A stretch of DNA of 64,000 nucleotides from Bacteroides fluxus YIT 12057 (GTDB lineage: Bacteria > Bacteroidota > Bacteroidia > Bacteroidales > Bacteroidaceae): positions 78,687 to 142,686 of the forward strand of contig NZ_GL882623.1 in the NCBI RefSeq assembly GCF_000195635.1, given 5' to 3'. Below are positions 1-64,000 of this stretch, one piece after another. The stretch's first letter is position 1. Each line of letters opens with the position of its first letter. A program made the translations under genes and the position numbers. The notes below the pieces were generated by a model that saw only the letters and a list, made by a program, of their open reading frames with translations, ran no database searches and had not been told where the DNA came from.

Positions 1-1133
1 TCTTCATTCAAGAAAGGTTCTTCATTCAAGAAAGTATTTTCATTCAAAAGGTCTTCCGGACGTAGTTCCACCACCATACCCGAATTGCTCCAGCGGGAAC
101 CGCGGTTGCTGGGGCTCATGCCATTGACTACAAGTTGTTGCGGGCCGCTGGCGGCAGGCACTACAAAACCACCCGGACACATGCAGAAACTATACACGCC
201 GCGTCCGTCTATTTGATTGACAAAACTGTATTCAGCGGCGGGCAGGTATTTGCCACGTCCGTTCCGGTTGTGATATTGTATCTGGTCTATCAGCTGGGCG
301 GGATGTTCCAGGCGGACGCCTACGGCGATTCCTTTTGCCTCAATCTCTACCCGGTTGGCGGCAAGCCAGCGATACACGTCTCTGGCAGAATGGCCGGTGG
401 CAAGAATGACGGGACCGAGCAAGGTCTTGCCCGTGTTGGTTTCAATGCCTTTCACTTCATCTTTTTCTATGATCAAGGCATCCATACGCGTTTCGAAGTG
501 TACTTCGCCGCCACATTCGATGATGGTGTTCCGCATATTCTCGATGACGCGCGGCAGTTTGTCCGTCCCTATATGAGGATGGGCATCCGCCAGTATGGAT
601 GTAGAAGCTCCGTGTTGGCAGAATATATTCAGTATTTTATCTACATTCCCGCGTTTTTTGCTTCGGGTGTACAGCTTTCCATCGGAGTAGGCACCTGCAC
701 CGCCTTCTCCAAAGCTATAATTGGATTCGGGGTTTACGGTCTGCTGCCGTCCTATCTGGGCCAGGTCTTTTTTCCTTTCCCGCACGTCTTTTCCGCGTTC
801 CACGATGACGGGACGCAGTCCGAGCTCTATCAGTCGTAAGGCGGCAAAAAGGCCTCCGGGGCCGGCGCCCACTACAATAACCTGCGGCTTGCCTTCTACC
901 TTATTATATTGGACATGCCGGTATTCGTCATCCTGCGGCACTTCATTCAGATATGCCCGCACGTTCAGGTTTATGAAAACGGTCCGTTGCCGGGCATCGA
1001 TGCTGCGTTTCAAGACGCGTGTCGCTGTAATCTCACGTGCGTCCAGTCCTTTTTCCTGCACCAGATACTCTTTCAGACGTTGTTCGTTTGCCGCTATTTC
1101 GGGCAATACGCGTAATTGGTATTCTTGTATCAT
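1..1133 (-). CDS. NAD(P)/FAD-dependent oxidoreductase (COG2509 type), 3' end outside window
   Basis: Open frame on the minus strand from an ATG at 1133, with no stop before the window edge, so the C-terminus is missing. The protein has a short alpha/beta N-terminal domain of about 90 residues. A Rossmann FAD-binding segment (VVGAGPGGLFAALRLIE) follows, then the GEGGAGAYSDGKL segment and a second dinucleotide motif (ILATGHSARDV), all typical of the uncharacterised FAD-dependent dehydrogenase family. The substrate is unknown. The start lies 1 nt past the radA stop, so the two genes are probably cotranscribed and translationally coupled. At the window edge the reading frame runs through an 18-bp tandem duplication that repeats the residues FLNE; this looks like a local length polymorphism in a surface loop. 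Confidence 0.85.
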   Translation of the reverse strand, partial: MIQEYQLRVLPEIAANEQRLKEYLVQEKGLDAREITATRVLKRSIDARQRTVFINLNVRAYLNEVPQDDEYRHVQYNKVEGKPQVIVVGAGPGGLFAALRLIELGLRPVIVERGKDVRERKKDLAQIGRQQTVNPESNYSFGEGGAGAYSDGKLYTRSKKRGNVDKILNIFCQHGASTSILADAHPHIGTDKLPRVIENMRNTIIECGGEVHFETRMDALIIEKDEVKGIETNTGKTLLGPVILATGHSARDVYRWLAANRVEIEAKGIAVGVRLEHPAQLIDQIQYHNRNGRGKYLPAAEYSFVNQIDGRGVYSFCMCPGGFVVPAASGPQQLVVNGMSPSNRGSRWSNSGMVVELRPEDLLNENTFLNEEPFLNE

Positions 1134-1134
1134 A

Positions 1135-2502
1135 TTATCCAAATAGGGTACGGAAAGCTTCTTCCACTTTCCGTACCGGTATTAATTCTATCTTTATCTT
1201 TTGGGTATTGAGTCCCTGCATATTATATTTAGGCAATATGAATTGCTTGAAACCTAACTTCTCGGCTTCGCCGATACGCTGTTCGATGCGGTTTACCGGG
1301 CGTATCTCTCCCGACAGGCCGATTTCACCTGCCATGCAGACCTCCGGTTCTATCGCCGAATCCATATTGCTGCTGAGAATGGCACTGATCACAGCCAGGT
1401 CAATGGCCGGATCGTTCACTTTCAGGCCTCCGGCAATGTTGAGGAACACATCTTTCTGGGCCAGCTTGAAGCCTACACGTTTTTCCAGTACGGCAAGCAG
1501 CATATTCATCCGGCGGATATCGAAGCCGGTGGCAGAACGTTGCGGATTACCATATACGGCACTGCTTACCAATGCTTGTGTCTCAATCAGAAAAGGCCTG
1601 ATGCCTTCTATGGCCGAAGCGATGGCTATCCCGCTCATTCCTTCATGGTCCTGGCTCAGAAGGAGTTCCGAAGGATTGTTCACTTGCCGCAGGCCGTCCT
1701 GCCGCATTTCGTAAATGCCCAGTTCGGCCGTACTTCCGAAACGGTTCTTGATGCTGCGGAGAATACGGTACATATAGTGTTGGTCACCTTCAAACTGAAG
1801 CACGGTATCCACGATATGTTCCAGCACCTTGGGGCCGGCTATGCTGCCTTCCTTGTTGATGTGCCCTATCAGTATGACGGGAGTGTGCGTCTCTTTGGCG
1901 AAACGCAGGATGGAGGCGGAGCATTCGCGTACCTGGGCTATGCTTCCCGGAGACGATTCCAGCGTTTCAGTCGAGATGGTCTGTATGGAATCTATAATGA
2001 CCAGGTCCGGGTGCGTATTCTTTATATGTACATAAATCTGTTCCAGGGACGTTTCGCAGACGATGAGGCAATCGTTGGAAATGTTTGTCAGCCGGTCGGC
2101 GCGCAGCTTCAGCTGGCGGGCGCTTTCTTCTCCGGAGATGTAGAGTATCCGTTTTTCCGGGATTTGCAGTACGGTTTGCAGTACCAAGGTTGATTTGCCG
2201 ATGCCCGGTTCGCCGCCGATAAGCACGAGGGAACCTTGTACCAGTCCTCCCCCCAATACCCGGTTCAGTTCGGCATCATGGAGATCGATGCGCGGTTCGT
2301 CATCCGCTATTATCTCATTCAGGGTGACGGGTTTGGCTTTGGCGGTCTCGATGCCGGAAACAGGGCGTTTGTTTACAGTCTCTTTCCTTATGGTCTCCTC
2401 TACATACGTGTTCCATTCCCCGCACGACGGGCATTTGCCTATCCATTTGGGAGATTCTTGTCCGCAGTTGCTGCACACGTAAACCGTCTTTTCTTTTGCC
2501 AT
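1135..2502 (-). CDS. radA: DNA repair protein RadA (RecA-like branch-migration ATPase)
   Basis: The 455-aa product is normal length for RadA. It opens with a four-cysteine zinc finger (C10, C13, C24, C27). The Walker A motif GGEPGIGKS lies near residues 96-104, and the RadA-specific KNRFGS motif lies near the middle. The C-terminal third is the Lon-protease-like domain (GGLKVNDPAIDLAV and GEIGLSGEIRPV segments). RadA processes recombination intermediates together with RecA in the cytoplasm. It is the first gene of a two-gene unit with the downstream FAD oxidoreductase. A TACCTTTG element at 2531-2538 on the same strand gives a short leader. Confidence 0.97.
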   Translation of the reverse strand: MAKEKTVYVCSNCGQESPKWIGKCPSCGEWNTYVEETIRKETVNKRPVSGIETAKAKPVTLNEIIADDEPRIDLHDAELNRVLGGGLVQGSLVLIGGEPGIGKSTLVLQTVLQIPEKRILYISGEESARQLKLRADRLTNISNDCLIVCETSLEQIYVHIKNTHPDLVIIDSIQTISTETLESSPGSIAQVRECSASILRFAKETHTPVILIGHINKEGSIAGPKVLEHIVDTVLQFEGDQHYMYRILRSIKNRFGSTAELGIYEMRQDGLRQVNNPSELLLSQDHEGMSGIAIASAIEGIRPFLIETQALVSSAVYGNPQRSATGFDIRRMNMLLAVLEKRVGFKLAQKDVFLNIAGGLKVNDPAIDLAVISAILSSNMDSAIEPEVCMAGEIGLSGEIRPVNRIEQRIGEAEKLGFKQFILPKYNMQGLNTQKIKIELIPVRKVEEAFRTLFG

Positions 2503-2530
2503 ATCTCAGTTCCATTCTATATTGACTGCC

Positions 2531-2538
2531 CAAAGGTA
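2531..2538 (-). promoter_or_regulatory. Putative radA promoter -7 element
   Basis: The minus strand reads TACCTTTG, a match to the Bacteroides TAnnTTTG -7 element, about 30 bp before the radA start. A clear -33 TTTG is not seen, so this is a partial match. Confidence 0.5.
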
Positions 2539-2557
2539 CGATTTTTCGTTGCAGAGG

Positions 2558-2588
2558 TTGCAGGGTCTCGTGGAGTTTTTTACCTTTG
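2558..2588 (+). promoter_or_regulatory. Putative promoter of the carbonic anhydrase gene
   Basis: TTG at 2558-2560 (-33) and TACCTTTG at 2581-2588 (-7) are separated by 20 bp. That is the expected Bacteroides sigma-ABfr arrangement. The transcript would start near 2595, about 25 nt before the ATG at 2619. It is divergent from the radA promoter. Confidence 0.6.
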
Positions 2589-2618
2589 TTAGTAGAAACA
2601 GTACCTAATTGATAAGTT

Positions 2619-3161
2619 ATGATAGATGATATTCTTGAGTACAACAGGCGGTTTGTTGCCGATAAGGGGTATGAGAAGTACATTACCAATAAGTATCCCG
2701 ACAAGAAAATAGCCATTCTTTCTTGTATGGATACCCGTTTGACCGAGTTGTTGCCGGCCGCTTTGGGCATCAGGAACGGTGATGTAAAGATGATCAAGAA
2801 TGCGGGTGGAATTATTTCGCATCCGTTTGGCAGTGTAATCCGTAGCTTGATGGTGGCCATTTATGAATTGGGAGTGACGGAGGTCATGGTCATTGCGCAT
2901 TCCGATTGCGGTGCCTGCCACATGAGCAGTGCCCAGATGATAGAGCATATGAAAGCCCGCGGCATCAAGCAGGAGACGATTGACATGATTCGTTTCTGCG
3001 GGGTCGATTTTGAATCCTGGCTGTATGGGTTTGAAGATACGGAGAAGTCAGTGAGAGGTACGGTGGAAGTTATTCTCAACCATCCGCTGATACCGCGTGA
3101 CATTAAAGTCTATGGATTCATAATAGATTCCGTGACAGGAGAACTGACACCGGTGAGGTGA
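2619..3161 (+). CDS. Beta-class carbonic anhydrase
   Basis: A 180-aa protein of the beta-carbonic anhydrase family, which interconverts CO2 and bicarbonate in the cytoplasm. Visible zinc ligands are C36 in SCMDTR, H94 and C97 in HSDCGAC. The Asp38-Arg40 catalytic dyad is present. It resembles the short bacterial group that includes the Mycobacterium Rv1284 type. It stands alone, with its own promoter directly upstream and a convergent asparaginase gene downstream. Bicarbonate supply matters for the CO2-dependent fumarate pathway of Bacteroides, but that link is inference. Confidence 0.93.
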   Translation: MIDDILEYNRRFVADKGYEKYITNKYPDKKIAILSCMDTRLTELLPAALGIRNGDVKMIKNAGGIISHPFGSVIRSLMVAIYELGVTEVMVIAHSDCGACHMSSAQMIEHMKARGIKQETIDMIRFCGVDFESWLYGFEDTEKSVRGTVEVILNHPLIPRDIKVYGFIIDSVTGELTPVR

Positions 3162-3185
3162 CAGGTTAGAAATGTATAGGACATC

Positions 3186-4226
3186 TTATACCGTCGTTAT
3201 CTCTCCTGCCAGGGGACGGCTCATCAGTTCCCTTACTTTGGCGGGGAGATAATCATGTCCCAAGAGGAACATCAGTTTGGTGACGGCAGACTCCGTGGTG
3301 CTGTCGTACCCGCAGACCACACCGGCCTGCATCAGCTGGTAACCGGTTTCGTAGCGTTCCATTTCAACGGTTCCTGCGCTGCATTGAGTGACGTTTACGA
3401 TTACGATACCCTGTTCGCAGGCAGCGTGCAGGCGGCGGAGGAACCATTCTTTACGGGGAGCATTGCCGGAACCGTAGGTTTCAAGAACAACCGCTTTCAG
3501 CCCTTTGGTGGAAAGCACGGCATCCACTACGTTCTCCTGAATGCCGGGAAAGAGTTTCAGCACGGCAATGTTGGTGTCCAGCAGATAATGGGGCTTTAGT
3601 TCCCGGCGATTGCCGTGTACCTGTATTTGTACATTATTATATTTGATATGTATGCCCGCCGAGGCAAGTACCGGATAATTGAACGAACGGAAAGCGTTGA
3701 AGTTTTCGGCGTTCATCTTGGTGGTACGGTTGCCGCGCATCAAATGGTTTTCGAAGAATATGCAGACTTCAGGCACGATGGGGTGTCCGTTGGAATGGCA
3801 GGAAGTGGCTATTTCAATACTGGTCAGCAGGTTTTCCTTGCCGTCTGTACGTAGTACGCCTATGGGCAATTGGGAGCCGGTAAGGATGACGGGCTTGGCC
3901 AGCCCTTCAAGCATAAAGCTGAGTGCCGAGGCCGTGTAAGCCATGGTGTCCGTGCCATGCAGGATGACGAATCCGGTATATTGGTCGTAGTTGTCGCTGA
4001 TGATGCGTACAAGTTTGCGCCATGCTTCCGGATCCATGTCAGACGAATCCATAGGCGGGTCGAACTGGTAAGTGTCGATACGGAACGTAAACCTTTGAAG
4101 TTCGGGCACATGCTTTTGCAGTTGTTCAAAGTTGAAGTTTTCCAGGGCACCGGTCTCCGCATTCTCTATCATGCCGATAGTTCCACCGGTGTAAATTAGC
4201 AAAACGGAAGTATTTTCTGGGTTCAT
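3186..4226 (-). CDS. ansA: L-asparaginase, type I (AnsA family)
   Basis: Hydrolyses asparagine to aspartate and ammonia. The N-terminal TGGTIG motif carries the nucleophilic Thr. HGTDTMAYTASALS holds the second catalytic Thr-Asp pair, and the GSQLPIG segment also fits. At 346 aa it matches the cytoplasmic type I enzymes, and no signal peptide is present. The frame stays open upstream to a TTG at 4256. That stretch contains the likely -7 promoter element (4254-4261), so the ATG at 4226, preceded by AAAGAAAGG, is the better start. It is convergent with the carbonic anhydrase gene. Confidence 0.93.
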   Translation of the reverse strand: MNPENTSVLLIYTGGTIGMIENAETGALENFNFEQLQKHVPELQRFTFRIDTYQFDPPMDSSDMDPEAWRKLVRIISDNYDQYTGFVILHGTDTMAYTASALSFMLEGLAKPVILTGSQLPIGVLRTDGKENLLTSIEIATSCHSNGHPIVPEVCIFFENHLMRGNRTTKMNAENFNAFRSFNYPVLASAGIHIKYNNVQIQVHGNRRELKPHYLLDTNIAVLKLFPGIQENVVDAVLSTKGLKAVVLETYGSGNAPRKEWFLRRLHAACEQGIVIVNVTQCSAGTVEMERYETGYQLMQAGVVCGYDSTTESAVTKLMFLLGHDYLPAKVRELMSRPLAGEITTV

Positions 4227-4253
4227 ATGCGCCTTTCTTTCTTTTGTACCCTG

Positions 4254-4261
4254 CAAAGATA
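4254..4261 (-). promoter_or_regulatory. Putative ansA promoter -7 element
   Basis: The minus strand reads TATCTTTG (TAnnTTTG), with a TTTTG about 22 nt upstream. It gives a leader of roughly 20-25 nt to the ATG at 4226 and excludes the upstream in-frame TTG as start. Confidence 0.55.
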
Positions 4262-4443
4262 ATTATATATCTTTAAAATGATGGCAAAATGTTAGAAAAG
4301 AACAGGAGGATTTATGCTTCCACGGTATGGAAAGTGAGTGAATGTAGGTTGTTTGCTATACATATATCTTGGTATTTTTAAGGCTTTATGTATTTTTATC
4401 GCAAAAAAGTCGTAAAAACTGATAGATTGAATGTTTTTATTGT

Positions 4444-4451
4444 TACTTTTG
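4444..4451 (+). promoter_or_regulatory. Putative promoter -7 element of the threonine operon
   Basis: TACTTTTG matches TAnnTTTG. The transcript would begin near 4458, giving a leader of about 245 nt before thrA. That is long enough for the leader peptide and hairpins described at 4486-4665. No strong -33 match was seen. Confidence 0.5.
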
Positions 4452-4485
4452 CAACACTTATCAGAAACGATAGAAGCAAAAGACT

Positions 4486-4545
4486 ATGAACAAGTACTAT
4501 CAACATACAGTCACATCCATGTGTACCATGACCCTTAGGGGTTAA
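4486..4545 (+). CDS. Candidate threonine-operon leader peptide (19 aa)
   Basis: A short open frame translates as MNKYYQHTVTSMCTMTLRG and stops with TAA. Four of 19 residues are Thr and three are Met, both products of the pathway whose first gene lies 157 bp downstream. The frame sits just after a promoter-like element, in the position of an amino-acid-sensing leader peptide such as thrL of enterobacteria. Family membership is not known to me; the function is inferred from composition and position. A small CCTTA/TAAGG stem overlaps its stop codon. Confidence 0.5.
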   Translation: MNKYYQHTVTSMCTMTLRG

Positions 4546-4623
4546 GGATAGTATTTTGTGTTTCTACGTGTTACACCATTTTTCAATCAGTATTTCTATT
4601 TAGTGAAGTTTTTCATTCATGCG

Positions 4624-4665
4624 CCGGCTGTGCCCGCCGTGAGTGAGGTCAATAGAAACAGCCGG
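4624..4665 (+). promoter_or_regulatory. Inverted repeat in the thrA leader (possible attenuator arm)
   Basis: CCGGCTGT at 4624-4631 and ACAGCCGG at 4658-4665 are perfect 8-bp complements around a 26-nt loop, ending 37 bp before the thrA ATG. No U-run follows. If it acts, it may sequester the ribosome entry region or form an antiterminator rather than be a simple terminator. Confidence 0.35.
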
Positions 4666-4702
4666 GAATATAAACTCAGATAATCAGAAAATAACATATA
4701 TA

Positions 4703-7135
4703 ATGAAAGTAATGAAGTTCGGCGGTTCGTCCGTAGGGACCGCAAGCAGTATTTTAAGCGTAAAAAAAATAGTAGAAGCCGTAGATGAACCGGTAATCGT
4801 TGTCGTATCCGCTTTGGGCGGCATCACGGACAAACTGATAAATACCTCCAAGATGGCGGCGTCCGGTGATGCTTCCTATGAAAATGAATTCCGTGAGATT
4901 GTCTATCGCCATGTAGAGATGGTTAAGGAAGTGATTCCTGCAGGTGAAGCGCAAGTGGAGTTACAGCGCCGCATCGGTGAGTTGCTGAATGAACTGAAAG
5001 ACATTTTCCAGGGTATTTATTTGATCAAAGACCTTTCGCAGAAAACCTCCGATACGATTGTGAGCTATGGCGAGCGTCTTTCGTCCATTATCGCCGCACA
5101 ACTGACAGGGGCTGAATGGTTCGATTCACGCACGTTCATCAAGACCGAAAAGAAGCACTCCAAACACGTGCTGGATACGGACTTGACCCATTCGCTGGTC
5201 CGTGAGGCATTCCGCAATTCTCCCAGACGTGTCCTGGTTCCGGGATTCATTTCAACGGACAAGGTGACGGGGGAAGTCACGAATCTGGGAAGAGGCGGTT
5301 CCGACTATACGGCGGCGATTATCGCTGCGGCACTGGACGCCGACAGCCTGGAAATCTGGACGGATGTAGATGGCTTTATGACGGCCGATCCCCGTGTGAT
5401 CTCCACCGCCTATACCATCAGCGAACTGAGTTATGTGGAGGCTACGGAACTTTGCAACTTCGGTGCGAAAGTTGTCTATCCGCCTACCATCTACCCGGTC
5501 TGTCACAAGAACATTCCTATATTGATAAAGAACACTTTCAACCCCGAAGGTGTGGGAACGATTATCAAGCGGGAAGTTTCCAATCCGCAATGCAAGGCCA
5601 TCAAGGGTATTTCTTCCATCAACGACACAAGCCTGATTACGGTGCAGGGCTTGGGTATGGTAGGTGTCATCGGTGTGAATTACCGTATCTTTAAGGCGCT
5701 TGCCAAGAATGGGATCAGCGTGTTCCTCGTATCGCAGGCATCTTCGGAGAACTCCACGTCCATCGGTGTGCGTAATGCGGATGCCGACTTGGCTTGTGAG
5801 GTGCTGAACGAAGAGTTTGCCAAAGAAATAGAGATGGGCGAGATTTCGCCTATCCTGGCAGAAAAGAATCTGGCTACGGTGGCTATCGTAGGCGAGAATA
5901 TGAAGCATACGCCGGGTATTGCGGGTAAACTGTTCGGTACGCTGGGACGTAACGGCATCAATGTGATAGCTTGCGCGCAGGGTGCTTCGGAAACCAATAT
6001 CTCATTTGTGGTGGACAACAAATCATTGCGCAAGTCTTTGAACGTTATCCATGATTCTTTCTTCTTGTCGGAATACCAGGTATTGAACCTCTTTATTTGC
6101 GGTGTCGGTACGGTGGGAGGCAGTCTGATAGAGCAGATTCACAGTCAGCGCCAGAAACTGATGCAGGAGAATGGCTTGCAGCTGAACGTGGTAGGTATAG
6201 CCGATGCGTCCAAGGCCATGTTCGGTCGTGAAGGCTTCGACCTGGGACGTTTTCGCGAAGAACTGGCGGAGAAAGGAAAGGACAGCTCGCTGGATACGCT
6301 TCGCGACGAGATTATCGGCATGAATATCTTCAATTCCGTATTTGTGGATTGTACGGCAAGTGCGGGCGTCGCTTCTCTTTATAAAGACCTGCTGATGCAC
6401 AATGTCTCCGTCGTGGCAGCCAACAAGATTGCCGCTTCTTCGGAATATGACAATTATCGTGAACTGAAGCAGATTGCCCGCCAGCGTGGCGTGAAGTATC
6501 TGTTTGAAACCAACGTAGGTGCGGGGCTTCCCATCATCAACACCATCAATGACCTGATCCATAGCGGTGACAAGATCTTGAAGATTGAAGCCGTGCTGAG
6601 TGGCACGTTGAATTATATCTTCAATAAGATCAGTGCGGATATTCCTTTCAGCAAGACCATCAGGATGGCGCAGGAAGAACGTTATTCCGAGCCTGATCCC
6701 CGTATCGACTTAAGCGGGAAAGATGTTATCCGCAAGTTGGTGATTCTGGCGCGTGAGGCTGGCTACCGTCTGGAACAGAGTGATGTTGAGAAGAATCTTT
6801 TCGTACCCGATGATTTCTTTGAAGGTTCATTGGAAGACTTCTGGAAGAAAGTGCCGAGCCTTGATGCCGGTTTCGAGGCCCGCCGTAAAGTACTGGAAGC
6901 CGAAAACAAGCATTGGCGTTTCGTTGCCAGGCTGGAAAACGGCAAGGCGTCCGTCGGCTTGCAGGAAGTGGGCGTCAACCATCCGTTCTACGGTTTGGAA
7001 GGCAGCAACAACATCATCTTGCTGACCACGGCACGCTATAAGGAATATCCGATGATGATACAGGGTTACGGAGCCGGCGCAGGGGTAACGGCTGCGGGAG
7101 TATTTGCGGATATCATGAGTATTGCGAATGTTTAA
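4703..7135 (+). CDS. thrA: Bifunctional aspartokinase I / homoserine dehydrogenase I
   Basis: Catalyses the first and third steps from aspartate to homoserine. The aspartokinase domain begins at KFGGSSVG (residues 4-11) and is followed by paired ACT regulatory domains around residues 310-450. The homoserine dehydrogenase domain starts with the NAD(P)-binding GVGTVGGSL near residue 467 and contains TNVGAGLPII and the SGTLNYIF segment. The product is 810 aa, normal for ThrA fusions. The frame is open to a GTG at 4643, but the ATG at 4703 gives the conserved family start MKVMKFGGSS and avoids the leader hairpin. It is the first gene of thrA-apgM-thrC, with 12 bp to the next gene. Confidence 0.96.
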   Translation: MKVMKFGGSSVGTASSILSVKKIVEAVDEPVIVVVSALGGITDKLINTSKMAASGDASYENEFREIVYRHVEMVKEVIPAGEAQVELQRRIGELLNELKDIFQGIYLIKDLSQKTSDTIVSYGERLSSIIAAQLTGAEWFDSRTFIKTEKKHSKHVLDTDLTHSLVREAFRNSPRRVLVPGFISTDKVTGEVTNLGRGGSDYTAAIIAAALDADSLEIWTDVDGFMTADPRVISTAYTISELSYVEATELCNFGAKVVYPPTIYPVCHKNIPILIKNTFNPEGVGTIIKREVSNPQCKAIKGISSINDTSLITVQGLGMVGVIGVNYRIFKALAKNGISVFLVSQASSENSTSIGVRNADADLACEVLNEEFAKEIEMGEISPILAEKNLATVAIVGENMKHTPGIAGKLFGTLGRNGINVIACAQGASETNISFVVDNKSLRKSLNVIHDSFFLSEYQVLNLFICGVGTVGGSLIEQIHSQRQKLMQENGLQLNVVGIADASKAMFGREGFDLGRFREELAEKGKDSSLDTLRDEIIGMNIFNSVFVDCTASAGVASLYKDLLMHNVSVVAANKIAASSEYDNYRELKQIARQRGVKYLFETNVGAGLPIINTINDLIHSGDKILKIEAVLSGTLNYIFNKISADIPFSKTIRMAQEERYSEPDPRIDLSGKDVIRKLVILAREAGYRLEQSDVEKNLFVPDDFFEGSLEDFWKKVPSLDAGFEARRKVLEAENKHWRFVARLENGKASVGLQEVGVNHPFYGLEGSNNIILLTTARYKEYPMMIQGYGAGAGVTAAGVFADIMSIANV

Positions 7136-7147
7136 ATCATACATCTT

Positions 7148-8398
7148 ATGAAACACATCATCATCCTGGGTGACGGTATGGCCGACTGGCCTGTAAAGGC
7201 ATTGGGCGACAAGACATTGTTGCAGGCTGCCGATACGCCTTATATGGATAAACTGGCGCGGATGGGACGGACGGGAAGGCTGGTGACTGTTGCCGAAGGT
7301 TTCCATCCGGGCAGTGAAGTGGCGAATATGTCCGTTCTGGGTTATGATCTTCCGAAAGTGTATGAAGGCCGCGGCCCGTTGGAAGCGGCGAGTATTGGTG
7401 TGGATTTGCAGCCGGGCGAGATGGCGATGCGCTGCAACATAATCTGCGTAGAAGGGAATCATATAAAGAACCACTCTGCCGGACACATCACGACTGAAGA
7501 GGCTGATGTGTTGGTAAGATATTTGCAGGAACAGTTGGGAGACGATAGGGTCCGCTTCTATACGGGCGTACAATACCGCCATCTGCTGGTCATAAAGGGA
7601 GGTGACAAGCGTGTGGATTGTACGCCGCCCCATGATGTGCCCTTGAAGCCTTACCGCCCGTTGATGGTAAGGCCGATGGCGGGAACGGAACAGGTCACGC
7701 TTCCCGAAGGGCAGGCGGACTTGACTCCGCGGCAGACTGCCGACTTGATCAATGATTTGATTTTGCGTTCGCAGGAGATTCTGGAGAACCATCCCGTTAA
7801 CCGGAAGCGTGTGGCCGAAGGCAAGGATCCCGCCAATAGCGTCTGGCCGTGGAGTCCCGGTTACCGTCCGCAGATGGAGCGCCTTGCCGATAAGTTTCCT
7901 CAGGTGAAGCGGGGCGCCGTCATTTCGGCTGTGGATCTGATTAATGGCATCGGTTATTATGCCGGATTGCGTCGCCTCACCGTAGAGGGGGCTACCGGAC
8001 TTTATGATACCAATTATGAGAACAAGGTGGCTGCCGCTCTTGAAGCCTTGAAAACCGATGATTTTGTCTATCTGCATATCGAAGCCAGTGATGAGGCGGG
8101 GCATGAAGGAAATATCCCTCTGAAGATTATGACCATCGAGAATCTGGATAGCCGTGTCGTAGGGCCTGTTTACGAGGCTGTGAAGGATTGGGACGAACCG
8201 GTAGCCATTGCCGTGTTGCCCGACCACCCTACGCCTTGCGAGCTTCGCACCCATACGGCAGAACCGGTTCCGTTCCTGGTCTGGTATCCGGGCATAGAAC
8301 CGGACGAGGTGCAGACCTTTGATGAAGTGGCCGCATGCAACGGTTGCTACGGCCTGATGAAAGAGGACGAGTTTATCAATGAATTTTTAACCCTTTAA
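7148..8398 (+). CDS. ApgM-type phosphoglycerate mutase family protein, proposed homoserine kinase
   Basis: A 416-aa alkaline-phosphatase-superfamily protein of the archaeal-type cofactor-independent phosphoglycerate mutase group. LGDGMADWP at the N-terminus carries the metal-binding Asp. Further metal ligands are in HNHSAGH-like and EASDEAGHEG segments, and the C-terminal DHPTP also fits. It sits between thrA and thrC with gaps of 12 and 3 bp, exactly where homoserine kinase belongs, and no GHMP-type thrB is present. The TIGR02535 subfamily was proposed to be a homoserine kinase on this kind of context. I favour homoserine phosphorylation, but the sequence alone does not exclude a mutase. Confidence 0.85.
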   Translation: MKHIIILGDGMADWPVKALGDKTLLQAADTPYMDKLARMGRTGRLVTVAEGFHPGSEVANMSVLGYDLPKVYEGRGPLEAASIGVDLQPGEMAMRCNIICVEGNHIKNHSAGHITTEEADVLVRYLQEQLGDDRVRFYTGVQYRHLLVIKGGDKRVDCTPPHDVPLKPYRPLMVRPMAGTEQVTLPEGQADLTPRQTADLINDLILRSQEILENHPVNRKRVAEGKDPANSVWPWSPGYRPQMERLADKFPQVKRGAVISAVDLINGIGYYAGLRRLTVEGATGLYDTNYENKVAAALEALKTDDFVYLHIEASDEAGHEGNIPLKIMTIENLDSRVVGPVYEAVKDWDEPVAIAVLPDHPTPCELRTHTAEPVPFLVWYPGIEPDEVQTFDEVAACNGCYGLMKEDEFINEFLTL

Positions 8399-8401
8399 TT
8401 T

Positions 8402-9703
8402 ATGCGATATTATAGTACCAACAAACAAGCCTCCGACGCTACTCTTGAAGAAGCGGTAGTGAAAGGACTTGCCGCCGACAAGGGACTTTTCATGCCCTTT
8501 ACCATCCAACCGCTGCCACAGGATTTCTATGACAGCATCGACGCGCTCAGTTTCCAGGAGATAGCCTATCGCGTGGCAGACGCTTTCTTTGGGGAAGACG
8601 TACCGGCCGATACCTTGAAACAGATTGTCTATGACACGCTGAACTTTGACGTTCCGTTAGTGAAAGTAACGGAGAATATCTATTCTCTGGAGTTGTTCCA
8701 CGGTCCTACCCTTGCCTTCAAGGATGTGGGCGGACGTTTTATGGCTCGTCTGTTGGGCTACTTCATCCGGAAAGAGGGCAAGAAGCAGGTGAATGTATTG
8801 GTCGCTACTTCCGGTGATACGGGCAGTGCCGTAGCCAATGGCTTCCTCGGGGTGGAGGGTATCCATGTATACGTGCTTTATCCGAAGGGCAAAGTCAGCG
8901 AGATACAGGAAAAGCAGTTCACCACTTTGGGGCAGAACATCACTGCCCTTGAAGTAGATGGAACATTCGACGATTGCCAGGCTCTGGTAAAGTCCGCTTT
9001 CATGGACAGGGAACTGAACGGGCGTCTGTTGCTCACCAGTGCCAATTCCATCAATGTAGCCCGTTTCCTGCCGCAGGCTTTCTACTATTTCTATGCGTAT
9101 GCCCAGCTGAAAAGAGCCACGGGTGGCTTGTCACCGGTCATTTGCGTGCCCAGCGGCAACTTCGGCAATATTACCGCCGGACTCTTCGGCAAGCGTATGG
9201 GGCTTCCCGTGAAACGGTTTATCGCGGCCAATAACCGTAATGATATCTTCTATCAATACTTGCAAACGGGTGTTTACACTCCGCGCCCCAGTATAGCTAC
9301 CATTGCCAACGCCATGGATGTGGGCGATCCGAGTAACTTTGCCCGTGTGCTCGACCTGTATGGCAATGACCATGCCGCCATCTCCGCCGAAATCAGCGGC
9401 GCCACTTATACCGATGCGCAGATTGCAGAAACCATGAAGAAAGTCTGGAAGGAGGAGCGTTACCTGCTTGATCCTCACGGTGCCTGCGGTTTCCGTGCCT
9501 TGGCCGAAGGGCTGCGTCCCGGAGAGACAGGTATATTTCTGGAAACCGCCCATCCTGCGAAATTCAAGGATACGGTGGAAAAGATTATCGGTGAAACCGT
9601 GCAGATACCGGAAAAGCTGCAAGCCTTTATGCGGGGCGAAAAGAAGAGCCTGCCGATGTCTAAGGATTTTGCTGCCTTCAAGCAATATCTGATGGGCTTG
9701 TAA
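8402..9703 (+). CDS. thrC: Threonine synthase
   Basis: A PLP enzyme that converts O-phosphohomoserine to threonine. The 433-aa length fits the bacterial ThrC group with the N-terminal RYYSTNKQASDATLEEAV segment. The PLP lysine is K107 in TLAFKDVGGRF. The ATSGDTGSAVANGF and PSGNFGNITAGL phosphate-binding loops are intact. It starts 3 bp after the ApgM gene, so the three genes form one transcription unit. The unit ends near the hairpin at 9818-9842. Confidence 0.96.
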   Translation: MRYYSTNKQASDATLEEAVVKGLAADKGLFMPFTIQPLPQDFYDSIDALSFQEIAYRVADAFFGEDVPADTLKQIVYDTLNFDVPLVKVTENIYSLELFHGPTLAFKDVGGRFMARLLGYFIRKEGKKQVNVLVATSGDTGSAVANGFLGVEGIHVYVLYPKGKVSEIQEKQFTTLGQNITALEVDGTFDDCQALVKSAFMDRELNGRLLLTSANSINVARFLPQAFYYFYAYAQLKRATGGLSPVICVPSGNFGNITAGLFGKRMGLPVKRFIAANNRNDIFYQYLQTGVYTPRPSIATIANAMDVGDPSNFARVLDLYGNDHAAISAEISGATYTDAQIAETMKKVWKEERYLLDPHGACGFRALAEGLRPGETGIFLETAHPAKFKDTVEKIIGETVQIPEKLQAFMRGEKKSLPMSKDFAAFKQYLMGL

Positions 9704-9744
9704 CCAGGTGAGCATGGAAAAGAAATGAAATAAAGTCTGAAATG

Positions 9745-9776
9745 TTTGGCTTCGGCTTCCGGATGTTGTATATTTG
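9745..9776 (+). promoter_or_regulatory. Strong consensus promoter with no downstream gene
   Basis: TTTG at 9745-9748 and TATATTTG at 9769-9776 are spaced by exactly 20 bp, a full match to the Bacteroides -33/-7 consensus. It reads rightwards into a 65-bp stretch that ends in a hairpin terminator and has no convincing open frame. Confidence 0.6.
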
Positions 9777-9782
9777 TAACTG

Positions 9783-9848
9783 CAATTTTAGTTCAGATTC
9801 AATTTTAATTTAGTGTGAAAGGAGGGGCGTTGTTCCTCCTTTTCTTTT
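9783..9848 (+). ncRNA. Candidate short RNA between thrC and thiN
   Basis: Inferred transcript from the consensus promoter at 9745-9776 to the terminator hairpin at 9818-9842, about 65 nt long. A GTG-started frame of 18 hydrophobic residues overlaps the hairpin and is probably chance. No RNA family was recognised. The thrC mRNA would end at the same terminator, so the RNA could also be seen as an internally initiated 3' end. Confidence 0.35.
9818..9848 (+). terminator. Rho-independent terminator after thrC
   Basis: AAAGGAGG (9818-9825) pairs perfectly with CCTCCTTT (9835-9842) around a 9-nt loop, followed by TCTTTTTG. Confidence 0.75.
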
Positions 9849-9884
9849 TGATCCTTATCGCATTCCGTTAAAGATGCCGCACGT

Positions 9885-10607
9885 TTACTCCCCGAATGAC
9901 GCATCCCGCCATCCCGGATAATACAATTCAATCCCTTCAATTCCAGGTGTTTCACCTGAAAACCTTCGTGCTTTTGCAGAAAGCCTTTGTGGAGGTTGCT
10001 GAAAAGAAATGAACACCAGGTATTCTCCTTCCGCTTCAATGGTGAACTCTGCCTCCGTACACTCGTTCAGTGTACCTTGCCACCAGTTGGTGAAGTCGCT
10101 GAGAGGATATACCAGTCCTTTGCCATGCAGCCCACGGGCAGTGAAATTGATAATGGATACTTGCTGGCCGGGCGAACAGGAGAAAGTCCGTACGTCACGG
10201 CAGGGGATAAAAACGCCGTAGTCTGTGAACATCCGTACATCGGCTTCTGCACGCATATAGTCGATAAGCAGGCTGATGTTGCCCAAGGTGTGGTCCTCGC
10301 GTTTGCCCGTAGCACCGGTAATGGCAATGTGACGTTTGCCTTGCGACAACAGGAAGCGGACTGCTTTGGTCTGGTCGTTGGTCTCCTGCTCGCTGATGCG
10401 GTGAAGGAGGTGGCTGTACCGGTTACGGTTGTCTTCGCTGATGGAATCGCCGTCACCGATAATCACGTCGGGCACGTTTCCGCGGCGGATGTATTCATCG
10501 GCGGCGCCGTCGCAACAAACCACGTATGGCGCTTCTGCCAGAATCTTCAAGGGCAGGGGATTCGTGGGATATTCCCCGTTGGCCAGTACTACTGCATCAA
10601 ACAACAT
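9885..10607 (-). CDS. thiN: Thiamine pyrophosphokinase
   Basis: Transfers pyrophosphate from ATP to thiamine to make TPP. The conserved CCDGAADEY, VIIGDGDSI and TNDQTKAVRFL segments of the TPK catalytic domain are present, followed by GATGKREDHTLGN and the C-terminal beta-sandwich thiamine-binding domain. The product is 240 aa. The family usually ends near EGEYLVF (about residue 205), so the last 33 or so residues are an unusual tail. It lies 236 bp downstream of pnuT and is probably expressed with the TPP-riboswitch operon, because no promoter match was found directly before it. Confidence 0.9.
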   Translation of the reverse strand: MLFDAVVLANGEYPTNPLPLKILAEAPYVVCCDGAADEYIRRGNVPDVIIGDGDSISEDNRNRYSHLLHRISEQETNDQTKAVRFLLSQGKRHIAITGATGKREDHTLGNISLLIDYMRAEADVRMFTDYGVFIPCRDVRTFSCSPGQQVSIINFTARGLHGKGLVYPLSDFTNWWQGTLNECTEAEFTIEAEGEYLVFISFQQPPQRLSAKARRFSGETPGIEGIELYYPGWRDASFGE

Positions 10608-10725
10608 ACTATATATTTATGATTTTACGATTGAATTTACTTTTCACTACTATTTAATACTTACGCTTTATTACCCCGTAGGCGGAATTCTTTTTTTGAG
10701 TGAAAGAGCTTTGTTCAAAGCTTGT

Positions 10726-10789
10726 GAATATCCGTTCGCACGCTTTGGATATATATTCGCACGCTTTGAATATCCGTTCGCGCACTGCG
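10726..10789. repeat. Three tandem copies of a 21-22 bp unit between pnuT and thiN
   Basis: Units at 10726-10747, 10748-10768 and 10769-10789 share ATATnnnTTCGCnCnCT(T)TG. The third is more diverged. The whole 236-bp gap holds no gene that I can see. It also contains a small AGCTTTG/CAAAGCT hairpin at 10707-10722. Confidence 0.55.
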
Positions 10790-10843
10790 AACAGAGTTTT
10801 CTCTTAACTCCTCCGGCTTTTAGTCTTAGCTTCGGAAGTTTTT

Positions 10844-11482
10844 TCAGTAGCTTCCCGAAAACTTTTCAAAAGGAACTTCACTGTCCATCATTCTCTTCCA
10901 TTTGAAGTAGCCAAAGATAGCGATAATTGTGTAAAGGGCGTATAGGGCGGCTGTAAAATCAAGTCCCTTGTAGATGTATAGCCCTGCACTGACGGCGTCA
11001 ACGGCAATCCATGCCCACCATTGTTCCACATATTTGCGTGCCAGCATCCACATGCCGACAATGCTTAGTGCGGTGGTAAAGGAGTCCAGCCAAGGCACGT
11101 TGCTGTCCGTAAACCGGATCAATATCCAGGCGATGCCTGTAAAGGCCACAGCAAATGCGGCGGCAAGCGGCAGCAGATAACGCGCCGGCATGCGGGTGAT
11201 GGGGAGTTCGGGACTCTCCGCCTGTTGACCGGATACTTGTTTCCGCAAGATTTTCCGGCGGAGGAAGCTGCCGTATTTCCACATTGCCCAGCCATAAATG
11301 GCAGCGCCCAAATAGTAGATGTTGATGCCGAAATCAGCATATAGTCCGGCATCATAATAGACAAAGATATAGACAGCAGGCATGATGATACCTGCTATCC
11401 ATAAATAAATGCTGGCACGGTACTCTAACCAGAGGTAGAGAATCCCGATGAGAGTACCTGCTATTTCGAGGGTATGTTCCAT
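10844..11482 (-). CDS. pnuT: PnuC-family transporter, probably PnuT (thiamine)
   Basis: A hydrophobic protein of about 212 aa with roughly seven membrane segments and PnuC-type motifs (WLEYRASIYLW, a tryptophan-rich AIYGWAMWKYG, VEQWWAWIAVDAVS). PnuC proteins facilitate diffusion of vitamin precursors that are trapped by phosphorylation inside the cell. Position between a TPP-riboswitch-controlled TonB receptor and thiamine pyrophosphokinase points to thiamine, the PnuT subgroup. The frame is open for 52 residues upstream inside the receptor gene; the ATG at 11482, 2 nt after the receptor stop, is the sensible start. Confidence 0.88.
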   Translation of the reverse strand: MEHTLEIAGTLIGILYLWLEYRASIYLWIAGIIMPAVYIFVYYDAGLYADFGINIYYLGAAIYGWAMWKYGSFLRRKILRKQVSGQQAESPELPITRMPARYLLPLAAAFAVAFTGIAWILIRFTDSNVPWLDSFTTALSIVGMWMLARKYVEQWWAWIAVDAVSAGLYIYKGLDFTAALYALYTIIAIFGYFKWKRMMDSEVPFEKFSGSY

Positions 11483-11484
11483 TG

Positions 11485-13791
11485 TCAGAAACTCAATGAT
11501 AGATGTCCCAATACATTCGTTCCTGCCTGTGCGGCATAGCCTGTATAGTTGTTGCGGCGCTCCGGCGAGTTGGTATAGTCGCTGGAGGCCCAGCCGTTGT
11601 TCTCGTATTCTTCGTTGAAGAGGTTGTAAACGGTACATCCGATAGTAACGGATTTCAGCTTCGGAAGTTTGAAGGTGTAGGCCAGATTCAGGTTGCTTAC
11701 GAAATAGGCGTCCAGCAAGTGGTCTTCAATGTCCATGTTGCTCATGTACTGCTTGCTTACGTATTGGGATTGCAAGGAGACCTCCAGCCCTTTGTAGGCA
11801 TATCCGAAGCGGTTGCTCAGTATGAAATCCGGTGAGAAGGCGATGTGGGTGGTACCGTGGTCGATCTTTACACCGGGCAATTCATTCCAGTCCTCGTCGT
11901 ATCCGTAGAGTGTCTCTACGAAATTCTTGATACGGTTGCGGCTCAGGGTGGCGTTGATGTCCCATTGGAAACCGCAGGACAGCTTCAGGCCACCTGTCAG
12001 CTCGATACCCATGCGGTAACTGTCCGGCACGTTGGCGGCTACGGCTTCACCGATTTCATTCAGCTCGCCTGTCAGGACAAGCTGGTCCTTGTAGTCCATG
12101 TAGTAGAAATTGGCGCCCAGATGCAGCCATGAGTTGGAGAAGGTATAGCCCAGCTCATAGTCGAAGAGGCGCTCTGCCTTGGGAGGATCGGTCAGCAGGC
12201 CGTCGGTATAGTTGTTGCGGGTAGGCTCTTTGTGGGCTACACTGAACGAACCGTACAGGCGGTGGTTGCGGTTGATCTGCCAGGACAATCCGGCTTTGGG
12301 GTTGAAGAAGTCAAATTTCTCGTCGATGTCAAGGTGTTGCAATGCATGGACGGCGGAATTCCATTTGTCGTTCTCACCATTCATCTTGTAGGTGATGTGG
12401 CGATATTGCATGTCGGCATAGGCGCTCAGTCCCTTGCCTAATTCATAGTTGGCTTTCAAATAAATGTTACCGTCGTTCTTGGTAGCATTGTTGCGGTAGT
12501 AATCCCGGTCGGGATCCAATGAGCCGAGGTAATTCTTCACCCAAAGCACTTTGCCGAAATGGTCGCCGTCGTAGCGGTTCAAGGCTCCGCCTAAAGATGC
12601 ATGAAGACGGTTGTGGTTGTAGTTTACGGAGAAGATACCGCCGCCGAACCAGTTGTCCATGCCTTTCTTGCGGATGAGGTCGCTCTTTTTTACGGTCTCA
12701 CCTGCCAGTTCGTAAGGCTTTAGACCGTATTCCACCAGTTTGCGTCCGTCTTTGTACTCCTGGTAGTATCCGTCACCTTTGGTATAGTGCAGGCCTACAT
12801 TCAGATTCCATCGGGTGTTGAAGTTATGGTTCACCAGCAGCTGGTAGTTTTTCTGTACGTAGTTGTCCGTCTGGTCGTCGTAGTAATGGAAATTACCTCC
12901 GTCTTTCAGCAGCTCACCGGCTTCTTCAATACCATAATCGTAATCGATATCCGGTTGGTGGATTCCTCCATTCTTGTCGGCCACATACATATAGCCGCAG
13001 GAATTAAACCGGCGTCCGAATGCCTCCATTTGCGCTTTGGTAGCATAGTTCCAGGCATGGTAAGTGCGCTCTTTTCCGGCGAACGTAATCAGTTTGACAG
13101 AGGTATTGTCGTTATAATACCCCCCTTGCAGGTAATAGGAGTTCAAGCCGACCTCCGCGCGGTCCAGATAGCCGTCCGTGCTGATGTTGGAGAGGCGGGC
13201 GTCGAAGGACCAGTGTCCGTCAATCAGTCCTGTTCCCGCCTTTACCGTTTCTTTGTGGGTATTGAACGACCCGTATGAACCGTTGAATTCAGCATACGGT
13301 TTCAAGGAGAAGTCCCCGGTCTGCATATTGATGCTGGCACCGAAAGCGCCTGCACCGTTGGTAGATGTTCCCGCGCCGCGCTGCACCTGCATGTCTTTCA
13401 CGGAGGAGGCAAAGTCCGGCAGGTTTACCCAGAATACCGTATGGCTCTCCGCGTCGTTGATGGGAATGCCGTTGGCGGTGACATTGATGCGGGTACCGTC
13501 CGTGCCGCGTACCCGCAGGGTAGTATAGCCGATTCCGGCTCCGGCATCGCTTGTGGTGATGGCGGAAGGTATCATGCTCAGCAGGTAGGGCAGGTCTTGT
13601 CCGAAGTTCTGTTTCTTTAATTGTTCTTTGCCTACGTTGGTGAATGCTACCGGTGTGGTGCCTGTGGCACGTGTGGAGATGATTTCTACTTCATCCAGAT
13701 TGATAATTCGCAAGCTGTCTCTCTCGTGTGTCTGCGCACAAACACTCAGTGCTGCCATCAGAAGGCAGGGCACCATTGCATGTCTTTTCAT
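11485..13791 (-). CDS. TonB-dependent outer-membrane receptor for thiamine
   Basis: A 768-aa beta-barrel receptor. It has a signal peptide ending near VCAQ, then the TonB-box-like LDEVEIISTRA. The plug domain spans about residues 45-160 (GTDGTRINVTANGIPINDAESHTV read in pieces; QRGAGTSTNGAGAFGASINM), followed by a barrel ending in the aromatic LSLSF. It lacks the SusC-type N-terminal extension. The TPP riboswitch directly upstream and pnuT and thiN downstream identify the substrate as thiamine or a phosphorylated form. The ATG at 13791 is preferred over an in-frame TTG at 13797. Confidence 0.9.
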   Translation of the reverse strand: MKRHAMVPCLLMAALSVCAQTHERDSLRIINLDEVEIISTRATGTTPVAFTNVGKEQLKKQNFGQDLPYLLSMIPSAITTSDAGAGIGYTTLRVRGTDGTRINVTANGIPINDAESHTVFWVNLPDFASSVKDMQVQRGAGTSTNGAGAFGASINMQTGDFSLKPYAEFNGSYGSFNTHKETVKAGTGLIDGHWSFDARLSNISTDGYLDRAEVGLNSYYLQGGYYNDNTSVKLITFAGKERTYHAWNYATKAQMEAFGRRFNSCGYMYVADKNGGIHQPDIDYDYGIEEAGELLKDGGNFHYYDDQTDNYVQKNYQLLVNHNFNTRWNLNVGLHYTKGDGYYQEYKDGRKLVEYGLKPYELAGETVKKSDLIRKKGMDNWFGGGIFSVNYNHNRLHASLGGALNRYDGDHFGKVLWVKNYLGSLDPDRDYYRNNATKNDGNIYLKANYELGKGLSAYADMQYRHITYKMNGENDKWNSAVHALQHLDIDEKFDFFNPKAGLSWQINRNHRLYGSFSVAHKEPTRNNYTDGLLTDPPKAERLFDYELGYTFSNSWLHLGANFYYMDYKDQLVLTGELNEIGEAVAANVPDSYRMGIELTGGLKLSCGFQWDINATLSRNRIKNFVETLYGYDEDWNELPGVKIDHGTTHIAFSPDFILSNRFGYAYKGLEVSLQSQYVSKQYMSNMDIEDHLLDAYFVSNLNLAYTFKLPKLKSVTIGCTVYNLFNEEYENNGWASSDYTNSPERRNNYTGYAAQAGTNVLGHLSLSF

Positions 13792-13837
13792 TTGCAATAA
13801 TTTAGTTTAGATAAATACAGAAAAGGGGAACTTTTCT

Positions 13838-13915
13838 TCTTTTCCCTACGTCGGCACTACCCGAATCAGGTCAATGGGTATGTTCTCAGCCCGTCATATT
13901 AGGGCACCCCTTAGT
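13838..13915 (-). promoter_or_regulatory. TPP riboswitch (THI element)
   Basis: On the minus strand the conserved blocks appear in order: GGGGTGCC, GGGCTGAGA, ATACCC, GACCTGATTCGGGTAGTGCC and CGTAGGGAA. These are the P2/P3 pyrimidine-sensor and P4/P5 pyrophosphate-sensor elements of the TPP aptamer, with a short P3. It lies 45 bp before the receptor ATG and should repress the operon when TPP is plentiful. Confidence 0.95.
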
Positions 13916-13927
13916 TGAAATCGGTTG

Positions 13928-13958
13928 CAAAAGTAGGGCTTTCTGCTGAAAGTCACAA
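13928..13958 (-). promoter_or_regulatory. Promoter of the thiamine uptake operon
   Basis: On the minus strand TTG (13956-13958) and TACTTTTG (13928-13935) are spaced by 20 bp, directly before the TPP aptamer. Confidence 0.6.
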
Positions 13959-13988
13959 GGAAAGCGAACGAAATTCAGACTTATTTGT

Positions 13989-13996
13989 TAATTTTG
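13989..13996 (+). promoter_or_regulatory. Putative mscS promoter -7 element
   Basis: TAATTTTG fits TAnnTTTG, 29 bp before the ATG at 14025. No clear -33 element is visible. Confidence 0.4.
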
Positions 13997-14024
13997 TACC
14001 ATTAATTTTAAAGCAAACAGAATT

Positions 14025-14894
14025 ATGTTATCACCACTATTAATGGCGGCCTTTGCCGCGCAGAATGCTGATGACGGTTTCAGCAAGTTACAAATATTTA
14101 TCCAACAGTTGATAGACTGGAGCGTAAGTGCCGGTGGCCGTATAATCGGAGCTATCATTATTTTTGTAGTAGGACGCTTTCTGATCTCTTTCCTGAAGAA
14201 GATGGTTGCCAAGTTATTGGCTAAAAGACAAGTGGATCCCAGTATTCAGAGTTTTGTAAAAAGCCTGGTCAATATCCTGTTGACTATCTTGTTGATTATC
14301 GCCGTTATCGGCAAGTTGGGAGTAGAAACCACTTCATTTGCCGCTTTGCTGGCATCTGCCGGTGTGGCTATCGGTATGGCGTTGTCCGGCAACTTGCAGA
14401 ATTTTGCCGGCGGGCTGATTGTCCTGTTGTTCCGTCCTTTCAAAGTAGGTGACTGGATTGAAAGCCAGGGCGTATCCGGTACTGTACGCGAGATTCAGAT
14501 ATTCCATACGATTCTGACTACAGCCGACAATAAGGTGATTTATATCCCTAACGGTGCCTTGAGCAGTGGTACGGTAACCAACTACAGCCATGAGGATACC
14601 CGCCGTGTGGAATGGGTGGTCGGCGTGGAATATGGCGAGAACTATGACAAGGTGGAAAGTACGGTTCGCCGCATTCTTTCCGGTGACAGCCGTATTCTGG
14701 CTACACCGGAGCCTTTTGTAGCCCTTCATGCTTTGGATGCCAGCAGTGTGAACGTGGTGATACGTGTATGGGTGAAGAGTGGAGACTATTGGGGAGTTTA
14801 TTTTGACATGAACAAGGCCATCTACTCTGTATTCAACAAAGAAGGCATCGGTTTCCCGTTCCCGCAGTTGACGGTACATCAGGCACGGGACTGA
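14025..14894 (+). CDS. mscS: Small-conductance mechanosensitive channel, MscS family
   Basis: The 289-aa length is typical for the minimal three-helix MscS. Transmembrane helices are seen near residues 35-60, 80-100 and 105-135. The pore helix GVAIGMALSGNLQNFAGG is Gly/Ala rich as in MscS. The soluble beta domain follows (RPFKVGDWIESQGVSGTV, YIPNGALSSGTVTNYS). It releases solutes through the inner membrane on hypo-osmotic shock. It is a single gene with its own promoter-like site, ending before a long hairpin at 14930. Confidence 0.94.
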   Translation: MLSPLLMAAFAAQNADDGFSKLQIFIQQLIDWSVSAGGRIIGAIIIFVVGRFLISFLKKMVAKLLAKRQVDPSIQSFVKSLVNILLTILLIIAVIGKLGVETTSFAALLASAGVAIGMALSGNLQNFAGGLIVLLFRPFKVGDWIESQGVSGTVREIQIFHTILTTADNKVIYIPNGALSSGTVTNYSHEDTRRVEWVVGVEYGENYDKVESTVRRILSGDSRILATPEPFVALHALDASSVNVVIRVWVKSGDYWGVYFDMNKAIYSVFNKEGIGFPFPQLTVHQARD

Positions 14895-14929
14895 TGGATG
14901 CAGGAACTATCAGACAGACAATGGATAAA

Positions 14930-14976
14930 AGAAGAATACCGCTTGCTGTTGACCGGACAGCAGGCGGTATTCTTCT
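14930..14976. terminator. Long hairpin between convergent genes (bidirectional terminator candidate)
   Basis: AGAAGAATACCGC (14930-14942) and GCGGTATTCTTCT (14964-14976) are perfect complements. An inner TGCTGT/ACAGCA stem extends it to about 19 pairs. It sits between the mscS stop and the stop of the small minus-strand gene. U-runs are weak on both sides. Confidence 0.55.
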
Positions 14977-14987
14977 TATGGGGTGTA

Positions 14988-15209
14988 TCAGTCTTCTTCA
15001 CAAGTGTCCCGGTCCAGATGCAGCAGACGGTTGATTTCCCTTCGCTTTTCCAAATCCGTAAAGTAGGCTTCTACTACTGCGTACAGGTCGAATCCTGTAG
15101 TGGATCCGGCTGCCAAGTCCAGTGATTCTACCATCTTTTCTACCGCTTGGTGAATGCGTTTCTTGCCGATGAAATGCAATTCATTGCTATGAATCAAGCT
15201 TTTTTCCAT
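14988..15209 (-). CDS. Small hypothetical protein (73 aa)
   Basis: Starts at an ATG preceded by AGAAAGTATC and ends just before the hairpin at 14930-14976, convergent with mscS. The sequence is charged and probably helical (KKRIHQAVEKMVESLDLA, TDLEKRREINRLL), without signal peptide or membrane segment. I do not recognise a family. The overlapping plus-strand frame is less likely because it runs through the hairpin and lacks a start signal. Function unknown. Confidence 0.5.
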   Translation of the reverse strand: MEKSLIHSNELHFIGKKRIHQAVEKMVESLDLAAGSTTGFDLYAVVEAYFTDLEKRREINRLLHLDRDTCEED

Positions 15210-15286
15210 GATACTTTCTGGTTTTAGTTAGTATAGGTATAACGTTCCGCCAGGTTAGTTAGTTCATGCGAAATGAGTGGCTTTGC

Positions 15287-16177
15287 CTAAAACCGCCATG
15301 CCAGTATTCGGCTGACTTTTGTACCCTGGGACATCGGGATTACTCTGTATTCAGCTACATTGACCGCTTTTAGACGGGCATACAGCTTTTCCAATGTTTC
15401 TTTTTTGGATACCAGGCAGGTGAACCATCTGCAGTTCCTCTGATACTTCCGGCTTTCTGTAATCATGTTCTGCAGGAAGCGTACTTCTCCGCCTTCACAC
15501 CACAGTTCATTGGAGGTGCCGCCAAAGTTCAGCTTCGTCTTGGTAATCTTTTTTCCTTTCAAACTGCTGAGTTTCCGTAAGTTCCCCTCTTCCGCTGCTT
15601 CTTTTGAACTATGGAAAGGAGGATTGCAAAGGGTTACGTCGAAAAAGTCTTCCGTAGCGATGATGCCGTCCAAAATCTTCCGGCTGTCCTTTTGAAGCCG
15701 TAATTCTATTTTGTGGGCAAGCACCGGATTGCACGTGACAATCTTCCGCGCATTTTCAATGGAGACAGGGTCGATGTCGGAACCCACGAATGTCCAGCCG
15801 TATTCGGTATGTCCGATAATCGGGTAAATGCAGTTGGCGCCCACGCCGATATCCAGGCATCTGCACGGCTTCGTTTCTCCCATATTGTTTCCTTCTTGAA
15901 GGAGGTCGGCAAGGTAGTGGATGTAATCTGCCCTTCCGGGAATAGGGGGACATAGGTATCCTTTGGGGATATCCCAGTAGCTTATCCCGTAATAGGTGAT
16001 CAGCAATGCCTTGTTTAATGCCTTCACGGCCTGTGGATTGAAGAAATTGATGGTAGGTGTACCATAAGGGTTGGGTGATACGAACTTCTTTAGCGGCTGG
16101 TAATTCTCTATCAACCGGGGGAAATCATATTTTCCCTGATGTTTGTTGTTCTTATGTAATTCCATTTTATCTGCCAT
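15287..16177 (-). CDS. rlmF: 23S rRNA (adenine-1618-N6)-methyltransferase RlmF
   Basis: The 296-aa product has the SAM-binding segment [16 protein letters not shown], the acidic [13 protein letters not shown] motif, and the catalytic NPPF of N6-adenine methyltransferases in [10 protein letters not shown]. The N-terminal [15 protein letters not shown] is characteristic of RlmF. It methylates A1618 of 23S rRNA in the 50S subunit. A TATCTTTG element at 16182-16189 sits immediately before the ATG at 16177. The mRNA may therefore begin near that ATG, and the fifth residue, Met (16165), could be the true start. Confidence 0.93.
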
Positions 16178-16314
16178 GTGGCAAAGATACGGAGAATCAT
16201 GGGAAACTTTGTGTTCTTGCCCGTACTTATTGGACTTTTGTCCGGACTTTGACTGATAGGGAAATCCCTATATATAAATAGAGGTAATAACCGGAATATG
16301 ACATTTTATTATTT

Positions 16315-16322
16315 TATATTTG
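16315..16322 (+). promoter_or_regulatory. Putative promoter -7 element of the small lipoprotein gene
   Basis: TATATTTG fits TAnnTTTG, 32 bp before the ATG at 16354. Confidence 0.45.
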
Positions 16323-16353
16323 TAATACGGTAAAAACTAAAAAAAATGTTGCC

Positions 16354-16794
16354 ATGAAGAAGATATCTGTTTTGTTGTTGTTGACAGTGTTAATGGGCTG
16401 TGGCGTTTATGGAGGTTATGGGTTTGACTATGCTCAATTGAGCAGTATTGAGCGAGGTATGAGCTTTAAGGAGGTAACTGCCGTTCTGGGGGAACCGGCT
16501 TTCCGTGATTTCGACAAGGAGAGGGAAGCGTGGACCTTCCGTGCTTTGGGGATGCAGGGATGGTCGGTTGTTAAGGTCTGGTTTAAGGAGGGCAAGGTTG
16601 TGGAGATGAAGAGTTATCTGGAAGATACAGGCACTCCTGCCAAGACGAACCGTCATTTAGACGGCAAAAAAGACTCCTCTTCCGGCACGGTGGATGCTAA
16701 AACGAAAGTGTATGTTTCTCCTGAAGGTAAGCACTATATTCAGACAGGTAATATAGTGGTTACTCCAGAAGGCAAACATATCATAGTTCCTTAA
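16354..16794 (+). CDS. Small lipoprotein with SmpA/OmlA (BamE-like) fold
   Basis: A 146-aa protein with a lipoprotein signal ending LTVLMGC, so C16 would be lipidated. Residues 30-90 (LSSIERGMSFKEVTAVLGEP, WTFRALG, VKVWFKEGKVVEM) follow the BamE-like repeat pattern, in which a turn-helix motif before LGEP is followed by three strands. The C-terminus carries two similar VSPEGKHYI and VTPEGKHII strands. BamE-like folds occur both in outer-membrane assembly factors and in unrelated lipoproteins, so a BAM role is not claimed. Convergent with the DMT transporter gene, 8 bp apart. Confidence 0.75.
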   Translation: MKKISVLLLLTVLMGCGVYGGYGFDYAQLSSIERGMSFKEVTAVLGEPAFRDFDKEREAWTFRALGMQGWSVVKVWFKEGKVVEMKSYLEDTGTPAKTNRHLDGKKDSSSGTVDAKTKVYVSPEGKHYIQTGNIVVTPEGKHIIVP

Positions 16795-16802
16795 GGTATG
16801 CC

Positions 16803-17741
16803 TCATTTGTTTTTTACACGTTTCAACGGTAATCTTGGAAATAGTTTTCTGAAACGTACCAAATGGGAAGTAATGTTGCTTCCGGCAATAATGAAAGTTA
16901 CGGCCAGGATAATCAATACTATTCCACAGCACAATCTTGGGGTCAAGGATTCTCCGAAAACGGTGACTCCGAAGAACACGGCTGTGACAGGTTCCAAGGC
17001 TCCAAGGATGGCTGTTGGGGTAGAGCCTATGTATTGGATAGCCTGTGTGGTACACAGGAATGATATGGCGGTTGGGAAAACGGCCAGTGCAATCAAGTTT
17101 CCCCATAAATACCATTTATCCACAACATGCAGGCTTTGGCCGAAATCGACACGGACTAAGAATAGTGACAAGCCGAAAAGTAATACATAAAAAGTAACTT
17201 TAAGTGTTGCCACATCTTTCAGCATAGGCCGGTTTACGCCTACGATATAGATGGCATAAGAAAGGGCCGACGCCATAACCAGGCTGACGCCTACCAGACT
17301 GAGTGTTGCGCCGTCACCTCCTTTATAAAGGAGCCCGATGCCGCTTAATGCCAAGAAGATGCAGAAGGTGGTCTGTAGGGTGATTTTCTCTTTGAAAGCG
17401 ACTGCCATGATCAATGCTACCAGAATAGGATAGACGAACAGAATGGTTGATGCGATACCGGCTTCCATATAGTTGTAACTCTGGAAGAGGGTAAGGGAAG
17501 AGATGGCAACCAGCCATCCCAGAATGATCAACGGAAGTATCTCTTTTCTTTTAAGCTTGAAGTTCCTGCCCCGTGTCTTGAGCATGATGCCCAATATCGG
17601 AATGGCAAACAAATATCTGAAAAAAAGAACGGAATCCGGATCCATGCCTTCCTTATACAACGGGAGTGCGAAGAGCGGGTTCATGCCGTAGGTGGCAGCG
17701 GCAATGGTCCCCAATATGTATCCTTTGACTTTTGCATTCAT
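16803..17741 (-). CDS. DMT-superfamily (EamA) transporter
   Basis: A 312-aa integral membrane protein with about ten hydrophobic segments arranged as two EamA repeats. The first ends near residue 140 and the second carries the TPTAILGALEPVTAVFFGVTVFGE signature seen in pieces. Such proteins export metabolites or amino acids across the inner membrane; the substrate here is unknown. It is single, with no clear promoter match, lies downstream of a tRNA-Lys terminator, and converges on the small lipoprotein gene. Confidence 0.9.
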   Translation of the reverse strand: MNAKVKGYILGTIAAATYGMNPLFALPLYKEGMDPDSVLFFRYLFAIPILGIMLKTRGRNFKLKRKEILPLIILGWLVAISSLTLFQSYNYMEAGIASTILFVYPILVALIMAVAFKEKITLQTTFCIFLALSGIGLLYKGGDGATLSLVGVSLVMASALSYAIYIVGVNRPMLKDVATLKVTFYVLLFGLSLFLVRVDFGQSLHVVDKWYLWGNLIALAVFPTAISFLCTTQAIQYIGSTPTAILGALEPVTAVFFGVTVFGESLTPRLCCGIVLIILAVTFIIAGSNITSHLVRFRKLFPRLPLKRVKNK

Positions 17742-17780
17742 AAACCTTGAACTTTATCTTGTTAATTACTATATGAAAAA

Positions 17781-17810
17781 AGCAGCTATCTGATTTAGAT
17801 AACTGCTTTA
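17781..17810 (-). terminator. Terminator of tRNA-Lys
   Basis: On the minus strand AGCAGTTATCT pairs with AGATAGCTGCT (one G-U) around a 5-nt loop and is followed by a run of six T, just after the tRNA 3' end. Confidence 0.75.
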
Positions 17811-17814
17811 TTCT

Positions 17815-17890
17815 TGGTGATCCGCTTGGGGCTCGAACCCAAGACCCCAACATTAAAAGTGTTGTGCTCTACCTGCTGAGCTAGCGAATC
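17815..17890 (-). tRNA. tRNA-Lys (anticodon TTT)
   Basis: The 76-nt gene has a 7-bp acceptor stem (GATTCGC with GCGGATC). The D-arm is GCTCAGCAGGTAGAGC and the anticodon loop CTTTTAA lies in a CAACA/TGTTG stem. The T-arm TTGGGTTCGAGCCCCAA is followed by discriminator A and an encoded CCA. The anticodon is TTT, decoding lysine. Confidence 0.97.
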
Positions 17891-17916
17891 AATCCTTTAT
17901 TGCTGTTAAGCGGGTG

Positions 17917-17946
17917 CAAAGATAGGCACATTTCTTGAAAAAACAA
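17917..17946 (-). promoter_or_regulatory. Promoter of tRNA-Lys
   Basis: On the minus strand TTG (17944-17946) and TATCTTTG (17917-17924) are spaced by 19 bp, about 27 bp before the mature tRNA 5' end. Confidence 0.65.
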
Positions 17947-17976
17947 GAGTATGGATGAAAAAAGTTTGTATTATTT

Positions 17977-19101
17977 TTATTCGCAACTATCTTTCTGCTG
18001 ATTATCAGATGATTCTGTTTTATGGATATTTTCGCGATTGATGATGAATCGCTGATAATAGGATAACATTAATGTGGTAAGTGGAAGAGCTATGATCATG
18101 CCCAACATTCCCATTAGAGACCCCCATATAGACAAGGATAAGAGAATAATGGCTGGGTTCAATCCTGTTATCCTGCCCATGACACGGGGCACTATCAGTC
18201 CGTCTTGAATGGCTTGTACAACGGCGAATACGGCTGTTGCCGATGCTATGATAATCCAGAAATTACCTCCCGTGTCTGCAGCTTTCAGGATGGCAAGTAT
18301 AATGGTAGGTACAAACCCGATAACCTGCAGGTAAGGTACCATATTAAGGGCGCCGATAAACAGTCCCAAACCTATAGCCAGCGGGAAATCTATGATGAGG
18401 AATCCGATACTGAACAGGATACCCACGCATAGGGCGACAAACGCTTGTCCGCGAAAATATCTGTTCATGCCGTCTTTGACATCATTGAATAGGTTTACCG
18501 CAAAAGGACGGTATTTCTGTGGAACAAGATGGGCCCAGCCTTCTGCGATGCTTTCATAATCCAATAGAATAAAAACGATGTACAGGAGAATCAGAAAGAA
18601 GGTGAAAAAGCTGAATAGCAGATTGACCGATTCTGACAGCAGGGACCATAATCGGGGGACTGTCTCCTTGAGGGCATCTAAAAGACTCTCCTCCTTGAAA
18701 AGCTGGTTGAGGAATTGCATGTCGATGTTCTCCCTCAAAAATTCCGATAGTGTTTTAGGGACATTGCTGTCATGGGCTCCATTGGAAAAGTATTCTATCA
18801 AAAGATCCTTGACTCTACCGAACTCTTGTATCATAGGGGGGACAAGCAGGTAAAATGCTGCTCCTCCTATTGCTAAAAGAGTGATCAAGGCGCAAAAGAT
18901 GGAAATGACGCGGTTCTTTAATCTTAATTTGTATTGGAAGAATGTGACCAGTGGGTAGGTGAGGTAAGCGATGAGCCATGCTATGAAAAATGGCAATAGC
19001 ACACCGCTTAAGCGTTTGAGGAGCATAAGTATGCCGATAATGATAATTCCGAGGATAACTCCGCGGATGAAACTGTCGAAAGTAATTTTCTTACGTTCCA
19101 T
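17977..19101 (-). CDS. AI-2E family transporter (PerM-like permease)
   Basis: A 374-aa membrane protein of the UPF0118/AI-2E family. It has paired N-terminal helices (ILMLLKRLSGVLLPFFIAWLIAYL in pieces), a soluble stretch around residues 80-140, and a conserved C-terminal block of helices (GLFIGALNMVPYLQVIG, IVPRVMGRITGLNPAIILLS). Family members include Na+/H+ antiporters and a proposed autoinducer-2 exporter, so the substrate is open. It lies 23 bp after tdk on the same strand, probably in one unit. Confidence 0.9.
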   Translation of the reverse strand: MERKKITFDSFIRGVILGIIIIGILMLLKRLSGVLLPFFIAWLIAYLTYPLVTFFQYKLRLKNRVISIFCALITLLAIGGAAFYLLVPPMIQEFGRVKDLLIEYFSNGAHDSNVPKTLSEFLRENIDMQFLNQLFKEESLLDALKETVPRLWSLLSESVNLLFSFFTFFLILLYIVFILLDYESIAEGWAHLVPQKYRPFAVNLFNDVKDGMNRYFRGQAFVALCVGILFSIGFLIIDFPLAIGLGLFIGALNMVPYLQVIGFVPTIILAILKAADTGGNFWIIIASATAVFAVVQAIQDGLIVPRVMGRITGLNPAIILLSLSIWGSLMGMLGMIIALPLTTLMLSYYQRFIINRENIHKTESSDNQQKDSCE

Positions 19102-19124
19102 AATGTTTGGATCTGTTATTGTAA

Positions 19125-19730
19125 TTAATCACCGTTTGCCTGCAGGTCGTTCCGGATGGCCTGCTGGTAACATTCACGGCACAGAGGCTCATATTCTTCG
19201 GTTTCTCCCAATAATACTTGTTTGTCGTTTTTGACGGTACGGTGGGAAAAAGAAGCCAGTTGTCCGCACTTTACACAGATGGCATGTACTTTGGATACTT
19301 CGTCGGCGATGGCGCACAACCCCGGCATCGGACCGAAAGGAATTCCACGGAAGTCCATGTCCAGCCCGGCAACGATAACACGTACGCCGTTGTTGGCCAA
19401 TTGGTTACATACATCAATTAAACCACTGTCGAAGAATTGAGCTTCATCGATACCTACTACATCGATTTCGGAGGTAAAAAGCAGGATGCTTGCGGATGAG
19501 TCTATCGGGGTGGAGGCAATGGAATGGCTGTCATGTGACACGACATCTGCGTCGGAATAACGCGTGTCTATGGCAGGTTTGAATATCTCTACCCGTTGTT
19601 TGGCAAATTTGGCACGCTTCAGCCGCCGTATCAGTTCCTCGGTCTTTCCCGAGAACATTGAACCGCAAATAACTTCAATTCTTCCTCTACGTTTGGTTTC
19701 TTGTATATGATCTTCCGAGAATAATACCAT
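19125..19730 (-). CDS. tdk: Thymidine kinase (type II)
   Basis: A 201-aa enzyme of dTMP salvage. The Walker A loop is [15 protein letters not shown], and the lasso/Walker B region is [10 protein letters not shown]. Zinc-binding cysteines appear as CVKCG and CRECY. Length and motifs match bacterial type II TK. The promoter-like TACCTTTG at 19756-19763 precedes it. It is the first gene of a likely two-gene unit with the AI-2E permease. Confidence 0.96.
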
Positions 19731-19755
19731 ATTTTCAAGTGTTATGATTTAGATG

Positions 19756-19763
19756 CAAAGGTA
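19756..19763 (-). promoter_or_regulatory. Putative tdk promoter -7 element
   Basis: The minus strand reads TACCTTTG, 25 bp before the tdk ATG. Confidence 0.5.
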
Positions 19764-19816
19764 ATACTTTTTAAATAGTATGCCGACTGCCGCATCTTAT
19801 AAAATAACTAGTATAA

Positions 19817-20992
19817 TTATCTTTTTGTACCTAGCCAAGTCCACTTGTGCCAGATATATTCCAATGGCCCTTGCTTGTGCCGGGACAGCCACCATTTACA
19901 TAGCCTTACCTGAACTAAGAATGTGAAGAATCCAATCAGTAAGCTGACTGTGTATCCGCAATAGGGGGCAAGACTCAGGCCGAACGGGAAGTAAATGGCC
20001 GCTCCTATGATAGATTGGGTTATATAGTTTGTTAAACTCATCCTACCGTAGAAACGTAAATTGTTGGTGGCGTTGCGGAATCTTTTGCTTTGATAAAGAA
20101 GGGTGAAAGATGCGGTCAAAACCAGGGTAAAGGCCAGTTTCTGCCACATGTCGAATATGGTTCCTACCGTCTGCCGTATAATTGTATCATTCTGCATGAT
20201 AAGTTCTTTCAAAGTATATAGAGGAGCGAATGCTACGGCGGAAATGATCAATATTCTGACCCAGAAGTGGAGATTCTTTTCAGAAGGTATAAAGAACTGC
20301 TTTCTGCCGATGTAAACCCCTAACAGGAATAATCCGGCCGTCTGAAAGAAGCGTCCGGCATTTATAGCCCATAGAAGGCTTGCTTTCTGCCCCAATGTAA
20401 TGTTACCTGAAATGAAATCCCAAAAGTTTCCCGCCTTTGTGTATTCCGCTACCTCTGCATACATTTCACCTACTTTCAAATCCGGTAACTGATGTGCCGG
20501 ATTCATCAGATTGGCAATGTAATGATACCATTCGACAGGTTGCAATAGAAATATGACGGCAGTTATGATAATTGCCTTGTTGCTCCAATTGCGCGTAAAG
20601 AACAATACGAGCCCGACTATCGTGAATAGCAACAGGACATCTCCTGCCGGGAAAAAGGCGGCGTTTAATGTCGCGAATCCGGCTAGCAAGATTAAACGCC
20701 ATAGAAAACGATAGCCAAAATCTTTGCCTTGTCTCTTCTGGTTCTGGGTCTGAATATAGAATGTGAACCCGAATAGGAGGGCAAATATGGCATAGGCTTT
20801 TCCGGCAAAGAGGGAAAATATCCCGTTGAATACTCCTTGGTCCAGAATGTTCAGCCACTCCGGTGAGTCTGTCGGATAAACGGGAAAAATAAAATGTTCC
20901 AGATTATGAACCAATATAATTGCCATTACAGCAAATCCCCGTAGGGCATCTATTACCTCAATACGAGGATTTGTGTTGGGAAGTTGTTTCAT
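19817..20992 (-). CDS. DUF418 family membrane protein
   Basis: A 391-aa integral membrane protein. It begins with the DUF418 hallmark RIEVIDALRGFAVMAIILVHN, which is shared with acyltransferase-like membrane proteins, and has about nine helices. The C-terminal DUF418 block (FYGRMSLTNYITQSI, LAPYCGYTVSLLIGF) is intact. Biochemical function is unknown. A TACCTTTG element at 21092-21099 on the same strand, about 100 bp upstream, may be its promoter. It is a single gene. Confidence 0.88.
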   Translation of the reverse strand: MKQLPNTNPRIEVIDALRGFAVMAIILVHNLEHFIFPVYPTDSPEWLNILDQGVFNGIFSLFAGKAYAIFALLFGFTFYIQTQNQKRQGKDFGYRFLWRLILLAGFATLNAAFFPAGDVLLLFTIVGLVLFFTRNWSNKAIIITAVIFLLQPVEWYHYIANLMNPAHQLPDLKVGEMYAEVAEYTKAGNFWDFISGNITLGQKASLLWAINAGRFFQTAGLFLLGVYIGRKQFFIPSEKNLHFWVRILIISAVAFAPLYTLKELIMQNDTIIRQTVGTIFDMWQKLAFTLVLTASFTLLYQSKRFRNATNNLRFYGRMSLTNYITQSIIGAAIYFPFGLSLAPYCGYTVSLLIGFFTFLVQVRLCKWWLSRHKQGPLEYIWHKWTWLGTKR

Positions 20993-21201
20993 GTGTTATT
21001 TATTTGATAATAGTTTGATTTGTTGATTCATAATGAAAAAAGTATTAGGTAAAGGCTATCGTATTTATTATAGCTATGTAACCATGTGTTGCAAAGGTAG
21101 GAAAAATAGAGTAAACAATGGAATATACTGAAAAAAGTTCTAATTTCCGGCTTGAAATAATACTTTTGCGTGCTTTCTGAGATTTTTTCATTATTTATTT
21201 C

Positions 21202-21209
21202 TACATTTG
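21202..21209 (+). promoter_or_regulatory. Putative promoter -7 element for the 21238-23393 genes
   Basis: TACATTTG fits TAnnTTTG and lies 28 bp before the ATG at 21238. Confidence 0.45.
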
Positions 21210-21237
21210 TGGCATTAACACGGACTGTGTAAAGGAT

Positions 21238-21792
21238 ATGCAAACCTTATTAAACGACATAGAACTGGACATTCAGGAATTGAAATGTTTGATGCAGGCT
21301 ATTTCAAATGATGCCAATCCGGCATTGAGAATAGTGGCAAAACGAAATATTCAGCAGATGAAAGCGCGTTTGGATGCGTTGCAGAAAATGTTGGATGAGG
21401 CGTCCATGGATGCCGGACTTGTTTCTCCGGTTACTCCGGTTACTTCTGTTATTTCCGGAGAACCTTCTTCTGCTGCTCCCGAAGAGTCTTCTTCTGTTAC
21501 CCCCGGAGAGCCTTTTTCTGTTGCTGTAACGGCAACTACCTCTTCTATTTTGGCAGAACGTATTAAACCTGCCACAAGTTTACGTCACGCTATCAGTCTG
21601 AATGACTCATTCCGTTTTGCAAAAGAACTTTTCAATGGGGACTCTGCCCGCATGAATGAAGTAGTACGTCTTATAGGTGAAGTATCTACTTTGGATGAGG
21701 CAATGGTTATTTTCAACTCGGAAGTGCATGTGGACGATGAAAATGAAGCTGTAGCCGATTTCATGGAACTTCTTAAAAAGTATTTCAGCTAA
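21238..21792 (+). CDS. Hypothetical protein with two helical domains joined by a Pro/Ser/Glu-rich linker
   Basis: A 184-aa protein without signal peptide. Residues 1-58 are predicted helical and charged. Residues 60-105 form a low-complexity linker with repeated SVxPGE/SSAAPEE-like units. Residues 106-184 form a compact helical domain (LRHAISLNDSFRFAKELF, MNEVVRLIGEVSTLDEAMVIF). I recall similar C-terminal segments in Bacteroidales hypothetical proteins but know no function. It lies 7 bp before rsmI and probably shares its mRNA. Confidence 0.75.
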   Translation: MQTLLNDIELDIQELKCLMQAISNDANPALRIVAKRNIQQMKARLDALQKMLDEASMDAGLVSPVTPVTSVISGEPSSAAPEESSSVTPGEPFSVAVTATTSSILAERIKPATSLRHAISLNDSFRFAKELFNGDSARMNEVVRLIGEVSTLDEAMVIFNSEVHVDDENEAVADFMELLKKYFS

Positions 21793-21799
21793 ATCACTG

Positions 21800-22480
21800 A
21801 TGTGTATGGGAAAACTTTATATAGTGCCTACTCCGGTAGGAAATTTGGAAGATATGACATTTCGTGCTATCCGGATATTGAAGGAAGCGGATTTGATTCT
21901 TGCCGAGGATACTCGTACCTCGGGGATATTGCTGAAGCATTTTGAAATAAAGAATGCCATGCAGTCTCACCATAAGTTTAATGAACATAAAATGGTGGAA
22001 AGTGTTGTTAATAGAATAAAGGGTGGTGAAACTGTGGCTTTGATTTCGGATGCCGGTACCCCTGGGATATCTGATCCCGGTTTTTTAGTGGTACGTGAAT
22101 GTGTCCGTAACAACATAGAGGTGCAATGTCTGCCGGGAGCAACAGCTTTTGTTCCGGCACTGGTAGCTTCCGGATTGCCCAATGAAAAATTCTGCTTCGA
22201 AGGTTTTCTTCCGCAGAAAAAGGGGCGGATGACTCGTTTGAAAGTGCTGTCAGAGGAGTGCAGAACCATGGTGTTTTATGAGTCGCCTCACAGACTGGTA
22301 AAGGCGTTGATGCAATTTTCCGAGCATTTCGGACCAGAGCGTCAAGCGTCAGTCTCACGGGAAATATCCAAGGTGCATGAAGAAACGGTGCGTGGTACCC
22401 TTGTTGAATTGATAGAACATTTCACAGCCAATGAACCGCGTGGTGAAATAGTAATTGTAGTAGCAGGAATAGACGATTAA
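21800..22480 (+). CDS. rsmI: 16S rRNA (cytidine-1402-2'-O)-methyltransferase RsmI
   Basis: The roughly 225-aa product is of the tetrapyrrole-methylase fold. YIVPTPVGNLEDMTFRAI and LAEDTRTSGILLKHF form the N-terminal signature, SDAGTPGISDPGF the SAM-binding loop, and LPGATAFVPALVASGLP the second family block. It 2'-O-methylates C1402 in the decoding centre of the 30S subunit. The ATG at 21800 or the second ATG at 21806 may be used. It sits between an unknown gene and a coiled-coil lipoprotein gene. Confidence 0.95.
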   Translation: MCMGKLYIVPTPVGNLEDMTFRAIRILKEADLILAEDTRTSGILLKHFEIKNAMQSHHKFNEHKMVESVVNRIKGGETVALISDAGTPGISDPGFLVVRECVRNNIEVQCLPGATAFVPALVASGLPNEKFCFEGFLPQKKGRMTRLKVLSEECRTMVFYESPHRLVKALMQFSEHFGPERQASVSREISKVHEETVRGTLVELIEHFTANEPRGEIVIVVAGIDD

Positions 22481-22514
22481 ATAACTTCATTAACAAAACG
22501 TAAAACAAAAGCGT

Positions 22515-23393
22515 ATGAAAAAGTTAGCAATTTTAATTGTATGCGCAGCTGTAGTGGCTTCGTGTGATAGCTTTTCTGGTGGCAGCAAAAGCCAGTTGAA
22601 AGCTGAAAATGATTCTCTTTTAATGGAATTGACTCAGCGAAATGCCGAGTTGGATGAGATGATGGGCACTTTCAATGATATATCTGAGGGATTCCGCCAA
22701 ATTAATGCAGCGGAAAGCCGCGTTGATTTGCAGCGTGGTGCAGTGGCAGAGGGTTCTTTGAATGCTAAACAACAGATAACCTCGGATATCGAGTTCATCC
22801 GTAAGCAGATGGAAGAAAACAAAGAGCAAATTGCCAAACTGCAATCCATGTTGAAGAACAGCAAGAACAACTCTGCCCAATTGAAGAGGGCTGTTGAGTC
22901 TTTGACACAGGAATTGGTGGCCAAAACCCAACGCATTGAAGAACTGCAGGCAGAATTGGCTTCCCGGAATATTCGTATTCAGGAATTGGATGCGGCAGTA
23001 ACAGGCTTGGCTGCGGATAAAGAAGCATTGTCGGCAGAAAATGAAGCTAAGGCCAAGACTGTTGCCGAACAAGACAAAGCACTCAATACTGCTTGGTTTG
23101 TATTCGGAACAAAGAAAGAGCTGAAGGATCAGAAAATCTTGACTAATACCGGACTTTTCCAGAAAAAGCAAGTCTTGAAAGACGGTGATATAAATAAAGA
23201 CTACTTTACACAGGTCGATATCCGTACTACGAAAGAAATAAAGCTGTATTCTAAAGACGCTGATATCTTGACGACTCATCCTGCCGGCTCTTACGCTTTG
23301 GAAAAAGATGATAAAGGACAGCTCACTTTGAAGATTACCAATCCCAAAGATTTCTGGAGTGTATCTAAGTATTTAGTAATTCAGGTGAAATAA
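22515..23393 (+). CDS. Coiled-coil lipoprotein, Cbp1-like
   Basis: A 292-aa protein with a lipoprotein signal ending AAVVASC (C17). Residues 30-190 are almost entirely heptad-rich coiled coil (KSQLKAENDSLLMELTQRN; KQMEENKEQIAKLQSML; LTQELVAKTQRIEEL). A globular C-terminal domain of about 100 residues follows, starting at NTAWFVFGTKKELKDQ. The architecture resembles Bacteroides proteins named Cbp1, a reported collagen-binding adhesin family. That name is from memory and the adhesive role is not shown by sequence. Ends before the terminator at 23427. Confidence 0.75.
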   Translation: MKKLAILIVCAAVVASCDSFSGGSKSQLKAENDSLLMELTQRNAELDEMMGTFNDISEGFRQINAAESRVDLQRGAVAEGSLNAKQQITSDIEFIRKQMEENKEQIAKLQSMLKNSKNNSAQLKRAVESLTQELVAKTQRIEELQAELASRNIRIQELDAAVTGLAADKEALSAENEAKAKTVAEQDKALNTAWFVFGTKKELKDQKILTNTGLFQKKQVLKDGDINKDYFTQVDIRTTKEIKLYSKDADILTTHPAGSYALEKDDKGQLTLKITNPKDFWSVSKYLVIQVK

Positions 23394-23426
23394 CACTTCA
23401 TACAGTGTATTTTTAATGCATACAGT

Positions 23427-23482
23427 TTACCGCAGATTGGCACGGATATTGGTTGGAGTGCGGATCTGCGGTAATTTGTGTT
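23427..23482 (+). terminator. Rho-independent terminator
   Basis: TTACCGCAGAT (23427-23437) pairs perfectly with ATCTGCGGTAA (23464-23474), followed by TTTGTGTTTTT. Confidence 0.75.
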
Positions 23483-23502
23483 TTTAATGTTGTAACCGGT
23501 TT

Positions 23503-24201
23503 ATGGCTTATTCTTATAAAAATCTCTTTTTTGATCTTGATGATACTTTATGGGCGTTTTCGGTGAATGCGCGTGATACATTTGAAGAAATGTATTTAAA
23601 ATATGGTTATCACCATTATTTTCAGTCCTTTGAGCATTACTATACTATCTATCAACGTCGTAATCTGGAATTGTGGGAGGAATATGGAAACGGGAGAATC
23701 ACTAAAGAAGAGTTGAATCGCCAACGTTTTCTGTATCCGTTGGAAAGCGTGGGGGCAGGGGATGTCGCTTTGGCGAAAGCTTTTTCCGATGATTTCTTTT
23801 CTGTGATTCCTACCAAAAGGAAACTAATGCCGCATGCGTATGAGGTCCTGGAGTATTTGTCGTCAAAATATAATTTATATATTCTTTCGAATGGATTTCA
23901 GGAATTACAATGCCATAAGATGCGTTCGGCAGGTATAGATGTCTTTTTTAAGAAAGTAATCTTGTCTGATGATATTGGTGTGTTGAAACCTTGGCCGGAA
24001 ATATTTCATTTTGCTTTATCCGCTACACAATCTGATTTGAGGGAGTCTTTAATGATAGGTGACAGTTGGGAAAATGATATAACGGGAGCCAAAGGGGTAG
24101 GGATGCATCAAGTATTCTATCATACAACCGGGAAGACAGGATTACCTTTTCAGCCGACTTATCAAATATCCGATTTAAAAGAATTAATGGAATTTCTGTG
24201 A
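23503..24201 (+). CDS. YjjG-type noncanonical pyrimidine nucleotidase (HAD superfamily)
   Basis: A 232-aa HAD phosphatase. Motif I is FFDLDDTLW with nucleophile Asp, motif II is ILSNGF, motif III is the Lys of VLKPWPEIF, and motif IV is IGDSWENDITGA. The helical cap lies at residues 20-90. YjjG enzymes dephosphorylate dUMP, dTMP and damaged pyrimidine nucleotides. It is a cytoplasmic, single gene between a terminator and marC. Confidence 0.88.
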   Translation: MAYSYKNLFFDLDDTLWAFSVNARDTFEEMYLKYGYHHYFQSFEHYYTIYQRRNLELWEEYGNGRITKEELNRQRFLYPLESVGAGDVALAKAFSDDFFSVIPTKRKLMPHAYEVLEYLSSKYNLYILSNGFQELQCHKMRSAGIDVFFKKVILSDDIGVLKPWPEIFHFALSATQSDLRESLMIGDSWENDITGAKGVGMHQVFYHTTGKTGLPFQPTYQISDLKELMEFL

Positions 24202-24218
24202 AATTTAGGATTTAGTTG

Positions 24219-24226
24219 TATTTTTG
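24219..24226 (+). promoter_or_regulatory. Putative marC promoter -7 element
   Basis: TATTTTTG fits TAnnTTTG, 26 bp before the ATG at 24253. Confidence 0.45.
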
Positions 24227-24252
24227 CCAATAGAAACGTTTAAAATACAGCT

Positions 24253-24906
24253 ATGGAAACTATCTTGCCTTTCGCTTTGCTTTGTTTTACCTCCTTCTTT
24301 ACATTGACGAACCCTCTTGGAACCATGCCGGTATTCTTGACCATGACTCATGGCATGACGGATAAAGAGCGGCAGTCTGTGGTGTCTCGTGCCACATTGG
24401 TGGCTTTTATAACGATCATGGTCTTTACTTTTGCAGGACAATTCCTTTTCAAGTTTTTTGGTATATCAACGAATGGATTTCGTATTGCAGGTGGTGTAAT
24501 TATCTTTAAAATAGGGTTTGACATGCTACAGGCACGCTATACTCCCATGAAATTGAAGGATGAGGAAATCAAAACTTATGCGGATGATATTTCGATAACT
24601 CCGTTGGGCATTCCGATGCTTTGCGGTCCGGGTGCTATTGCCAATGCCATAGTGTTGATGCAAGATGCTCATTCTATTGAGATGAAAGGCGTGTTGATCG
24701 GTATGATCGCATTTATTTATCTGATTACTTTTTTCATATTACGTGCTTCTACCCGTCTGGTAAGAGTGTTGGGAGAAACCGGTAATAATGTGATGATGCG
24801 TTTAATGGGACTTATTTTGATGGTTATTGCTGTTGAATGCTTTGTCAGTGGAATGAAGCCTATATTGATTGATATTTTAAAAGAGGGAGTTGCTGGTTTG
24901 CTTTGA
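24253..24906 (+). CDS. MarC family (UPF0056) inner-membrane protein
   Basis: A 217-aa protein with six hydrophobic helices. The MarC family hallmarks are LFTLTNPLGTMPVFL-like at the N-terminus, FRIAGGVIIFKIGFDML, and the second conserved loop ITPLGIPMLCGPGAI. The physiological role of the family is unsettled. It is the last backbone gene before the SusC/SusD region and is convergent with the protease operon. Confidence 0.9.
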   Translation: METILPFALLCFTSFFTLTNPLGTMPVFLTMTHGMTDKERQSVVSRATLVAFITIMVFTFAGQFLFKFFGISTNGFRIAGGVIIFKIGFDMLQARYTPMKLKDEEIKTYADDISITPLGIPMLCGPGAIANAIVLMQDAHSIEMKGVLIGMIAFIYLITFFILRASTRLVRVLGETGNNVMMRLMGLILMVIAVECFVSGMKPILIDILKEGVAGLL

Positions 24907-24995
24907 ATGTAATTGTCTTATATAAAAGAGGTGTCTTTACTGCAAGTGTGCGATATTTATGTAATATTGGGAATTATCGATCGTATTGTTAGCTG

Positions 24996-25034
24996 GAAAA
25001 AAGGAGGCCGGTGGCCAATTATGGACCGGACTCC
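24996..25034 (-). terminator. Terminator of the susCD-protease operon
   Basis: On the minus strand GGAGTCCGG pairs with CCGGCCTCC (one internal mismatch) and is followed by six T, 12 bp past the last stop codon of the operon. Confidence 0.65.
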
Positions 25035-25045
25035 ATTTCTTTCCT

Positions 25046-26161
25046 TTAATAAGAACTGATATCAATTACATCTATGCCTTCTATGTTTTTTAACTCAAAT
25101 CCATTAGAATTCCAACTTTCAATGACAATCTGTCTGGAAGTCCCGGAAGTATAGGGGTGGGACAATCCTACGCTATAGCTCTCGTTAACACCATCGCCCC
25201 AGGATACATTACCAAAAATATTGTCGCCCGTAAGTGTCGGTAATAGTAAATTCTGTCCCGAATGTGTCAGCCGAAGCACACCGTAGCCTTCCAATTGTCC
25301 CATTTCGTCAGTATCCTGATTCAGTGAGATGGTCTCTGTCTGGTCTGGAATAAATTCAATGCCATAATCTGTCAGCACCAGTCTGAAGATGTATTGGAAT
25401 CCTCCTTTCATCTCCACTTCGGGAAATTTTACTTGATATTCCTTATCGTCGATTCGGACCTGCAGAACAGCGGTCTTTGTTTTCGTATTGAAAGGTATCC
25501 ACCAAAGACGAGGCAAGTCCGAGGTCCAGCCACCGGAAGTAATTTCTTTATCGATAACCAAGCCAACGTTTTCTTTACCCGTACCTTTTACTTGTCCAGT
25601 CTGTACATTCAATGTTCCACTTGTATATACCTCTTCTCCCGAAATGCTGATGCCCTTCAACTTACCGTTACCTGCATATCCTTGGCTGCTGATGTTGAAT
25701 GTCACCAATGAAAGAGCGTGTTTCAGCGTCAATTTGGCCACATGCGTGGTATAAGTGACTGGAACAAAATTGCCGGAATAAAGTATGTCTTGCTGCTTAC
25801 TGATGTCAACGGGAATGGCAGACAGGTCGTTCACACCTTCCACATAGGGGGAAACGGCATAAATGAAAGACTTCTCTTCTTTGGATAGCCTAATTGCGGG
25901 AACAATCTCCCAAGAGCTTCCCGTATAAGTAGCGGTAATGTTCTCCACCATATCCGGAGCGTCTATACGGCCATAGGCTTTGGCATACAAGTTCATGGCA
26001 TCGTCTTTTTCAAATGTAGTGGTTACGGTTGCCTTTGTTTGGATTTCGGTAGTAATGGACACTTCCACTTTGTCGGTATCGGTATCTTCCGTTATCTTGT
26101 CTTCGCTGCAAGCAGCCAGTAATAGAACCAGGCTGCCAATTAATAACCAGGATGTTTTCAT
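25046..26161 (-). CDS. Fimbrillin-like lipoprotein
   Basis: A 371-aa protein with a lipoprotein signal ending LLLAAC (C18) and the acidic tail of exported Bacteroides lipoproteins (SEDKITEDTDTD). The body follows the fimbrillin/Mfa-like pattern: EIQTKATVTTTFEKDDAMNLYA-type N-terminal strand, IYAVSPYV, and a central FNISSQGYAGNGKLKGISISG strand before KTAVLQVRI. Such proteins are pilus subunits or tip/anchor proteins or surface lipoproteins. It starts 4 bp after the C10 protease stop, so the two are cotranscribed. A protease-inhibitor or partner role is possible but only suggested by the pairing. Confidence 0.78.
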   Translation of the reverse strand: MKTSWLLIGSLVLLLAACSEDKITEDTDTDKVEVSITTEIQTKATVTTTFEKDDAMNLYAKAYGRIDAPDMVENITATYTGSSWEIVPAIRLSKEEKSFIYAVSPYVEGVNDLSAIPVDISKQQDILYSGNFVPVTYTTHVAKLTLKHALSLVTFNISSQGYAGNGKLKGISISGEEVYTSGTLNVQTGQVKGTGKENVGLVIDKEITSGGWTSDLPRLWWIPFNTKTKTAVLQVRIDDKEYQVKFPEVEMKGGFQYIFRLVLTDYGIEFIPDQTETISLNQDTDEMGQLEGYGVLRLTHSGQNLLLPTLTGDNIFGNVSWGDGVNESYSVGLSHPYTSGTSRQIVIESWNSNGFELKNIEGIDVIDISSY

Positions 26162-26165
26162 ATTC

Positions 26166-27803
26166 TCATTGTAGTTTAGAGATTATACGAATAGTCTTTA
26201 TCTCGTCTGCGCACTTCAGTTCCAGCGAGTTTTCACCGGCAGGCAGTGCTGAAGCGTCTAAATTCAATTCCGGCAACGGGTCAAGCGCCCCTTGCTCTAA
26301 GATACTGCCGTCAGCCCCTTTCAGCACATAGGTCACGTTGTGCTTCGTGGTCAATCTGAAAGTGTGCCTTTGCCTGTCATATTTCAATGTGGTTGTCTCC
26401 TCAATGCTTTTCCAGGGTTCTACGACAATGCGGAATATTTGTGTCAGCTCCGTATTGCTTTCCGTGTCTTTAACCGTTATTTCAATATCCCATTTGGGTA
26501 TTTCGGCATTGAGCACTTCGGTTGTTTTCAGCATTCCGTTTTCGTACTTGAAAGGAACCTGCTCATAGCTGCCGTTGGCAGAATTATAAGTGCCGTGCAC
26601 TGTGACGTCGTAAGTGCTTTTCACGTCTTCACCATTCACCTTTACGCTTCCGATCACCGATCCGTAAGGTAGTCCTTCTTCTATCTTGTTGTTACTAAGT
26701 GAGATGCTTCGCAGTGTCTGGTTGGGAGCGCCTATGCCGACCACTACCACATGATAAGCATCATAATCCATCTGCATAGCTGCGTCACGTAAGTTATCTA
26801 TGGAGAACTCTCCGTTTCCATAACCGCCCCATCCCCAATTTACGTGGAAATGTCCTTTACCGTCATAACCGTCAATGTTGAAGCTATGACCTGCATTGTT
26901 TTGGGTATCTACTGCATTATATATAATCGCTCTTCCTGCATTCAATTCGTTAAGGAGCAGTTGTTCCCAGTCTCCTTCATATTCATCACGCCAATAGTAG
27001 GAAACGGATTCCGGGTAAGAAAAATTATTTATGAGTGCCTCCGATATCCTGTAGACTTCATTGCTTGGTATCCCTGAACCGTCTTCACCATAATTCATAC
27101 GTACACTCATTCCGGCATGGTATAGCAGGCGGGCCGTTTCGTCAAAATTATTGCTCCCTGCCATAATACGATTCCAGTCATAAGATAACTCCTTGCTGAA
27201 ATCGATGCTGAGACCGCCATAATTAGGGCTTGTGTACGAGATGTTTCCTTTGGGCTGAACCGGCCAATGTTGTACACTCATGGCTTGGCTCATGGCTACT
27301 GCCACACAACCCACCAGTGCTTTTTTCTGCGGGCAATACTTGTTGTACGGTTCACTCTGGTTCCAGTTCACTTCAATCAACGGGGGAATTTCTTTCTCTG
27401 AAGCCCGGGTACTGACACCCGCTACATCCGTCCAGCCCCGGTGAGGGGATGTGACTATGCGTGCTAATTTTAATATTTGCTGTTCATACTCGTTCAGTAG
27501 ATAGTGCATATTTTCAGGTAGCAAACTGCTGTCCAACGAGCCGCTTTTGGAATATCCCAGAACGGGAACTACCACGTCGTCAGCCGATACAATGATCCAG
27601 CCTTCAGGAGCAAGGTTGATGATGTAATAAGCGTTACCTGTTTCTCCTGCGGCGGATATGCTCCGTATCCCGACCGAGTTTACACCTCGTGTCCGCATAA
27701 AAGCTATTGCATGCTGCTTGGCTTGTTGTACCGTCACCTCTTTGGCATATCCTGCCGTAAAAGCCATCAATGCCAATAGTATAAATAAACATTGCTTTTT
27801 CAT
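26166..27803 (-). CDS. C10 family cysteine protease (streptopain-like), secreted
   Basis: A 545-aa prepro-enzyme. The signal peptide spans residues 1-20 (ends AGYA) and the propeptide about 21-140. The catalytic domain has C166 in KKALVGCVAVAMSQAM and H306 in NAGHSFNIDGY, followed by the family's VNWGWGGYGNGEF segment. All catalytic residues are present, so it should be active. About 180 residues of Ig-like C-terminal sequence follow. C10 enzymes are the SpeB group; Bacteroides relatives are known surface or secreted proteases. The frame extends upstream to 27866, but the ATG at 27803 starts a normal signal peptide. It is the fourth gene of the susC operon. Confidence 0.9.
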   Translation of the reverse strand: MKKQCLFILLALMAFTAGYAKEVTVQQAKQHAIAFMRTRGVNSVGIRSISAAGETGNAYYIINLAPEGWIIVSADDVVVPVLGYSKSGSLDSSLLPENMHYLLNEYEQQILKLARIVTSPHRGWTDVAGVSTRASEKEIPPLIEVNWNQSEPYNKYCPQKKALVGCVAVAMSQAMSVQHWPVQPKGNISYTSPNYGGLSIDFSKELSYDWNRIMAGSNNFDETARLLYHAGMSVRMNYGEDGSGIPSNEVYRISEALINNFSYPESVSYYWRDEYEGDWEQLLLNELNAGRAIIYNAVDTQNNAGHSFNIDGYDGKGHFHVNWGWGGYGNGEFSIDNLRDAAMQMDYDAYHVVVVGIGAPNQTLRSISLSNNKIEEGLPYGSVIGSVKVNGEDVKSTYDVTVHGTYNSANGSYEQVPFKYENGMLKTTEVLNAEIPKWDIEITVKDTESNTELTQIFRIVVEPWKSIEETTTLKYDRQRHTFRLTTKHNVTYVLKGADGSILEQGALDPLPELNLDASALPAGENSLELKCADEIKTIRIISKLQ

Positions 27804-27896
27804 GGAATTATAATTTAGAAAAGGAAAGAAAGGGCGTGTTCCCGTTTGTAAGGACACGCCCTCCATCCTTCATGTCAATGAGGAAAGGTTATATTC

Positions 27897-28805
27897 TTAT
27901 TTGGTCATAGTGATGTTGCCAATTGCATCCCAAAGATTTCCACTGAGTTGTCCGCTTCCGGCAGGAGCTAAGAAGAAGTAAAGCACTTTGGAGGTATCAA
28001 ATGTAATAGTTTTCATATCCTCACTGCACTCTCCGTCTATAGTTCCGCTGGTAACCATCTGATTTCCATTTACTGTTCCCAGATAAACATCGAAATTGCC
28101 ATCAGTAAAACCTACGTTCTCGGCAAACATGGTTCCTAAAACAAATGACAGTGTCACTTTTTTGGTTGTCATGTCAAAATTGTAGGCTAATGTTGCCTGA
28201 GTCCAGGCATATCCCATCATACCGGTCACATAAAGGGTTTGGTTGTAACCTTCTTCGTTCTCTTCATAACCGATCACGTTCACATCCCAAGAAAAATTGC
28301 CGGTATAAGGGCTGGCTCCCTCCATCTTCCATTTGCCTTGTAGCTTTTCATAGAAAGCAGAGTCATTGTCTCTTAAAGATACGGTCGTTACTGCGTTGGT
28401 ACCAATACTTCCTCCCTCTACTTTGGTAATGGTGACGGTGAAAGTGCGTGTTTCATTGATGTCATCGTCATCTACTGTAGCGATTTCAATATTACCGCTT
28501 GTGGCATCTGCAGGAATAAGGATTGTCTTCGAAGTTACATAATAGTGAATATTATCCATGGCTGGATTTTCACCGGTTTCCGCTACCTCTACCGTGATGC
28601 GAATAGGACCATTTTGAGTCCCCTCTACCTCAATAGGGACATTGAATATGCCTTTATTTTCTTTAACGGATATCTCCGTTTGTCCCATGCTGACCGTAGC
28701 GTTCCCATTATTCCAGTCATTGTCATCATCCGAACAAGCTGCAAATAAAGTCGCTGCCAGCAACAGTGCAAATATTTTGTTAATTTTCATATTTGAATAT
28801 TTCAT
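27897..28805 (-). CDS. Calx-beta domain surface lipoprotein of the susCD operon
   Basis: About 300 aa. The lipoprotein signal ends ATLFAACS and an acidic DDDNDW tail suggests export to the cell surface. Residues 38-150 form a Calx-beta domain (VSMGQTEISVKENKG, IEIATVDDDDINETRTFTVTI). The remaining half is a beta-rich domain of unknown family. It follows susD by 13 bp and takes the position of the extra surface-binding lipoproteins (SusE/SusF-like) of Sus operons. The second ATG (28790) gives a tidier signal peptide than the first. Confidence 0.8.
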   Translation of the reverse strand: MKYSNMKINKIFALLLAATLFAACSDDDNDWNNGNATVSMGQTEISVKENKGIFNVPIEVEGTQNGPIRITVEVAETGENPAMDNIHYYVTSKTILIPADATSGNIEIATVDDDDINETRTFTVTITKVEGGSIGTNAVTTVSLRDNDSAFYEKLQGKWKMEGASPYTGNFSWDVNVIGYEENEEGYNQTLYVTGMMGYAWTQATLAYNFDMTTKKVTLSFVLGTMFAENVGFTDGNFDVYLGTVNGNQMVTSGTIDGECSEDMKTITFDTSKVLYFFLAPAGSGQLSGNLWDAIGNITMTK

Positions 28806-28818
28806 TAAGTTCTACAAA

Positions 28819-30333
28819 TTAATATCCAGGATTTTGTTGTCCGTTCAATTGTGGGTTGTTTTGCATTTCGTCGGTCGGAATAGGCCATACAAAACGATAA
28901 TCGCTAGCTTCGTATGATAAATCAGCACCCAGTTTCACTACAATATTTTCAATGGCCGGGTTTTCAGGATGCGACGGGTTACGTTTAAAGCCTAATCCCC
29001 AGCGGCGTAAGTCGCTCAAACGGAAGCCTTCACCCAATAATTCTTTCAGACGTTCTGTACGTATGGCATTTACCAATCCTTGACCAGAGTAATTGCTTTC
29101 TTCATATCCTGCAATGCGCTTTTTCCGTAAATCATTCAAGTATTTATTTGCCAAAGTCGGGTTAGTGTTAACAGCAGCTTCAGCGGCAATCAGATACAAT
29201 TCACTGGTGCGGAACACTTTGCTCATGTTCATGTAATTGGGCTGAGCTCCTGTTTTCAAAGATTCGTTACCTGGATATTTCTTGAACACATAAGCTTGAG
29301 TCTTGCTATCTGTCAACGCCCATACTTCAAAGTAGGTGTCGAAGCGGATATCTCCTTCGTCTCCATACAATTCCAACACATCGAAAGTCGGGATGTAATC
29401 AGCATTATCCAAGTTATCAGACAGATAAGTAGAACCCGTGGAATTTCCAAGTTCCGTATTGCTCATGAATGAGCGGAAGATAACTTCGGAACCTTCATCC
29501 TTTGTCCACAAGGCTTCATAGTCTGTAATTTCTGTCAGCGGATATTTTCCGGAGTTTATCACTTCTTCCGCTTTAGACAGAGCAGTGGCGTTGTCACCTT
29601 TCAACAGGGCCAAACGAGCCTGGAAAGCCAGAACGGCATATGATGACAGATAAATGGCATTAGGGGCTATATTTTCGTTGTTCGCTTTTTCAAACTCTAC
29701 TAATGCATTGTAAGCATCCCCCATTTCTTGCTCAATAAATGAGTAAAGTTCATTTTGGGTGCTACGTCCCGGATAAACGCTACTGTCACCTGTAGGATGA
29801 TAAACTGTTACGATAGGCAGGCCGAGAGCCGGTGTATCACCTTTTTCGGCAGAATAGGCCTGGCAAAAATGGTCTGCTAACCAGTAGTAGGCATAAGCTC
29901 TGATGAAGCGAGCTTCACCTTCATATCTCTTGATATTTCGTATTTCCTCTTCAGAAAAAACGTCAGATTTTAGTAGGGTTTCTATTTTCTCAAGCAGGTA
30001 GTTGGCTGAATTGATTACACTGTATAATCCTGCCCAATAGGCTTTGATATCGCCATCGGAAGAAAGGATGTTTCCATTGGAAATCAACCCTACACGGTTA
30101 CCATTAGCAATTGTACCATGGAATAAATCCGCTTGAATGTCCGTAGAATATACATACGAACCTGTGGTCAATCCTCGAAAACTGCCATACAGACCGTTAC
30201 GGAATCGCAGGCAGTCATTTACGCCTTGAATAGCACTTTGGTCATCAAGTTTCCCATAAGGCCTCTTGTCCATGTCGCAGGAGGTAACCAAGAGACCGGC
30301 CAAAAATAATATAGCTAAATATATTTTCTTCAT
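28819..30333 (-). CDS. SusD/RagB family nutrient-binding lipoprotein (active copy)
   Basis: A 504-aa outer-membrane lipoprotein with a lipobox LLVTSC (C19). The helical TPR-like SusD core has recognisable blocks: RFIRAYAYYWLADHF, RARLALLKGDNATALSKAEEVI-like, SELYLIAAEAAVN, IRTERLKELLGEGFRLSDLRRWG, and a C-terminal WPIPTDEMQNNPQLNGQQNPGY. SusD acts as the lid of the SusC transporter and binds ligand. It lies 17 bp after susC. The ligand is unknown; the neighbouring protease suggests peptides or glycoprotein fragments (inference). Confidence 0.95.
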   Translation of the reverse strand: MKKIYLAILFLAGLLVTSCDMDKRPYGKLDDQSAIQGVNDCLRFRNGLYGSFRGLTTGSYVYSTDIQADLFHGTIANGNRVGLISNGNILSSDGDIKAYWAGLYSVINSANYLLEKIETLLKSDVFSEEEIRNIKRYEGEARFIRAYAYYWLADHFCQAYSAEKGDTPALGLPIVTVYHPTGDSSVYPGRSTQNELYSFIEQEMGDAYNALVEFEKANNENIAPNAIYLSSYAVLAFQARLALLKGDNATALSKAEEVINSGKYPLTEITDYEALWTKDEGSEVIFRSFMSNTELGNSTGSTYLSDNLDNADYIPTFDVLELYGDEGDIRFDTYFEVWALTDSKTQAYVFKKYPGNESLKTGAQPNYMNMSKVFRTSELYLIAAEAAVNTNPTLANKYLNDLRKKRIAGYEESNYSGQGLVNAIRTERLKELLGEGFRLSDLRRWGLGFKRNPSHPENPAIENIVVKLGADLSYEASDYRFVWPIPTDEMQNNPQLNGQQNPGY

Positions 30334-30350
30334 AATAGTTGTTTACTTAT

Positions 30351-33335
30351 TTAAAATGTTAATTCCAAACCGAAAATGAACTGTCTTGTATTCGGGTAAC
30401 CAAATTTCACCAAATTAGTATCCGGTTCAGGGTCATATCCAGTGAACTTTGTAACGGTCAAGAGGTTGCGGCCAGTAAAATATATGTTTATGTTTTGAAC
30501 ATCCAAGTGTTTTAATACGGATTTCGGAAGAGCATATTGTACTGTGATATTCTTCAGACGCAAGAATGAAGCATCTTCAATCAAGTGGTCATCGAACTGA
30601 ATGGCTTCGCTGGCAGCCGGTATGTCGGTAACCTGACCTGGAGTAGTCCACATATTCAGCATATTCGTTGTCTGGTTAACCTTCAAAGCTTGGCTCGGGT
30701 TCTCCAAAAAGTAGTTATCGTTACTAATCATGTATTTCTTCCAAGCCCATGTGAAGTCGGCACTTACGGTAACGCCTTTCCAAGAGGCTTCCGTTCCAAA
30801 ACCGCCAGTATAAGGAGCAAAACGATCTTTGCCAAGTAACACGGCATCACGCTCTTCGTTATATACCTTAGTCAAATTGCCATCTTTGTCATACCAAATC
30901 TGCTTACCATCGCGCGGATCTACACCAGCCCGACGAACAAAGAATAGTTCACCTACAGAGTGCCCTACTTTATATTTCAAACCATAGTTGGGCAAAGCGT
31001 ATTCATCGCGGCCGTTGAATAATTCTGTAATTTCATTTTTGTTATAATTGAAGTTGGCTTTCACGCTCCAACGGAAATCATTGGTATTGAAGATGTCCAC
31101 TGCTACATCCAGATCCACACCTTTGTTCACCATGGCGCCGATGTTGCCTGCACCACTGCTGAATCCGGTAGTCAGAGAGTAAGGAATATCCATCAACATG
31201 TCAGTTGTCTTTTTATGGTAGAAGTCTGCGCCTATGCTTAAGCGGTCGAATAACCGGAAATTAAGACCGATATTGGCAGAAGCTACCTTTTCCCACGTCA
31301 AGTCGTAGTTACTTGCTTGCGAAATACCTAAAGAACCTAAGCCGTTATAAGTCTTTCCGCTTCCAATCAAGCCGAAGTAAGCATAGTCGTCGATGCTGGA
31401 GTTACCGGTAGTACCATAACTGGCTTTTACAGAAAGCTCGTTTATCCAGTCTATATTGTCCATGAATCTTTCTTTTTTCAGATCCCACATGGCACCTACC
31501 GAGAAGAAGTTTGCCCAACGGTCATTCGGAGCGAATTTGGAACTTCCGTCGCGGCGGAAAGCCAAATCCACATAATACTTTTGAGCATAATTATAACTGC
31601 CAGTGAAGAAGTATGAGTTTACTACGGACTCAGTTAAAGCTTGGCTCAAATCAGTGGGAGCAACTTTTGTTCCTTGCTGCAGGAACAACTGACGTGAGTC
31701 TGTATGCCCGGATGACATTACTCCAAAACTTTCATCCTTGGCGATGATGGACTCTTGTCCGGCCAGCAGTGTAATGTTATGGTCTTCTATGTGAAACTTG
31801 TATTCAGCCGTATTCGTATAAGTCCAAGTGTAATATCTTTGGAAAGATTCGCTACGTGCACCGGTGTCTCCCTTATAGACGTCACCCATTGGTGTTTCAA
31901 GGTCATCAGTCGGGAAATAAATGTTTGAGCCGCGGTAGTCAAAAGCGTTTAAAGCCTGTTGAGCTCTAATGGTCAATCCTTTGATGGGAGTAAGCTCTTG
32001 AAATAAGTTGATATTGGCTGTCACTAAGCGTTTTTGAATGTCGCGTGTATCGTTGATGTAGTCCACTGTCGGTGTTTGAGAGAAGTGCAGATATTGCGCT
32101 TTGTCACCCCACGTAAGCTTTCCGTCATTGATAGTATAGTAGCGCGGAGAATCGTAGGGCATAGCTTTGCGGGCAAAGAATGCCGGGTTGGTACCATAGA
32201 TGGCATTAGTTGCCTCAATTTCATTGTTAGTATTATATTTTGCATAACCCAAATTGGACTGTATGCCTACTTTCAGCCATTTCTTCACGCGGGCATCGAA
32301 GTTGAAACGTAAGGATTCGCGACGTAAACCGGATTGATCAACTATACCTTGTTGGTCGTGATGGTTTAAAGATAAATAATAAGATGTGTTGCTGCCACCT
32401 CCACGTATGTTGGCATCAAGTGTATAAGTAGGTGCGCTTCCATCGAAAACTTCATCTCTCCAGTTAGTGTCAATTCCATACTTATTGATGGCATCCTGTG
32501 CTTCTTGTGACAACGGTTGCCCCAACATCTCGCGGAACTTCAAATATTGTTTGGAGTTCATCATTTCTACTTGGTCTTCAACCATGCTTGAGAAACCGAA
32601 TTGGCCTCGTAAAGTCACAGTTGCTTTTTCATTGAATTTTCCTTTCTTACTAGTGATTACAATGACGCCATTGGCTGCACGCGAACCGTAAATAGCTGTG
32701 GATGCAGCATCTTTTAGTACTGTGATGTTTTCAATGTCACCTGGGTTCAGCGAATTGAAAACTGTTGAAGAAATAGGTGAGCCATCTAATATAAACAAGG
32801 GAGTTGTACCAGCGTTAATAGAGCTTACACCGCGTAAGCGAATGGAAGCGGACTTGGAAGGGTCTCCTGAACCGGAAAGTACAGACAAACCAGATACTTG
32901 CCCTGATAGTGCATCTGTAAAATTGGTAGTAGGATTTTTTTCCAACTTCGTATTGTTCACGGTACTTACGGAACCTACCACAGAACCTAATTTTCTGCCT
33001 GTACCATAACCAACTACAATCACCTCGTCCAATAACTCTGTATTGGATTTCATGATGATTTTCATAGTAGGTTGAATATCAACTTCTTGCTCCTGCATAC
33101 CAATGTAAGAAATCACCAAAGTTTTCGCGGAACTTGGTACGTTCGGTAATGTAAAATCACCATCTACACCGGTAATGGCACCTATTTGTGTACCTTTTAC
33201 CAATACAGAGGCTCCAATAACTGGCTGCCCGTCTTCTTCAGAAATCACAACACCTGTAACTTTCTGTGTCTGGGCAGTTACTAGGCCTATTCCTACAAAA
33301 AGACAGGCCAATAACAGCATTAATTTTCTTTTCAT
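30351..33335 (-). CDS. SusC/RagA TonB-dependent transporter, the complete and promoter-linked copy
   Basis: A 994-aa protein. The signal peptide spans residues 1-21, and a carboxypeptidase-D-regulatory-like domain spans about 24-100. The TonB box is EVIVVGYGT, the plug is about 110-225 (SIRLRGVSSINAGTTPLFILDG, VLKDAASTAIYGSRAANGVI seen in pieces), and a 22-strand barrel ends FIFGLELTF. Only this one of the four susC bodies in the window has a start codon and signal peptide. Codons 68-77 are the 28-bp core shared with the three headless cassettes, so the first 67 residues form an exchangeable head. It heads the operon running down to 25046. Confidence 0.96.
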   Translation of the reverse strand: MKRKLMLLLACLFVGIGLVTAQTQKVTGVVISEEDGQPVIGASVLVKGTQIGAITGVDGDFTLPNVPSSAKTLVISYIGMQEQEVDIQPTMKIIMKSNTELLDEVIVVGYGTGRKLGSVVGSVSTVNNTKLEKNPTTNFTDALSGQVSGLSVLSGSGDPSKSASIRLRGVSSINAGTTPLFILDGSPISSTVFNSLNPGDIENITVLKDAASTAIYGSRAANGVIVITSKKGKFNEKATVTLRGQFGFSSMVEDQVEMMNSKQYLKFREMLGQPLSQEAQDAINKYGIDTNWRDEVFDGSAPTYTLDANIRGGGSNTSYYLSLNHHDQQGIVDQSGLRRESLRFNFDARVKKWLKVGIQSNLGYAKYNTNNEIEATNAIYGTNPAFFARKAMPYDSPRYYTINDGKLTWGDKAQYLHFSQTPTVDYINDTRDIQKRLVTANINLFQELTPIKGLTIRAQQALNAFDYRGSNIYFPTDDLETPMGDVYKGDTGARSESFQRYYTWTYTNTAEYKFHIEDHNITLLAGQESIIAKDESFGVMSSGHTDSRQLFLQQGTKVAPTDLSQALTESVVNSYFFTGSYNYAQKYYVDLAFRRDGSSKFAPNDRWANFFSVGAMWDLKKERFMDNIDWINELSVKASYGTTGNSSIDDYAYFGLIGSGKTYNGLGSLGISQASNYDLTWEKVASANIGLNFRLFDRLSIGADFYHKKTTDMLMDIPYSLTTGFSSGAGNIGAMVNKGVDLDVAVDIFNTNDFRWSVKANFNYNKNEITELFNGRDEYALPNYGLKYKVGHSVGELFFVRRAGVDPRDGKQIWYDKDGNLTKVYNEERDAVLLGKDRFAPYTGGFGTEASWKGVTVSADFTWAWKKYMISNDNYFLENPSQALKVNQTTNMLNMWTTPGQVTDIPAASEAIQFDDHLIEDASFLRLKNITVQYALPKSVLKHLDVQNINIYFTGRNLLTVTKFTGYDPEPDTNLVKFGYPNTRQFIFGLELTF
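33107..33134 (-). repeat. Recombination core, head copy
   Basis: A 28-bp core beginning AGTTCCGCGAAAACT and ending GATTTCTT, in frame at codons 68-77 of the complete susC (residues SSAKTLVIS). It is identical to the cores at 35449, 41100 and 47301. Identity with cassette 1 continues to 42 bp. The flanking CCAAGTT and AACTTTGG arms form an imperfect dyad around CCGCGAA, a shape expected for a tyrosine-recombinase site. Confidence 0.9.
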
Positions 33336-33391
33336 AAATTCTCTCTTAAAGTTTAACTTTACATTAATTGTTTCTTTACTCTAACAAAATG

Positions 33392-33421
33392 CAAATATAT
33401 TAATAAAACTGAAACGGGCAA
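33392..33421 (-). promoter_or_regulatory. Promoter of the expressed susC operon
   Basis: On the minus strand TTG (33419-33421) and TATATTTG (33392-33399) are spaced by 19 bp. The transcript would start about 50 nt before the susC ATG. It lies inside every possible inverting segment, so it moves with the susC head. Confidence 0.6.
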
Positions 33422-33787
33422 TTATTTTAATGAAAAATCCTTGTAATTCTATCAATTTGTTAATAAAAGAACGATTTTTATGCTTAACAACAGCTTTTTT
33501 GCATTTAAAAAACCTAAATAGAGTTGCATTAACTATCACTCTGATTCGCTTATTTTAGCATTCTATCTGGTGAAATACATATATTTTAAAACAAAATGGT
33601 TAAAAAAAAGAGGTGTACAAGCTCATTTTCTTTCTCTTCCAAGACAAATTGAATGTTCTTAAATACCAAAAAAGAACAAGAATATGAAACTAAAAGGCCC
33701 TTTTTACAGATATTAAGTCTTCTTCAACTCTCATAGTGCACAGAATATCGTCTTATTTGTTCATAGTATTAATCAAAAAAACAAGAG
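33422..33787. other. AT-rich divergent region between susC and the recombinase gene
   Basis: About 365 bp with no gene. It holds the upstream part of the susC promoter region and whatever drives the recombinase. The nearest match to a -7 element on the plus strand (TTATTTG near 33757) is imperfect. No repeat or operator was recognised. Confidence 0.5.
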
Positions 33788-34972
33788 ATGAGTAAAATTA
33801 TTTACAATTTGGTGTACAACAGAAAAAAATGCCTCAACAAAAAAGGGATGGCATTAGTTCAAGTAGAAGCTTATTTGGACAGAAAGAAAAAGTACTTCTC
33901 TACAAAAGTTTATTTAAAGCCTGAACAATGGGATACCAAAAAGCTTGTCGTTAAAAACCACCCTAATGCGGATGCTTTAAATCGATTGATATATGAGTAT
34001 ATGTCAAAGATAGAAAAAAAAGAATTGGAGTTATGGCAACAAGGACGACGTATTTCTTTGGAATTATTGAAAGATGTATTAGGTACAAGCGAGAACAAAA
34101 CTTCTTTTATCCCCTTTTTTAGGCAAGAAGTTACAAATTCCGCATTGAAAGAAAGTACTAAAAGAAATCATCTCTCAACTCTTACATTATTGCAAGAATT
34201 TAAAAAAGATGTATCATTCTCTGATTTAACATTTGAGTTTATATCATCGTTCGAATATTTTTTGCAGTCTAAAGGATATCACACCAATACGATCGCTAAG
34301 CATATGAAGCATCTAAAACGCCATATCAATGTTGCTATTAATAAAGATTATATGGAGATACAAAAATATGCTTTCCGGAAATATAAAATTAAAACCATAG
34401 AGAATAAACATACACATTTAGCTCCAGAAGAGTTGGAAAAGCTAGAGAGGCTGAATTTAATTGGGAGATACACTAAGTATCAGAAAACTTTAGATGCGTT
34501 TTTGTTTTGTTGTTATGCCGGAATGAGATATTCCGACTTTATCAGCCTAACACCTGATAATATCGTAGAAATACACAAAGAAACTTGGCTAATTTATAAA
34601 TCTGTCAAAACTAATACGGAAGTCAGACTACCATTATATCTTCTTTTTGAAAAGAAAGGTCTTGTCATTTTGGAAAAATATCAAGACAATATTCAAGACT
34701 TCTTCCATCTTAGAGATAATTCAAATGTAAACAAAGACTTGATTATTTTAGCTCGCTTAGCGGGATTGTCAAAAAAAATATCTTTCCATACAGCACGTCA
34801 TACTAATGCAACTTTACTAATATATAATGGGGTTAATATAACAACTGTACAAAAATTATTAGGACATAAAAGCGTGAAAACCACACAAGTATATACTAAT
34901 GTTATGGATATGACAATCGTTCACGACCTAGAAAAGAACCACTCACTTATACCTTGGAAGAAAAAGGTGTAG
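33788..34972 (+). CDS. Tyrosine recombinase (site-specific integrase), probable shufflon invertase
   Basis: A 394-aa protein in the usual Bacteroidetes integrase layout. An Arm-type domain spans residues 1-100 (YLKPEQWD), a SAM-like core-binding domain about 105-200, and the catalytic domain follows. The catalytic set is complete: R247 in AGMRYSDF, a Lys in the IYKSVKT beta-hairpin (K271 or K274), H334 and R337 in [12 protein letters not shown]360 in LLGHKS, and Tyr369 in TQVYTNV. It lies inside the segment bounded by the head core and cassette 1 core, beside the 5' end it would move. It is much richer in A/T than the backbone genes. No transposon or conjugation genes accompany it. Confidence 0.93.
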
Positions 34973-35046
34973 CCCTATCCTCCAAAGGGTGTAGCCTTGG
35001 CACTGAAAAGGTGTAGCCCTAACCGCATAAAGGCTACACCCTTTTT
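34966..35046 (+). repeat. Phased 22-bp repeats and inverted copy at the recombinase 3' end
   Basis: GGTGTAGCC occurs at 34966, 34988 and 35010, exactly 22 bp apart. The inverse GGCTACACC sits at 35032, again 22 bp on, followed by CTTTTT. The first copy contains the recombinase stop codon. The last pair can form a terminator hairpin. The regular spacing of about two helical turns also resembles a protein-binding array. Confidence 0.7.
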
Positions 35047-35448
35047 GATGTATATAAATTTGAATGATAAAATGATGTAGTTCTAAGACATTAGCGCCTT
35101 AAAAGCTTCATTTTTGGTGAATAAATGGTATAACATTGAATGATATATGTTTTTTCTTTCGCTTAAGAATCTGTACCATCAAATCTAAGCGTTTTCTATG
35201 TCAAGCTGATAATTCGTCTATATAAACTGTTGGATACAGTATAAATCACATTCAGACTCCCACACAAAAGTATTTGGTATTGAAAAAATCACTGGATGAA
35301 TGTTGTAATTGCCATAATATAGTAGCAAACGGGTAAGTTTATCTTGTTTTTACACCATCTTCAGTATATTGTAAGCCACATTTCATAATAACGATTTTTT
35401 CCTCCACTCCAAATATAGCACTGATTATAAGTCATATATATATTTATT
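35047..35448. other. AT-rich intergenic region before cassette 1
   Basis: About 400 bp without an open frame of note. The reading frame of cassette 1 meets a TAA at 35428-35430, so no start codon for the susC body exists here. Nothing else was recognised. Confidence 0.6.
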
Positions 35449-35476
35449 AGTTCCGCGAAAACTTTGGTGATTTCTT
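35449..35476 (+). repeat. Recombination core, cassette 1
   Basis: Identical over 28 bp to the head core (42 bp when extended rightwards), in inverted orientation to it. Sequence to the left is unrelated to the susC head. Confidence 0.9.
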
Positions 35477-38466
35477 ACATTGGTATGCAGACGCAAGAGG
35501 TGGCAATTAAACCAAGCGTAAAGATTATATTGAAATCTGATACAGAAGTACTTGATGAGGTACTAGTTACAGCTTATGGTACTGCAAAACGTTCGTCTTT
35601 TACTGGATCAGCCAGTGTTGTTTCTTCGGAAAAGTTAGAAAAAGTACAGACTTCAGACCCGACAAGTGCTTTAAACGGGCGAGTAGCCGGTGTACAATTT
35701 AATGCAGCCTCTGGGCAACCAGGCGGAAGCACTTCTAACAAAGACGGGCAAGCCAAAATTCGTATCCGTGGTATCAGTTCCATCAATGCTGCAAATGATC
35801 CGCTGATTATCCTCGATGGTGTACCATACGATGGCGATCTGAACAACCTTAATAATCAAGATATCGAGTCTATGACCGTATTGAAAGATGCCGCTTCCAA
35901 TGCTTTGTATGGTGCACGTGGCGCTAATGGTGTTATTATGATTACCACTAAAAAAGGGAATAGTGGGCAAGCAACAGTCACTTTGGATGCTAAATGGGGA
36001 TCCAATTCACGAGCTAGCCGCAATTATGACATGATTAGCAATCCGGGACAATATTATGAAATGTATTATGGAGCATTGAATAATTATTTCTTAGGAAGAG
36101 GATTGAGCACCAATGATGCTTATCAACAAACTATGGCTCATATGACTGCATACGATGATTATGGTTTGGGATACAATGTGTACAGCCTGCCTAATGGTGA
36201 ATACTTAATTGGAGAAAACGGAAAACTAAATCCCAATGCAACTTTGGGTAACTTAATAAACGTAGATGGACAACAATTCTTGGTAAGACCAGACAAATGG
36301 ATTGATGAAGCTTACCGCAATAGCCTCCGGCAAGAATACAATGTGAGTATTACAGCCGGTAACGATAAGTCATCTTTTTATGCTTCTGTTAACTATTTGA
36401 ATAATGAAGGTATTACTGCCAACTCGGACTATGAACGTTTAACAGGTCGATTAAGGGCTGATTATCAAGTAAAAGAGTGGTTGAAAGTTGGCGCTAATAT
36501 GGCCTATACTCACTATGAAGCTAATTCGTTGAATGAAGACGGAAGCAGTGGCTCATCAGGCAACGTATTTGCTATTGCTACACAGATCGCGCCAATCTAT
36601 CCATTATTTTTACGTGACGGCAGCGGTAATATCATGCAAGACTCAAACGGTTTCATTTGGTATGACTTTGGTCAAGGTGAAAATGCAGGATTGGGGCGTC
36701 CCATTTATTTCGGTTCAAATGCCATTGCTGAGTCCCGCCTTAATACTAACAATGGCGAAGGTAACTCCATGAATGCATCTGGGTTCTTTGAGGTACGTTT
36801 CTTGAAAGATTTTAAGTTCACTTCTACCAATAGTGTATATGTGGATGAAACTCGTACTACACAGGTGACCAACCCATATTATGGACAATATGCTAGTTCA
36901 AACGGTATCCTATACAAATACCACACGCGCGATCTCTCTTATAATTTCCAACAATTACTGACTTGGAAAAAGGACTTTGGACTCCACAATGTGGATATCA
37001 TGTTAGGTCATGAATCGTATCGTCAAAAATATTACTATATATTGGCCAACAAGTCGAACATGTTTGACCCAACCAATCATGAATTGGCGGGTGCCATTAC
37101 CAATGGTAACTCAGATTCATATACAACGGACTATAATACGGAAGGTTACTTTGGCCGCATTCAATACGACTACGCTGAAAAATACTTCGTTTCCGGTTCC
37201 TACCGCCGCGACGCTTCTTCCCGCTTTCATCCGGACAATCGTTGGGGTAACTTCTGGTCGGCCAGTGCAGCTTGGAACATTACACATGAAGATTGGTTTG
37301 ATATCGAATGGGTTAATATGTTAAAGTTTAAAGTATCATATGGTTCACAAGGTAACGATAATATTGGAAACTATCGTTATGTAAATACATACAATATTGT
37401 AAACTCCTCTGGTAATCCGGCTGCTGTTCCCTATACTTTAGGGAATAAGGATATCACTTGGGAAACTAGTGCCAACTTTAACATGGGTATAGATTTCGAG
37501 TTCTTCAAACAACGTTTAACTGGTACCATCGAATTCTTTAACCGTAAAACTACGGATATGCTTTTCTCATTCCCTTTGCCTCCTTCTTACGGTTATACCT
37601 CCTATTATGCTAATGTAGGCGATATGCGTAACTTGGGATTGGAAGTGGAATTAAAAGGCACATTAATTAAGACTAACGATTTCCAATGGGATTTGGGACT
37701 AAACATGACCCACTACAAAAATAAAGTCACTTATCTACCCGAAGAGCGCAAGACGATGGAAGTAGATGGTGTAAAAGGTTACAGCAGCGGTAATAAATAT
37801 TATGGAGAAGGGGTATCACTCTATACTTTCTATTTAAACAAATATGCAGGCGTAAATGAAGACGGTGAATCATTGTTCTACAAAAACATAAAAGATGAAA
37901 ACGGTAAAGTGATTGGGAGGGAAACCGTGACTAATCCTTCACAGGCCGACTACTATTTGTGTGGGACTTCACTGCCGGATGTATATGGAGGTTTTAATAC
38001 GGCATTCAACTATAAAGGTTTTGACGTTTCTATTGATTTTGCTTATCAAATTGGCGGACAAGTATATGATAGCGACTATGCTAGTATGATGTCTTCACCA
38101 ACAGCACAAAGTAGAGGGAAAGCCTTCCATAAAGACTTGCTTAATTCCTGGACAACAGGTAATACTGCAAGCAACATTCCCCGCTTCCAATATGGTGACG
38201 AATACACAGCTTCCTCTTCTGACCGCTTTTTGACTAGCGCCTCTTATTTAAGCTTGCAAAACATTAATGCCGGTTATACTTTACCCACACGTATCTGCCG
38301 AACCTTTGGAGTAGAAAAACTTCGCGTATATATGGCAGCCGATAATGTATATCTGTGGTCAAAGCGTAAGGGCATGGATCCGAGACAAAGTATTAGCGGT
38401 ACCACCACAACCTCTTTCTATGCGCCTGTACGCACCATCTCTGGTGGTATTACATTAACTTTCTAA
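35449..38466 (+). CDS. Silent SusC body, cassette 1 (headless)
   Basis: An open frame of 1005 codons beginning at the core (SSAKTLVISYIGMQTQEVA). It has no ATG start, signal peptide or full N-terminal domain; an in-frame stop lies 20 bp upstream. The rest is an intact SusC: TonB box EVLVTAYGT, plug (KIRIRGISSINAANDPLIILDG in pieces; TVLKDAASNALYGARGANGVI in pieces), and a barrel to the terminal ITLTF. Joined to the 67-residue head it would make 1072 aa. No frameshift is visible, which argues for a maintained reservoir rather than a pseudogene. Confidence 0.88.
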   Translation, partial: SSAKTLVISYIGMQTQEVAIKPSVKIILKSDTEVLDEVLVTAYGTAKRSSFTGSASVVSSEKLEKVQTSDPTSALNGRVAGVQFNAASGQPGGSTSNKDGQAKIRIRGISSINAANDPLIILDGVPYDGDLNNLNNQDIESMTVLKDAASNALYGARGANGVIMITTKKGNSGQATVTLDAKWGSNSRASRNYDMISNPGQYYEMYYGALNNYFLGRGLSTNDAYQQTMAHMTAYDDYGLGYNVYSLPNGEYLIGENGKLNPNATLGNLINVDGQQFLVRPDKWIDEAYRNSLRQEYNVSITAGNDKSSFYASVNYLNNEGITANSDYERLTGRLRADYQVKEWLKVGANMAYTHYEANSLNEDGSSGSSGNVFAIATQIAPIYPLFLRDGSGNIMQDSNGFIWYDFGQGENAGLGRPIYFGSNAIAESRLNTNNGEGNSMNASGFFEVRFLKDFKFTSTNSVYVDETRTTQVTNPYYGQYASSNGILYKYHTRDLSYNFQQLLTWKKDFGLHNVDIMLGHESYRQKYYYILANKSNMFDPTNHELAGAITNGNSDSYTTDYNTEGYFGRIQYDYAEKYFVSGSYRRDASSRFHPDNRWGNFWSASAAWNITHEDWFDIEWVNMLKFKVSYGSQGNDNIGNYRYVNTYNIVNSSGNPAAVPYTLGNKDITWETSANFNMGIDFEFFKQRLTGTIEFFNRKTTDMLFSFPLPPSYGYTSYYANVGDMRNLGLEVELKGTLIKTNDFQWDLGLNMTHYKNKVTYLPEERKTMEVDGVKGYSSGNKYYGEGVSLYTFYLNKYAGVNEDGESLFYKNIKDENGKVIGRETVTNPSQADYYLCGTSLPDVYGGFNTAFNYKGFDVSIDFAYQIGGQVYDSDYASMMSSPTAQSRGKAFHKDLLNSWTTGNTASNIPRFQYGDEYTASSSDRFLTSASYLSLQNINAGYTLPTRICRTFGVEKLRVYMAADNVYLWSKRKGMDPRQSISGTTTTSFYAPVRTISGGITLTF

Positions 38467-38486
38467 TAATTATAAATTAATTGAAT

Positions 38487-40094
38487 ATGAAAAATATATC
38501 TAAAATACTATTAAGCGTCTGCTGCTCTGCCTCTCTCATGTTGAGTAGTTGTATTGATGAAACAATGCCTACCAATGTCGCTACTACTGACCAATTGGGA
38601 GCTTCAGATAAGGCGACAGAAGCGCTGTTATGGGCCATGCCAGCATTTGCCAATAAAGTTGAAAATGTAGCAGGAAATGATTGGGAATGGGGATACGGCT
38701 CGTTGATTCACATTCGTGACGTAATGACCGGTGATCTTGCCATACAAGCTAGTGCTTATCAGATTTGGTACCAATTTTGGTTTACCAATACCGGTATAGG
38801 TCCTAACACGGCTGCCAGTCAATTTATCTGGAACTATTATTGGCAGTTTGTGCAGACTGCTAATAATATGATTAGTGCCGTCAACACTGACAATGCAACC
38901 GACACTCAATTGGGATACCTAGGAGTAGGCCATGCTTTTCGTGCTATGTTGTATCTAGATATGGCACAATCTTATGAGTTTTTGGAGAACGACAAGATTT
39001 CTCCCATAAATAGGGATGGAAATAACGTTTTACATCTTACTGTCCCTATTGTAACAGAAACAACTACGGAAGAAGAAGCACGTAATAACCCTCGTGTTAC
39101 ACGGGAAGAGATGGCTGTGTTCATCCTAAATGACCTAAACAAGGCTGAGGAATATATCCCCAACTTAACCTCTATGATTAAAACGCTTCCTCACTTAGAT
39201 GCCGTATATGGCCTAAAAGCACGCTATTATATGTGGCTAGGAGAATATACCAATGCAAAAGACTATGCACGTAAAGCTATTAATACAAGTAAAACATCTC
39301 CAATGACAGAGGAACAATGGTTGAGTACCACAAGTGGCTTTAATGACATCTCCTGTTGGATGTGGGGTTCGCAAATGCAGTCCGAAGATGAGGCTGTACA
39401 GACAGGTATCTTAAATTGGGCTTCTTTTATGTCACCGGAGGCTTTGTATGGATATGCTTGGGCCAACGGAGGCGGTATTATGAGTAAGATTGACGCTAAG
39501 CTATACGCTAGAATCAAGGATACAGATTTTCGTAAAAAAGCGTGGAAGGCGCCTGCTGGTAGCGCGTTGGAAGGGCAGACCCCTTATATTGACCCGTCTA
39601 TAGACGACTATTTACCTGCATATACAGGTGTTAAGTTCCGTCCGGGTAATGGTAACATGAATGATTACACCGTAGGTTCAGCATCAGCTTATCCATTCAT
39701 GCGTGTAGAAGAAATGTATCTAATAGAGGCAGAAGCTGCTGCTCATCTTAATGCAGGCGAAGGTAAATCTCTATTAGAGTCGTTCATGATAACTTACCGT
39801 GACCCTTCTTATGTATGTAATAACCCGGATATTATTGACGAGATACTTCTGCAGAAACGTATTGAGTTGTGGGGTGAAGGTACTACTTTTTATGACATCA
39901 AGCGCTTAAATCTGTCCGTTACACGTGGATACTCTGGGACGAATTGGAGTGATGCTGCACGTCTTAATACAAACGGCAGACCTGCATGGATGAACTTCTG
40001 TATTGTTCAAACAGAAGAAAATAACAATGAGGCTCTAAGGGGATATGATAATCCCGATCCAAGTGGATGTTATGATACATGGTTAGGAGAATAA
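38487..40094 (+). CDS. SusD/RagB family lipoprotein, cassette 1
   Basis: A 535-aa SusD-like protein with lipobox LMLSSC and typical core segments (GHAFRAMLYLDMAQSYEF, MRVEEMYLIEAEAAAHL, LLQKRIELWGEGTTFYDIKRLN). The ATG at 38487 is preferred over a TTG two codons upstream. It lies 20 bp after the silent susC body and has no promoter of its own that I can see, so it should be silent until inversion. A 19-bp perfect hairpin follows at 40110. Confidence 0.92.
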   Translation: MKNISKILLSVCCSASLMLSSCIDETMPTNVATTDQLGASDKATEALLWAMPAFANKVENVAGNDWEWGYGSLIHIRDVMTGDLAIQASAYQIWYQFWFTNTGIGPNTAASQFIWNYYWQFVQTANNMISAVNTDNATDTQLGYLGVGHAFRAMLYLDMAQSYEFLENDKISPINRDGNNVLHLTVPIVTETTTEEEARNNPRVTREEMAVFILNDLNKAEEYIPNLTSMIKTLPHLDAVYGLKARYYMWLGEYTNAKDYARKAINTSKTSPMTEEQWLSTTSGFNDISCWMWGSQMQSEDEAVQTGILNWASFMSPEALYGYAWANGGGIMSKIDAKLYARIKDTDFRKKAWKAPAGSALEGQTPYIDPSIDDYLPAYTGVKFRPGNGNMNDYTVGSASAYPFMRVEEMYLIEAEAAAHLNAGEGKSLLESFMITYRDPSYVCNNPDIIDEILLQKRIELWGEGTTFYDIKRLNLSVTRGYSGTNWSDAARLNTNGRPAWMNFCIVQTEENNNEALRGYDNPDPSGCYDTWLGE

Positions 40095-40109
40095 TAAACT
40101 GACATTACT

Positions 40110-40162
40110 AAGAGGCCGATGTTTCAAAAATGTATTTGAAACATCGGCCTCTTGTTTTATTT
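40110..40162 (+). terminator. Terminator of cassette 1
   Basis: A 19-bp perfect stem (40110-40128 with 40135-40153) with a 6-nt loop, followed by GTTTTATTT. Confidence 0.85.
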
Positions 40163-40282
40163 ATCTTTTCTGCATACCTATAATAACCAGTATTAAGCAA
40201 ATGAACATAATTTGCATTTTATTTGGTGTAAAGTAAATTTCTGTTTTGCTCTTAAATGTTAAAAAACAAATAAATTTTCTCA

Positions 40283-40770
40283 GTCAAATTTCAAAGAATT
40301 GGTAATATACAGAATACTCGCCCAATTCATTGCTCACAAAGTCCTTTTCTAATAATCTCTTTATGGTATCCTGTACATAATTTGCCATCACTTTATAAGT
40401 CCTCAGAAATTTGAAAACCGCTATTTTTCTTGACTTTCCTTCTTTATAGACAATCATCAATGCTTTCCTTTTGTTTCGGTGGAAGTTGAAATAAGAGAGA
40501 AGGATAGATGAAATTTAACTGTGCCAGAATATTGGCAATGACCGTTTCCCCTTTGGCTATTGTATAAATTTCACTAGGCAAAATCATTGCATAAAGTGTA
40601 TTGGAAACAAACTGGATATATCAAGTAACCCCTTCAAAATGACTATATATGGGATGAATAGTTTCTTGTTCAATTCGTTTTTTTGTTTTTCTAAAAATGC
40701 TTCTGAAGAAAGTCTGTATATACCGATTCGTCAATAAGCAAGAGATTCATGATGGCTATATTTTAATAGT
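40283..40770 (-). pseudogene. Decayed ATPase gene, C-terminal remnant
   Basis: Translation of the minus strand gives pieces colinear with the C-terminal 190 residues of the intact ATPase at 45648-46775: IAIMNLLLIDESVYTDF, ILAQLNFIYPSLLFQLPPKQKE, FKFLRTYKVMANYVQDTIKRLLEKDF and NELGEYSVYYQFFEI. The pieces are split by a frameshift near 40450 and several stops. A TGG of the intact gene is TGA here. The N-terminal ATP-binding half is missing. It occupies the same relative place as the intact copy, between one cassette's susD and the next cassette's core. Confidence 0.8.
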
Positions 40771-41099
40771 GATACGAATATTATTTTACATAAAATATGG
40801 ATTGTCATTACCAAACAAAAAATGCAAGTAAATATTTTAGTAAAAGTAGAATGTTTTTCTGATATTTACAAAACTCGTATACCGTATCACCGGAAGTGTT
40901 GTCCAATATCTCAGATTAATATGCTGTATTTATAATATCTATCAGATAGTCAATACTTTATATCTTTTAATAGTATCACATAAGTAGAGACTTATGTATT
41001 AATAACCCTATGCCAATACTTTATAAAGAGGATATTTTATAAAACCGATTTACACCGTCTGTTATATATCTCTTATTATCAATTGATTATATAAATAGT
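40771..41099. other. AT-rich spacer before cassette 2
   Basis: About 330 bp with no open frame, tRNA or strong repeat recognised. It does not resemble the spacers before cassettes 1 and 3 except in the last few bases before the core. Confidence 0.5.
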
Positions 41100-41127
41100 A
41101 GTTCCGCGAAAACTTTGGTGATTTCTT
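41100..41127 (+). repeat. Recombination core, cassette 2
   Basis: Identical over 28 bp to the other three cores; identity with cassette 1 continues with a single T to C change through the following codons (MQTQEVA). Confidence 0.9.
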
Positions 41128-43952
41128 ACATTGGCATGCAGACGCAAGAGGTGGCTATCAAAGCAAATTTGAAAGTAATTATGAAGTCTGATTCTGAAAT
41201 GCTTGATGAAGTGATGGTTGTCGCTTATGGTACAGCAAAGAAGTCTTCATTCACAGGTGCCGCATCATCAGTCAAAGGTGACAAAGCATTAAAAGATGTG
41301 CCTGTCGTGTCGTTTGAGCAGGCTTTACAAGGATCTACTCCTGGAGTTACAGTAAACTCAACAAGTGGGCAACCGGGAGCGGCCTTGAGCATTCGTGTAC
41401 GTGGAACCGGTTCTATGAATGCTTCCAACAATCCGCTGTATGTTATTGACGGCGTACCCGTGGCATCCGGTGACATTGCTGTGTCCGGAGTAACTGGTGA
41501 CAGCAAATCATTTAACGTCATGGCCTCTTTAAATCCTGAAGATATCGAGAATATCACTATCTTGAAAGATGCTGCTGCAGCTTCATTATATGGTTCACGC
41601 GCAGCAAACGGTGTTATCTTGATTACAACCAAGCGAGGAAAAGAAGGTAAAACTAAACTAAACTTCAAAGCGAGTTGGGGTGTGAGTGATTGGGCTGTTG
41701 AAAACTATAAAACAGTGAACGGTGACCAACAACACGAATTGGCATACGAAGCCTTTTATAATGAAGCCATTCTTTACAAGAATGCATCAGAAGAAGATGC
41801 ACATGCCTATGCAAAAAGTTGGACTGAAGCTTATGTCCCGAAAAAAGACAGCTATGCTGACTGGAAAGGCGCAGCTTTTAATAAGCATGGCAACTCACAA
41901 AACTACGAATTCTCGGCTCAAGGAGGAAGTGAAAAAACTACATTCTATGCTTCACTGGCTTACAAAAAAGAAGAAGGAATGGTGAAAACTTCTAATCTGG
42001 AAAGTTATTTGGGACGTGTAAATGCAACTCACAAATCAGCGGATGAGAGAACGCAGATGGGAGTGAATCTTTCTTTTTCAAAGCAAGAGTCAGAAGTGAC
42101 AAGCGAAGGTACAGCTTACGCTAACCCGTTTTTTATGACCAATTACGCTTACATGCCGAATACCCCGATTTACAATGAAGACGGTTCTTATAATGAAGGC
42201 GGTATCTTGGCTGCCCTTAAACTGCCTAATATCATTAAAGATCAAGGTCTGGACAAGAACACGTCTGCCGTCATCAGAAGTTTTAATTCTTTATGGGCCT
42301 CTTATCGAATTATCGAAGGGTTGACTCTTAAACAAACATTGAGCTACGATTTTATTTTCAATGAATCAACTACCTACTGGCCCAGCACCTCAAACAATGG
42401 AGAGGTTCATAAAGGATTAATGATTAAGATTCCTTATCAGTTCCATAATTTATACTCTTCTACTATATTAAATTATATAAAAACATTTGGCGGTAAGCAT
42501 AATGTAGATGCCTTGATTGGTTGGGATGTAGATGATAGAAGCACTAGATATGTACAAGCGGTCGGCTCCGGCTATCCCAATGATAAACTTCCGGAATTGG
42601 AGAACTCATCAACACCTAAAACCGCATCTTCCGGTTATTCTGATGACAAGCTGCTGTCTTTCCTTTCCCGTTTCAACTACGACTATGACGGCAAATATTA
42701 CGCTTCCGGAACCTTCCGTCGTGACGGTAGCTCACGTTTAGGAAGTAACAAACGTTGGGGTAACTTCTGGTCTGCTTCTGCTGCATGGCGAATCAGCCAA
42801 GAAGCATTCATGGAAAGCACGGCAGATATCATTACCGACTTAAAAATCAGAGCTTCCTATGGTGTGAACGGTACATTGCCAAGCCAGTACTATGAACATT
42901 TGAGTTTGTTCGGTAATGGCTATAACTATCAAGACAACCCGGGTTCTGCACCAAGCAACATCGCTAATCCCGATTTGGCATGGGAAAAGAACAACAACTT
43001 GAATATTGGTTTTGACGCACGTTTATTTGACCGTATAAACATTTCGTTTGACTATTATAACCGTGACACAAAGGATTTATTGCAAAAAGTCCCTACTTCT
43101 ATGGTAGTAGGTTTTTCCTCTGTACTGAAGAATGTAGGGTCTATGAACAACAGAGGTGTGGAATTGGATATCAGTGCAGATGTTTTTAAGGATTCACAGA
43201 TAAGATGGAATACCGGACTGGCTTTGTCTCATAACAGAAATAAAGTGACCAAATTGTATGGTGGACAGGATATTATCAGTGGAACTACTATATTGAGAGA
43301 GGGTGAATCTTATTATTCTTGGTGGACAAGAGAATGGGCAGGCGTAGATCCTGAAACAGGAGAAGAACAGTGGGTATTGAATACCCAAAATGAAGACGGC
43401 TCTTTAAACAAGGAACTTACAAAGAATCCGGCACAGGCTCAACGAATTGTTGCAGGTAAGCCTGATCCTACGATTGTAGGTGGCTGGAGAAATTCCATTT
43501 CTTGGAAAGGCTTGGAATTGAATGCCCTTTTTTCCTTCACGTTAGGAGGGCATATCATGAACGATGCGGCTCTGCTGTACCTCGAAACAGACGGTGAAGC
43601 TTTCTACACCGCTATTGGTGAAGACCAGTTGAAAAGATGGCAAAAGCCCGGTGACATAACAGATGTTCCCCGCCGTATTAACGGTTACCAATATGCCCGT
43701 TACGGCAGTGACCGCCACATGAAGAGTTCAAACCACTTACGTTTGAAATCCCTTTCGCTCTCTTATGCGCTTCCTTCTCGTTTATTAAAAACTGCAGGAA
43801 TAAGTAACATGCGTGTATTTGTATCCGGTAGCAACCTGTTGACTTGGGCTGCATACAAGAATGTCGATCCGGAACAAAGCATTAACGGTGTCACCTCATT
43901 TGCTTTCCCAAATACCAAAAGTTTCACTTTCGGTATTGAAGTCGGACTATAA
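41100..43952 (+). CDS. Silent SusC body, cassette 2 (headless)
   Basis: An open frame of 950 codons starting at the core, with no ATG, signal peptide or promoter upstream. Intact features are the TonB box EVMVVAYGT, the plug (SIRVRGTGSMNASNNPLYVIDG in pieces; TILKDAAAASLYGSRAANGV), and a barrel with the terminal FTFGIEVGL. With the 67-residue head it would be 1017 aa. The plug and barrel differ strongly from cassettes 1 and 3, so ligand specificity should differ. Confidence 0.88.
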   Translation, partial: SSAKTLVISYIGMQTQEVAIKANLKVIMKSDSEMLDEVMVVAYGTAKKSSFTGAASSVKGDKALKDVPVVSFEQALQGSTPGVTVNSTSGQPGAALSIRVRGTGSMNASNNPLYVIDGVPVASGDIAVSGVTGDSKSFNVMASLNPEDIENITILKDAAAASLYGSRAANGVILITTKRGKEGKTKLNFKASWGVSDWAVENYKTVNGDQQHELAYEAFYNEAILYKNASEEDAHAYAKSWTEAYVPKKDSYADWKGAAFNKHGNSQNYEFSAQGGSEKTTFYASLAYKKEEGMVKTSNLESYLGRVNATHKSADERTQMGVNLSFSKQESEVTSEGTAYANPFFMTNYAYMPNTPIYNEDGSYNEGGILAALKLPNIIKDQGLDKNTSAVIRSFNSLWASYRIIEGLTLKQTLSYDFIFNESTTYWPSTSNNGEVHKGLMIKIPYQFHNLYSSTILNYIKTFGGKHNVDALIGWDVDDRSTRYVQAVGSGYPNDKLPELENSSTPKTASSGYSDDKLLSFLSRFNYDYDGKYYASGTFRRDGSSRLGSNKRWGNFWSASAAWRISQEAFMESTADIITDLKIRASYGVNGTLPSQYYEHLSLFGNGYNYQDNPGSAPSNIANPDLAWEKNNNLNIGFDARLFDRINISFDYYNRDTKDLLQKVPTSMVVGFSSVLKNVGSMNNRGVELDISADVFKDSQIRWNTGLALSHNRNKVTKLYGGQDIISGTTILREGESYYSWWTREWAGVDPETGEEQWVLNTQNEDGSLNKELTKNPAQAQRIVAGKPDPTIVGGWRNSISWKGLELNALFSFTLGGHIMNDAALLYLETDGEAFYTAIGEDQLKRWQKPGDITDVPRRINGYQYARYGSDRHMKSSNHLRLKSLSLSYALPSRLLKTAGISNMRVFVSGSNLLTWAAYKNVDPEQSINGVTSFAFPNTKSFTFGIEVGL

Positions 43953-43977
43953 AACATAATCTCCAAAAATAAAGAAA

Positions 43978-45396
43978 ATGAAAAAGATACATACAAAATT
44001 AATATTGATGGCTGCAATGGTGGTAACTATGACCTTTACTTCCTGCGACGGCTATCTTGATGTAACGCCATCCGATGCTGTGGATAGCGATGAAGCCATC
44101 ACCAATTTGGAAGATGCGCAAATAGCCTTGAATGGCGCCTACTATGGACTGATTACTAATACTTACTATGGAAATGACTTTATAGCCCGTGCCGAAGTTG
44201 GAGGCGAAGACGTACAGACTCTTTCGCTTGGCAAACGCACAGAGAACTATTACCGTTTTATGTATAGACAGAATACTTCTCCATCGGGTTTATGGAGTAT
44301 CCCTTATAAAGTTATCAACCGTATTAATGTATTGTTGGGCGCCATAGAATCCGGGGTGATTCCCGCTTCCGACGAACTGAACCAGGTAAAAGGTGAAGCA
44401 TTGGCACTCAGAGCACTTTGCCATTTCGATTTGTTGCTGACCTACGGTACACCATATTTGAAAGATAATGGAGCGTCTTTAGGTGTACCTTTAGTGGATA
44501 AGGTATTGCTCCCCAATGAATTACCTTCTCGCTCTACAGTAGCCCAAGGCTACACCATGGTTTTAAAGGACTTGGAAGATTCCAAAGGGCTGATGAGTGA
44601 GAATGTAGTGAATGGACACTTCAATAGATGGGCTGCCAAAGCATTGCTGGCACGTGTCAACCTACACAAGGGAGATTATGACGCAGCATACAATAATGCC
44701 AAAGACGTAGTTGAAAACGGACCCTACAAATTGATTGAAAATGAAAATTACGTGGCGTCTTGGCTTGAAGACTTCACAAGTGAATCTGTTTTTGAACTGG
44801 AAATCACATCGCTTGCTTCCGGTAATCGCGAATTATTTGGTTACGTGGCTCATCCTACAGGATATGCTGCTGTCATTGGAACGCAAGATTTCATAAACTT
44901 GTTGAATGAAGACCCCAAAGATGTCCGTCTAGGATTGTTACAGACAGATTCTGAGGGCAAAAAGCGCTTTATCAACAAATATCCCGGACGTGCCGGTGCT
45001 ATCGCTGTAAACAATATACGTGTGATTCGTCTTTCAGATGTATATTTGATGGCAGCGGAAGCCGCATTAAGAAAAAGTTCCATTGATCAGACAACCGCAG
45101 ACAATTGTTTGAATGATATCGTGAAAAGGGCAAATCCTAACGCACCGAAAGTAACTGCAACTATCGACTTAATCCTCAAGGAAAGAAGAAAAGAATTAGT
45201 GATGGAAGGACATCGCTTGCATGATATTCTTCGTTTAGGACTGAGTGTAACCCGTACAGGAGGGGATCATTTCTTGAATAAAGTTGACTTAGTGACGGTA
45301 ACCTGGGATGATTACCGTAGCATTATGCCCATTCCACAAGCAGAAATAGATGCAAATCCTAATATCCGAGATCAACAAAATCCTGGTTATGAATAA
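43978..45396 (+). CDS. SusD/RagB family lipoprotein, cassette 2
   Basis: A 472-aa SusD-like protein with lipobox TMTFTSC (C23). Core blocks include GEALALRALCHFDLLLTYG, AKALLARVNLHKGDYDAAYNNA, VYLMAAEAALRKSS and KERRKELVMEGHRLHDILRLG, ending with IPQAEIDANPNIRDQQNPGYE. It follows the silent susC by 25 bp and is the last gene of the cassette. No extra lipoprotein follows. Confidence 0.93.
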   Translation: MKKIHTKLILMAAMVVTMTFTSCDGYLDVTPSDAVDSDEAITNLEDAQIALNGAYYGLITNTYYGNDFIARAEVGGEDVQTLSLGKRTENYYRFMYRQNTSPSGLWSIPYKVINRINVLLGAIESGVIPASDELNQVKGEALALRALCHFDLLLTYGTPYLKDNGASLGVPLVDKVLLPNELPSRSTVAQGYTMVLKDLEDSKGLMSENVVNGHFNRWAAKALLARVNLHKGDYDAAYNNAKDVVENGPYKLIENENYVASWLEDFTSESVFELEITSLASGNRELFGYVAHPTGYAAVIGTQDFINLLNEDPKDVRLGLLQTDSEGKKRFINKYPGRAGAIAVNNIRVIRLSDVYLMAAEAALRKSSIDQTTADNCLNDIVKRANPNAPKVTATIDLILKERRKELVMEGHRLHDILRLGLSVTRTGGDHFLNKVDLVTVTWDDYRSIMPIPQAEIDANPNIRDQQNPGYE

Positions 45397-45422
45397 GATG
45401 TGAAATAAGTTCTCTAAAAAAC

Positions 45423-45459
45423 AAGAGGGTGTGTCAATTTGATGCACCTTCTTTTTTAT
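45423..45459 (+). terminator. Terminator of cassette 2
   Basis: AAGAGGGTG (45423-45431) pairs with CACCTTCTT (45445-45453) with one G-U pair, followed by a T-run. The next 190 bp hold no gene, only short CCGTGAYGGATA repeats near 45573-45605 with a TATCCGTCA inverse upstream. Confidence 0.6.
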
Positions 45460-45647
45460 ATTGAAGGCAATGGCAAAGAAGGCAAAGCCTCCATCATAAA
45501 GTTTAAAAACGTAATTTATCCGTCATGCTGTCACGAAATGCACTCTATTGACTTGATACATAGATATCTATCCCGTGACGGATACCCGTGATGGATACGT
45601 GATGGCTCCTTTATCTGTCAAACAGACTACAAATAAGGAATTGATCA

Positions 45648-46775
45648 TTATTTGGATTGTTTCAGTAACCATATTTCAAAAAACTTGTCGTAGGCTTTGT
45701 ATTCTCCAAGTTCACAAGTGACAAAATCCTTGTCCAGCAATCCTTTTATGGCTCCTTGTACTGAACTGGCCGTTAACTTATAGGTTTTCAAGAATCTGGA
45801 AGAAGTAATTTCCTTTGCTTTTCTCTCTTTACAAATGGCAAACAATACTTCTTTTTGTTTTGGAGGAAGTTGATAAAGAAGAGAAGAATAAGTAAAATTC
45901 AACTGAGACAGAATATTTTCAATTGCTATGTTCACTTTGTCTGCCGTACAAATGTCACCTATGTCTGTCATTGCATACAATGAGTTGGAAATAAACTGAA
46001 TATACCATGTTATACCTTCAAAACGCTCATATACGTTTTGAATAGTTTCTTCTGTAATGTCTTTATTGGCTACGATGAAATGTTTCCTAATAAATTTCGT
46101 ATATGTCCGCATGTCTATTGGATGTAATTCCATGATAGCTGTACTTTGATAAAAAGGACGTGCTGGACTCGTGAATATTTCGCCCATCATATGTCGTTGG
46201 GAACCTGCATAAATAAATCTTGCATTGGTACAATGCTGAATGTGGGTACGCAACATAGCCTCAACGTTTTTTTCCGGATATTTGGCAATGGCTTGAAATT
46301 CGTCAATAGAGACCAAACAAGGTCTGTCAGCTTTCTCCAAATAATAAAAAATTTCATCCAAAGTAATGGAAGGAGTTTTTATATCTCCCATTTCCAAATT
46401 CCAGCCAGGATTTCCTGCGAAATCAAACGAAATTCCAGCCCGAAGTGATGATAAGCAACTTAAAAATAAATCCCACGCTTTTCTGCCTCGTGGTTTCAAG
46501 CCATTCAGAATTCCTTTGCCAAGTTCGAAAACAAACTCCTGTAGATTTTTAGTTGCATATACATCGATCAAAAAGGTATAATATTTATCCCCGATATGTT
46601 TTTGATGGAAACAATGCTCTATTAAGCCCGTCTTTCCTAAACGACGAGGAGATATTAAAGCTACATTGTTACCATTTGTGATATAACGGGTTAATGTTTC
46701 TGTTTCAGTTACACGATCACAAAAATATGCAGCGGATACATATCCATTGGTTATAAAAGGGTTATTTTTCTCCAT
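45648..46775 (-). CDS. AAA-type ATP-binding protein (archaeal-ATPase-like) between cassettes
   Basis: A 375-aa STAND/archaeal-type ATPase. Walker A is ISPRRLGKTGLIEH near residues 40-55, Walker B is CLVSIDEFQAI, and a sensor-like IYAGSQRHMM follows. A winged-helix-like C-terminus (LPPKQKEVLFAICKERKA, SVQGAIKGLLDKDFV) completes it. It has no signal peptide. A TACTTTTG promoter element lies at 46793-46800. It reads against the cassettes. Relatives occur as scattered single genes in Bacteroidales, function unknown. The decayed homologue at 40283 suggests the gene travelled or duplicated with a cassette. Confidence 0.85.
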   Translation of the reverse strand: MEKNNPFITNGYVSAAYFCDRVTETETLTRYITNGNNVALISPRRLGKTGLIEHCFHQKHIGDKYYTFLIDVYATKNLQEFVFELGKGILNGLKPRGRKAWDLFLSCLSSLRAGISFDFAGNPGWNLEMGDIKTPSITLDEIFYYLEKADRPCLVSIDEFQAIAKYPEKNVEAMLRTHIQHCTNARFIYAGSQRHMMGEIFTSPARPFYQSTAIMELHPIDMRTYTKFIRKHFIVANKDITEETIQNVYERFEGITWYIQFISNSLYAMTDIGDICTADKVNIAIENILSQLNFTYSSLLYQLPPKQKEVLFAICKERKAKEITSSRFLKTYKLTASSVQGAIKGLLDKDFVTCELGEYKAYDKFFEIWLLKQSK

Positions 46776-46792
46776 AAAGTGAATGTTTTACA

Positions 46793-46800
46793 CAAAAGTA
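46793..46800 (-). promoter_or_regulatory. Putative promoter -7 element of the ATPase gene
   Basis: The minus strand reads TACTTTTG, 18 bp before the ATG. It shows that the ATPase can be transcribed independently of the shufflon promoter. Confidence 0.45.
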
Positions 46801-47300
46801 ATTATAGCTTTATTATAATACAAATATCATAATGCTTTTTTATAGATTCTCTAGTCTAATTTCATATAAATAGAAAGAATTAGAATTCCATTTTCTATTT
46901 TATAATAAGTAAGCGATGACTTTATGGTGAAAAACAGACTTCTAATTTATGGTAAAGTTTCATGTTTTTTAAATAATTAGTGCTGGAAATAAAATTAACA
47001 ACTAAGGAAATGTTATCAAAATAAAGAACTGAAAAGACTGTTAATGATAAATCAAGTAATTTATTTTTAGAAATTACTCCTTATAAAAATGGCAAGTATG
47101 TTGCTGATAGATGTGTTTCCTTGAAAACCGACTTTAACATGTTAATAATAAGGTTATTATCTAATATTATAGTAGAAGTTCGGTAGGAGTTTATTATTTA
47201 TATACCTATCTATACAGCCTTATAAGCAAGGTTAAGTATATGAAAATAGTATTTGACTATCCTTTTACTATATTGAAAATCAATAATATACCTATATTGT
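46801..47300. other. AT-rich spacer before cassette 3
   Basis: About 500 bp without a convincing gene, RNA or repeat. No start codon joins in frame to the susC body that begins at the core. Confidence 0.5.
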
Positions 47301-47328
47301 AGTTCCGCGAAAACTTTGGTGATTTCTT
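47301..47328 (+). repeat. Recombination core, cassette 3
   Basis: 28 bp identical to the other cores. Right of it the sequence diverges at once (TTGTAGGTATGCG against ACATTGGTATGCA), which sets the right edge of the shared core. Confidence 0.9.
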
Positions 47329-50240
47329 TTGTAGGTATGCGTACGCAAGAGCTTGCTATTAAGCCTAATATGAAAGTGTTGCTTAAGTCTGATTCTGAGT
47401 TGCTTGATGAGGTAATGGTAGTAGCTTATGGTACAGCCAAAAAATCATCTTTTACGGGTTCGGCCTCTACCATTGACAGCAAGAAACTGGCATCTCGTCC
47501 CATTACGAATGTTACTAAAGGCTTGGAAGGACAAACTACTGGTGTCTTGACTACTTCCGGTTCCGGACAGCCCGGTGAATCTTCCTCGGTGGTGATTCGC
47601 GGTTTTGGTTCTATCAATGCCTCAAAAAATCCGTTGTATGTAGTGGACGGTATTCCTTTTGATGGTTCTTTAAGCTCTATCAACCCTTCTGATATTGAAA
47701 CCATGACTATTCTGAAAGATGCGTCGGCAGGTGCTCTTTACGGTGCCCGCGGTGCCAATGGTGTGGTGATGATTACTACTAAGAAAGGTAAAGAAGGCAA
47801 AACGCAAGTAAACTTACGTTCTACTGTAGGATGGGCTTCGCGTGCCATTAAGGAATATGATATGCTCGACCAAAAAGAGTTCGTCCAATTGAGCTATGAA
47901 GCATTGCGCAATGGCTATGTGTTTGAAAACGGCTATTCATGGGCCAATGCTGAAAGCACGGCCCGCGAACGTTTGGGTGCCACGCTCGGTGGTGAACGCT
48001 ACAATCCTTTCAAAAACTATGCTTGGAATGAGATTATCAATCCGGAAACCGGTCAGGTACAAGCAGATGCTCAATCTGCATGGAATGAAAGCTGGATGGA
48101 CGCTTTGCAGAAGAATGATGCGTTCCGCCATGAACATCAGCTGTCTTTGAGTGGTGGTAACGAAAAAACGAAATATATGTTTTCTTTGGGTTACTTAAAT
48201 GAAGATGGTATTCTGACCTCTACCGGTTTTCAACGTTACAACGCACGTGCTAACGTCAGTTCTACTGTAACCGATTGGTTTACGGCTAATTTGAACACTT
48301 CGTTGGCTCACTCTTTGCAGAACTTCAGCGATTATTCCGGGAGTTCGGTATCAAATGTATGGTACTCGGCGCAGTTTGTTTCTCCTTTGTTCCCTATGTA
48401 TATGAAAGACCTGGAAGGGAAAAACATATTGGGTGAGGATGGCAGACCGCAGTTGGATTATGGTGAAAACGGACGTCCGGGCAGTTACAACGACTATAAC
48501 CCGCTGGGTGGTTTGCTCGATGATAAATCGGATGTGAAAAATGACGTAGCCAGTGTGCGTACCGGATTGACATTTGGTTCGGACAGCGATAATTTTGGGA
48601 TATTTAAAGGTCTGAAGCTTGCTTTGAATTTCGGTGTGGATTATCGCAATCAGCTACAAAAAGCATATATGAATATGCACCACGGTAATCAAGCTACTGC
48701 CGGTGGTTTATTGATGAAGTATAATACTCGTATGCAGAGTTATACCTTCAATCAATTGCTGACGTGGAACCGTTCGTTCGGCATGCACAATTTTGACCTT
48801 TTGGCTGGTCACGAATTCTATGCATACAAATATGAATATATGAATGCGGGAAAGACCAACCTGGTTGACGGTATTCTTGAATTGCGTCCGGGTACAACTC
48901 TTTATAGTGCGGATTCTTATACCAATAATTATAGAATAGAATCATGGTTGGGGCGTTTTAACTACAACTATGACGAGAAATATTATTTCTCTGCTTCTTT
49001 GCGTACAGACGGCTCTTCCCGTTTCTATAAAGACAACCGTTGGGGTACTTTCTGGTCGTTGGGCGGTAACTGGCGCATCTCCCGTGAAGCTTTTATGGAA
49101 GACGTGGAATGGGTGAAAAATCTTTCATTGAAAGTAAGTTACGGTGAGCAAGGTAATGATAATATAGGTAGCCTGTATGCTTGGCAGAGCTTGTATGACT
49201 TGAGTTGGGCCAATGCCTCCCAAATCGGTGGTATGGTCAGCTCTTTGGAAAATAAAAATGTTTCTTGGGAAAAGAATGGCAACTTCAATGTCGGGGTAGA
49301 GGCCAGTCTGTTTGACGACTTTATCAACTTGAGTGTGGAGTATTTCAACCGTAAAACCAAGAACATGCTGCTTTCTTATCCCATGGCTACTTCTACGGGA
49401 TTCAATGGCTACAACGCCAACGTAGGTGATATGCGCAATTCCGGTGTGGAAGCAGAAATCAAAATCAGCCCCATCAGAACTAACGATGTGAAATGGAACA
49501 TTACGTTGATGGGTTCTCATGTAAAGAACAAAGTGCTGAAATTGACCGGCGAGACTCCCGAAATTATCTCGGGCATTTACAGTACCAAAGAAGGTTCACC
49601 CATCAATACATTCTATATGGCGAAGTCGGCAGGCGTTGATCCCGCAACCGGTGCACAGCTCTATTGGGTGTACGATAAGGATGAACACGGTAATATCGTG
49701 AACGAACGTATCAGCAGTGACTACACCAAGGCTGCCAACAGCAAATATTATCAGGGTAATCGTATTCCCGATTTGTATGGAAGCATCGCTACGGACTTGT
49801 CTTGGAAAGGATTCGACTTGAATATACTGACCACTTACTCCATTGGCGGCAAAGTGTTTGACGGATTGTATCAAGGCTCGATGAACAATATGTATTATAA
49901 CGCCAACTGGAACAAACACGCTCTGCGTCGCTGGCAGAAGCCGGGAGACGTAACGGATGTTCCTCGTATTGAGGTAGGTGGAAAGTCAACGACTACCAAC
50001 CGCTTCTTGGTGGATGCTTCTTATTTCTCTATCAAGAACATCACGTTGGGATATACGTTGCCGAAGGCGTGGATGAATAAAGTTAAACTGAACTCGGTAC
50101 GTATATTTACTTCGGTAGATAACTTGGCACTGTTTACTCATCTGGACGGTATGGATCCGCAATACAACTTCTCCGGTCAGACGGATTATGCTTATTCTCC
50201 TAACAAGACTTGGTCTGTAGGTTTTGATATTAATTTCTAA
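47301..50240 (+). CDS. Silent SusC body, cassette 3 (headless)
   Basis: An open frame of 979 codons from the core (SSAKTLVISFVGMRTQELA). It has no ATG start or signal peptide. It has TonB box EVMVVAYGT, a plug with VVIRGFGSINASKNPLYVVDG-type and TILKDASAGALYGARGANGV segments, and a complete barrel ending WSVGFDINF. With the head it would be 1046 aa. Base composition is less A/T rich than cassette 1, so the cassettes may have separate origins. Confidence 0.88.
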   Translation, partial: SSAKTLVISFVGMRTQELAIKPNMKVLLKSDSELLDEVMVVAYGTAKKSSFTGSASTIDSKKLASRPITNVTKGLEGQTTGVLTTSGSGQPGESSSVVIRGFGSINASKNPLYVVDGIPFDGSLSSINPSDIETMTILKDASAGALYGARGANGVVMITTKKGKEGKTQVNLRSTVGWASRAIKEYDMLDQKEFVQLSYEALRNGYVFENGYSWANAESTARERLGATLGGERYNPFKNYAWNEIINPETGQVQADAQSAWNESWMDALQKNDAFRHEHQLSLSGGNEKTKYMFSLGYLNEDGILTSTGFQRYNARANVSSTVTDWFTANLNTSLAHSLQNFSDYSGSSVSNVWYSAQFVSPLFPMYMKDLEGKNILGEDGRPQLDYGENGRPGSYNDYNPLGGLLDDKSDVKNDVASVRTGLTFGSDSDNFGIFKGLKLALNFGVDYRNQLQKAYMNMHHGNQATAGGLLMKYNTRMQSYTFNQLLTWNRSFGMHNFDLLAGHEFYAYKYEYMNAGKTNLVDGILELRPGTTLYSADSYTNNYRIESWLGRFNYNYDEKYYFSASLRTDGSSRFYKDNRWGTFWSLGGNWRISREAFMEDVEWVKNLSLKVSYGEQGNDNIGSLYAWQSLYDLSWANASQIGGMVSSLENKNVSWEKNGNFNVGVEASLFDDFINLSVEYFNRKTKNMLLSYPMATSTGFNGYNANVGDMRNSGVEAEIKISPIRTNDVKWNITLMGSHVKNKVLKLTGETPEIISGIYSTKEGSPINTFYMAKSAGVDPATGAQLYWVYDKDEHGNIVNERISSDYTKAANSKYYQGNRIPDLYGSIATDLSWKGFDLNILTTYSIGGKVFDGLYQGSMNNMYYNANWNKHALRRWQKPGDVTDVPRIEVGGKSTTTNRFLVDASYFSIKNITLGYTLPKAWMNKVKLNSVRIFTSVDNLALFTHLDGMDPQYNFSGQTDYAYSPNKTWSVGFDINF

Positions 50241-50259
50241 CTTCTAAACTGATATAACA

Positions 50260-51801
50260 ATGAAATCTATATTTAAATATATGTTTGTAGGGCTGCTCTC
50301 CTGTGGTACGTTGACTTCTTGCTTGGATGGCGCTTTAGAGACATTTCCCACCGACTCAATGTCGGGTGATGGCTTGTTGAGCAACGCTTCTTCGGCCTTG
50401 GTTCCTTTGAATGGGGTGTATCGCTCCATGTATTCGGCTTGGTCACCTTCGGGAAATACTCACCAAGCTTTTGGCATTTCGGCGTACACCTTGATGGCGG
50501 ATGTTATGGGTGAGGACCATATTATGGCCGATCAAGGCAGTGGTTGGTTCTGGTACGATTGCCTTTACAATGTAAAGCCGAGATACACTTCAAAGTCATG
50601 GCGCTCTTATGATTTATGGAATGCTTACTACACTTGGGTGTCGAATGCCAACTATATTTTGGCAGCCGAAACAACGATGGGGGGCGCTACCGCTGATGTA
50701 AACTATGTAATCGGTCAGGCATACGCCATTCGTGCTTACTCTTATTTTATGTTGGCGCAGAGTTTTGCCCGCACTTACAAAGGGCATGAAACGGAACCTT
50801 GTTGCCCTATCTATACAGAACCTACTGTAGCTGGTACTGAAGGTCAGCCTCGTGCGACAGTACAAGCTGTTTACGATCAGATCACTTCTGATATAGATAA
50901 AGCTGTTGAACTCTTGGAAGGTACCAAGACGAAACATATCAGCCACATGGGATATGCCGTGGCTTTAGGTATCAAGGCGCGCATTGCGCTGGTAATGGAA
51001 GAATGGAATACGGCTAAAGAAGCTGCTCATGAGGCGATTAAGGCTAGCGGATGTGTGATTATTCCGGTAGATCAGTTTAAAGGCGTGAATAGCACTAAGG
51101 CTAAAAATGTGATGTGGGGAGCGGAAATTATTGCCGACCAGTCAGGTATGTATGCCAGCTTTTTCTCACACATGGATGCTTCGGCAGGCAAATATGGGCA
51201 AAGTGCCTTGAAGCAAATTAATAAAGAACTTTATGCTAAGATGGGGAGCGAAGATGCCCGTAAGGTTTGGTGGAATCCTGCCGACAAAGCGAATGAAAAC
51301 GGTGGTTACCAACAAGAAAAGTTTAAGTTCTCTGATATTAAGACTTGGATGGGCGACTACGTGTGGATGCGCGTAGAAGAGATGTACTTGATTGCCGCTG
51401 AGGCTGAATGCCGTTTGGGTGGTGCTGAAGAGGCCAATGCCATAAAAGACTTGATGGCACTCATGGCAAAGCGTGACAAAAATTATAAATGTGAGAAAAG
51501 CGGTACGGCTTTAGGAGTACTCTCTTCGGACGAAACGGGTTCGCTGCTCGAAGAAATCATTACGCAACGTCGTATTGAACTGTGGGGAGAAACCGGACGT
51601 ATCTACGACCTTCGCCGCTTGAAACAAGGTTTCCGTCGTACCTCTGCAATGGGGTGGCCGAAGGATGCGTTGCTGGGTAACCGTCCTACTAACGACCCTG
51701 AATGTTATATGTGGGTGTTGACAATTCCGCAAAGTGAATTTGACGGGAACGTGAACATGGATCCTGAAAGTGACCAAAACCCTACGGGAGACTATAAATA
51801 A
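50260..51801 (+). CDS. SusD/RagB family lipoprotein, cassette 3
   Basis: A 513-aa SusD-like protein with lipobox GTLTSC (C21). SusD core blocks are seen: GQAYAIRAYSYFMLAQSF, ALGIKARIALVMEEWNTAKEA, VRVEEMYLIAAEAE-like and TQRRIELWGETGRIYDLRRL. The C-terminus ends DPESDQNPTGDYK. It lies 19 bp after the silent susC and 32 bp before a third gene. Confidence 0.94.
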   Translation: MKSIFKYMFVGLLSCGTLTSCLDGALETFPTDSMSGDGLLSNASSALVPLNGVYRSMYSAWSPSGNTHQAFGISAYTLMADVMGEDHIMADQGSGWFWYDCLYNVKPRYTSKSWRSYDLWNAYYTWVSNANYILAAETTMGGATADVNYVIGQAYAIRAYSYFMLAQSFARTYKGHETEPCCPIYTEPTVAGTEGQPRATVQAVYDQITSDIDKAVELLEGTKTKHISHMGYAVALGIKARIALVMEEWNTAKEAAHEAIKASGCVIIPVDQFKGVNSTKAKNVMWGAEIIADQSGMYASFFSHMDASAGKYGQSALKQINKELYAKMGSEDARKVWWNPADKANENGGYQQEKFKFSDIKTWMGDYVWMRVEEMYLIAAEAECRLGGAEEANAIKDLMALMAKRDKNYKCEKSGTALGVLSSDETGSLLEEIITQRRIELWGETGRIYDLRRLKQGFRRTSAMGWPKDALLGNRPTNDPECYMWVLTIPQSEFDGNVNMDPESDQNPTGDYK

Positions 51802-51833
51802 TCGAAGATGTATTAATATTAACAGTATAAATC

Positions 51834-52706
51834 ATGAAATATTTAAATAAAACTTTAGCATCCTTGTTGTTGCTGACTGCTATCCTGTTTGTCGGTTGTA
51901 ACACAGAGCAGGAAGGTGCTATTTACAAGGCAGACGAACAAAGTTTCAGCTTTGGAACTTCAGCTTTGGCTGATCAGGTTGTAACGGTGGGAAAACCTGA
52001 TTTTACCGTAGATTTGTATCGTGCGAAACTTGGCGAGCCTGCTTCCGGAAACATTGCTCTTTTCGCCTATAAGTTGGCCTCTGACGGAAAAACAAAAATT
52101 CCTCAAGAAGGTTACTCTGTAAGTAACTACAATTTTGATGCGGATTCCGGTATTGCCCAAGTTACGGTCAATGCCGAGCCGCTGGCTGTAGGAGACCATG
52201 TGAAAATAGAACTGACGGTTGAAACAGATGGTGTGGCGTTGAGTGGATCTACGGTAGCTACTATGTCGGTAACGAAAGATTATAGTTGGAAGCCGATTGG
52301 AACAGGCGTTTGGAAAGATGGCATCGTTTGCTCGCTGTTTGGTGTACCTGTCGGTGTAACTTGGGAAGTGGAAGTAGAAGAAGCTGTAGAATTGTCCGGC
52401 ATGTATCGTGTTATTAATCCTTATGGATATGGAAAATGTCCGTGGGTAGAAGAAAGCGAAGTAACCATTGACCCTTGCTATGTGAAAATCAACGCAAGTA
52501 ATCCGGATAAGGTGTCTTTGGCCAATCAGAAGTTGGGCTTTGCCTGGGATTACGGTGAATTCATGGCGGGTTCAACGCAAAATGTCGGTTACCCGGGAGA
52601 TTTCGGTACTAAAGTGGGTAAGGACATTGATTTTGGTGCATTGTTTGTTGCTATGGGAGGAGATATTTATACGATTACTGCCGGTGGCGGTTTGACATTG
52701 CCGTAA
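51834..52706 (+). CDS. Surface lipoprotein of cassette 3 (Calx-beta-like N-terminus)
   Basis: A 290-aa protein with lipobox ILFVGC (C22) followed by NTEQEG. Residues 35-140 have the strand pattern of Calx-beta/DUF1735-like domains (VTVGKPDFTVDLYRAKLGE, GIAQVTVNAEPLAVGDHVKIEL). The second half is beta-rich and unassigned. It is the counterpart of the 27897-28805 lipoprotein in the expressed operon. Cassettes 1 and 2 lack such a gene. It ends before a 15-bp perfect hairpin. Confidence 0.8.
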   Translation: MKYLNKTLASLLLLTAILFVGCNTEQEGAIYKADEQSFSFGTSALADQVVTVGKPDFTVDLYRAKLGEPASGNIALFAYKLASDGKTKIPQEGYSVSNYNFDADSGIAQVTVNAEPLAVGDHVKIELTVETDGVALSGSTVATMSVTKDYSWKPIGTGVWKDGIVCSLFGVPVGVTWEVEVEEAVELSGMYRVINPYGYGKCPWVEESEVTIDPCYVKINASNPDKVSLANQKLGFAWDYGEFMAGSTQNVGYPGDFGTKVGKDIDFGALFVAMGGDIYTITAGGGLTLP

Positions 52707-52746
52707 GCGATATAGGATTTATCTGTAATCCTAAAATGAATATTGG

Positions 52747-52785
52747 ACAGGAGAAGACAATCCCATTGTCTTCTCCTGTTTGTGT
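52747..52785 (+). terminator. Terminator of cassette 3
   Basis: 15-bp perfect stem (52747-52761 with 52765-52779) with a CCC loop. The downstream U-run is short. Confidence 0.75.
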
Positions 52786-52789
52786 TGTA

Positions 52790-53060
52790 CGCTTGGCATG
52801 GGCGTAATCTTACGGGGGTAAGTCCTTGACGAACCCTAATAGTGGGAATCGTGTAACCAAAAGCAAGGAGGTCCATAGTGATGTGGAATCTGAAGGAAAC
52901 TTGCGGCAAAAGTCTGACTAGGCGAACTGAAATCAGATATAAGGCTAAAGTGTGAGGATGTACCTCGTAGTAGTGAAGAAATCTCTGTAATATAAAGTTG
53001 TAAAGCAGAATAAGAAGAACCGTGTTCTATTCGATTTATAGGTATAAGGATGAAGAATTA
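52790..53060 (+). mobile_element. Remnant resembling domain I of a group II intron
   Basis: The stretch contains blocks that resemble bacterial group II intron RNA: GGGGGTAAGTCC, CCTTGACGAACCC, GCAAGGAGGTCCATAGTG, GAATCTGAAGGAAACTTGCG, GGCAAAAGTCTGACTAGGCG and AGATATAAGGCTAAAGTGTG. No reverse transcriptase frame follows and I could not find a domain V hairpin. It therefore looks like a truncated 5' fragment at the edge of the shufflon. The assignment rests on pattern memory, not on a covariance search. Confidence 0.5.
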
Positions 53061-53093
53061 AAAGAATGTCCAACAAAATTCTATGAAAATCGT

Positions 53094-53101
53094 TATATTT
53101 G
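53094..53101 (+). promoter_or_regulatory. Putative hflX promoter -7 element
   Basis: TATATTTG fits TAnnTTTG and lies 48 bp before the hflX ATG. Confidence 0.5.
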
Positions 53102-53149
53102 CCACCAGGAACATAAATGGTATAATATATATAATAAGGTGTAGAAACT

Positions 53150-54412
53150 ATGGCTATGAAAGAATTTATAATCTCCGAAGTCCAGGCAGAAACGGCGGTA
53201 TTGGTAGGACTCATCACGAAAACCCAAGATGAGCGCAGGACTAACGAATACCTCGATGAGCTGGCATTCTTGGCTGAGACAGCCGGGGCGGAAGTTGTCA
53301 GACGATTTACTCAAAAGCTAGATCAGGCAAACTCGGTGACCTATGTAGGCAAGGGTAAACTGGAAGAGATAAAAGAATATATCAAGGGCGAAGAGGAAGC
53401 GGAGCGTGAAGTCGGTATGGTGATTTTCGATGATGAGCTCTCCGCAAAACAGATACGTAACATTGAGGCGGAGTTGAAGATAAAGATATTGGACCGTACT
53501 TCACTCATTCTCGATATCTTTGCGATGCGTGCGCAGACTGCCAATGCCAAGACACAGGTAGAACTGGCACAGTATAAGTATATGCTTCCCCGGTTGCAAC
53601 GTTTGTGGACCCACTTGGAACGCCAGGGTGGCGGTTCCGGAGCCGGTGGCGGTAAAGGTTCCGTAGGGCTTCGTGGTCCGGGTGAAACCCAGTTGGAGAT
53701 GGACCGTCGTATCATCCTGAACCGTATGTCGCTGTTGAAAGAACGTCTGGCGGAGATTGATAAGCAGAAATCCACACAACGGAAGAACCGCGGGCGAATG
53801 ATTCGTGTGGCACTGGTGGGATATACCAATGTCGGCAAATCTACTTTGATGAACTTGCTTGCCAAGAGTGAAGTCTTTGCGGAAAACAAACTGTTTGCAA
53901 CGTTGGACACGACGGTGCGTAAAGTGATTATCGAGAACCTGCCGTTCCTGTTGTCCGATACGGTCGGTTTTATCCGTAAGTTGCCCACTGATCTGGTAGA
54001 TTCTTTCAAATCTACCTTGGATGAAGTACGTGAAGCTGATTTGCTGTTGCATATCGTAGATATTTCCCATCCCGATTTTGAAGAACAGATAGAAGTTGTA
54101 AACAAGACTTTGGCAGATATCGGTGCCGCCGGTAAGCCCATGATTCTTGTATTCAATAAGATAGACGCTTATACTTATATAGAGAAAGCGGCTGACGACC
54201 TTACCCCCAGAACCAAGGAAAACTTGACACTTGAAGAACTGATGAAGACATGGATGGCAAAGATGGAGGATAACTGCCTCTTTATCTCTGCCCGTGAAAA
54301 AATCAACATGGAGGAGCTGAAGAGTGTAGTTTATCAGCGTGTAAAGGAACTGCACGTACAGAAGTACCCCTATAATGACTTTCTTTATCAGACCTACGAA
54401 GAAGAAGTTTAA
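53150..54412 (+). CDS. hflX: GTPase HflX
   Basis: A 420-aa ribosome-associated GTPase. The N-terminal HflX domain (TYVGKGKLEEIKEYI, FDDELSAKQIRNIE) is followed by the glycine-rich linker GGGSGAGGGKGSVGLRGPGE. The G domain has G1 GYTNVGKS near residue 223, G3 DTVGF near 270 and NKID near 337. HflX splits stalled or hibernating ribosomes. It marks the return to backbone DNA right of the shufflon. Confidence 0.96.
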   Translation: MAMKEFIISEVQAETAVLVGLITKTQDERRTNEYLDELAFLAETAGAEVVRRFTQKLDQANSVTYVGKGKLEEIKEYIKGEEEAEREVGMVIFDDELSAKQIRNIEAELKIKILDRTSLILDIFAMRAQTANAKTQVELAQYKYMLPRLQRLWTHLERQGGGSGAGGGKGSVGLRGPGETQLEMDRRIILNRMSLLKERLAEIDKQKSTQRKNRGRMIRVALVGYTNVGKSTLMNLLAKSEVFAENKLFATLDTTVRKVIIENLPFLLSDTVGFIRKLPTDLVDSFKSTLDEVREADLLLHIVDISHPDFEEQIEVVNKTLADIGAAGKPMILVFNKIDAYTYIEKAADDLTPRTKENLTLEELMKTWMAKMEDNCLFISAREKINMEELKSVVYQRVKELHVQKYPYNDFLYQTYEEEV

Positions 54413-54422
54413 TTTTAGTTGT

Positions 54423-54455
54423 GAGTTATAACTCATGACTCATAACTCATAACTC
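54423..54455. repeat. Short tandem repeat between hflX and the DUF4954 gene
   Basis: A perfect palindrome GAGTTATAACTC (54423-54434) runs into about 3.6 copies of the 7-nt unit ACTCATR (54431-54455). It can form a small hairpin just before the next ATG. Confidence 0.6.
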
Positions 54456-54464
54456 GTTATAAGG

Positions 54465-56450
54465 ATGAACTACAGAAATCTGACGGAAGATGAGATTCTC
54501 CGTCTGAAGAGCCAGTCGTGTCTGGCAGATGATTGGGGGAAAGTAACCGTTGCCGAAGAATTCACAACGGAATTTGTACATCACACCCGTTTTTCGGGAG
54601 AGGTGCGTTTGGGGGTGTTCCATTCGGAATTCACTTTGCCGGGAGGAATCAGGAAGCATTCCGGTTTGCGCCATGTCACGCTTCATAATGTAACGGTAGG
54701 AAGCAATTGCTGTATAGAAAATATCCAGAACTATATTGCTAACTATGAAATCGGGCAGGATACGTTTATTGAAAATGTAGATATCATTTTAGTGGACGGC
54801 GTGTCTAAGTTTGGCAACGGGGTAGAAGTGTCTGTGCTGAATGAAACCGGCGGACGTGAGGTGCTTATCAATGACAAGCTCTCTGCGCACCAGGCGTATA
54901 TTCTGGCACTTTACCGTCATCGTCCGGAGCTGATAGCACGGATGAAGGAAATCACTGATTTTTATTCCAATAAGCATGCCTCTTCTGTAGGAACCATCGG
55001 CAGCCACGTCATGATACTGAATACGGGATCCATCAAGAATGTACGTATAGGTGATTATTGCCGGATCTGTGGAACTTGCCGATTGTCTAATGGGAGTATC
55101 AATAGCAACGAAATGGCTCCGGTGCACATTGGGCACGGGGTAATTTGTGATGATTTTATAATTTCTTCCGGTTCGCATGTGGATGATGGCGCCATGCTAA
55201 GCCGTTGTTTCATAGGACAGGCGTGTAAGTTGGGACATAATTATTCGGCCTCTGACTCCTTGTTTTTCAGTAATTGCCAGGGAGAGAACGGGGAGGCTTG
55301 CGCCATTTTTGCCGGACCGTTTACGGTGACCCACCATAAGTCCACCTTGCTGATAGCCGGTATGTTCTCGTTTATGAATGCCGGTTCGGGGTCTAACCAG
55401 AGCAACCACATGTATAAGTTGGGACCGATTCACCAGGGTACTTTGGAACGGGGAGCCAAGACCACTTCCGATTCATACATTTTGTGGCCTGCGCGGGTAG
55501 GGGCCTTTTCACTGGTGATGGGGCGCCACGTCAATCATTCCGATACTTCCAACCTGCCCTTTTCGTATCTGATAGAGCAAAACAATACGACCTATCTTGT
55601 GCCGGGTGTCAACCTGCGTAGTGTAGGGACTATCCGTGACGCGCAAAAGTGGCCTAAACGCGATGGACGTACCGATACCAACAAACTGGACTATATCAAC
55701 TACAATTTGCTTAGTCCCTATACTGTACAGAAGATGTTCAAGGGACGTGAGACGCTCAAGAACTTGCGCCATGCTTCCGGTGAACTTTCTGATATTTATT
55801 CTTTCCATAGTGCTAAAATCCGTAACTCGGCATTGGTGAAAGGTATTCGCTTCTATGAAATAGCGATCCATAAATTCCTTGGTAACTCTGTCATCAAGCG
55901 CCTGGAGGGCATCAGTTTCCGGAGCAATGAGGAAATACGTACCCGCTTGAAACCGGACACGGGCATCGGAAGCGGTGAATGGGTGGACATTTCCGGCTTG
56001 ATTGCTCCCAAAAGTGAAATAGACGCATTGATTGACGGCATAGAATCGGGAACGGTAAACCGCTTGAAGTATATCAATGCGGAATTTGCAAAGATGCATG
56101 GTAATTACTATACTTACGAATGGACATGGGCTTATGAGAAGCTGGAAGAATTCTATGGTATCAATCCGGAGAATATAACGGCAGATGACATTATTCGCAT
56201 TGTGGAGAAGTGGAAGGAAGCTGTTGTAGGTTTGGACCGTATGGTATACGAAGATGCCAAGAAAGAATTCTCGCTGGCTTCCATGACAGGCTTTGGTGCC
56301 GATGGCTCGCGTCTGGAGAAGGAGCTCGACTTTGAGCAGGTTCGCGGTGATTTTGAAAGCAATCCTTTTGTGACGGCGGTTCTGAAGCATATAGAAGTAA
56401 AGACGGCGTTGGGTGACGAATTGATACAGCGCATGCGGGCAGTGCAGTGA
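54465..56450 (+). CDS. DUF4954 family protein (left-handed beta-helix)
   Basis: A 661-aa cytoplasmic protein with many hexapeptide-like turns (VTVGSNCCIENIQNY, VRIGDYCRICGTCRLSNGS, HIGHGVICDDFIISSGSHV). They imply a left-handed parallel beta-helix in residues 60-330, as in sugar acyl- or nucleotidyltransferases. The C-terminal 250 residues are helical and specific to DUF4954. Enzymatic activity is unknown. It lies 52 bp after hflX and could be cotranscribed. Confidence 0.88.
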   Translation: MNYRNLTEDEILRLKSQSCLADDWGKVTVAEEFTTEFVHHTRFSGEVRLGVFHSEFTLPGGIRKHSGLRHVTLHNVTVGSNCCIENIQNYIANYEIGQDTFIENVDIILVDGVSKFGNGVEVSVLNETGGREVLINDKLSAHQAYILALYRHRPELIARMKEITDFYSNKHASSVGTIGSHVMILNTGSIKNVRIGDYCRICGTCRLSNGSINSNEMAPVHIGHGVICDDFIISSGSHVDDGAMLSRCFIGQACKLGHNYSASDSLFFSNCQGENGEACAIFAGPFTVTHHKSTLLIAGMFSFMNAGSGSNQSNHMYKLGPIHQGTLERGAKTTSDSYILWPARVGAFSLVMGRHVNHSDTSNLPFSYLIEQNNTTYLVPGVNLRSVGTIRDAQKWPKRDGRTDTNKLDYINYNLLSPYTVQKMFKGRETLKNLRHASGELSDIYSFHSAKIRNSALVKGIRFYEIAIHKFLGNSVIKRLEGISFRSNEEIRTRLKPDTGIGSGEWVDISGLIAPKSEIDALIDGIESGTVNRLKYINAEFAKMHGNYYTYEWTWAYEKLEEFYGINPENITADDIIRIVEKWKEAVVGLDRMVYEDAKKEFSLASMTGFGADGSRLEKELDFEQVRGDFESNPFVTAVLKHIEVKTALGDELIQRMRAVQ

Positions 56451-56521
56451 TATCTCATGGTTTGTGCGGTATTCCGGCATCATTTTTGCCCTAATTAAAG
56501 AAATATTTCAATAATACTTCT

Positions 56522-56529
56522 TACCTTTG
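56522..56529 (+). promoter_or_regulatory. Putative fumarase promoter -7 element
   Basis: TACCTTTG fits TAnnTTTG, 40 bp before the ATG at 56570. Confidence 0.5.
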
Positions 56530-56569
56530 CTCTACGAATCACTTTTAAACATTAAATAAACGAGTAATT

Positions 56570-58210
56570 ATGGCAACAACACCTCCGTTTAAGTATCAGC
56601 CCATGTTTGAGAAGGGGAAAGATACTACTGAGTATTATCTGCTTACGAAAGATTACGTGTCGGTAAGCGAGTTTGAGGGAAAACCTATTCTGAAGATTGA
56701 GAAAGAGGGTTTGACCGCTATGGCAAATGCGGCTTTCCGTGATGTTTCGTTTATGCTGCGCCGTGCACACAACGAACAGGTTGCTAAGATTCTGAGTGAC
56801 CCGGAGGCAAGTGAAAACGACAAATACGTGGCGCTGACCTTCCTGCGTAACGCCGAAGTGGCGTGCAAAGGTGTTCTTCCTTTCTGTCAAGATACCGGTA
56901 CTGCCATTATCCACGGCGAAAAAGGACAGCAGGTGTGGACGGGCTATTGTGATGAGGAAGCTCTCTCGTTGGGTGTTTACAAAACATATACTGAAGAGAA
57001 CCTGCGCTACTCCCAGAATGCCCCTCTTACTATGTATGATGAGGTGAACACTAAATGTAACCTTCCGGCCCAGATTGATATCGAAGCTACTGAAGGCATG
57101 GAGTATGAATTCCTTTGCGTGACTAAAGGTGGCGGATCGGCCAACAAGACTTATCTTTACCAGGAAACCAAGGCCATCCTGAATCCCGGCACTCTTGTTC
57201 CTTTCCTTGTCGAAAAGATGAAGACTTTGGGTACGGCTGCCTGTCCTCCTTATCATATTGCATTCGTTATCGGCGGTACATCTGCCGAGAAGAACCTGTT
57301 GACCGTGAAGCTGGCTTCTACCCATTTCTACGATAACCTGCCTACTACTGGTAATGAATATGGCCGTGCTTTCCGCGATATTGAGCTGGAGAAGGAAGTG
57401 CTGGCAGAAGCGCATAAGATTGGCCTCGGTGCTCAGTTTGGTGGTAAGTACTTGGCCCACGACATACGTATCATCCGTTTACCCCGTCATGGCGCTTCTT
57501 GTCCTGTAGGTTTGGGCGTTTCCTGTTCTGCAGACCGTAATATCAAATGCAAAATCAACAAAGAGGGTATCTGGATTGAAAAATTGGACAATAACCCGGG
57601 CGAACTGATTCCGGCTGAACTCCGCCAGGCAGGTGAAGGTGATGTTGTCAAGATTGACTTGAACCAACCGATGGCTGATATCTTGAAAGAATTGACCAAA
57701 TATCCGGTAGCTACCCGCTTGTCATTGAATGGAACCATTATTGTAGGCCGTGACATCGCACATGCCAAATTGAAAGAACGTCTGGACCGTGGTGAGGACC
57801 TGCCACAATATATCAAGGATCATCCTATCTATTATGCCGGCCCTGCCAAAACTCCTCAAGGTATGGCTTGCGGTTCTATGGGGCCCACTACCGCCGGACG
57901 TATGGATCCGTACGTTGATTTGTTCCAGAGCCATGGAGGCAGCATGATTATGCTCGCCAAGGGCAATCGTAGCCAACAGGTTACGGATGCTTGTAAGAAA
58001 TATGGCGGTTTCTACCTCGGTTCTATCGGTGGTCCTGCCGCCATCCTGGCACAGAATAACATCAAGAGCATTGAATGTGTGGAATATCCGGAACTCGGTA
58101 TGGAGGCTATCTGGAAGATTGAGGTAGAGGATTTTCCTGCATTTATCTTGGTAGATGATAAAGGCAATGATTTCTTCAAGCAGTTAAAGCCTTGGAATTG
58201 TGCTAAATAA
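56570..58210 (+). CDS. fumB: Fumarate hydratase, class I (iron-sulfur)
   Basis: A 546-aa one-chain class I fumarase that interconverts malate and fumarate. The alpha part has C106 in [13 protein letters not shown], a likely 4Fe-4S ligand. [18 protein letters not shown] and [20 protein letters not shown] supply the other cluster cysteines. The beta part contains [23 protein letters not shown]. In Bacteroides it feeds fumarate respiration and succinate formation. Single gene with its own promoter-like site and a strong terminator. Confidence 0.95.
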
Positions 58211-58247
58211 ACCTGTATATAAATAGTATTGCAGTCCATGCAGAATG

Positions 58248-58283
58248 AGCCGTTCCGGAAACTTCCGTGAACGGCTTTTTTTA
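58248..58283 (+). terminator. Terminator of the fumarase gene
   Basis: AGCCGTTC (58248-58255) pairs with GAACGGCT (58269-58276), with an inner CGG/CCG pair and a run of seven T. Confidence 0.85.
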
Positions 58284-58356
58284 TTTCTGCCAATGGGGAA
58301 GCCGGTTGTTTGGGTCTTTTCTCGCATTCATTTACTCTCATTCCCGTTTTTATCCC

Positions 58357-58364
58357 TATCTTTG
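58357..58364 (+). promoter_or_regulatory. Putative promoter -7 element of the acyltransferase gene
   Basis: TATCTTTG fits TAnnTTTG, 29 bp before the ATG at 58394. It lies within the upstream open frame and so supports the later start. Confidence 0.5.
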
Positions 58365-58393
58365 TTGGGCTAATTATAATTAATCTGAATGAT

Positions 58394-59551
58394 ATGGGAC
58401 AAACACTCTCACGACAGAACCCGGGACAGCATGTTGTTTGGCTGGATGTGGTCCGGCTCGTTGCCATGTTCACCGTGGTATGCTGCCATTGTACAGATCC
58501 TTTTAATTTTTATCCGGGCACCTCACCGGATATCGTGGATATCAAGTTCTGGGGAGCGGTCTATGGGGCGGCGCTTCGTCCTTGCGTACCACTTTTCGTT
58601 ATGATTACCGGGGCATTGTTGCTGCCGGTGAAAGGAGAGGCTTCGGCTTTCTATAAGAAGCGCATTCCCCGTGTATTCTTTCCTTTCCTTATTTGGTCTG
58701 TACTCTACAACCTGTTTCCCTGGATAACGGGATTGTTGGGAGTGGAGCCGCGGGTGATTCTTGATTTCTTCCCTTATTCGGGAGAAGAGGTGATGCGGCA
58801 GTCGTTGGCGGTGAGTATGGGCTATATCGCCGAAATGCCTTTTAATTTCTCGCTGTTGGATGTGCACATGTGGTATATCTACTTGTTGATAGGGCTTTAT
58901 CTTTATCTTCCTATATTTTCCGCATGGGTAGAGAAGGCTTCGGAACGTGCCAAGCTATGGTTTCTTGCGGCTTGGGGAGTGACGTTGCTGTTACCTTATT
59001 ATAATGAGTTTGCTGCTCCATATCTATGGGGTACATGTTCCTGGAATTCATTCGGTATGCTGTATTACTTTGCCGGATTTAACGGCTACCTGCTGTTGGG
59101 GCATTACTTGAGGAACCATGATTGGTCAACCGGACGGCTTTTAGGGATTGGAATCCCTATGTTTGCGGTGGGTTATGCGGTGACATTCTTCGGTTTCCGC
59201 CACATGACTGCCCTGCCGGAATATACAGATGAGATGTTGGAGCTGTTCTTTACCTATTGTTCCTTGAATGTGGTCATGATGACTGTTCCTGTGTTCATGC
59301 TTTGCAAACGGATTGATTTCCGTTCGGAACGGATCAGGAAGGCATTGGCAAACCTGACTCTTTGCGGGTTTGGTGTTTATATGATACATTATTTCTTTAC
59401 CGGACCCAGTGTGGTGCTGATGCGGGAACTCCAAGTCCCCATTTGCCTGCAGATTCCATGCGCGGCTGTTGTCGCTTTTGGCATCTCTTGGTTTATAGTG
59501 TCGATGGCGTATCGTTGTTTCGGCAAGAAGACCAGGTGGGTGATGGGATAA
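58394..59551 (+). CDS. Membrane acyltransferase, acyltransferase-3 family
   Basis: A 385-aa integral membrane protein with about ten helices. The hallmark VVWLDVVRLVAMFTVVCCHC near the N-terminus carries the acyltransferase-3 motif. The RVFFPFLIWSVLYN and WYIYLLIGLYLYLPI segments are typical of OafA/WecH-like enzymes, which O-acetylate or succinylate surface sugars. The substrate is unknown. The frame stays open to 58310, but the ATG at 58394 follows the promoter-like site and gives the conserved start. Confidence 0.88.
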   Translation: MGQTLSRQNPGQHVVWLDVVRLVAMFTVVCCHCTDPFNFYPGTSPDIVDIKFWGAVYGAALRPCVPLFVMITGALLLPVKGEASAFYKKRIPRVFFPFLIWSVLYNLFPWITGLLGVEPRVILDFFPYSGEEVMRQSLAVSMGYIAEMPFNFSLLDVHMWYIYLLIGLYLYLPIFSAWVEKASERAKLWFLAAWGVTLLLPYYNEFAAPYLWGTCSWNSFGMLYYFAGFNGYLLLGHYLRNHDWSTGRLLGIGIPMFAVGYAVTFFGFRHMTALPEYTDEMLELFFTYCSLNVVMMTVPVFMLCKRIDFRSERIRKALANLTLCGFGVYMIHYFFTGPSVVLMRELQVPICLQIPCAAVVAFGISWFIVSMAYRCFGKKTRWVMG

Positions 59552-59560
59552 ATGAAAATA

Positions 59561-59585
59561 AAATTAGCGGCAAAGCCGCTAATTT
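59561..59585. terminator. Bidirectional terminator
   Basis: AAATTAGCGGC and GCCGCTAATTT form an 11-bp perfect stem with a 3-nt loop, T-rich on both sides, between convergent stops at 59551 and 59587. Confidence 0.8.
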
Positions 59586-59586
59586 A

Positions 59587-60693
59587 TTATTTGCTCAATT
59601 TCTTCTTCCACTGTTCGTACTTCTTGATCACTTTCAGTCCGTCGCTGTTGTACCAGCTGTAACCGTTCCGGCGTTCGTAACCAATTTCAGAGATATCATA
59701 TTTTTTCACTCCGTCGCGGTCGCAGAAGAAGGGACGGTTATCTTCTAATGTATAGAAGCGTGCCCATAATGTAGGACAAGGATAATCGTCTTGAGGGCAG
59801 GGAACCATGCGATAATCCTTCTTGCCGTCACTGTTTGTGAAGTCTTCTCGCATGATGCCGGTGATTTTGTTGGCTTTGAACCACTCCACGGCCGCTTCGA
59901 CAGAAGCGATAATCTCCGGTGAGGGGGCAGGGATTGACATCAGTAACAAGACAATGTTGTCCGATTCGGCACCACTTAATGAGGGCAGTTCGTAGGCACG
60001 TGCCTTGGCAGGTGCAAGCGTGTGCTCATCGTGCTGGGCACACCATACGGTAAGTTTGCCGTTTTGACGTACCTGTGTTTTAAGGATGCACTCTATCCCT
60101 TTGTCGAAGGCCGTACGTGCCTTTTGGCAGATGCTGTCCGGTACATACGTATAAGGAGCCTTTTTTTCATAAACCTCTTTTAGCAACTTCAACACGTTTA
60201 CCATGGCATTGTCATTATAGGTAATGTGCGTATAGTAACCTTTAGGACGAGGCCAGAACTGTGGGAAACCACCGTTGGGGTATTGGGAGTTCAGAATATA
60301 TAGGATACCGTTGAGAGCGGCATCTTTGTATTTGTCTATCTGTGTGGCAAGGTAGATGCGGGACAGGTAGCGGATTTCCGTACTTGTGGCACCATTGTCG
60401 ATGGTACTTGCGTTGACATCGTCCTTGGCGTGCAGTACGTCTTCCAGTTCTTGCTGGCTCAGTTCGGCAGGCATATAAATATTCTTCGGCCAGCCTCCGG
60501 TAGTCTGTTGGTACAGCAGTACGTTGTCGGCTATGCGGACAGCCTCCGGAGTTTGGAAGAAAGCGTCTTCCAGTTTAGGCGCCATCTTTACCCAACTTTT
60601 GTACGGTCGCTTCTCTTTGTAGGTAGTTGTTTCCTGGGCTTTGGCTCCTGCCAGGCAAGCAAGGAAAGCACAAATTAAAATAGTTCGCTTCAT
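59587..60693 (-). CDS. pelA: Pectate lyase, PL10 (PelA) family
   Basis: A 368-aa secreted protein with a signal peptide ending LAGAKA. The PL10 catalytic region contains QTTGGWPKNI, STIDNGATSTEIRYLSRIY, GGFPQFWPRPKGYYTHITYND and the C-terminal ARFYTLEDNRPFFCDRDG. It cleaves polygalacturonate by beta-elimination, probably in the periplasm or at the surface. The frame continues to a TTG at 60729, but a TACTTTTG promoter element (60727-60734) overlaps that codon, so the ATG at 60693 is the start. It stands alone, without a pectin PUL. Confidence 0.9.
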   Translation of the reverse strand: MKRTILICAFLACLAGAKAQETTTYKEKRPYKSWVKMAPKLEDAFFQTPEAVRIADNVLLYQQTTGGWPKNIYMPAELSQQELEDVLHAKDDVNASTIDNGATSTEIRYLSRIYLATQIDKYKDAALNGILYILNSQYPNGGFPQFWPRPKGYYTHITYNDNAMVNVLKLLKEVYEKKAPYTYVPDSICQKARTAFDKGIECILKTQVRQNGKLTVWCAQHDEHTLAPAKARAYELPSLSGAESDNIVLLLMSIPAPSPEIIASVEAAVEWFKANKITGIMREDFTNSDGKKDYRMVPCPQDDYPCPTLWARFYTLEDNRPFFCDRDGVKKYDISEIGYERRNGYSWYNSDGLKVIKKYEQWKKKLSK

Positions 60694-60726
60694 AATATGT
60701 ACATGTTTAGTATTACTTTTTACGAA

Positions 60727-60734
60727 CAAAAGTA
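60727..60734 (-). promoter_or_regulatory. Putative pectate lyase promoter -7 element
   Basis: The minus strand reads TACTTTTG (TAnnTTTG), 33 bp before the ATG. Confidence 0.45.
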
Positions 60735-60795
60735 GCGAAAAACTAGGATGACCAGGGGGAATATTTGTTCCTTATGGGAGGAAATTTTGGGATAA

Positions 60796-62436
60796 TTACT
60801 TTCTCCACATCCTCCACATGTAATAGGTGCAGTGGGTAAAAGCAAAAACAAACGAAATAATCAGCAGTGTTTTGCTTTCATTCCATCCTACGGTTTGCTG
60901 GTGCCACAATCCCGTGATCACGCAGAGGATAGCAAGCGTAAGCCCGATCATGTTCAGTGCCGGTTGTCCCCGGCGGTTATTGCCGCCATGTTCCAGCTTG
61001 CTGTGTTTCATGCCATAGGCTACATATATATCCAAACCGATAAGCATCCACAGGACGAGGCGTATCCATGTGTCGGCAGGCAGGAAGAGCATCATGCAGA
61101 GGCAAGTGAGAATCCCTGATATGGGGATTAGCGGTACCAGAGGAGTCTTGAATGAACGGGGTACGTCGGGCATGGTCCTGCGGACTACCAATACGGCTGC
61201 ACACACAAGTGTAAAAGCCATGAGGGTGCCTATACTTGTCATTTCTCCCGCCAGCCGTGCAGGAACAAAAGCCGCCAGCAGACCTACTATGATCATGAAC
61301 AGAAAGTTGCTGCGTGCCGGGGTGCGGAACTTTTCATTGATATGTGAGAAGAACGGAGGCAGCAGCCCGTCGTGGCTCATGCTGAGAAATACGCGGCTCT
61401 GCCCCAATAGAGTTACCATGATGACAGAACAGTAACCGAACAGGATGGCCAGTACGATGGCACGGTTTAACCAGGGATAGTCAGGCTGGATTACGCCTGC
61501 CGCATTTGCCTGCCCCATGTGCTCGATGGCGATGGCTACAGGGGCAATGCCTTGTTGTCCGCTGAAAGAGGTGTAATGTGTAACTCCCGTCATGACATGG
61601 GCAAAGACCATATATAGTACCGTACAGACCAATAAGGATACCAAGATGCCGATGGGCATGTTCCGCTTCGGGTTCTTGGTTTCCTGTGCGGCGGTACTTA
61701 CGGCATCGAATCCCAGGAAAGCGAAGAATACGATTGCCGCTCCCCGCAGAATGCCGGAGAGTCCGTATTCTCCCAAGACGCCAGTGTTGGCCGGAATATA
61801 AGGGGTATAGTTGTCCGTATTGATATATTGCCATCCCAATACAACGAATATCAATATGACGGATACTTTCAAAAAGACTACGAGACCATTGAAAATAGAA
61901 CTGCCTTCTGTGCCGCGCATGAGGAAGAGACTCATGAGAACTACGATGAAGAAAGCAGGAATATTCACAATGCCGCCGTCCCAGGGGCAGGCTGTGAGTG
62001 CTTGGGGCAGATGGATATTCAGTCCTTCCAGGAAAACGACGAGATACCTGCTCCAGCTGATACTGACCGTAGTGGCGGCTACTGTATATTCCAATACTAA
62101 ATCCCAACCTATGATCCAGGCAATGAGTTCGCCCATGGTGGCGTATGAGTACGTGTATGCACTGCCGGCCACCGGAATCATGGAGGCGAACTCTGCATAG
62201 CAGAGCCCTGCGAAACAGCATCCCAATGCGGCGATGGCAAATGATAAGGTGATGGCAGGACCTGTATATCCCGCTGCTACTGTTCCGGTGATTGAAAATA
62301 ACCCTGCTCCAATGATGACGCCCACACCCAGAGCAACGAGGCTCCAAGGGCCGAGCACGCGTTTCAGTGTCTTTTCCCCGGAGGCGTTCGCTTCTGCCTG
62401 GAGGGCTTCAAAAGGTTTTCTGATGAATAATCCCAT
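60796..62436 (-). CDS. APC-superfamily amino acid permease (cationic amino acid transporter-like)
   Basis: A 546-aa inner-membrane transporter with about 14 helices. The APC signature GVGVIIGAGLFSITG in the first helix and AIVFFAFLGFDAVSTAAQETKNPKRNMP in helix 6-7 (in pieces) match the CAT group. Arg/Lys or broad amino acid transport is likely but the substrate cannot be read from sequence. Single gene; the promoter region carries a 26-bp direct repeat. Confidence 0.9.
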   Translation of the reverse strand: MGLFIRKPFEALQAEANASGEKTLKRVLGPWSLVALGVGVIIGAGLFSITGTVAAGYTGPAITLSFAIAALGCCFAGLCYAEFASMIPVAGSAYTYSYATMGELIAWIIGWDLVLEYTVAATTVSISWSRYLVVFLEGLNIHLPQALTACPWDGGIVNIPAFFIVVLMSLFLMRGTEGSSIFNGLVVFLKVSVILIFVVLGWQYINTDNYTPYIPANTGVLGEYGLSGILRGAAIVFFAFLGFDAVSTAAQETKNPKRNMPIGILVSLLVCTVLYMVFAHVMTGVTHYTSFSGQQGIAPVAIAIEHMGQANAAGVIQPDYPWLNRAIVLAILFGYCSVIMVTLLGQSRVFLSMSHDGLLPPFFSHINEKFRTPARSNFLFMIIVGLLAAFVPARLAGEMTSIGTLMAFTLVCAAVLVVRRTMPDVPRSFKTPLVPLIPISGILTCLCMMLFLPADTWIRLVLWMLIGLDIYVAYGMKHSKLEHGGNNRRGQPALNMIGLTLAILCVITGLWHQQTVGWNESKTLLIISFVFAFTHCTYYMWRMWRK

Positions 62437-62463
62437 TCTGTCTCAATTCTGATAATTGGCTGC

Positions 62464-62565
62464 AAAGATAGTGCAAACCGAAGACAGAACTTTCATGCTT
62501 GCATGAAAAAGTTATGTTAAGGTACAGCCTCTCTTCTCTAAAGATAGTGCAAACCGAAGACAGAA
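62464..62565. repeat. 26-bp direct repeat upstream of the permease gene
   Basis: The unit starting AAAGATAGTGCAAACC occurs at 62464-62489 and 62540-62565, identical over 26 bp and 76 bp apart. The left copy plus the preceding C gives a minus-strand TATCTTTG (-7 element, 62463-62470). The right copy reads TATCTTTA. A TTCATGC/GCATGAA hairpin lies between them. Confidence 0.75.
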
Positions 62566-62583
62566 TAAAGTAAACAAGCCTGT

Positions 62584-63909
62584 TTATTCTAAATATTGCA
62601 TTACTTTTCCGCTGATTTGTAGCAGAGATATTTCGCAGAGTTTAGTATCATACTCTGCAGAGAGGATACGCTCCTCTGCATCCAGCAGACTCTTTTGGGC
62701 TTCGCGCATTTCAATGCCGGAAAGGTTTCCAAGCATATAACGTTCCATGGCTATCTCGTGATTTTCTTTGGCGGCGATGAGATTCTGGCGTTCCAGATTC
62801 AGCATCTGCAGATTGTTCTGGTAAGCCTGCCATAGGTTGCTGAGGTCGGCACGCAAGGTTTGCTCTACTTGTTCACGTTCCAGGCGGGCGTTTTGTACGG
62901 CAATGCTGGCATTGCGGCGCTCGCGGCGGCGGTTACCGTCGAAGAGATTGAAGCCTACGGTCACTCCGACGTTCAGTCCGAGGTTGCTGCGGCGGCTGTT
63001 GGCGGATATGTCATATTTGTTAAGGGTATAGCCGTATCCTCCGTTCAGTTTTAAATACGGATAATCACGGGAACACACTTTTTTGTAATCCAGGCGAGCC
63101 AATGTCTGGTTCTGTTCTGATTGCAGCAGAGAAGCATTGATTGCCAAGGTAGCGTTCCACAATTCATCGAAATTCAGGATCTTGTCTATACTGATGAGGC
63201 TGTCCTGGATAATGAATAATTCATCTACATCTTTGTTTGCCATTAATTCGTTCAACTCAATCCGGGAGGTGTGCAGAAGCTCCTGTTGTTTCATGTATTG
63301 GGCGCTGTCTGCATTGAAGTCAACTTTAGCCTGCTGGTAGTCCAGTCGTGAAAAGTTACCTATATGATAACGTTCTTCCACTATGCGCAACCGTTCCTTG
63401 GACAGAGATACAGCATAACGGAAATTCTTCAAGCGGATTTTCTGTTGTACGAAATTATAATATTCCGCCGCAATATTGGCTACCAAGTCTTCGATGGCAA
63501 TACGGGTATTGGTTTCACCCTGACGTTCCAGCTCTTTCAGTTTCTGGTAATTGGCGGTAATGTTGAAACCGTCAAAGATAGTCCAGTTCAAGTTGATACC
63601 CGCATCCATGGTCTGGTCAAATACACCATGGTCTTTGGTGGTTTCGCCGGTAGCCCGGATTTTGGTTTCAGTGTCGTTCAGTGTTCCCTTGTAACCGGCA
63701 GAAAGGTCAAGGGTAGGCAGATAACCGGCGTTGCCCAGCGTAGCATTGTTCCTGCTGACTTGTTCCTCGTTGCGTGCAATGCGTAAGGAGTAGTTGTTCA
63801 GCAGTCCCTGCTCCAGGCAAGACTTTAAGGTATAAACGGGTGCCGGCTGTGCTTGCAGGGCAAGCACGGTACAAGTAATGGCTATCAAAAATAAAGTTGT
63901 ACGTTTCAT
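62584..63909 (-). CDS. TolC family outer-membrane efflux protein
   Basis: A 441-aa protein with a signal peptide ending LALQAQ. It has two TolC repeats, each with long coiled-coil helices (LKELERQGETNTRIAIEDLV, and ASIAVQNARLEREQVEQTL in the second). It forms the outer-membrane channel of a tripartite pump. Its ATG overlaps the stop of the upstream RND gene by 4 bp (ATGA), so the two are translationally coupled. It is the last gene of the operon. Confidence 0.93.
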   Translation of the reverse strand: MKRTTLFLIAITCTVLALQAQPAPVYTLKSCLEQGLLNNYSLRIARNEEQVSRNNATLGNAGYLPTLDLSAGYKGTLNDTETKIRATGETTKDHGVFDQTMDAGINLNWTIFDGFNITANYQKLKELERQGETNTRIAIEDLVANIAAEYYNFVQQKIRLKNFRYAVSLSKERLRIVEERYHIGNFSRLDYQQAKVDFNADSAQYMKQQELLHTSRIELNELMANKDVDELFIIQDSLISIDKILNFDELWNATLAINASLLQSEQNQTLARLDYKKVCSRDYPYLKLNGGYGYTLNKYDISANSRRSNLGLNVGVTVGFNLFDGNRRRERRNASIAVQNARLEREQVEQTLRADLSNLWQAYQNNLQMLNLERQNLIAAKENHEIAMERYMLGNLSGIEMREAQKSLLDAEERILSAEYDTKLCEISLLQISGKVMQYLE

Positions 63910-64000
63910 TCTGTTTTCAGTTTACTTCGATTGGTAGATACATAGCTGTAAATGGCAGGGACGATGTACATCGTCAGCAGGGTGGATACGAGCATTCCGC
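63906..64000 (-). CDS. RND efflux permease, C-terminal end only
   Basis: The last 30 codons of a minus-strand frame read GMLVSTLLTMYIVPAIYSY then VSTNRSKLKTE and a TGA. The pattern of a final transmembrane helix with TLLTMYIVPAIY is the usual end of AcrB/HAE1 and CzcA-type RND pumps. The gene continues beyond the window. The stop overlaps the tolC-like start. Confidence 0.85.
   Translation of the reverse strand, partial: GMLVSTLLTMYIVPAIYSYVSTNRSKLKTE

Follow-up and report, generated by a model that had tools for sequence, protein, structure and literature searches.

A probable SusC/SusD shufflon in Bacteroides fluxus YIT 12057 with one expression head and four receptor bodies

In Bacteroides fluxus YIT 12057, the window (the whole stretch of 64,000 nucleotides analysed here) contains one complete susC gene on the reverse strand and three headless susC frames on the forward strand, with a gene for a tyrosine recombinase between them (Table 1). 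A susD gene follows every SusC body, the headed one as well as the three that lack a head. An initial annotation of this DNA had proposed such a layout, with the complete susC to the left, three intact susC-susD pairs to the right and a tyrosine recombinase in the middle, and frames, domains and profiles confirm it. The locus lies between marC and a gene that we take to be hflX on the basis of its GTP-binding domains.

Table 1. Features of the locus (positions in the window)
Feature	Position	Strand	Remarks
marC	24253..24906	+	Left chromosomal anchor
Fimbrillin-like (Mfa_like_1) protein	25046..26161	-	Final gene ahead of marC; strand as headed susC
C10 peptidase	26166..27866	-	I69 inhibitor-type prodomain; strand as headed susC
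Calx-beta domain protein	27897..28805	-	3' of headed SusCD; strand as headed susC
SusD/RagB	28819..30333	-	Partner of headed SusC
Complete susC	30351..33335	-	994 residues; promoter box, start codon, signal peptide
SusC body currently on head	30351..33134	-	RagA-like; 927 codons from core
Core of headed gene	33107..33134	-	Codons 68-76 and base 1 of codon 77; encodes SSAKTLVIS
Expression head	33135..33335	-	67 codons: start codon, signal peptide, first half of CarboxypepD_reg-like domain
Predicted promoter -7 box	33392..33399	-	TATATTTG; 64 nt 5' of ATG
Tyrosine recombinase	33788..34972	+	Divergent from head; within every head-core/cassette-core segment
Cassette 1 headless SusC body	35449..38466	+	1005 codons
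Core of cassette 1	35449..35476	+	Exact copy
Cassette 1 SusD	38481..40094	+	
Cassette 2 headless SusC body	41100..43952	+	950 codons
Core of cassette 2	41100..41127	+	Exact copy
Cassette 2 SusD	43978..45396	+	
Cassette 3 headless SusC body	47301..50240	+	979 codons; same head in database protein P0242
Core of cassette 3	47301..47328	+	Exact copy
Cassette 3 SusD	50260..51801	+	
Cassette 3 third gene	51834..52706	+	No Pfam or NCBIfam match
hflX-type GTPase	53150..54412	+	Right chromosomal anchor; GTP-binding domains

The product of the complete gene holds a CarbopepD_reg_2 domain (residues 26-107) and a Plug domain. The earlier description of this gene as complete, reading left and equipped with a promoter and a signal peptide is upheld, the signal peptide having been read by eye. 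The box TATATTTG, which we assign to the TAnnTTTG promoter type, is conserved in each of its columns in at least 80% of 31 aligned heads, and the heads found in relatives resemble that of the window. The genome yields 56 matches to the SusC profile TIGR04056, 53 of them above the cut-off, and all SusC bodies of the locus are among those above it; the match begins at profile position 1 for the headed gene and at positions 39-42 for the three headless ones, whose frames do not include the first 67 codons of the complete susC.

These headless frames extend 6, 19 and 8 open codons upstream of the core in cassettes 1, 2 and 3, respectively, with no ATG in any of these stretches, and the 300 bp ahead of them contain no box of the TAnnTTTG type. 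The initial annotation had stated that they begin at one identical 28-bp core without any start codon. The identity of the core is borne out by exact matches and the absence of a start codon holds for ATG, but the core itself contains a TTG (codon 6), at which mechanical ORF callers begin. Initiation at this TTG would probably not yield a functional receptor, because no TAnnTTTG box precedes it within 300 bp and the product would lack the signal peptide of the head.

The core, AGTTCCGCGAAAACTTTGGTGATTTCTT, occurs in four exact copies in the window, and the reading frame at the joint is the same in all four bodies. A search of the 4.33-Mb genome allowing up to three mismatches returned no copies besides these four, and a reversed control pattern gave 0 matches, so that a chance origin of the repeat was rejected. 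Conservation of the protein was judged insufficient to account for the identity of the cores, because the remaining 49 over-cut-off SusC matches of the genome do not carry the core at up to three mismatches, and because the likeness between head and headless copies is higher within genomes than between them. For these copies, the ratio of within- to between-genome distance rises from 0.40 over the first 12 codons to 0.98 by codons 37-48. Head and headless cores resemble each other within a genome, and the likeness reaches background by about codon 37. None of 5000 permutations of the genome labels reached the observed within-genome value, a test that treats genomes regardless of phylogeny and whose within-genome set holds one duplicated cassette (from genome G366). 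A better control is given by the later parts of the same genes, where the ratio climbs to 0.94-1.02.

As a genus-wide site the 28-bp core was discarded, since 3 of 301 family genomes, the own genome counted, contain it at up to two mismatches. The part common to relatives spans about 17 bp, AGTTCYGCRAANACTYT, and was picked by a regular expression, so its invariant columns are partly so by construction. No core of this kind was found by the expression in locus L021 or in genome G337. In the B. fluxus genome, a search for AGTTCYGCRAANACTYT at up to one mismatch, which would miss more divergent sites, gave three matches beyond the four cores, none of them opening a long frame.

The recombinase holds Arm5, SAM5 and Phage_integrase domains. 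Its frame is open, and it has the motifs expected of the catalytic site of a tyrosine recombinase (R, K, H-x-x-R-H and GH). The genome has 29 Phage_integrase matches, and it is by linkage that the locus enzyme, and not another of these, is predicted to be the one that inverts the head. On the evidence of the sequence, this adjacent recombinase very probably inverts the DNA between the joints and thereby moves the single head among the four SusC bodies. Inversion between the core of the head and that of any cassette would pass the head to another body. The segments predicted to invert span 2.4 kb (33107-35476), 8.0 kb (33107-41127) and 14.2 kb (33107-47328), and all of them would carry promoter, head and recombinase. 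The headed receptor, at present 994 residues long, would then have 1072, 1017 or 1046 residues, respectively. Because each body has its own SusD, every flip would exchange the whole transporter, with one transporter made at a time, and a likely use of the switch would be bet-hedging of surface receptors.

The head of the window is found on another of the bodies in the database protein P0242 (38 contigs, source field '-'), which matches letter for letter the 67-residue head joined to the body of cassette 3. The same body occurs headless in P0241, P0243, P0244, P0245, P0248 and P0253, which are identical to cassette 3 from residue 21 on and account for 152 contig entries. For cassettes 1 and 2, no near-identical headed form is found among the best 120 proteins listed for each, where the top clusters (49 and 30 members at 90% clustering) may hide such forms. 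The nearest headed relatives listed are P0009 for cassette 1 (75%), which bears the exact head of the window, and P0122 for cassette 2 (91%), in which 62 of the 67 head positions are present. By a looser test, a head of this type is present on 42, 23 and 47 of the 120 proteins listed for cassettes 1, 2 and 3, respectively.

These proteins bear on the possibility that inversion shaped the locus in the course of evolution and has since ceased within populations of the species. This possibility is in keeping with the single arrangement in the window's own assembly and with the degenerate loci found among relatives: the head is broken at the core in G397, truncated in a Candidatus Parabacteroides locus (L025) and missing from G257 and G327, which retain the recombinase. 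A search for core sites gave one match in G257 and two in G327, none opening a long frame. We nevertheless regard it as improbable, since the identical head and identical body of P0242 point to a recent swap, and the recombinase has kept its open frame and its motifs. As separate observations, one susC-type frame of G397 lies far from its own recombinase, and in G337 three such frames lie about 120 kb from the recombinase.

The comparison of loci across genomes bears on a second alternative, in which gene conversion or homologous recombination between the conserved 5' ends of susC genes moves heads and homogenises cores, with no site-specific inversion. Such a process would explain why the homogenised stretch runs beyond the core, to about codon 36, and the early part of the bodies is indeed conserved protein sequence. 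However, gene conversion should copy heads, and exactly one head is present in 20 of the 22 loci having cores found by the regular expression, as a conservative inversion would leave. Between marC and hflX, the head-recombinase module also occurs reversed as a whole: among the 24 of 34 examined loci that could be scored (one head, one recombinase and one chromosomal anchor), 12, the window counted, have it in the orientation of the window and 12 in the opposite one, a raw count that ignores kinship, as do all those over relatives. Likewise, comparison of 62 bodies gave 17 cross-genome pairs (at least 72% identity over at least 850 aa), eight of which are in opposite states. In one of these, the bodies are 99.4% identical as proteins, headed in G352 and headless in G366, and the DNA match (96% over 8.3 kb) sets in precisely with base 1 of the core, while in 50-bp blocks ahead of it just 14-22 of 50 positions match. 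Together with the 49 SusC matches that do not carry the core, these data make this alternative very unlikely. In some draft assemblies, contig ends or runs of N adjoin the cores.

Because they have no ATG, promoter box or head, the headless frames might also be taken for silent donor copies, or for pseudogenes in decay, that are never switched on themselves. This is hardly credible, given that all three are open across 950-1005 codons and score as SusC, that cassette 3 occurs headed in P0242, and that the headless frames of relatives, where they end inside the fetched stretch, span 912-1040 codons. The earlier proposal that the locus switches among four receptors by inversion is supported by P0242, by bodies in opposite states and by the two orientations of the module, and we infer conservative inversion by the recombinase of the locus.

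The locus belongs to a known kind, that of the Tsr0667 and BT2267 SusC/SusD shufflons of B. fragilis and B. thetaiotaomicron. It shares with them a linked recombinase with arm-binding, SAM-like and catalytic domains, and several SusC/SusD pairs of which one copy is equipped for expression. Nakayama-Imaohji (2009) reportedly described the shufflons of B. fragilis as controlled by Tsr0667, with the site consensus AGTYYYN4GDACT. The four cores of the window agree with this consensus at 14 of 15 positions; position 11 is A instead of G, an A that in the cores of relatives picked by the regular expression is fixed by construction. According to the accessible portions of PMC4747536 and PMC11852207, the Tsr0667 shufflons resemble the window in having one tyrosine recombinase, several SusC/SusD pairs and shufflon-type multiple inversions. 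The action of Tsr0667 extends to nine other regions (PMC4747536, in part), whereas the search of the B. fluxus genome for the 17-bp sequence at up to one mismatch, which would miss more divergent sites, gave no further susC site. The text returned by a literature search contained no description of this locus in B. fluxus.

A second counterpart is the BT2260-BT2269 (MAFF) locus of B. thetaiotaomicron, where, in the passages available of PMC6080902, SusC/D pairs lie in opposed directions near the recombinase BT2267, as in the window, and BT2267 is reported to be homologous to the invertase of B. fragilis. The bodies differ from those of the window, and inversion of a promoter is suggested there (PMC6080902, excerpts), in contrast to a head swap inside the gene. 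An indirect connection between the two is given by B. faecis, in which a headless cassette (at 12026 in locus L020) matches BT2264 (5fq6_B) with 2242 bits beside marC, and the recombinase is 73% identical to that of the window. This counterpart, a like head and the marC flank suggest that the window's locus is in the same family as BT2260-BT2269.

In region EE of B. fragilis NCTC 9343, 638R and HMW615, called an 'intergenic shufflon' in the portion of PMC5729914 at hand, inversion places alternative ragA/susC-ragB/susD pairs behind one promoter, as predicted here, and the array varies from strain to strain. The repeats of region EE are said to overlap the start codon (same portion), whereas the joint of the window lies 67 codons inside the gene, so that the bodies have the signal peptide and half of a domain in common. 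Excerpts of PMC11852207 also name the Rci shufflon of plasmid R64. Its principle is that predicted for the window: a tyrosine recombinase acting at repeated sites joins one fixed N-terminal part to alternative C-terminal parts. The variable part is a pilin tip in R64 and, in the window, a whole receptor body of 927-1005 residues plus a partner lipoprotein gene.

If the switch works as predicted, a cell of this species would display a single one of the four nutrient receptors at a time, and clonal populations would be mixed in diet and surface. Receptor inventories taken from a single assembly would then be misleading, because headless genes, as long as the head is not joined to them, pass for partial ones. 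A change of substrate range is a plausible effect. Regarding phages, partial text of PMC12548429 reports that deletion of phage-shifted receptor genes in B. thetaiotaomicron gave no support for a direct role as phage receptors.

Across Bacteroides, the marC-hflX slot might be a place where a rotating head with its own recombinase docks to an open-ended library of bodies and the genus varies its protein feeding, a reading that we put forward tentatively. Equally conjectural is its other part, that the joint is where bodies enter, duplicate and drop out as cassettes in an integron-like manner. Since much of the library would import peptides, the variation would concern feeding on protein, beyond glycan. 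The fixed slot, the common head and the two orientations offer primer sites for measuring the switch in many species.

Among solved structures, the headed SusC is most like the oligopeptide importer RagA (6sli_B, 643.9 bits), with 354.7 bits for the best chain other than RagA. Judged from this likeness and from the C10 protease gene 3' of the receptor, the headed transporter likely imports oligopeptides, and for this copy peptide cargo is more likely than glycan. With a RagA-like body next to a C10 protease, peptides are a substrate class whose uptake can be tested.

Between marC and the gene for an hflX-type GTPase, the B. fluxus genome (4.33 Mb, 97 contigs) encodes four SusC/SusD units and one tyrosine recombinase. 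The leftward unit is complete and contains a 28-bp core, of which an exact copy opens each of the three rightward SusC frames. The initial annotation had described one complete and three headless susC genes at an identical core linked to a recombinase, and this layout is confirmed: each SusC is accompanied by a SusD, and the core occurs four times genome-wide, with no further copy at up to 3 mismatches. Of 53 matches that pass the SusC family cut-off in this genome, these four alone hold the core. In the complete gene it lies 67 codons from the start, within the CarboxypepD_reg-like domain (residues 26-107), so that promoter region, start codon, signal peptide and the N-terminal half of this domain all come from the shared head. 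A predicted promoter box of the TAnnTTTG type, TATATTTG, is located 64 nt 5' of the head ATG, inside a block conserved across 31 aligned heads, in which every box column is conserved at 80% or more and TTTG at 95% or more. The 300 bp preceding each of the three headless cores contain no box of this form.

Coordinates of the features of the SusC/SusD interval in the window
Feature	Position	Strand	Remark
marC	24253-24906		one boundary of the interval
Core, headed gene	33107-33134	-	
Head	33135-33335	-	
Recombinase	33788-34972	+	
GGTGTAGCC array	34962-35048		end of recombinase gene
Core, cassette 1	from 35449	+	body of 1005 codons
Decayed ATPase_2/AAA-type relative	40275-40768	-	between cassettes 1 and 2
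Core, cassette 2	from 41100	+	body of 950 codons
ATPase_2/AAA-type gene	45648-46775	-	between cassettes 2 and 3
Core, cassette 3	from 47301	+	body of 979 codons
Segment without ORF of 100 aa	52707-53149		
RF02001 match	52872-53049	+	between cassette 3 and hflX
hflX-type GTPase gene	53150-54412		opposite boundary of the interval

A natural protein gives a sign of another state. A search with the cassette-3 body retrieved P0242, a database protein of 1046 residues present in 38 contigs, which is identical at every residue to the 67-residue head of the window followed by the 979-residue cassette-3 body. We read it as a direct sign of another joining state; the window in its present arrangement does not encode this protein as a single frame. 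Six headless proteins hold the exact cassette-3 body from residue 21 onward (P0241, P0243, P0244, P0245, P0248 and P0253, in 4, 1, 65, 1, 80 and 1 contigs, respectively), although the ratio of 38 headed to 152 headless contig entries is not a measured frequency, as entries may be redundant. Near-identical headed proteins for cassettes 1 and 2 are not among the matches listed; with 49 and 30 members behind the top representatives, this is silence rather than absence.

The orientation of the head module (head plus recombinase) was scored in 34 loci, ten stretches having been added to the core set, relative to marC, the neighbouring HAD gene, hflX and a DUF4954 gene. Scorable loci, with a single head, a single recombinase and one or more of these marks, numbered 24; those left out were G422 (two heads), G257 and G327 (headless recombinase loci) and seven without marks. 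With kinship among loci uncorrected, the head points toward marC in 12 of the 24 (window, G371, G417, G352, G335, B. gallinarum, SRR17794261 bin, B. faecis, B. pyogenes, G339, G413 and G404) and the module is flipped in the other 12 (G269, G219, G366, G373, B. muris, B. clarus, UBA939, UW_MP_BACTE3, G320, G377, G427 and G191).

Bodies are also shared between states. In a comparison of 62 bodies, 17 pairs from different genomes are at least 72% identical over 850 residues or more. Of these pairs, 8 are in opposite states, 8 are headless in both genomes and 1 is headed in both. The best opposite-state pair (G352 headed, G366 headless) shows 99.4% protein identity, and its DNA match, 96% over 8.3 kb, opens at the first base of the core; a weaker case joins cassette 3 of the window with the headed body of B. 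gallinarum (72.6%). The headed body of the window has no counterpart above 47.5% in this set. The switching by inversion proposed from the initial reading is thus supported, at sequence level, by the P0242 joining, the opposite-state bodies and the even split of module orientations. In addition, both copies of an 8.2-kb inverted duplication in G366 (99.7% identical) have one end exactly at the core, suggesting that the joint allows cassette gain.

Head and headless copies are homogenised around the joint, as expected from repeated exchange there. Over 35 positions, heads and headless copies differ on average by 2.6 within a genome and 6.9 between genomes, and none of 5000 genome-label permutations matched the within-genome value. 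The within/between ratio in consecutive 12-codon blocks is 0.40, 0.76, 0.82 and 0.98, and 0.94-1.02 thereafter. Three loci (L013, L014 and L019) have a contig end no further than about 130 bp from a core, and 3 of 85 cores have an N run no more than 150 bp away, G337 being an extra case; such breaks could come from mixed populations or from the short repeat itself.

In the genus, 91 of 149 genomes carry relatives of the recombinase (E <= 1e-60), as do 65 of the 89 more complete ones. Sequences flanking the cores in the B. muris, B. clarus and B. gallinarum loci are found again in G232, G328 and G317, respectively, which places this set of genomes in Bacteroides. Cores fitting the regular expression are present in 22 of 24 loci screened (the window, 10 from other genomes and 13 from named organisms), with 22 headed and 44 headless among 66 cores; headless bodies ending within the stretch span 912-1040 codons in the relatives. 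Exactly one head is found in 20 of these 22 loci. G422 (L079/L080) carries two recombinases and two heads facing apart, a head-module inverted duplication, and L025 (Candidatus Parabacteroides) has no counted head, its head-like start being truncated and its joint outside the expression. No fitting core was found in L021 (HV4-6-C5C) or in G337, where an N run starts directly after the head. About 120 kb from the G337 recombinase, three susC-type frames open at core-like sites spaced by ~6 kb (G337:C61:719433-731585; L117, L119 and L121), two without a head and the third preceded by N; they are possibly a distant array served in trans. G257 and G327 retain a recombinase without a head in the marC/HAD-hflX interval, which is either a reduced slot or the site of an enzyme acting elsewhere.

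This kind of system is already known, as the reported B. fragilis and B. thetaiotaomicron systems are SusC/SusD shufflons of Bacteroides, to which the locus adds a member. Tsr0667 of B. fragilis is reported to direct shufflon-type inversions at three SusC/SusD clusters and nine other regions (PMC4747536; PMC11852207). BT2267, in the B. thetaiotaomicron MAFF locus, is a reported homologue of the B. fragilis invertase; in that locus, BT2268/69 and BT2264/63 face opposite ways (PMC6080902). The B. faecis locus L020 ties the window to the BT2264 locus, since it carries the counterpart of BT2264 as its cassette at 12026 (2242 bits), and its head and recombinase are 84% and 73% identical to those of the window. 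In region EE of B. fragilis, ragA/susC pairs are described as moving behind a single promoter, with repeats over the start codon (PMC5729914), whereas the joint of the window lies 67 codons inside the gene. 'Intragenic shufflons' and orientation differences near SusC/SusD genes have been reported in gut inflammation (PMC10939037), and nutrient-receptor shufflons of B. thetaiotaomicron are mentioned as shifting following phage exposure, a direct phage-receptor role being unsupported by gene deletion in that report (PMC12548429). New here is the comparative evidence for a head swap within the gene and for a fixed slot.

Regarding cargo, the closest solved structure to the headed SusC is RagA of Porphyromonas gingivalis, a reported oligopeptide importer (PMC7782687; PMC11817032), which scores 643.9 bits against 354.7 for the best non-RagA chain. 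Downstream on the same strand are genes for SusD, a Calx-beta protein, a C10 peptidase with an inhibitor-type prodomain and a fimbrillin-like protein. From the RagA likeness and this gene set, the present on-state probably serves in peptide uptake. For cassettes 1 and 3, the best structural match is 8aa4_A (345 and 404 bits), followed by RagA (314 and 346 bits).

Other elements lie within the interval. The group II intron domain match (RF02001, 51.8 bits) is probably a remnant. The ATPase_2/AAA-type gene has DNA relatives in the G371, G269, G417 and B. clarus loci, and pieces of its decayed relative are ~50% identical to it. At the end of the recombinase gene, the GGTGTAGCC motif occurs three times, 22 bp apart, followed by an inverted copy and a T run. 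This may be a terminator-like hairpin for which several left arms are possible, or a set of arm-type binding sites.
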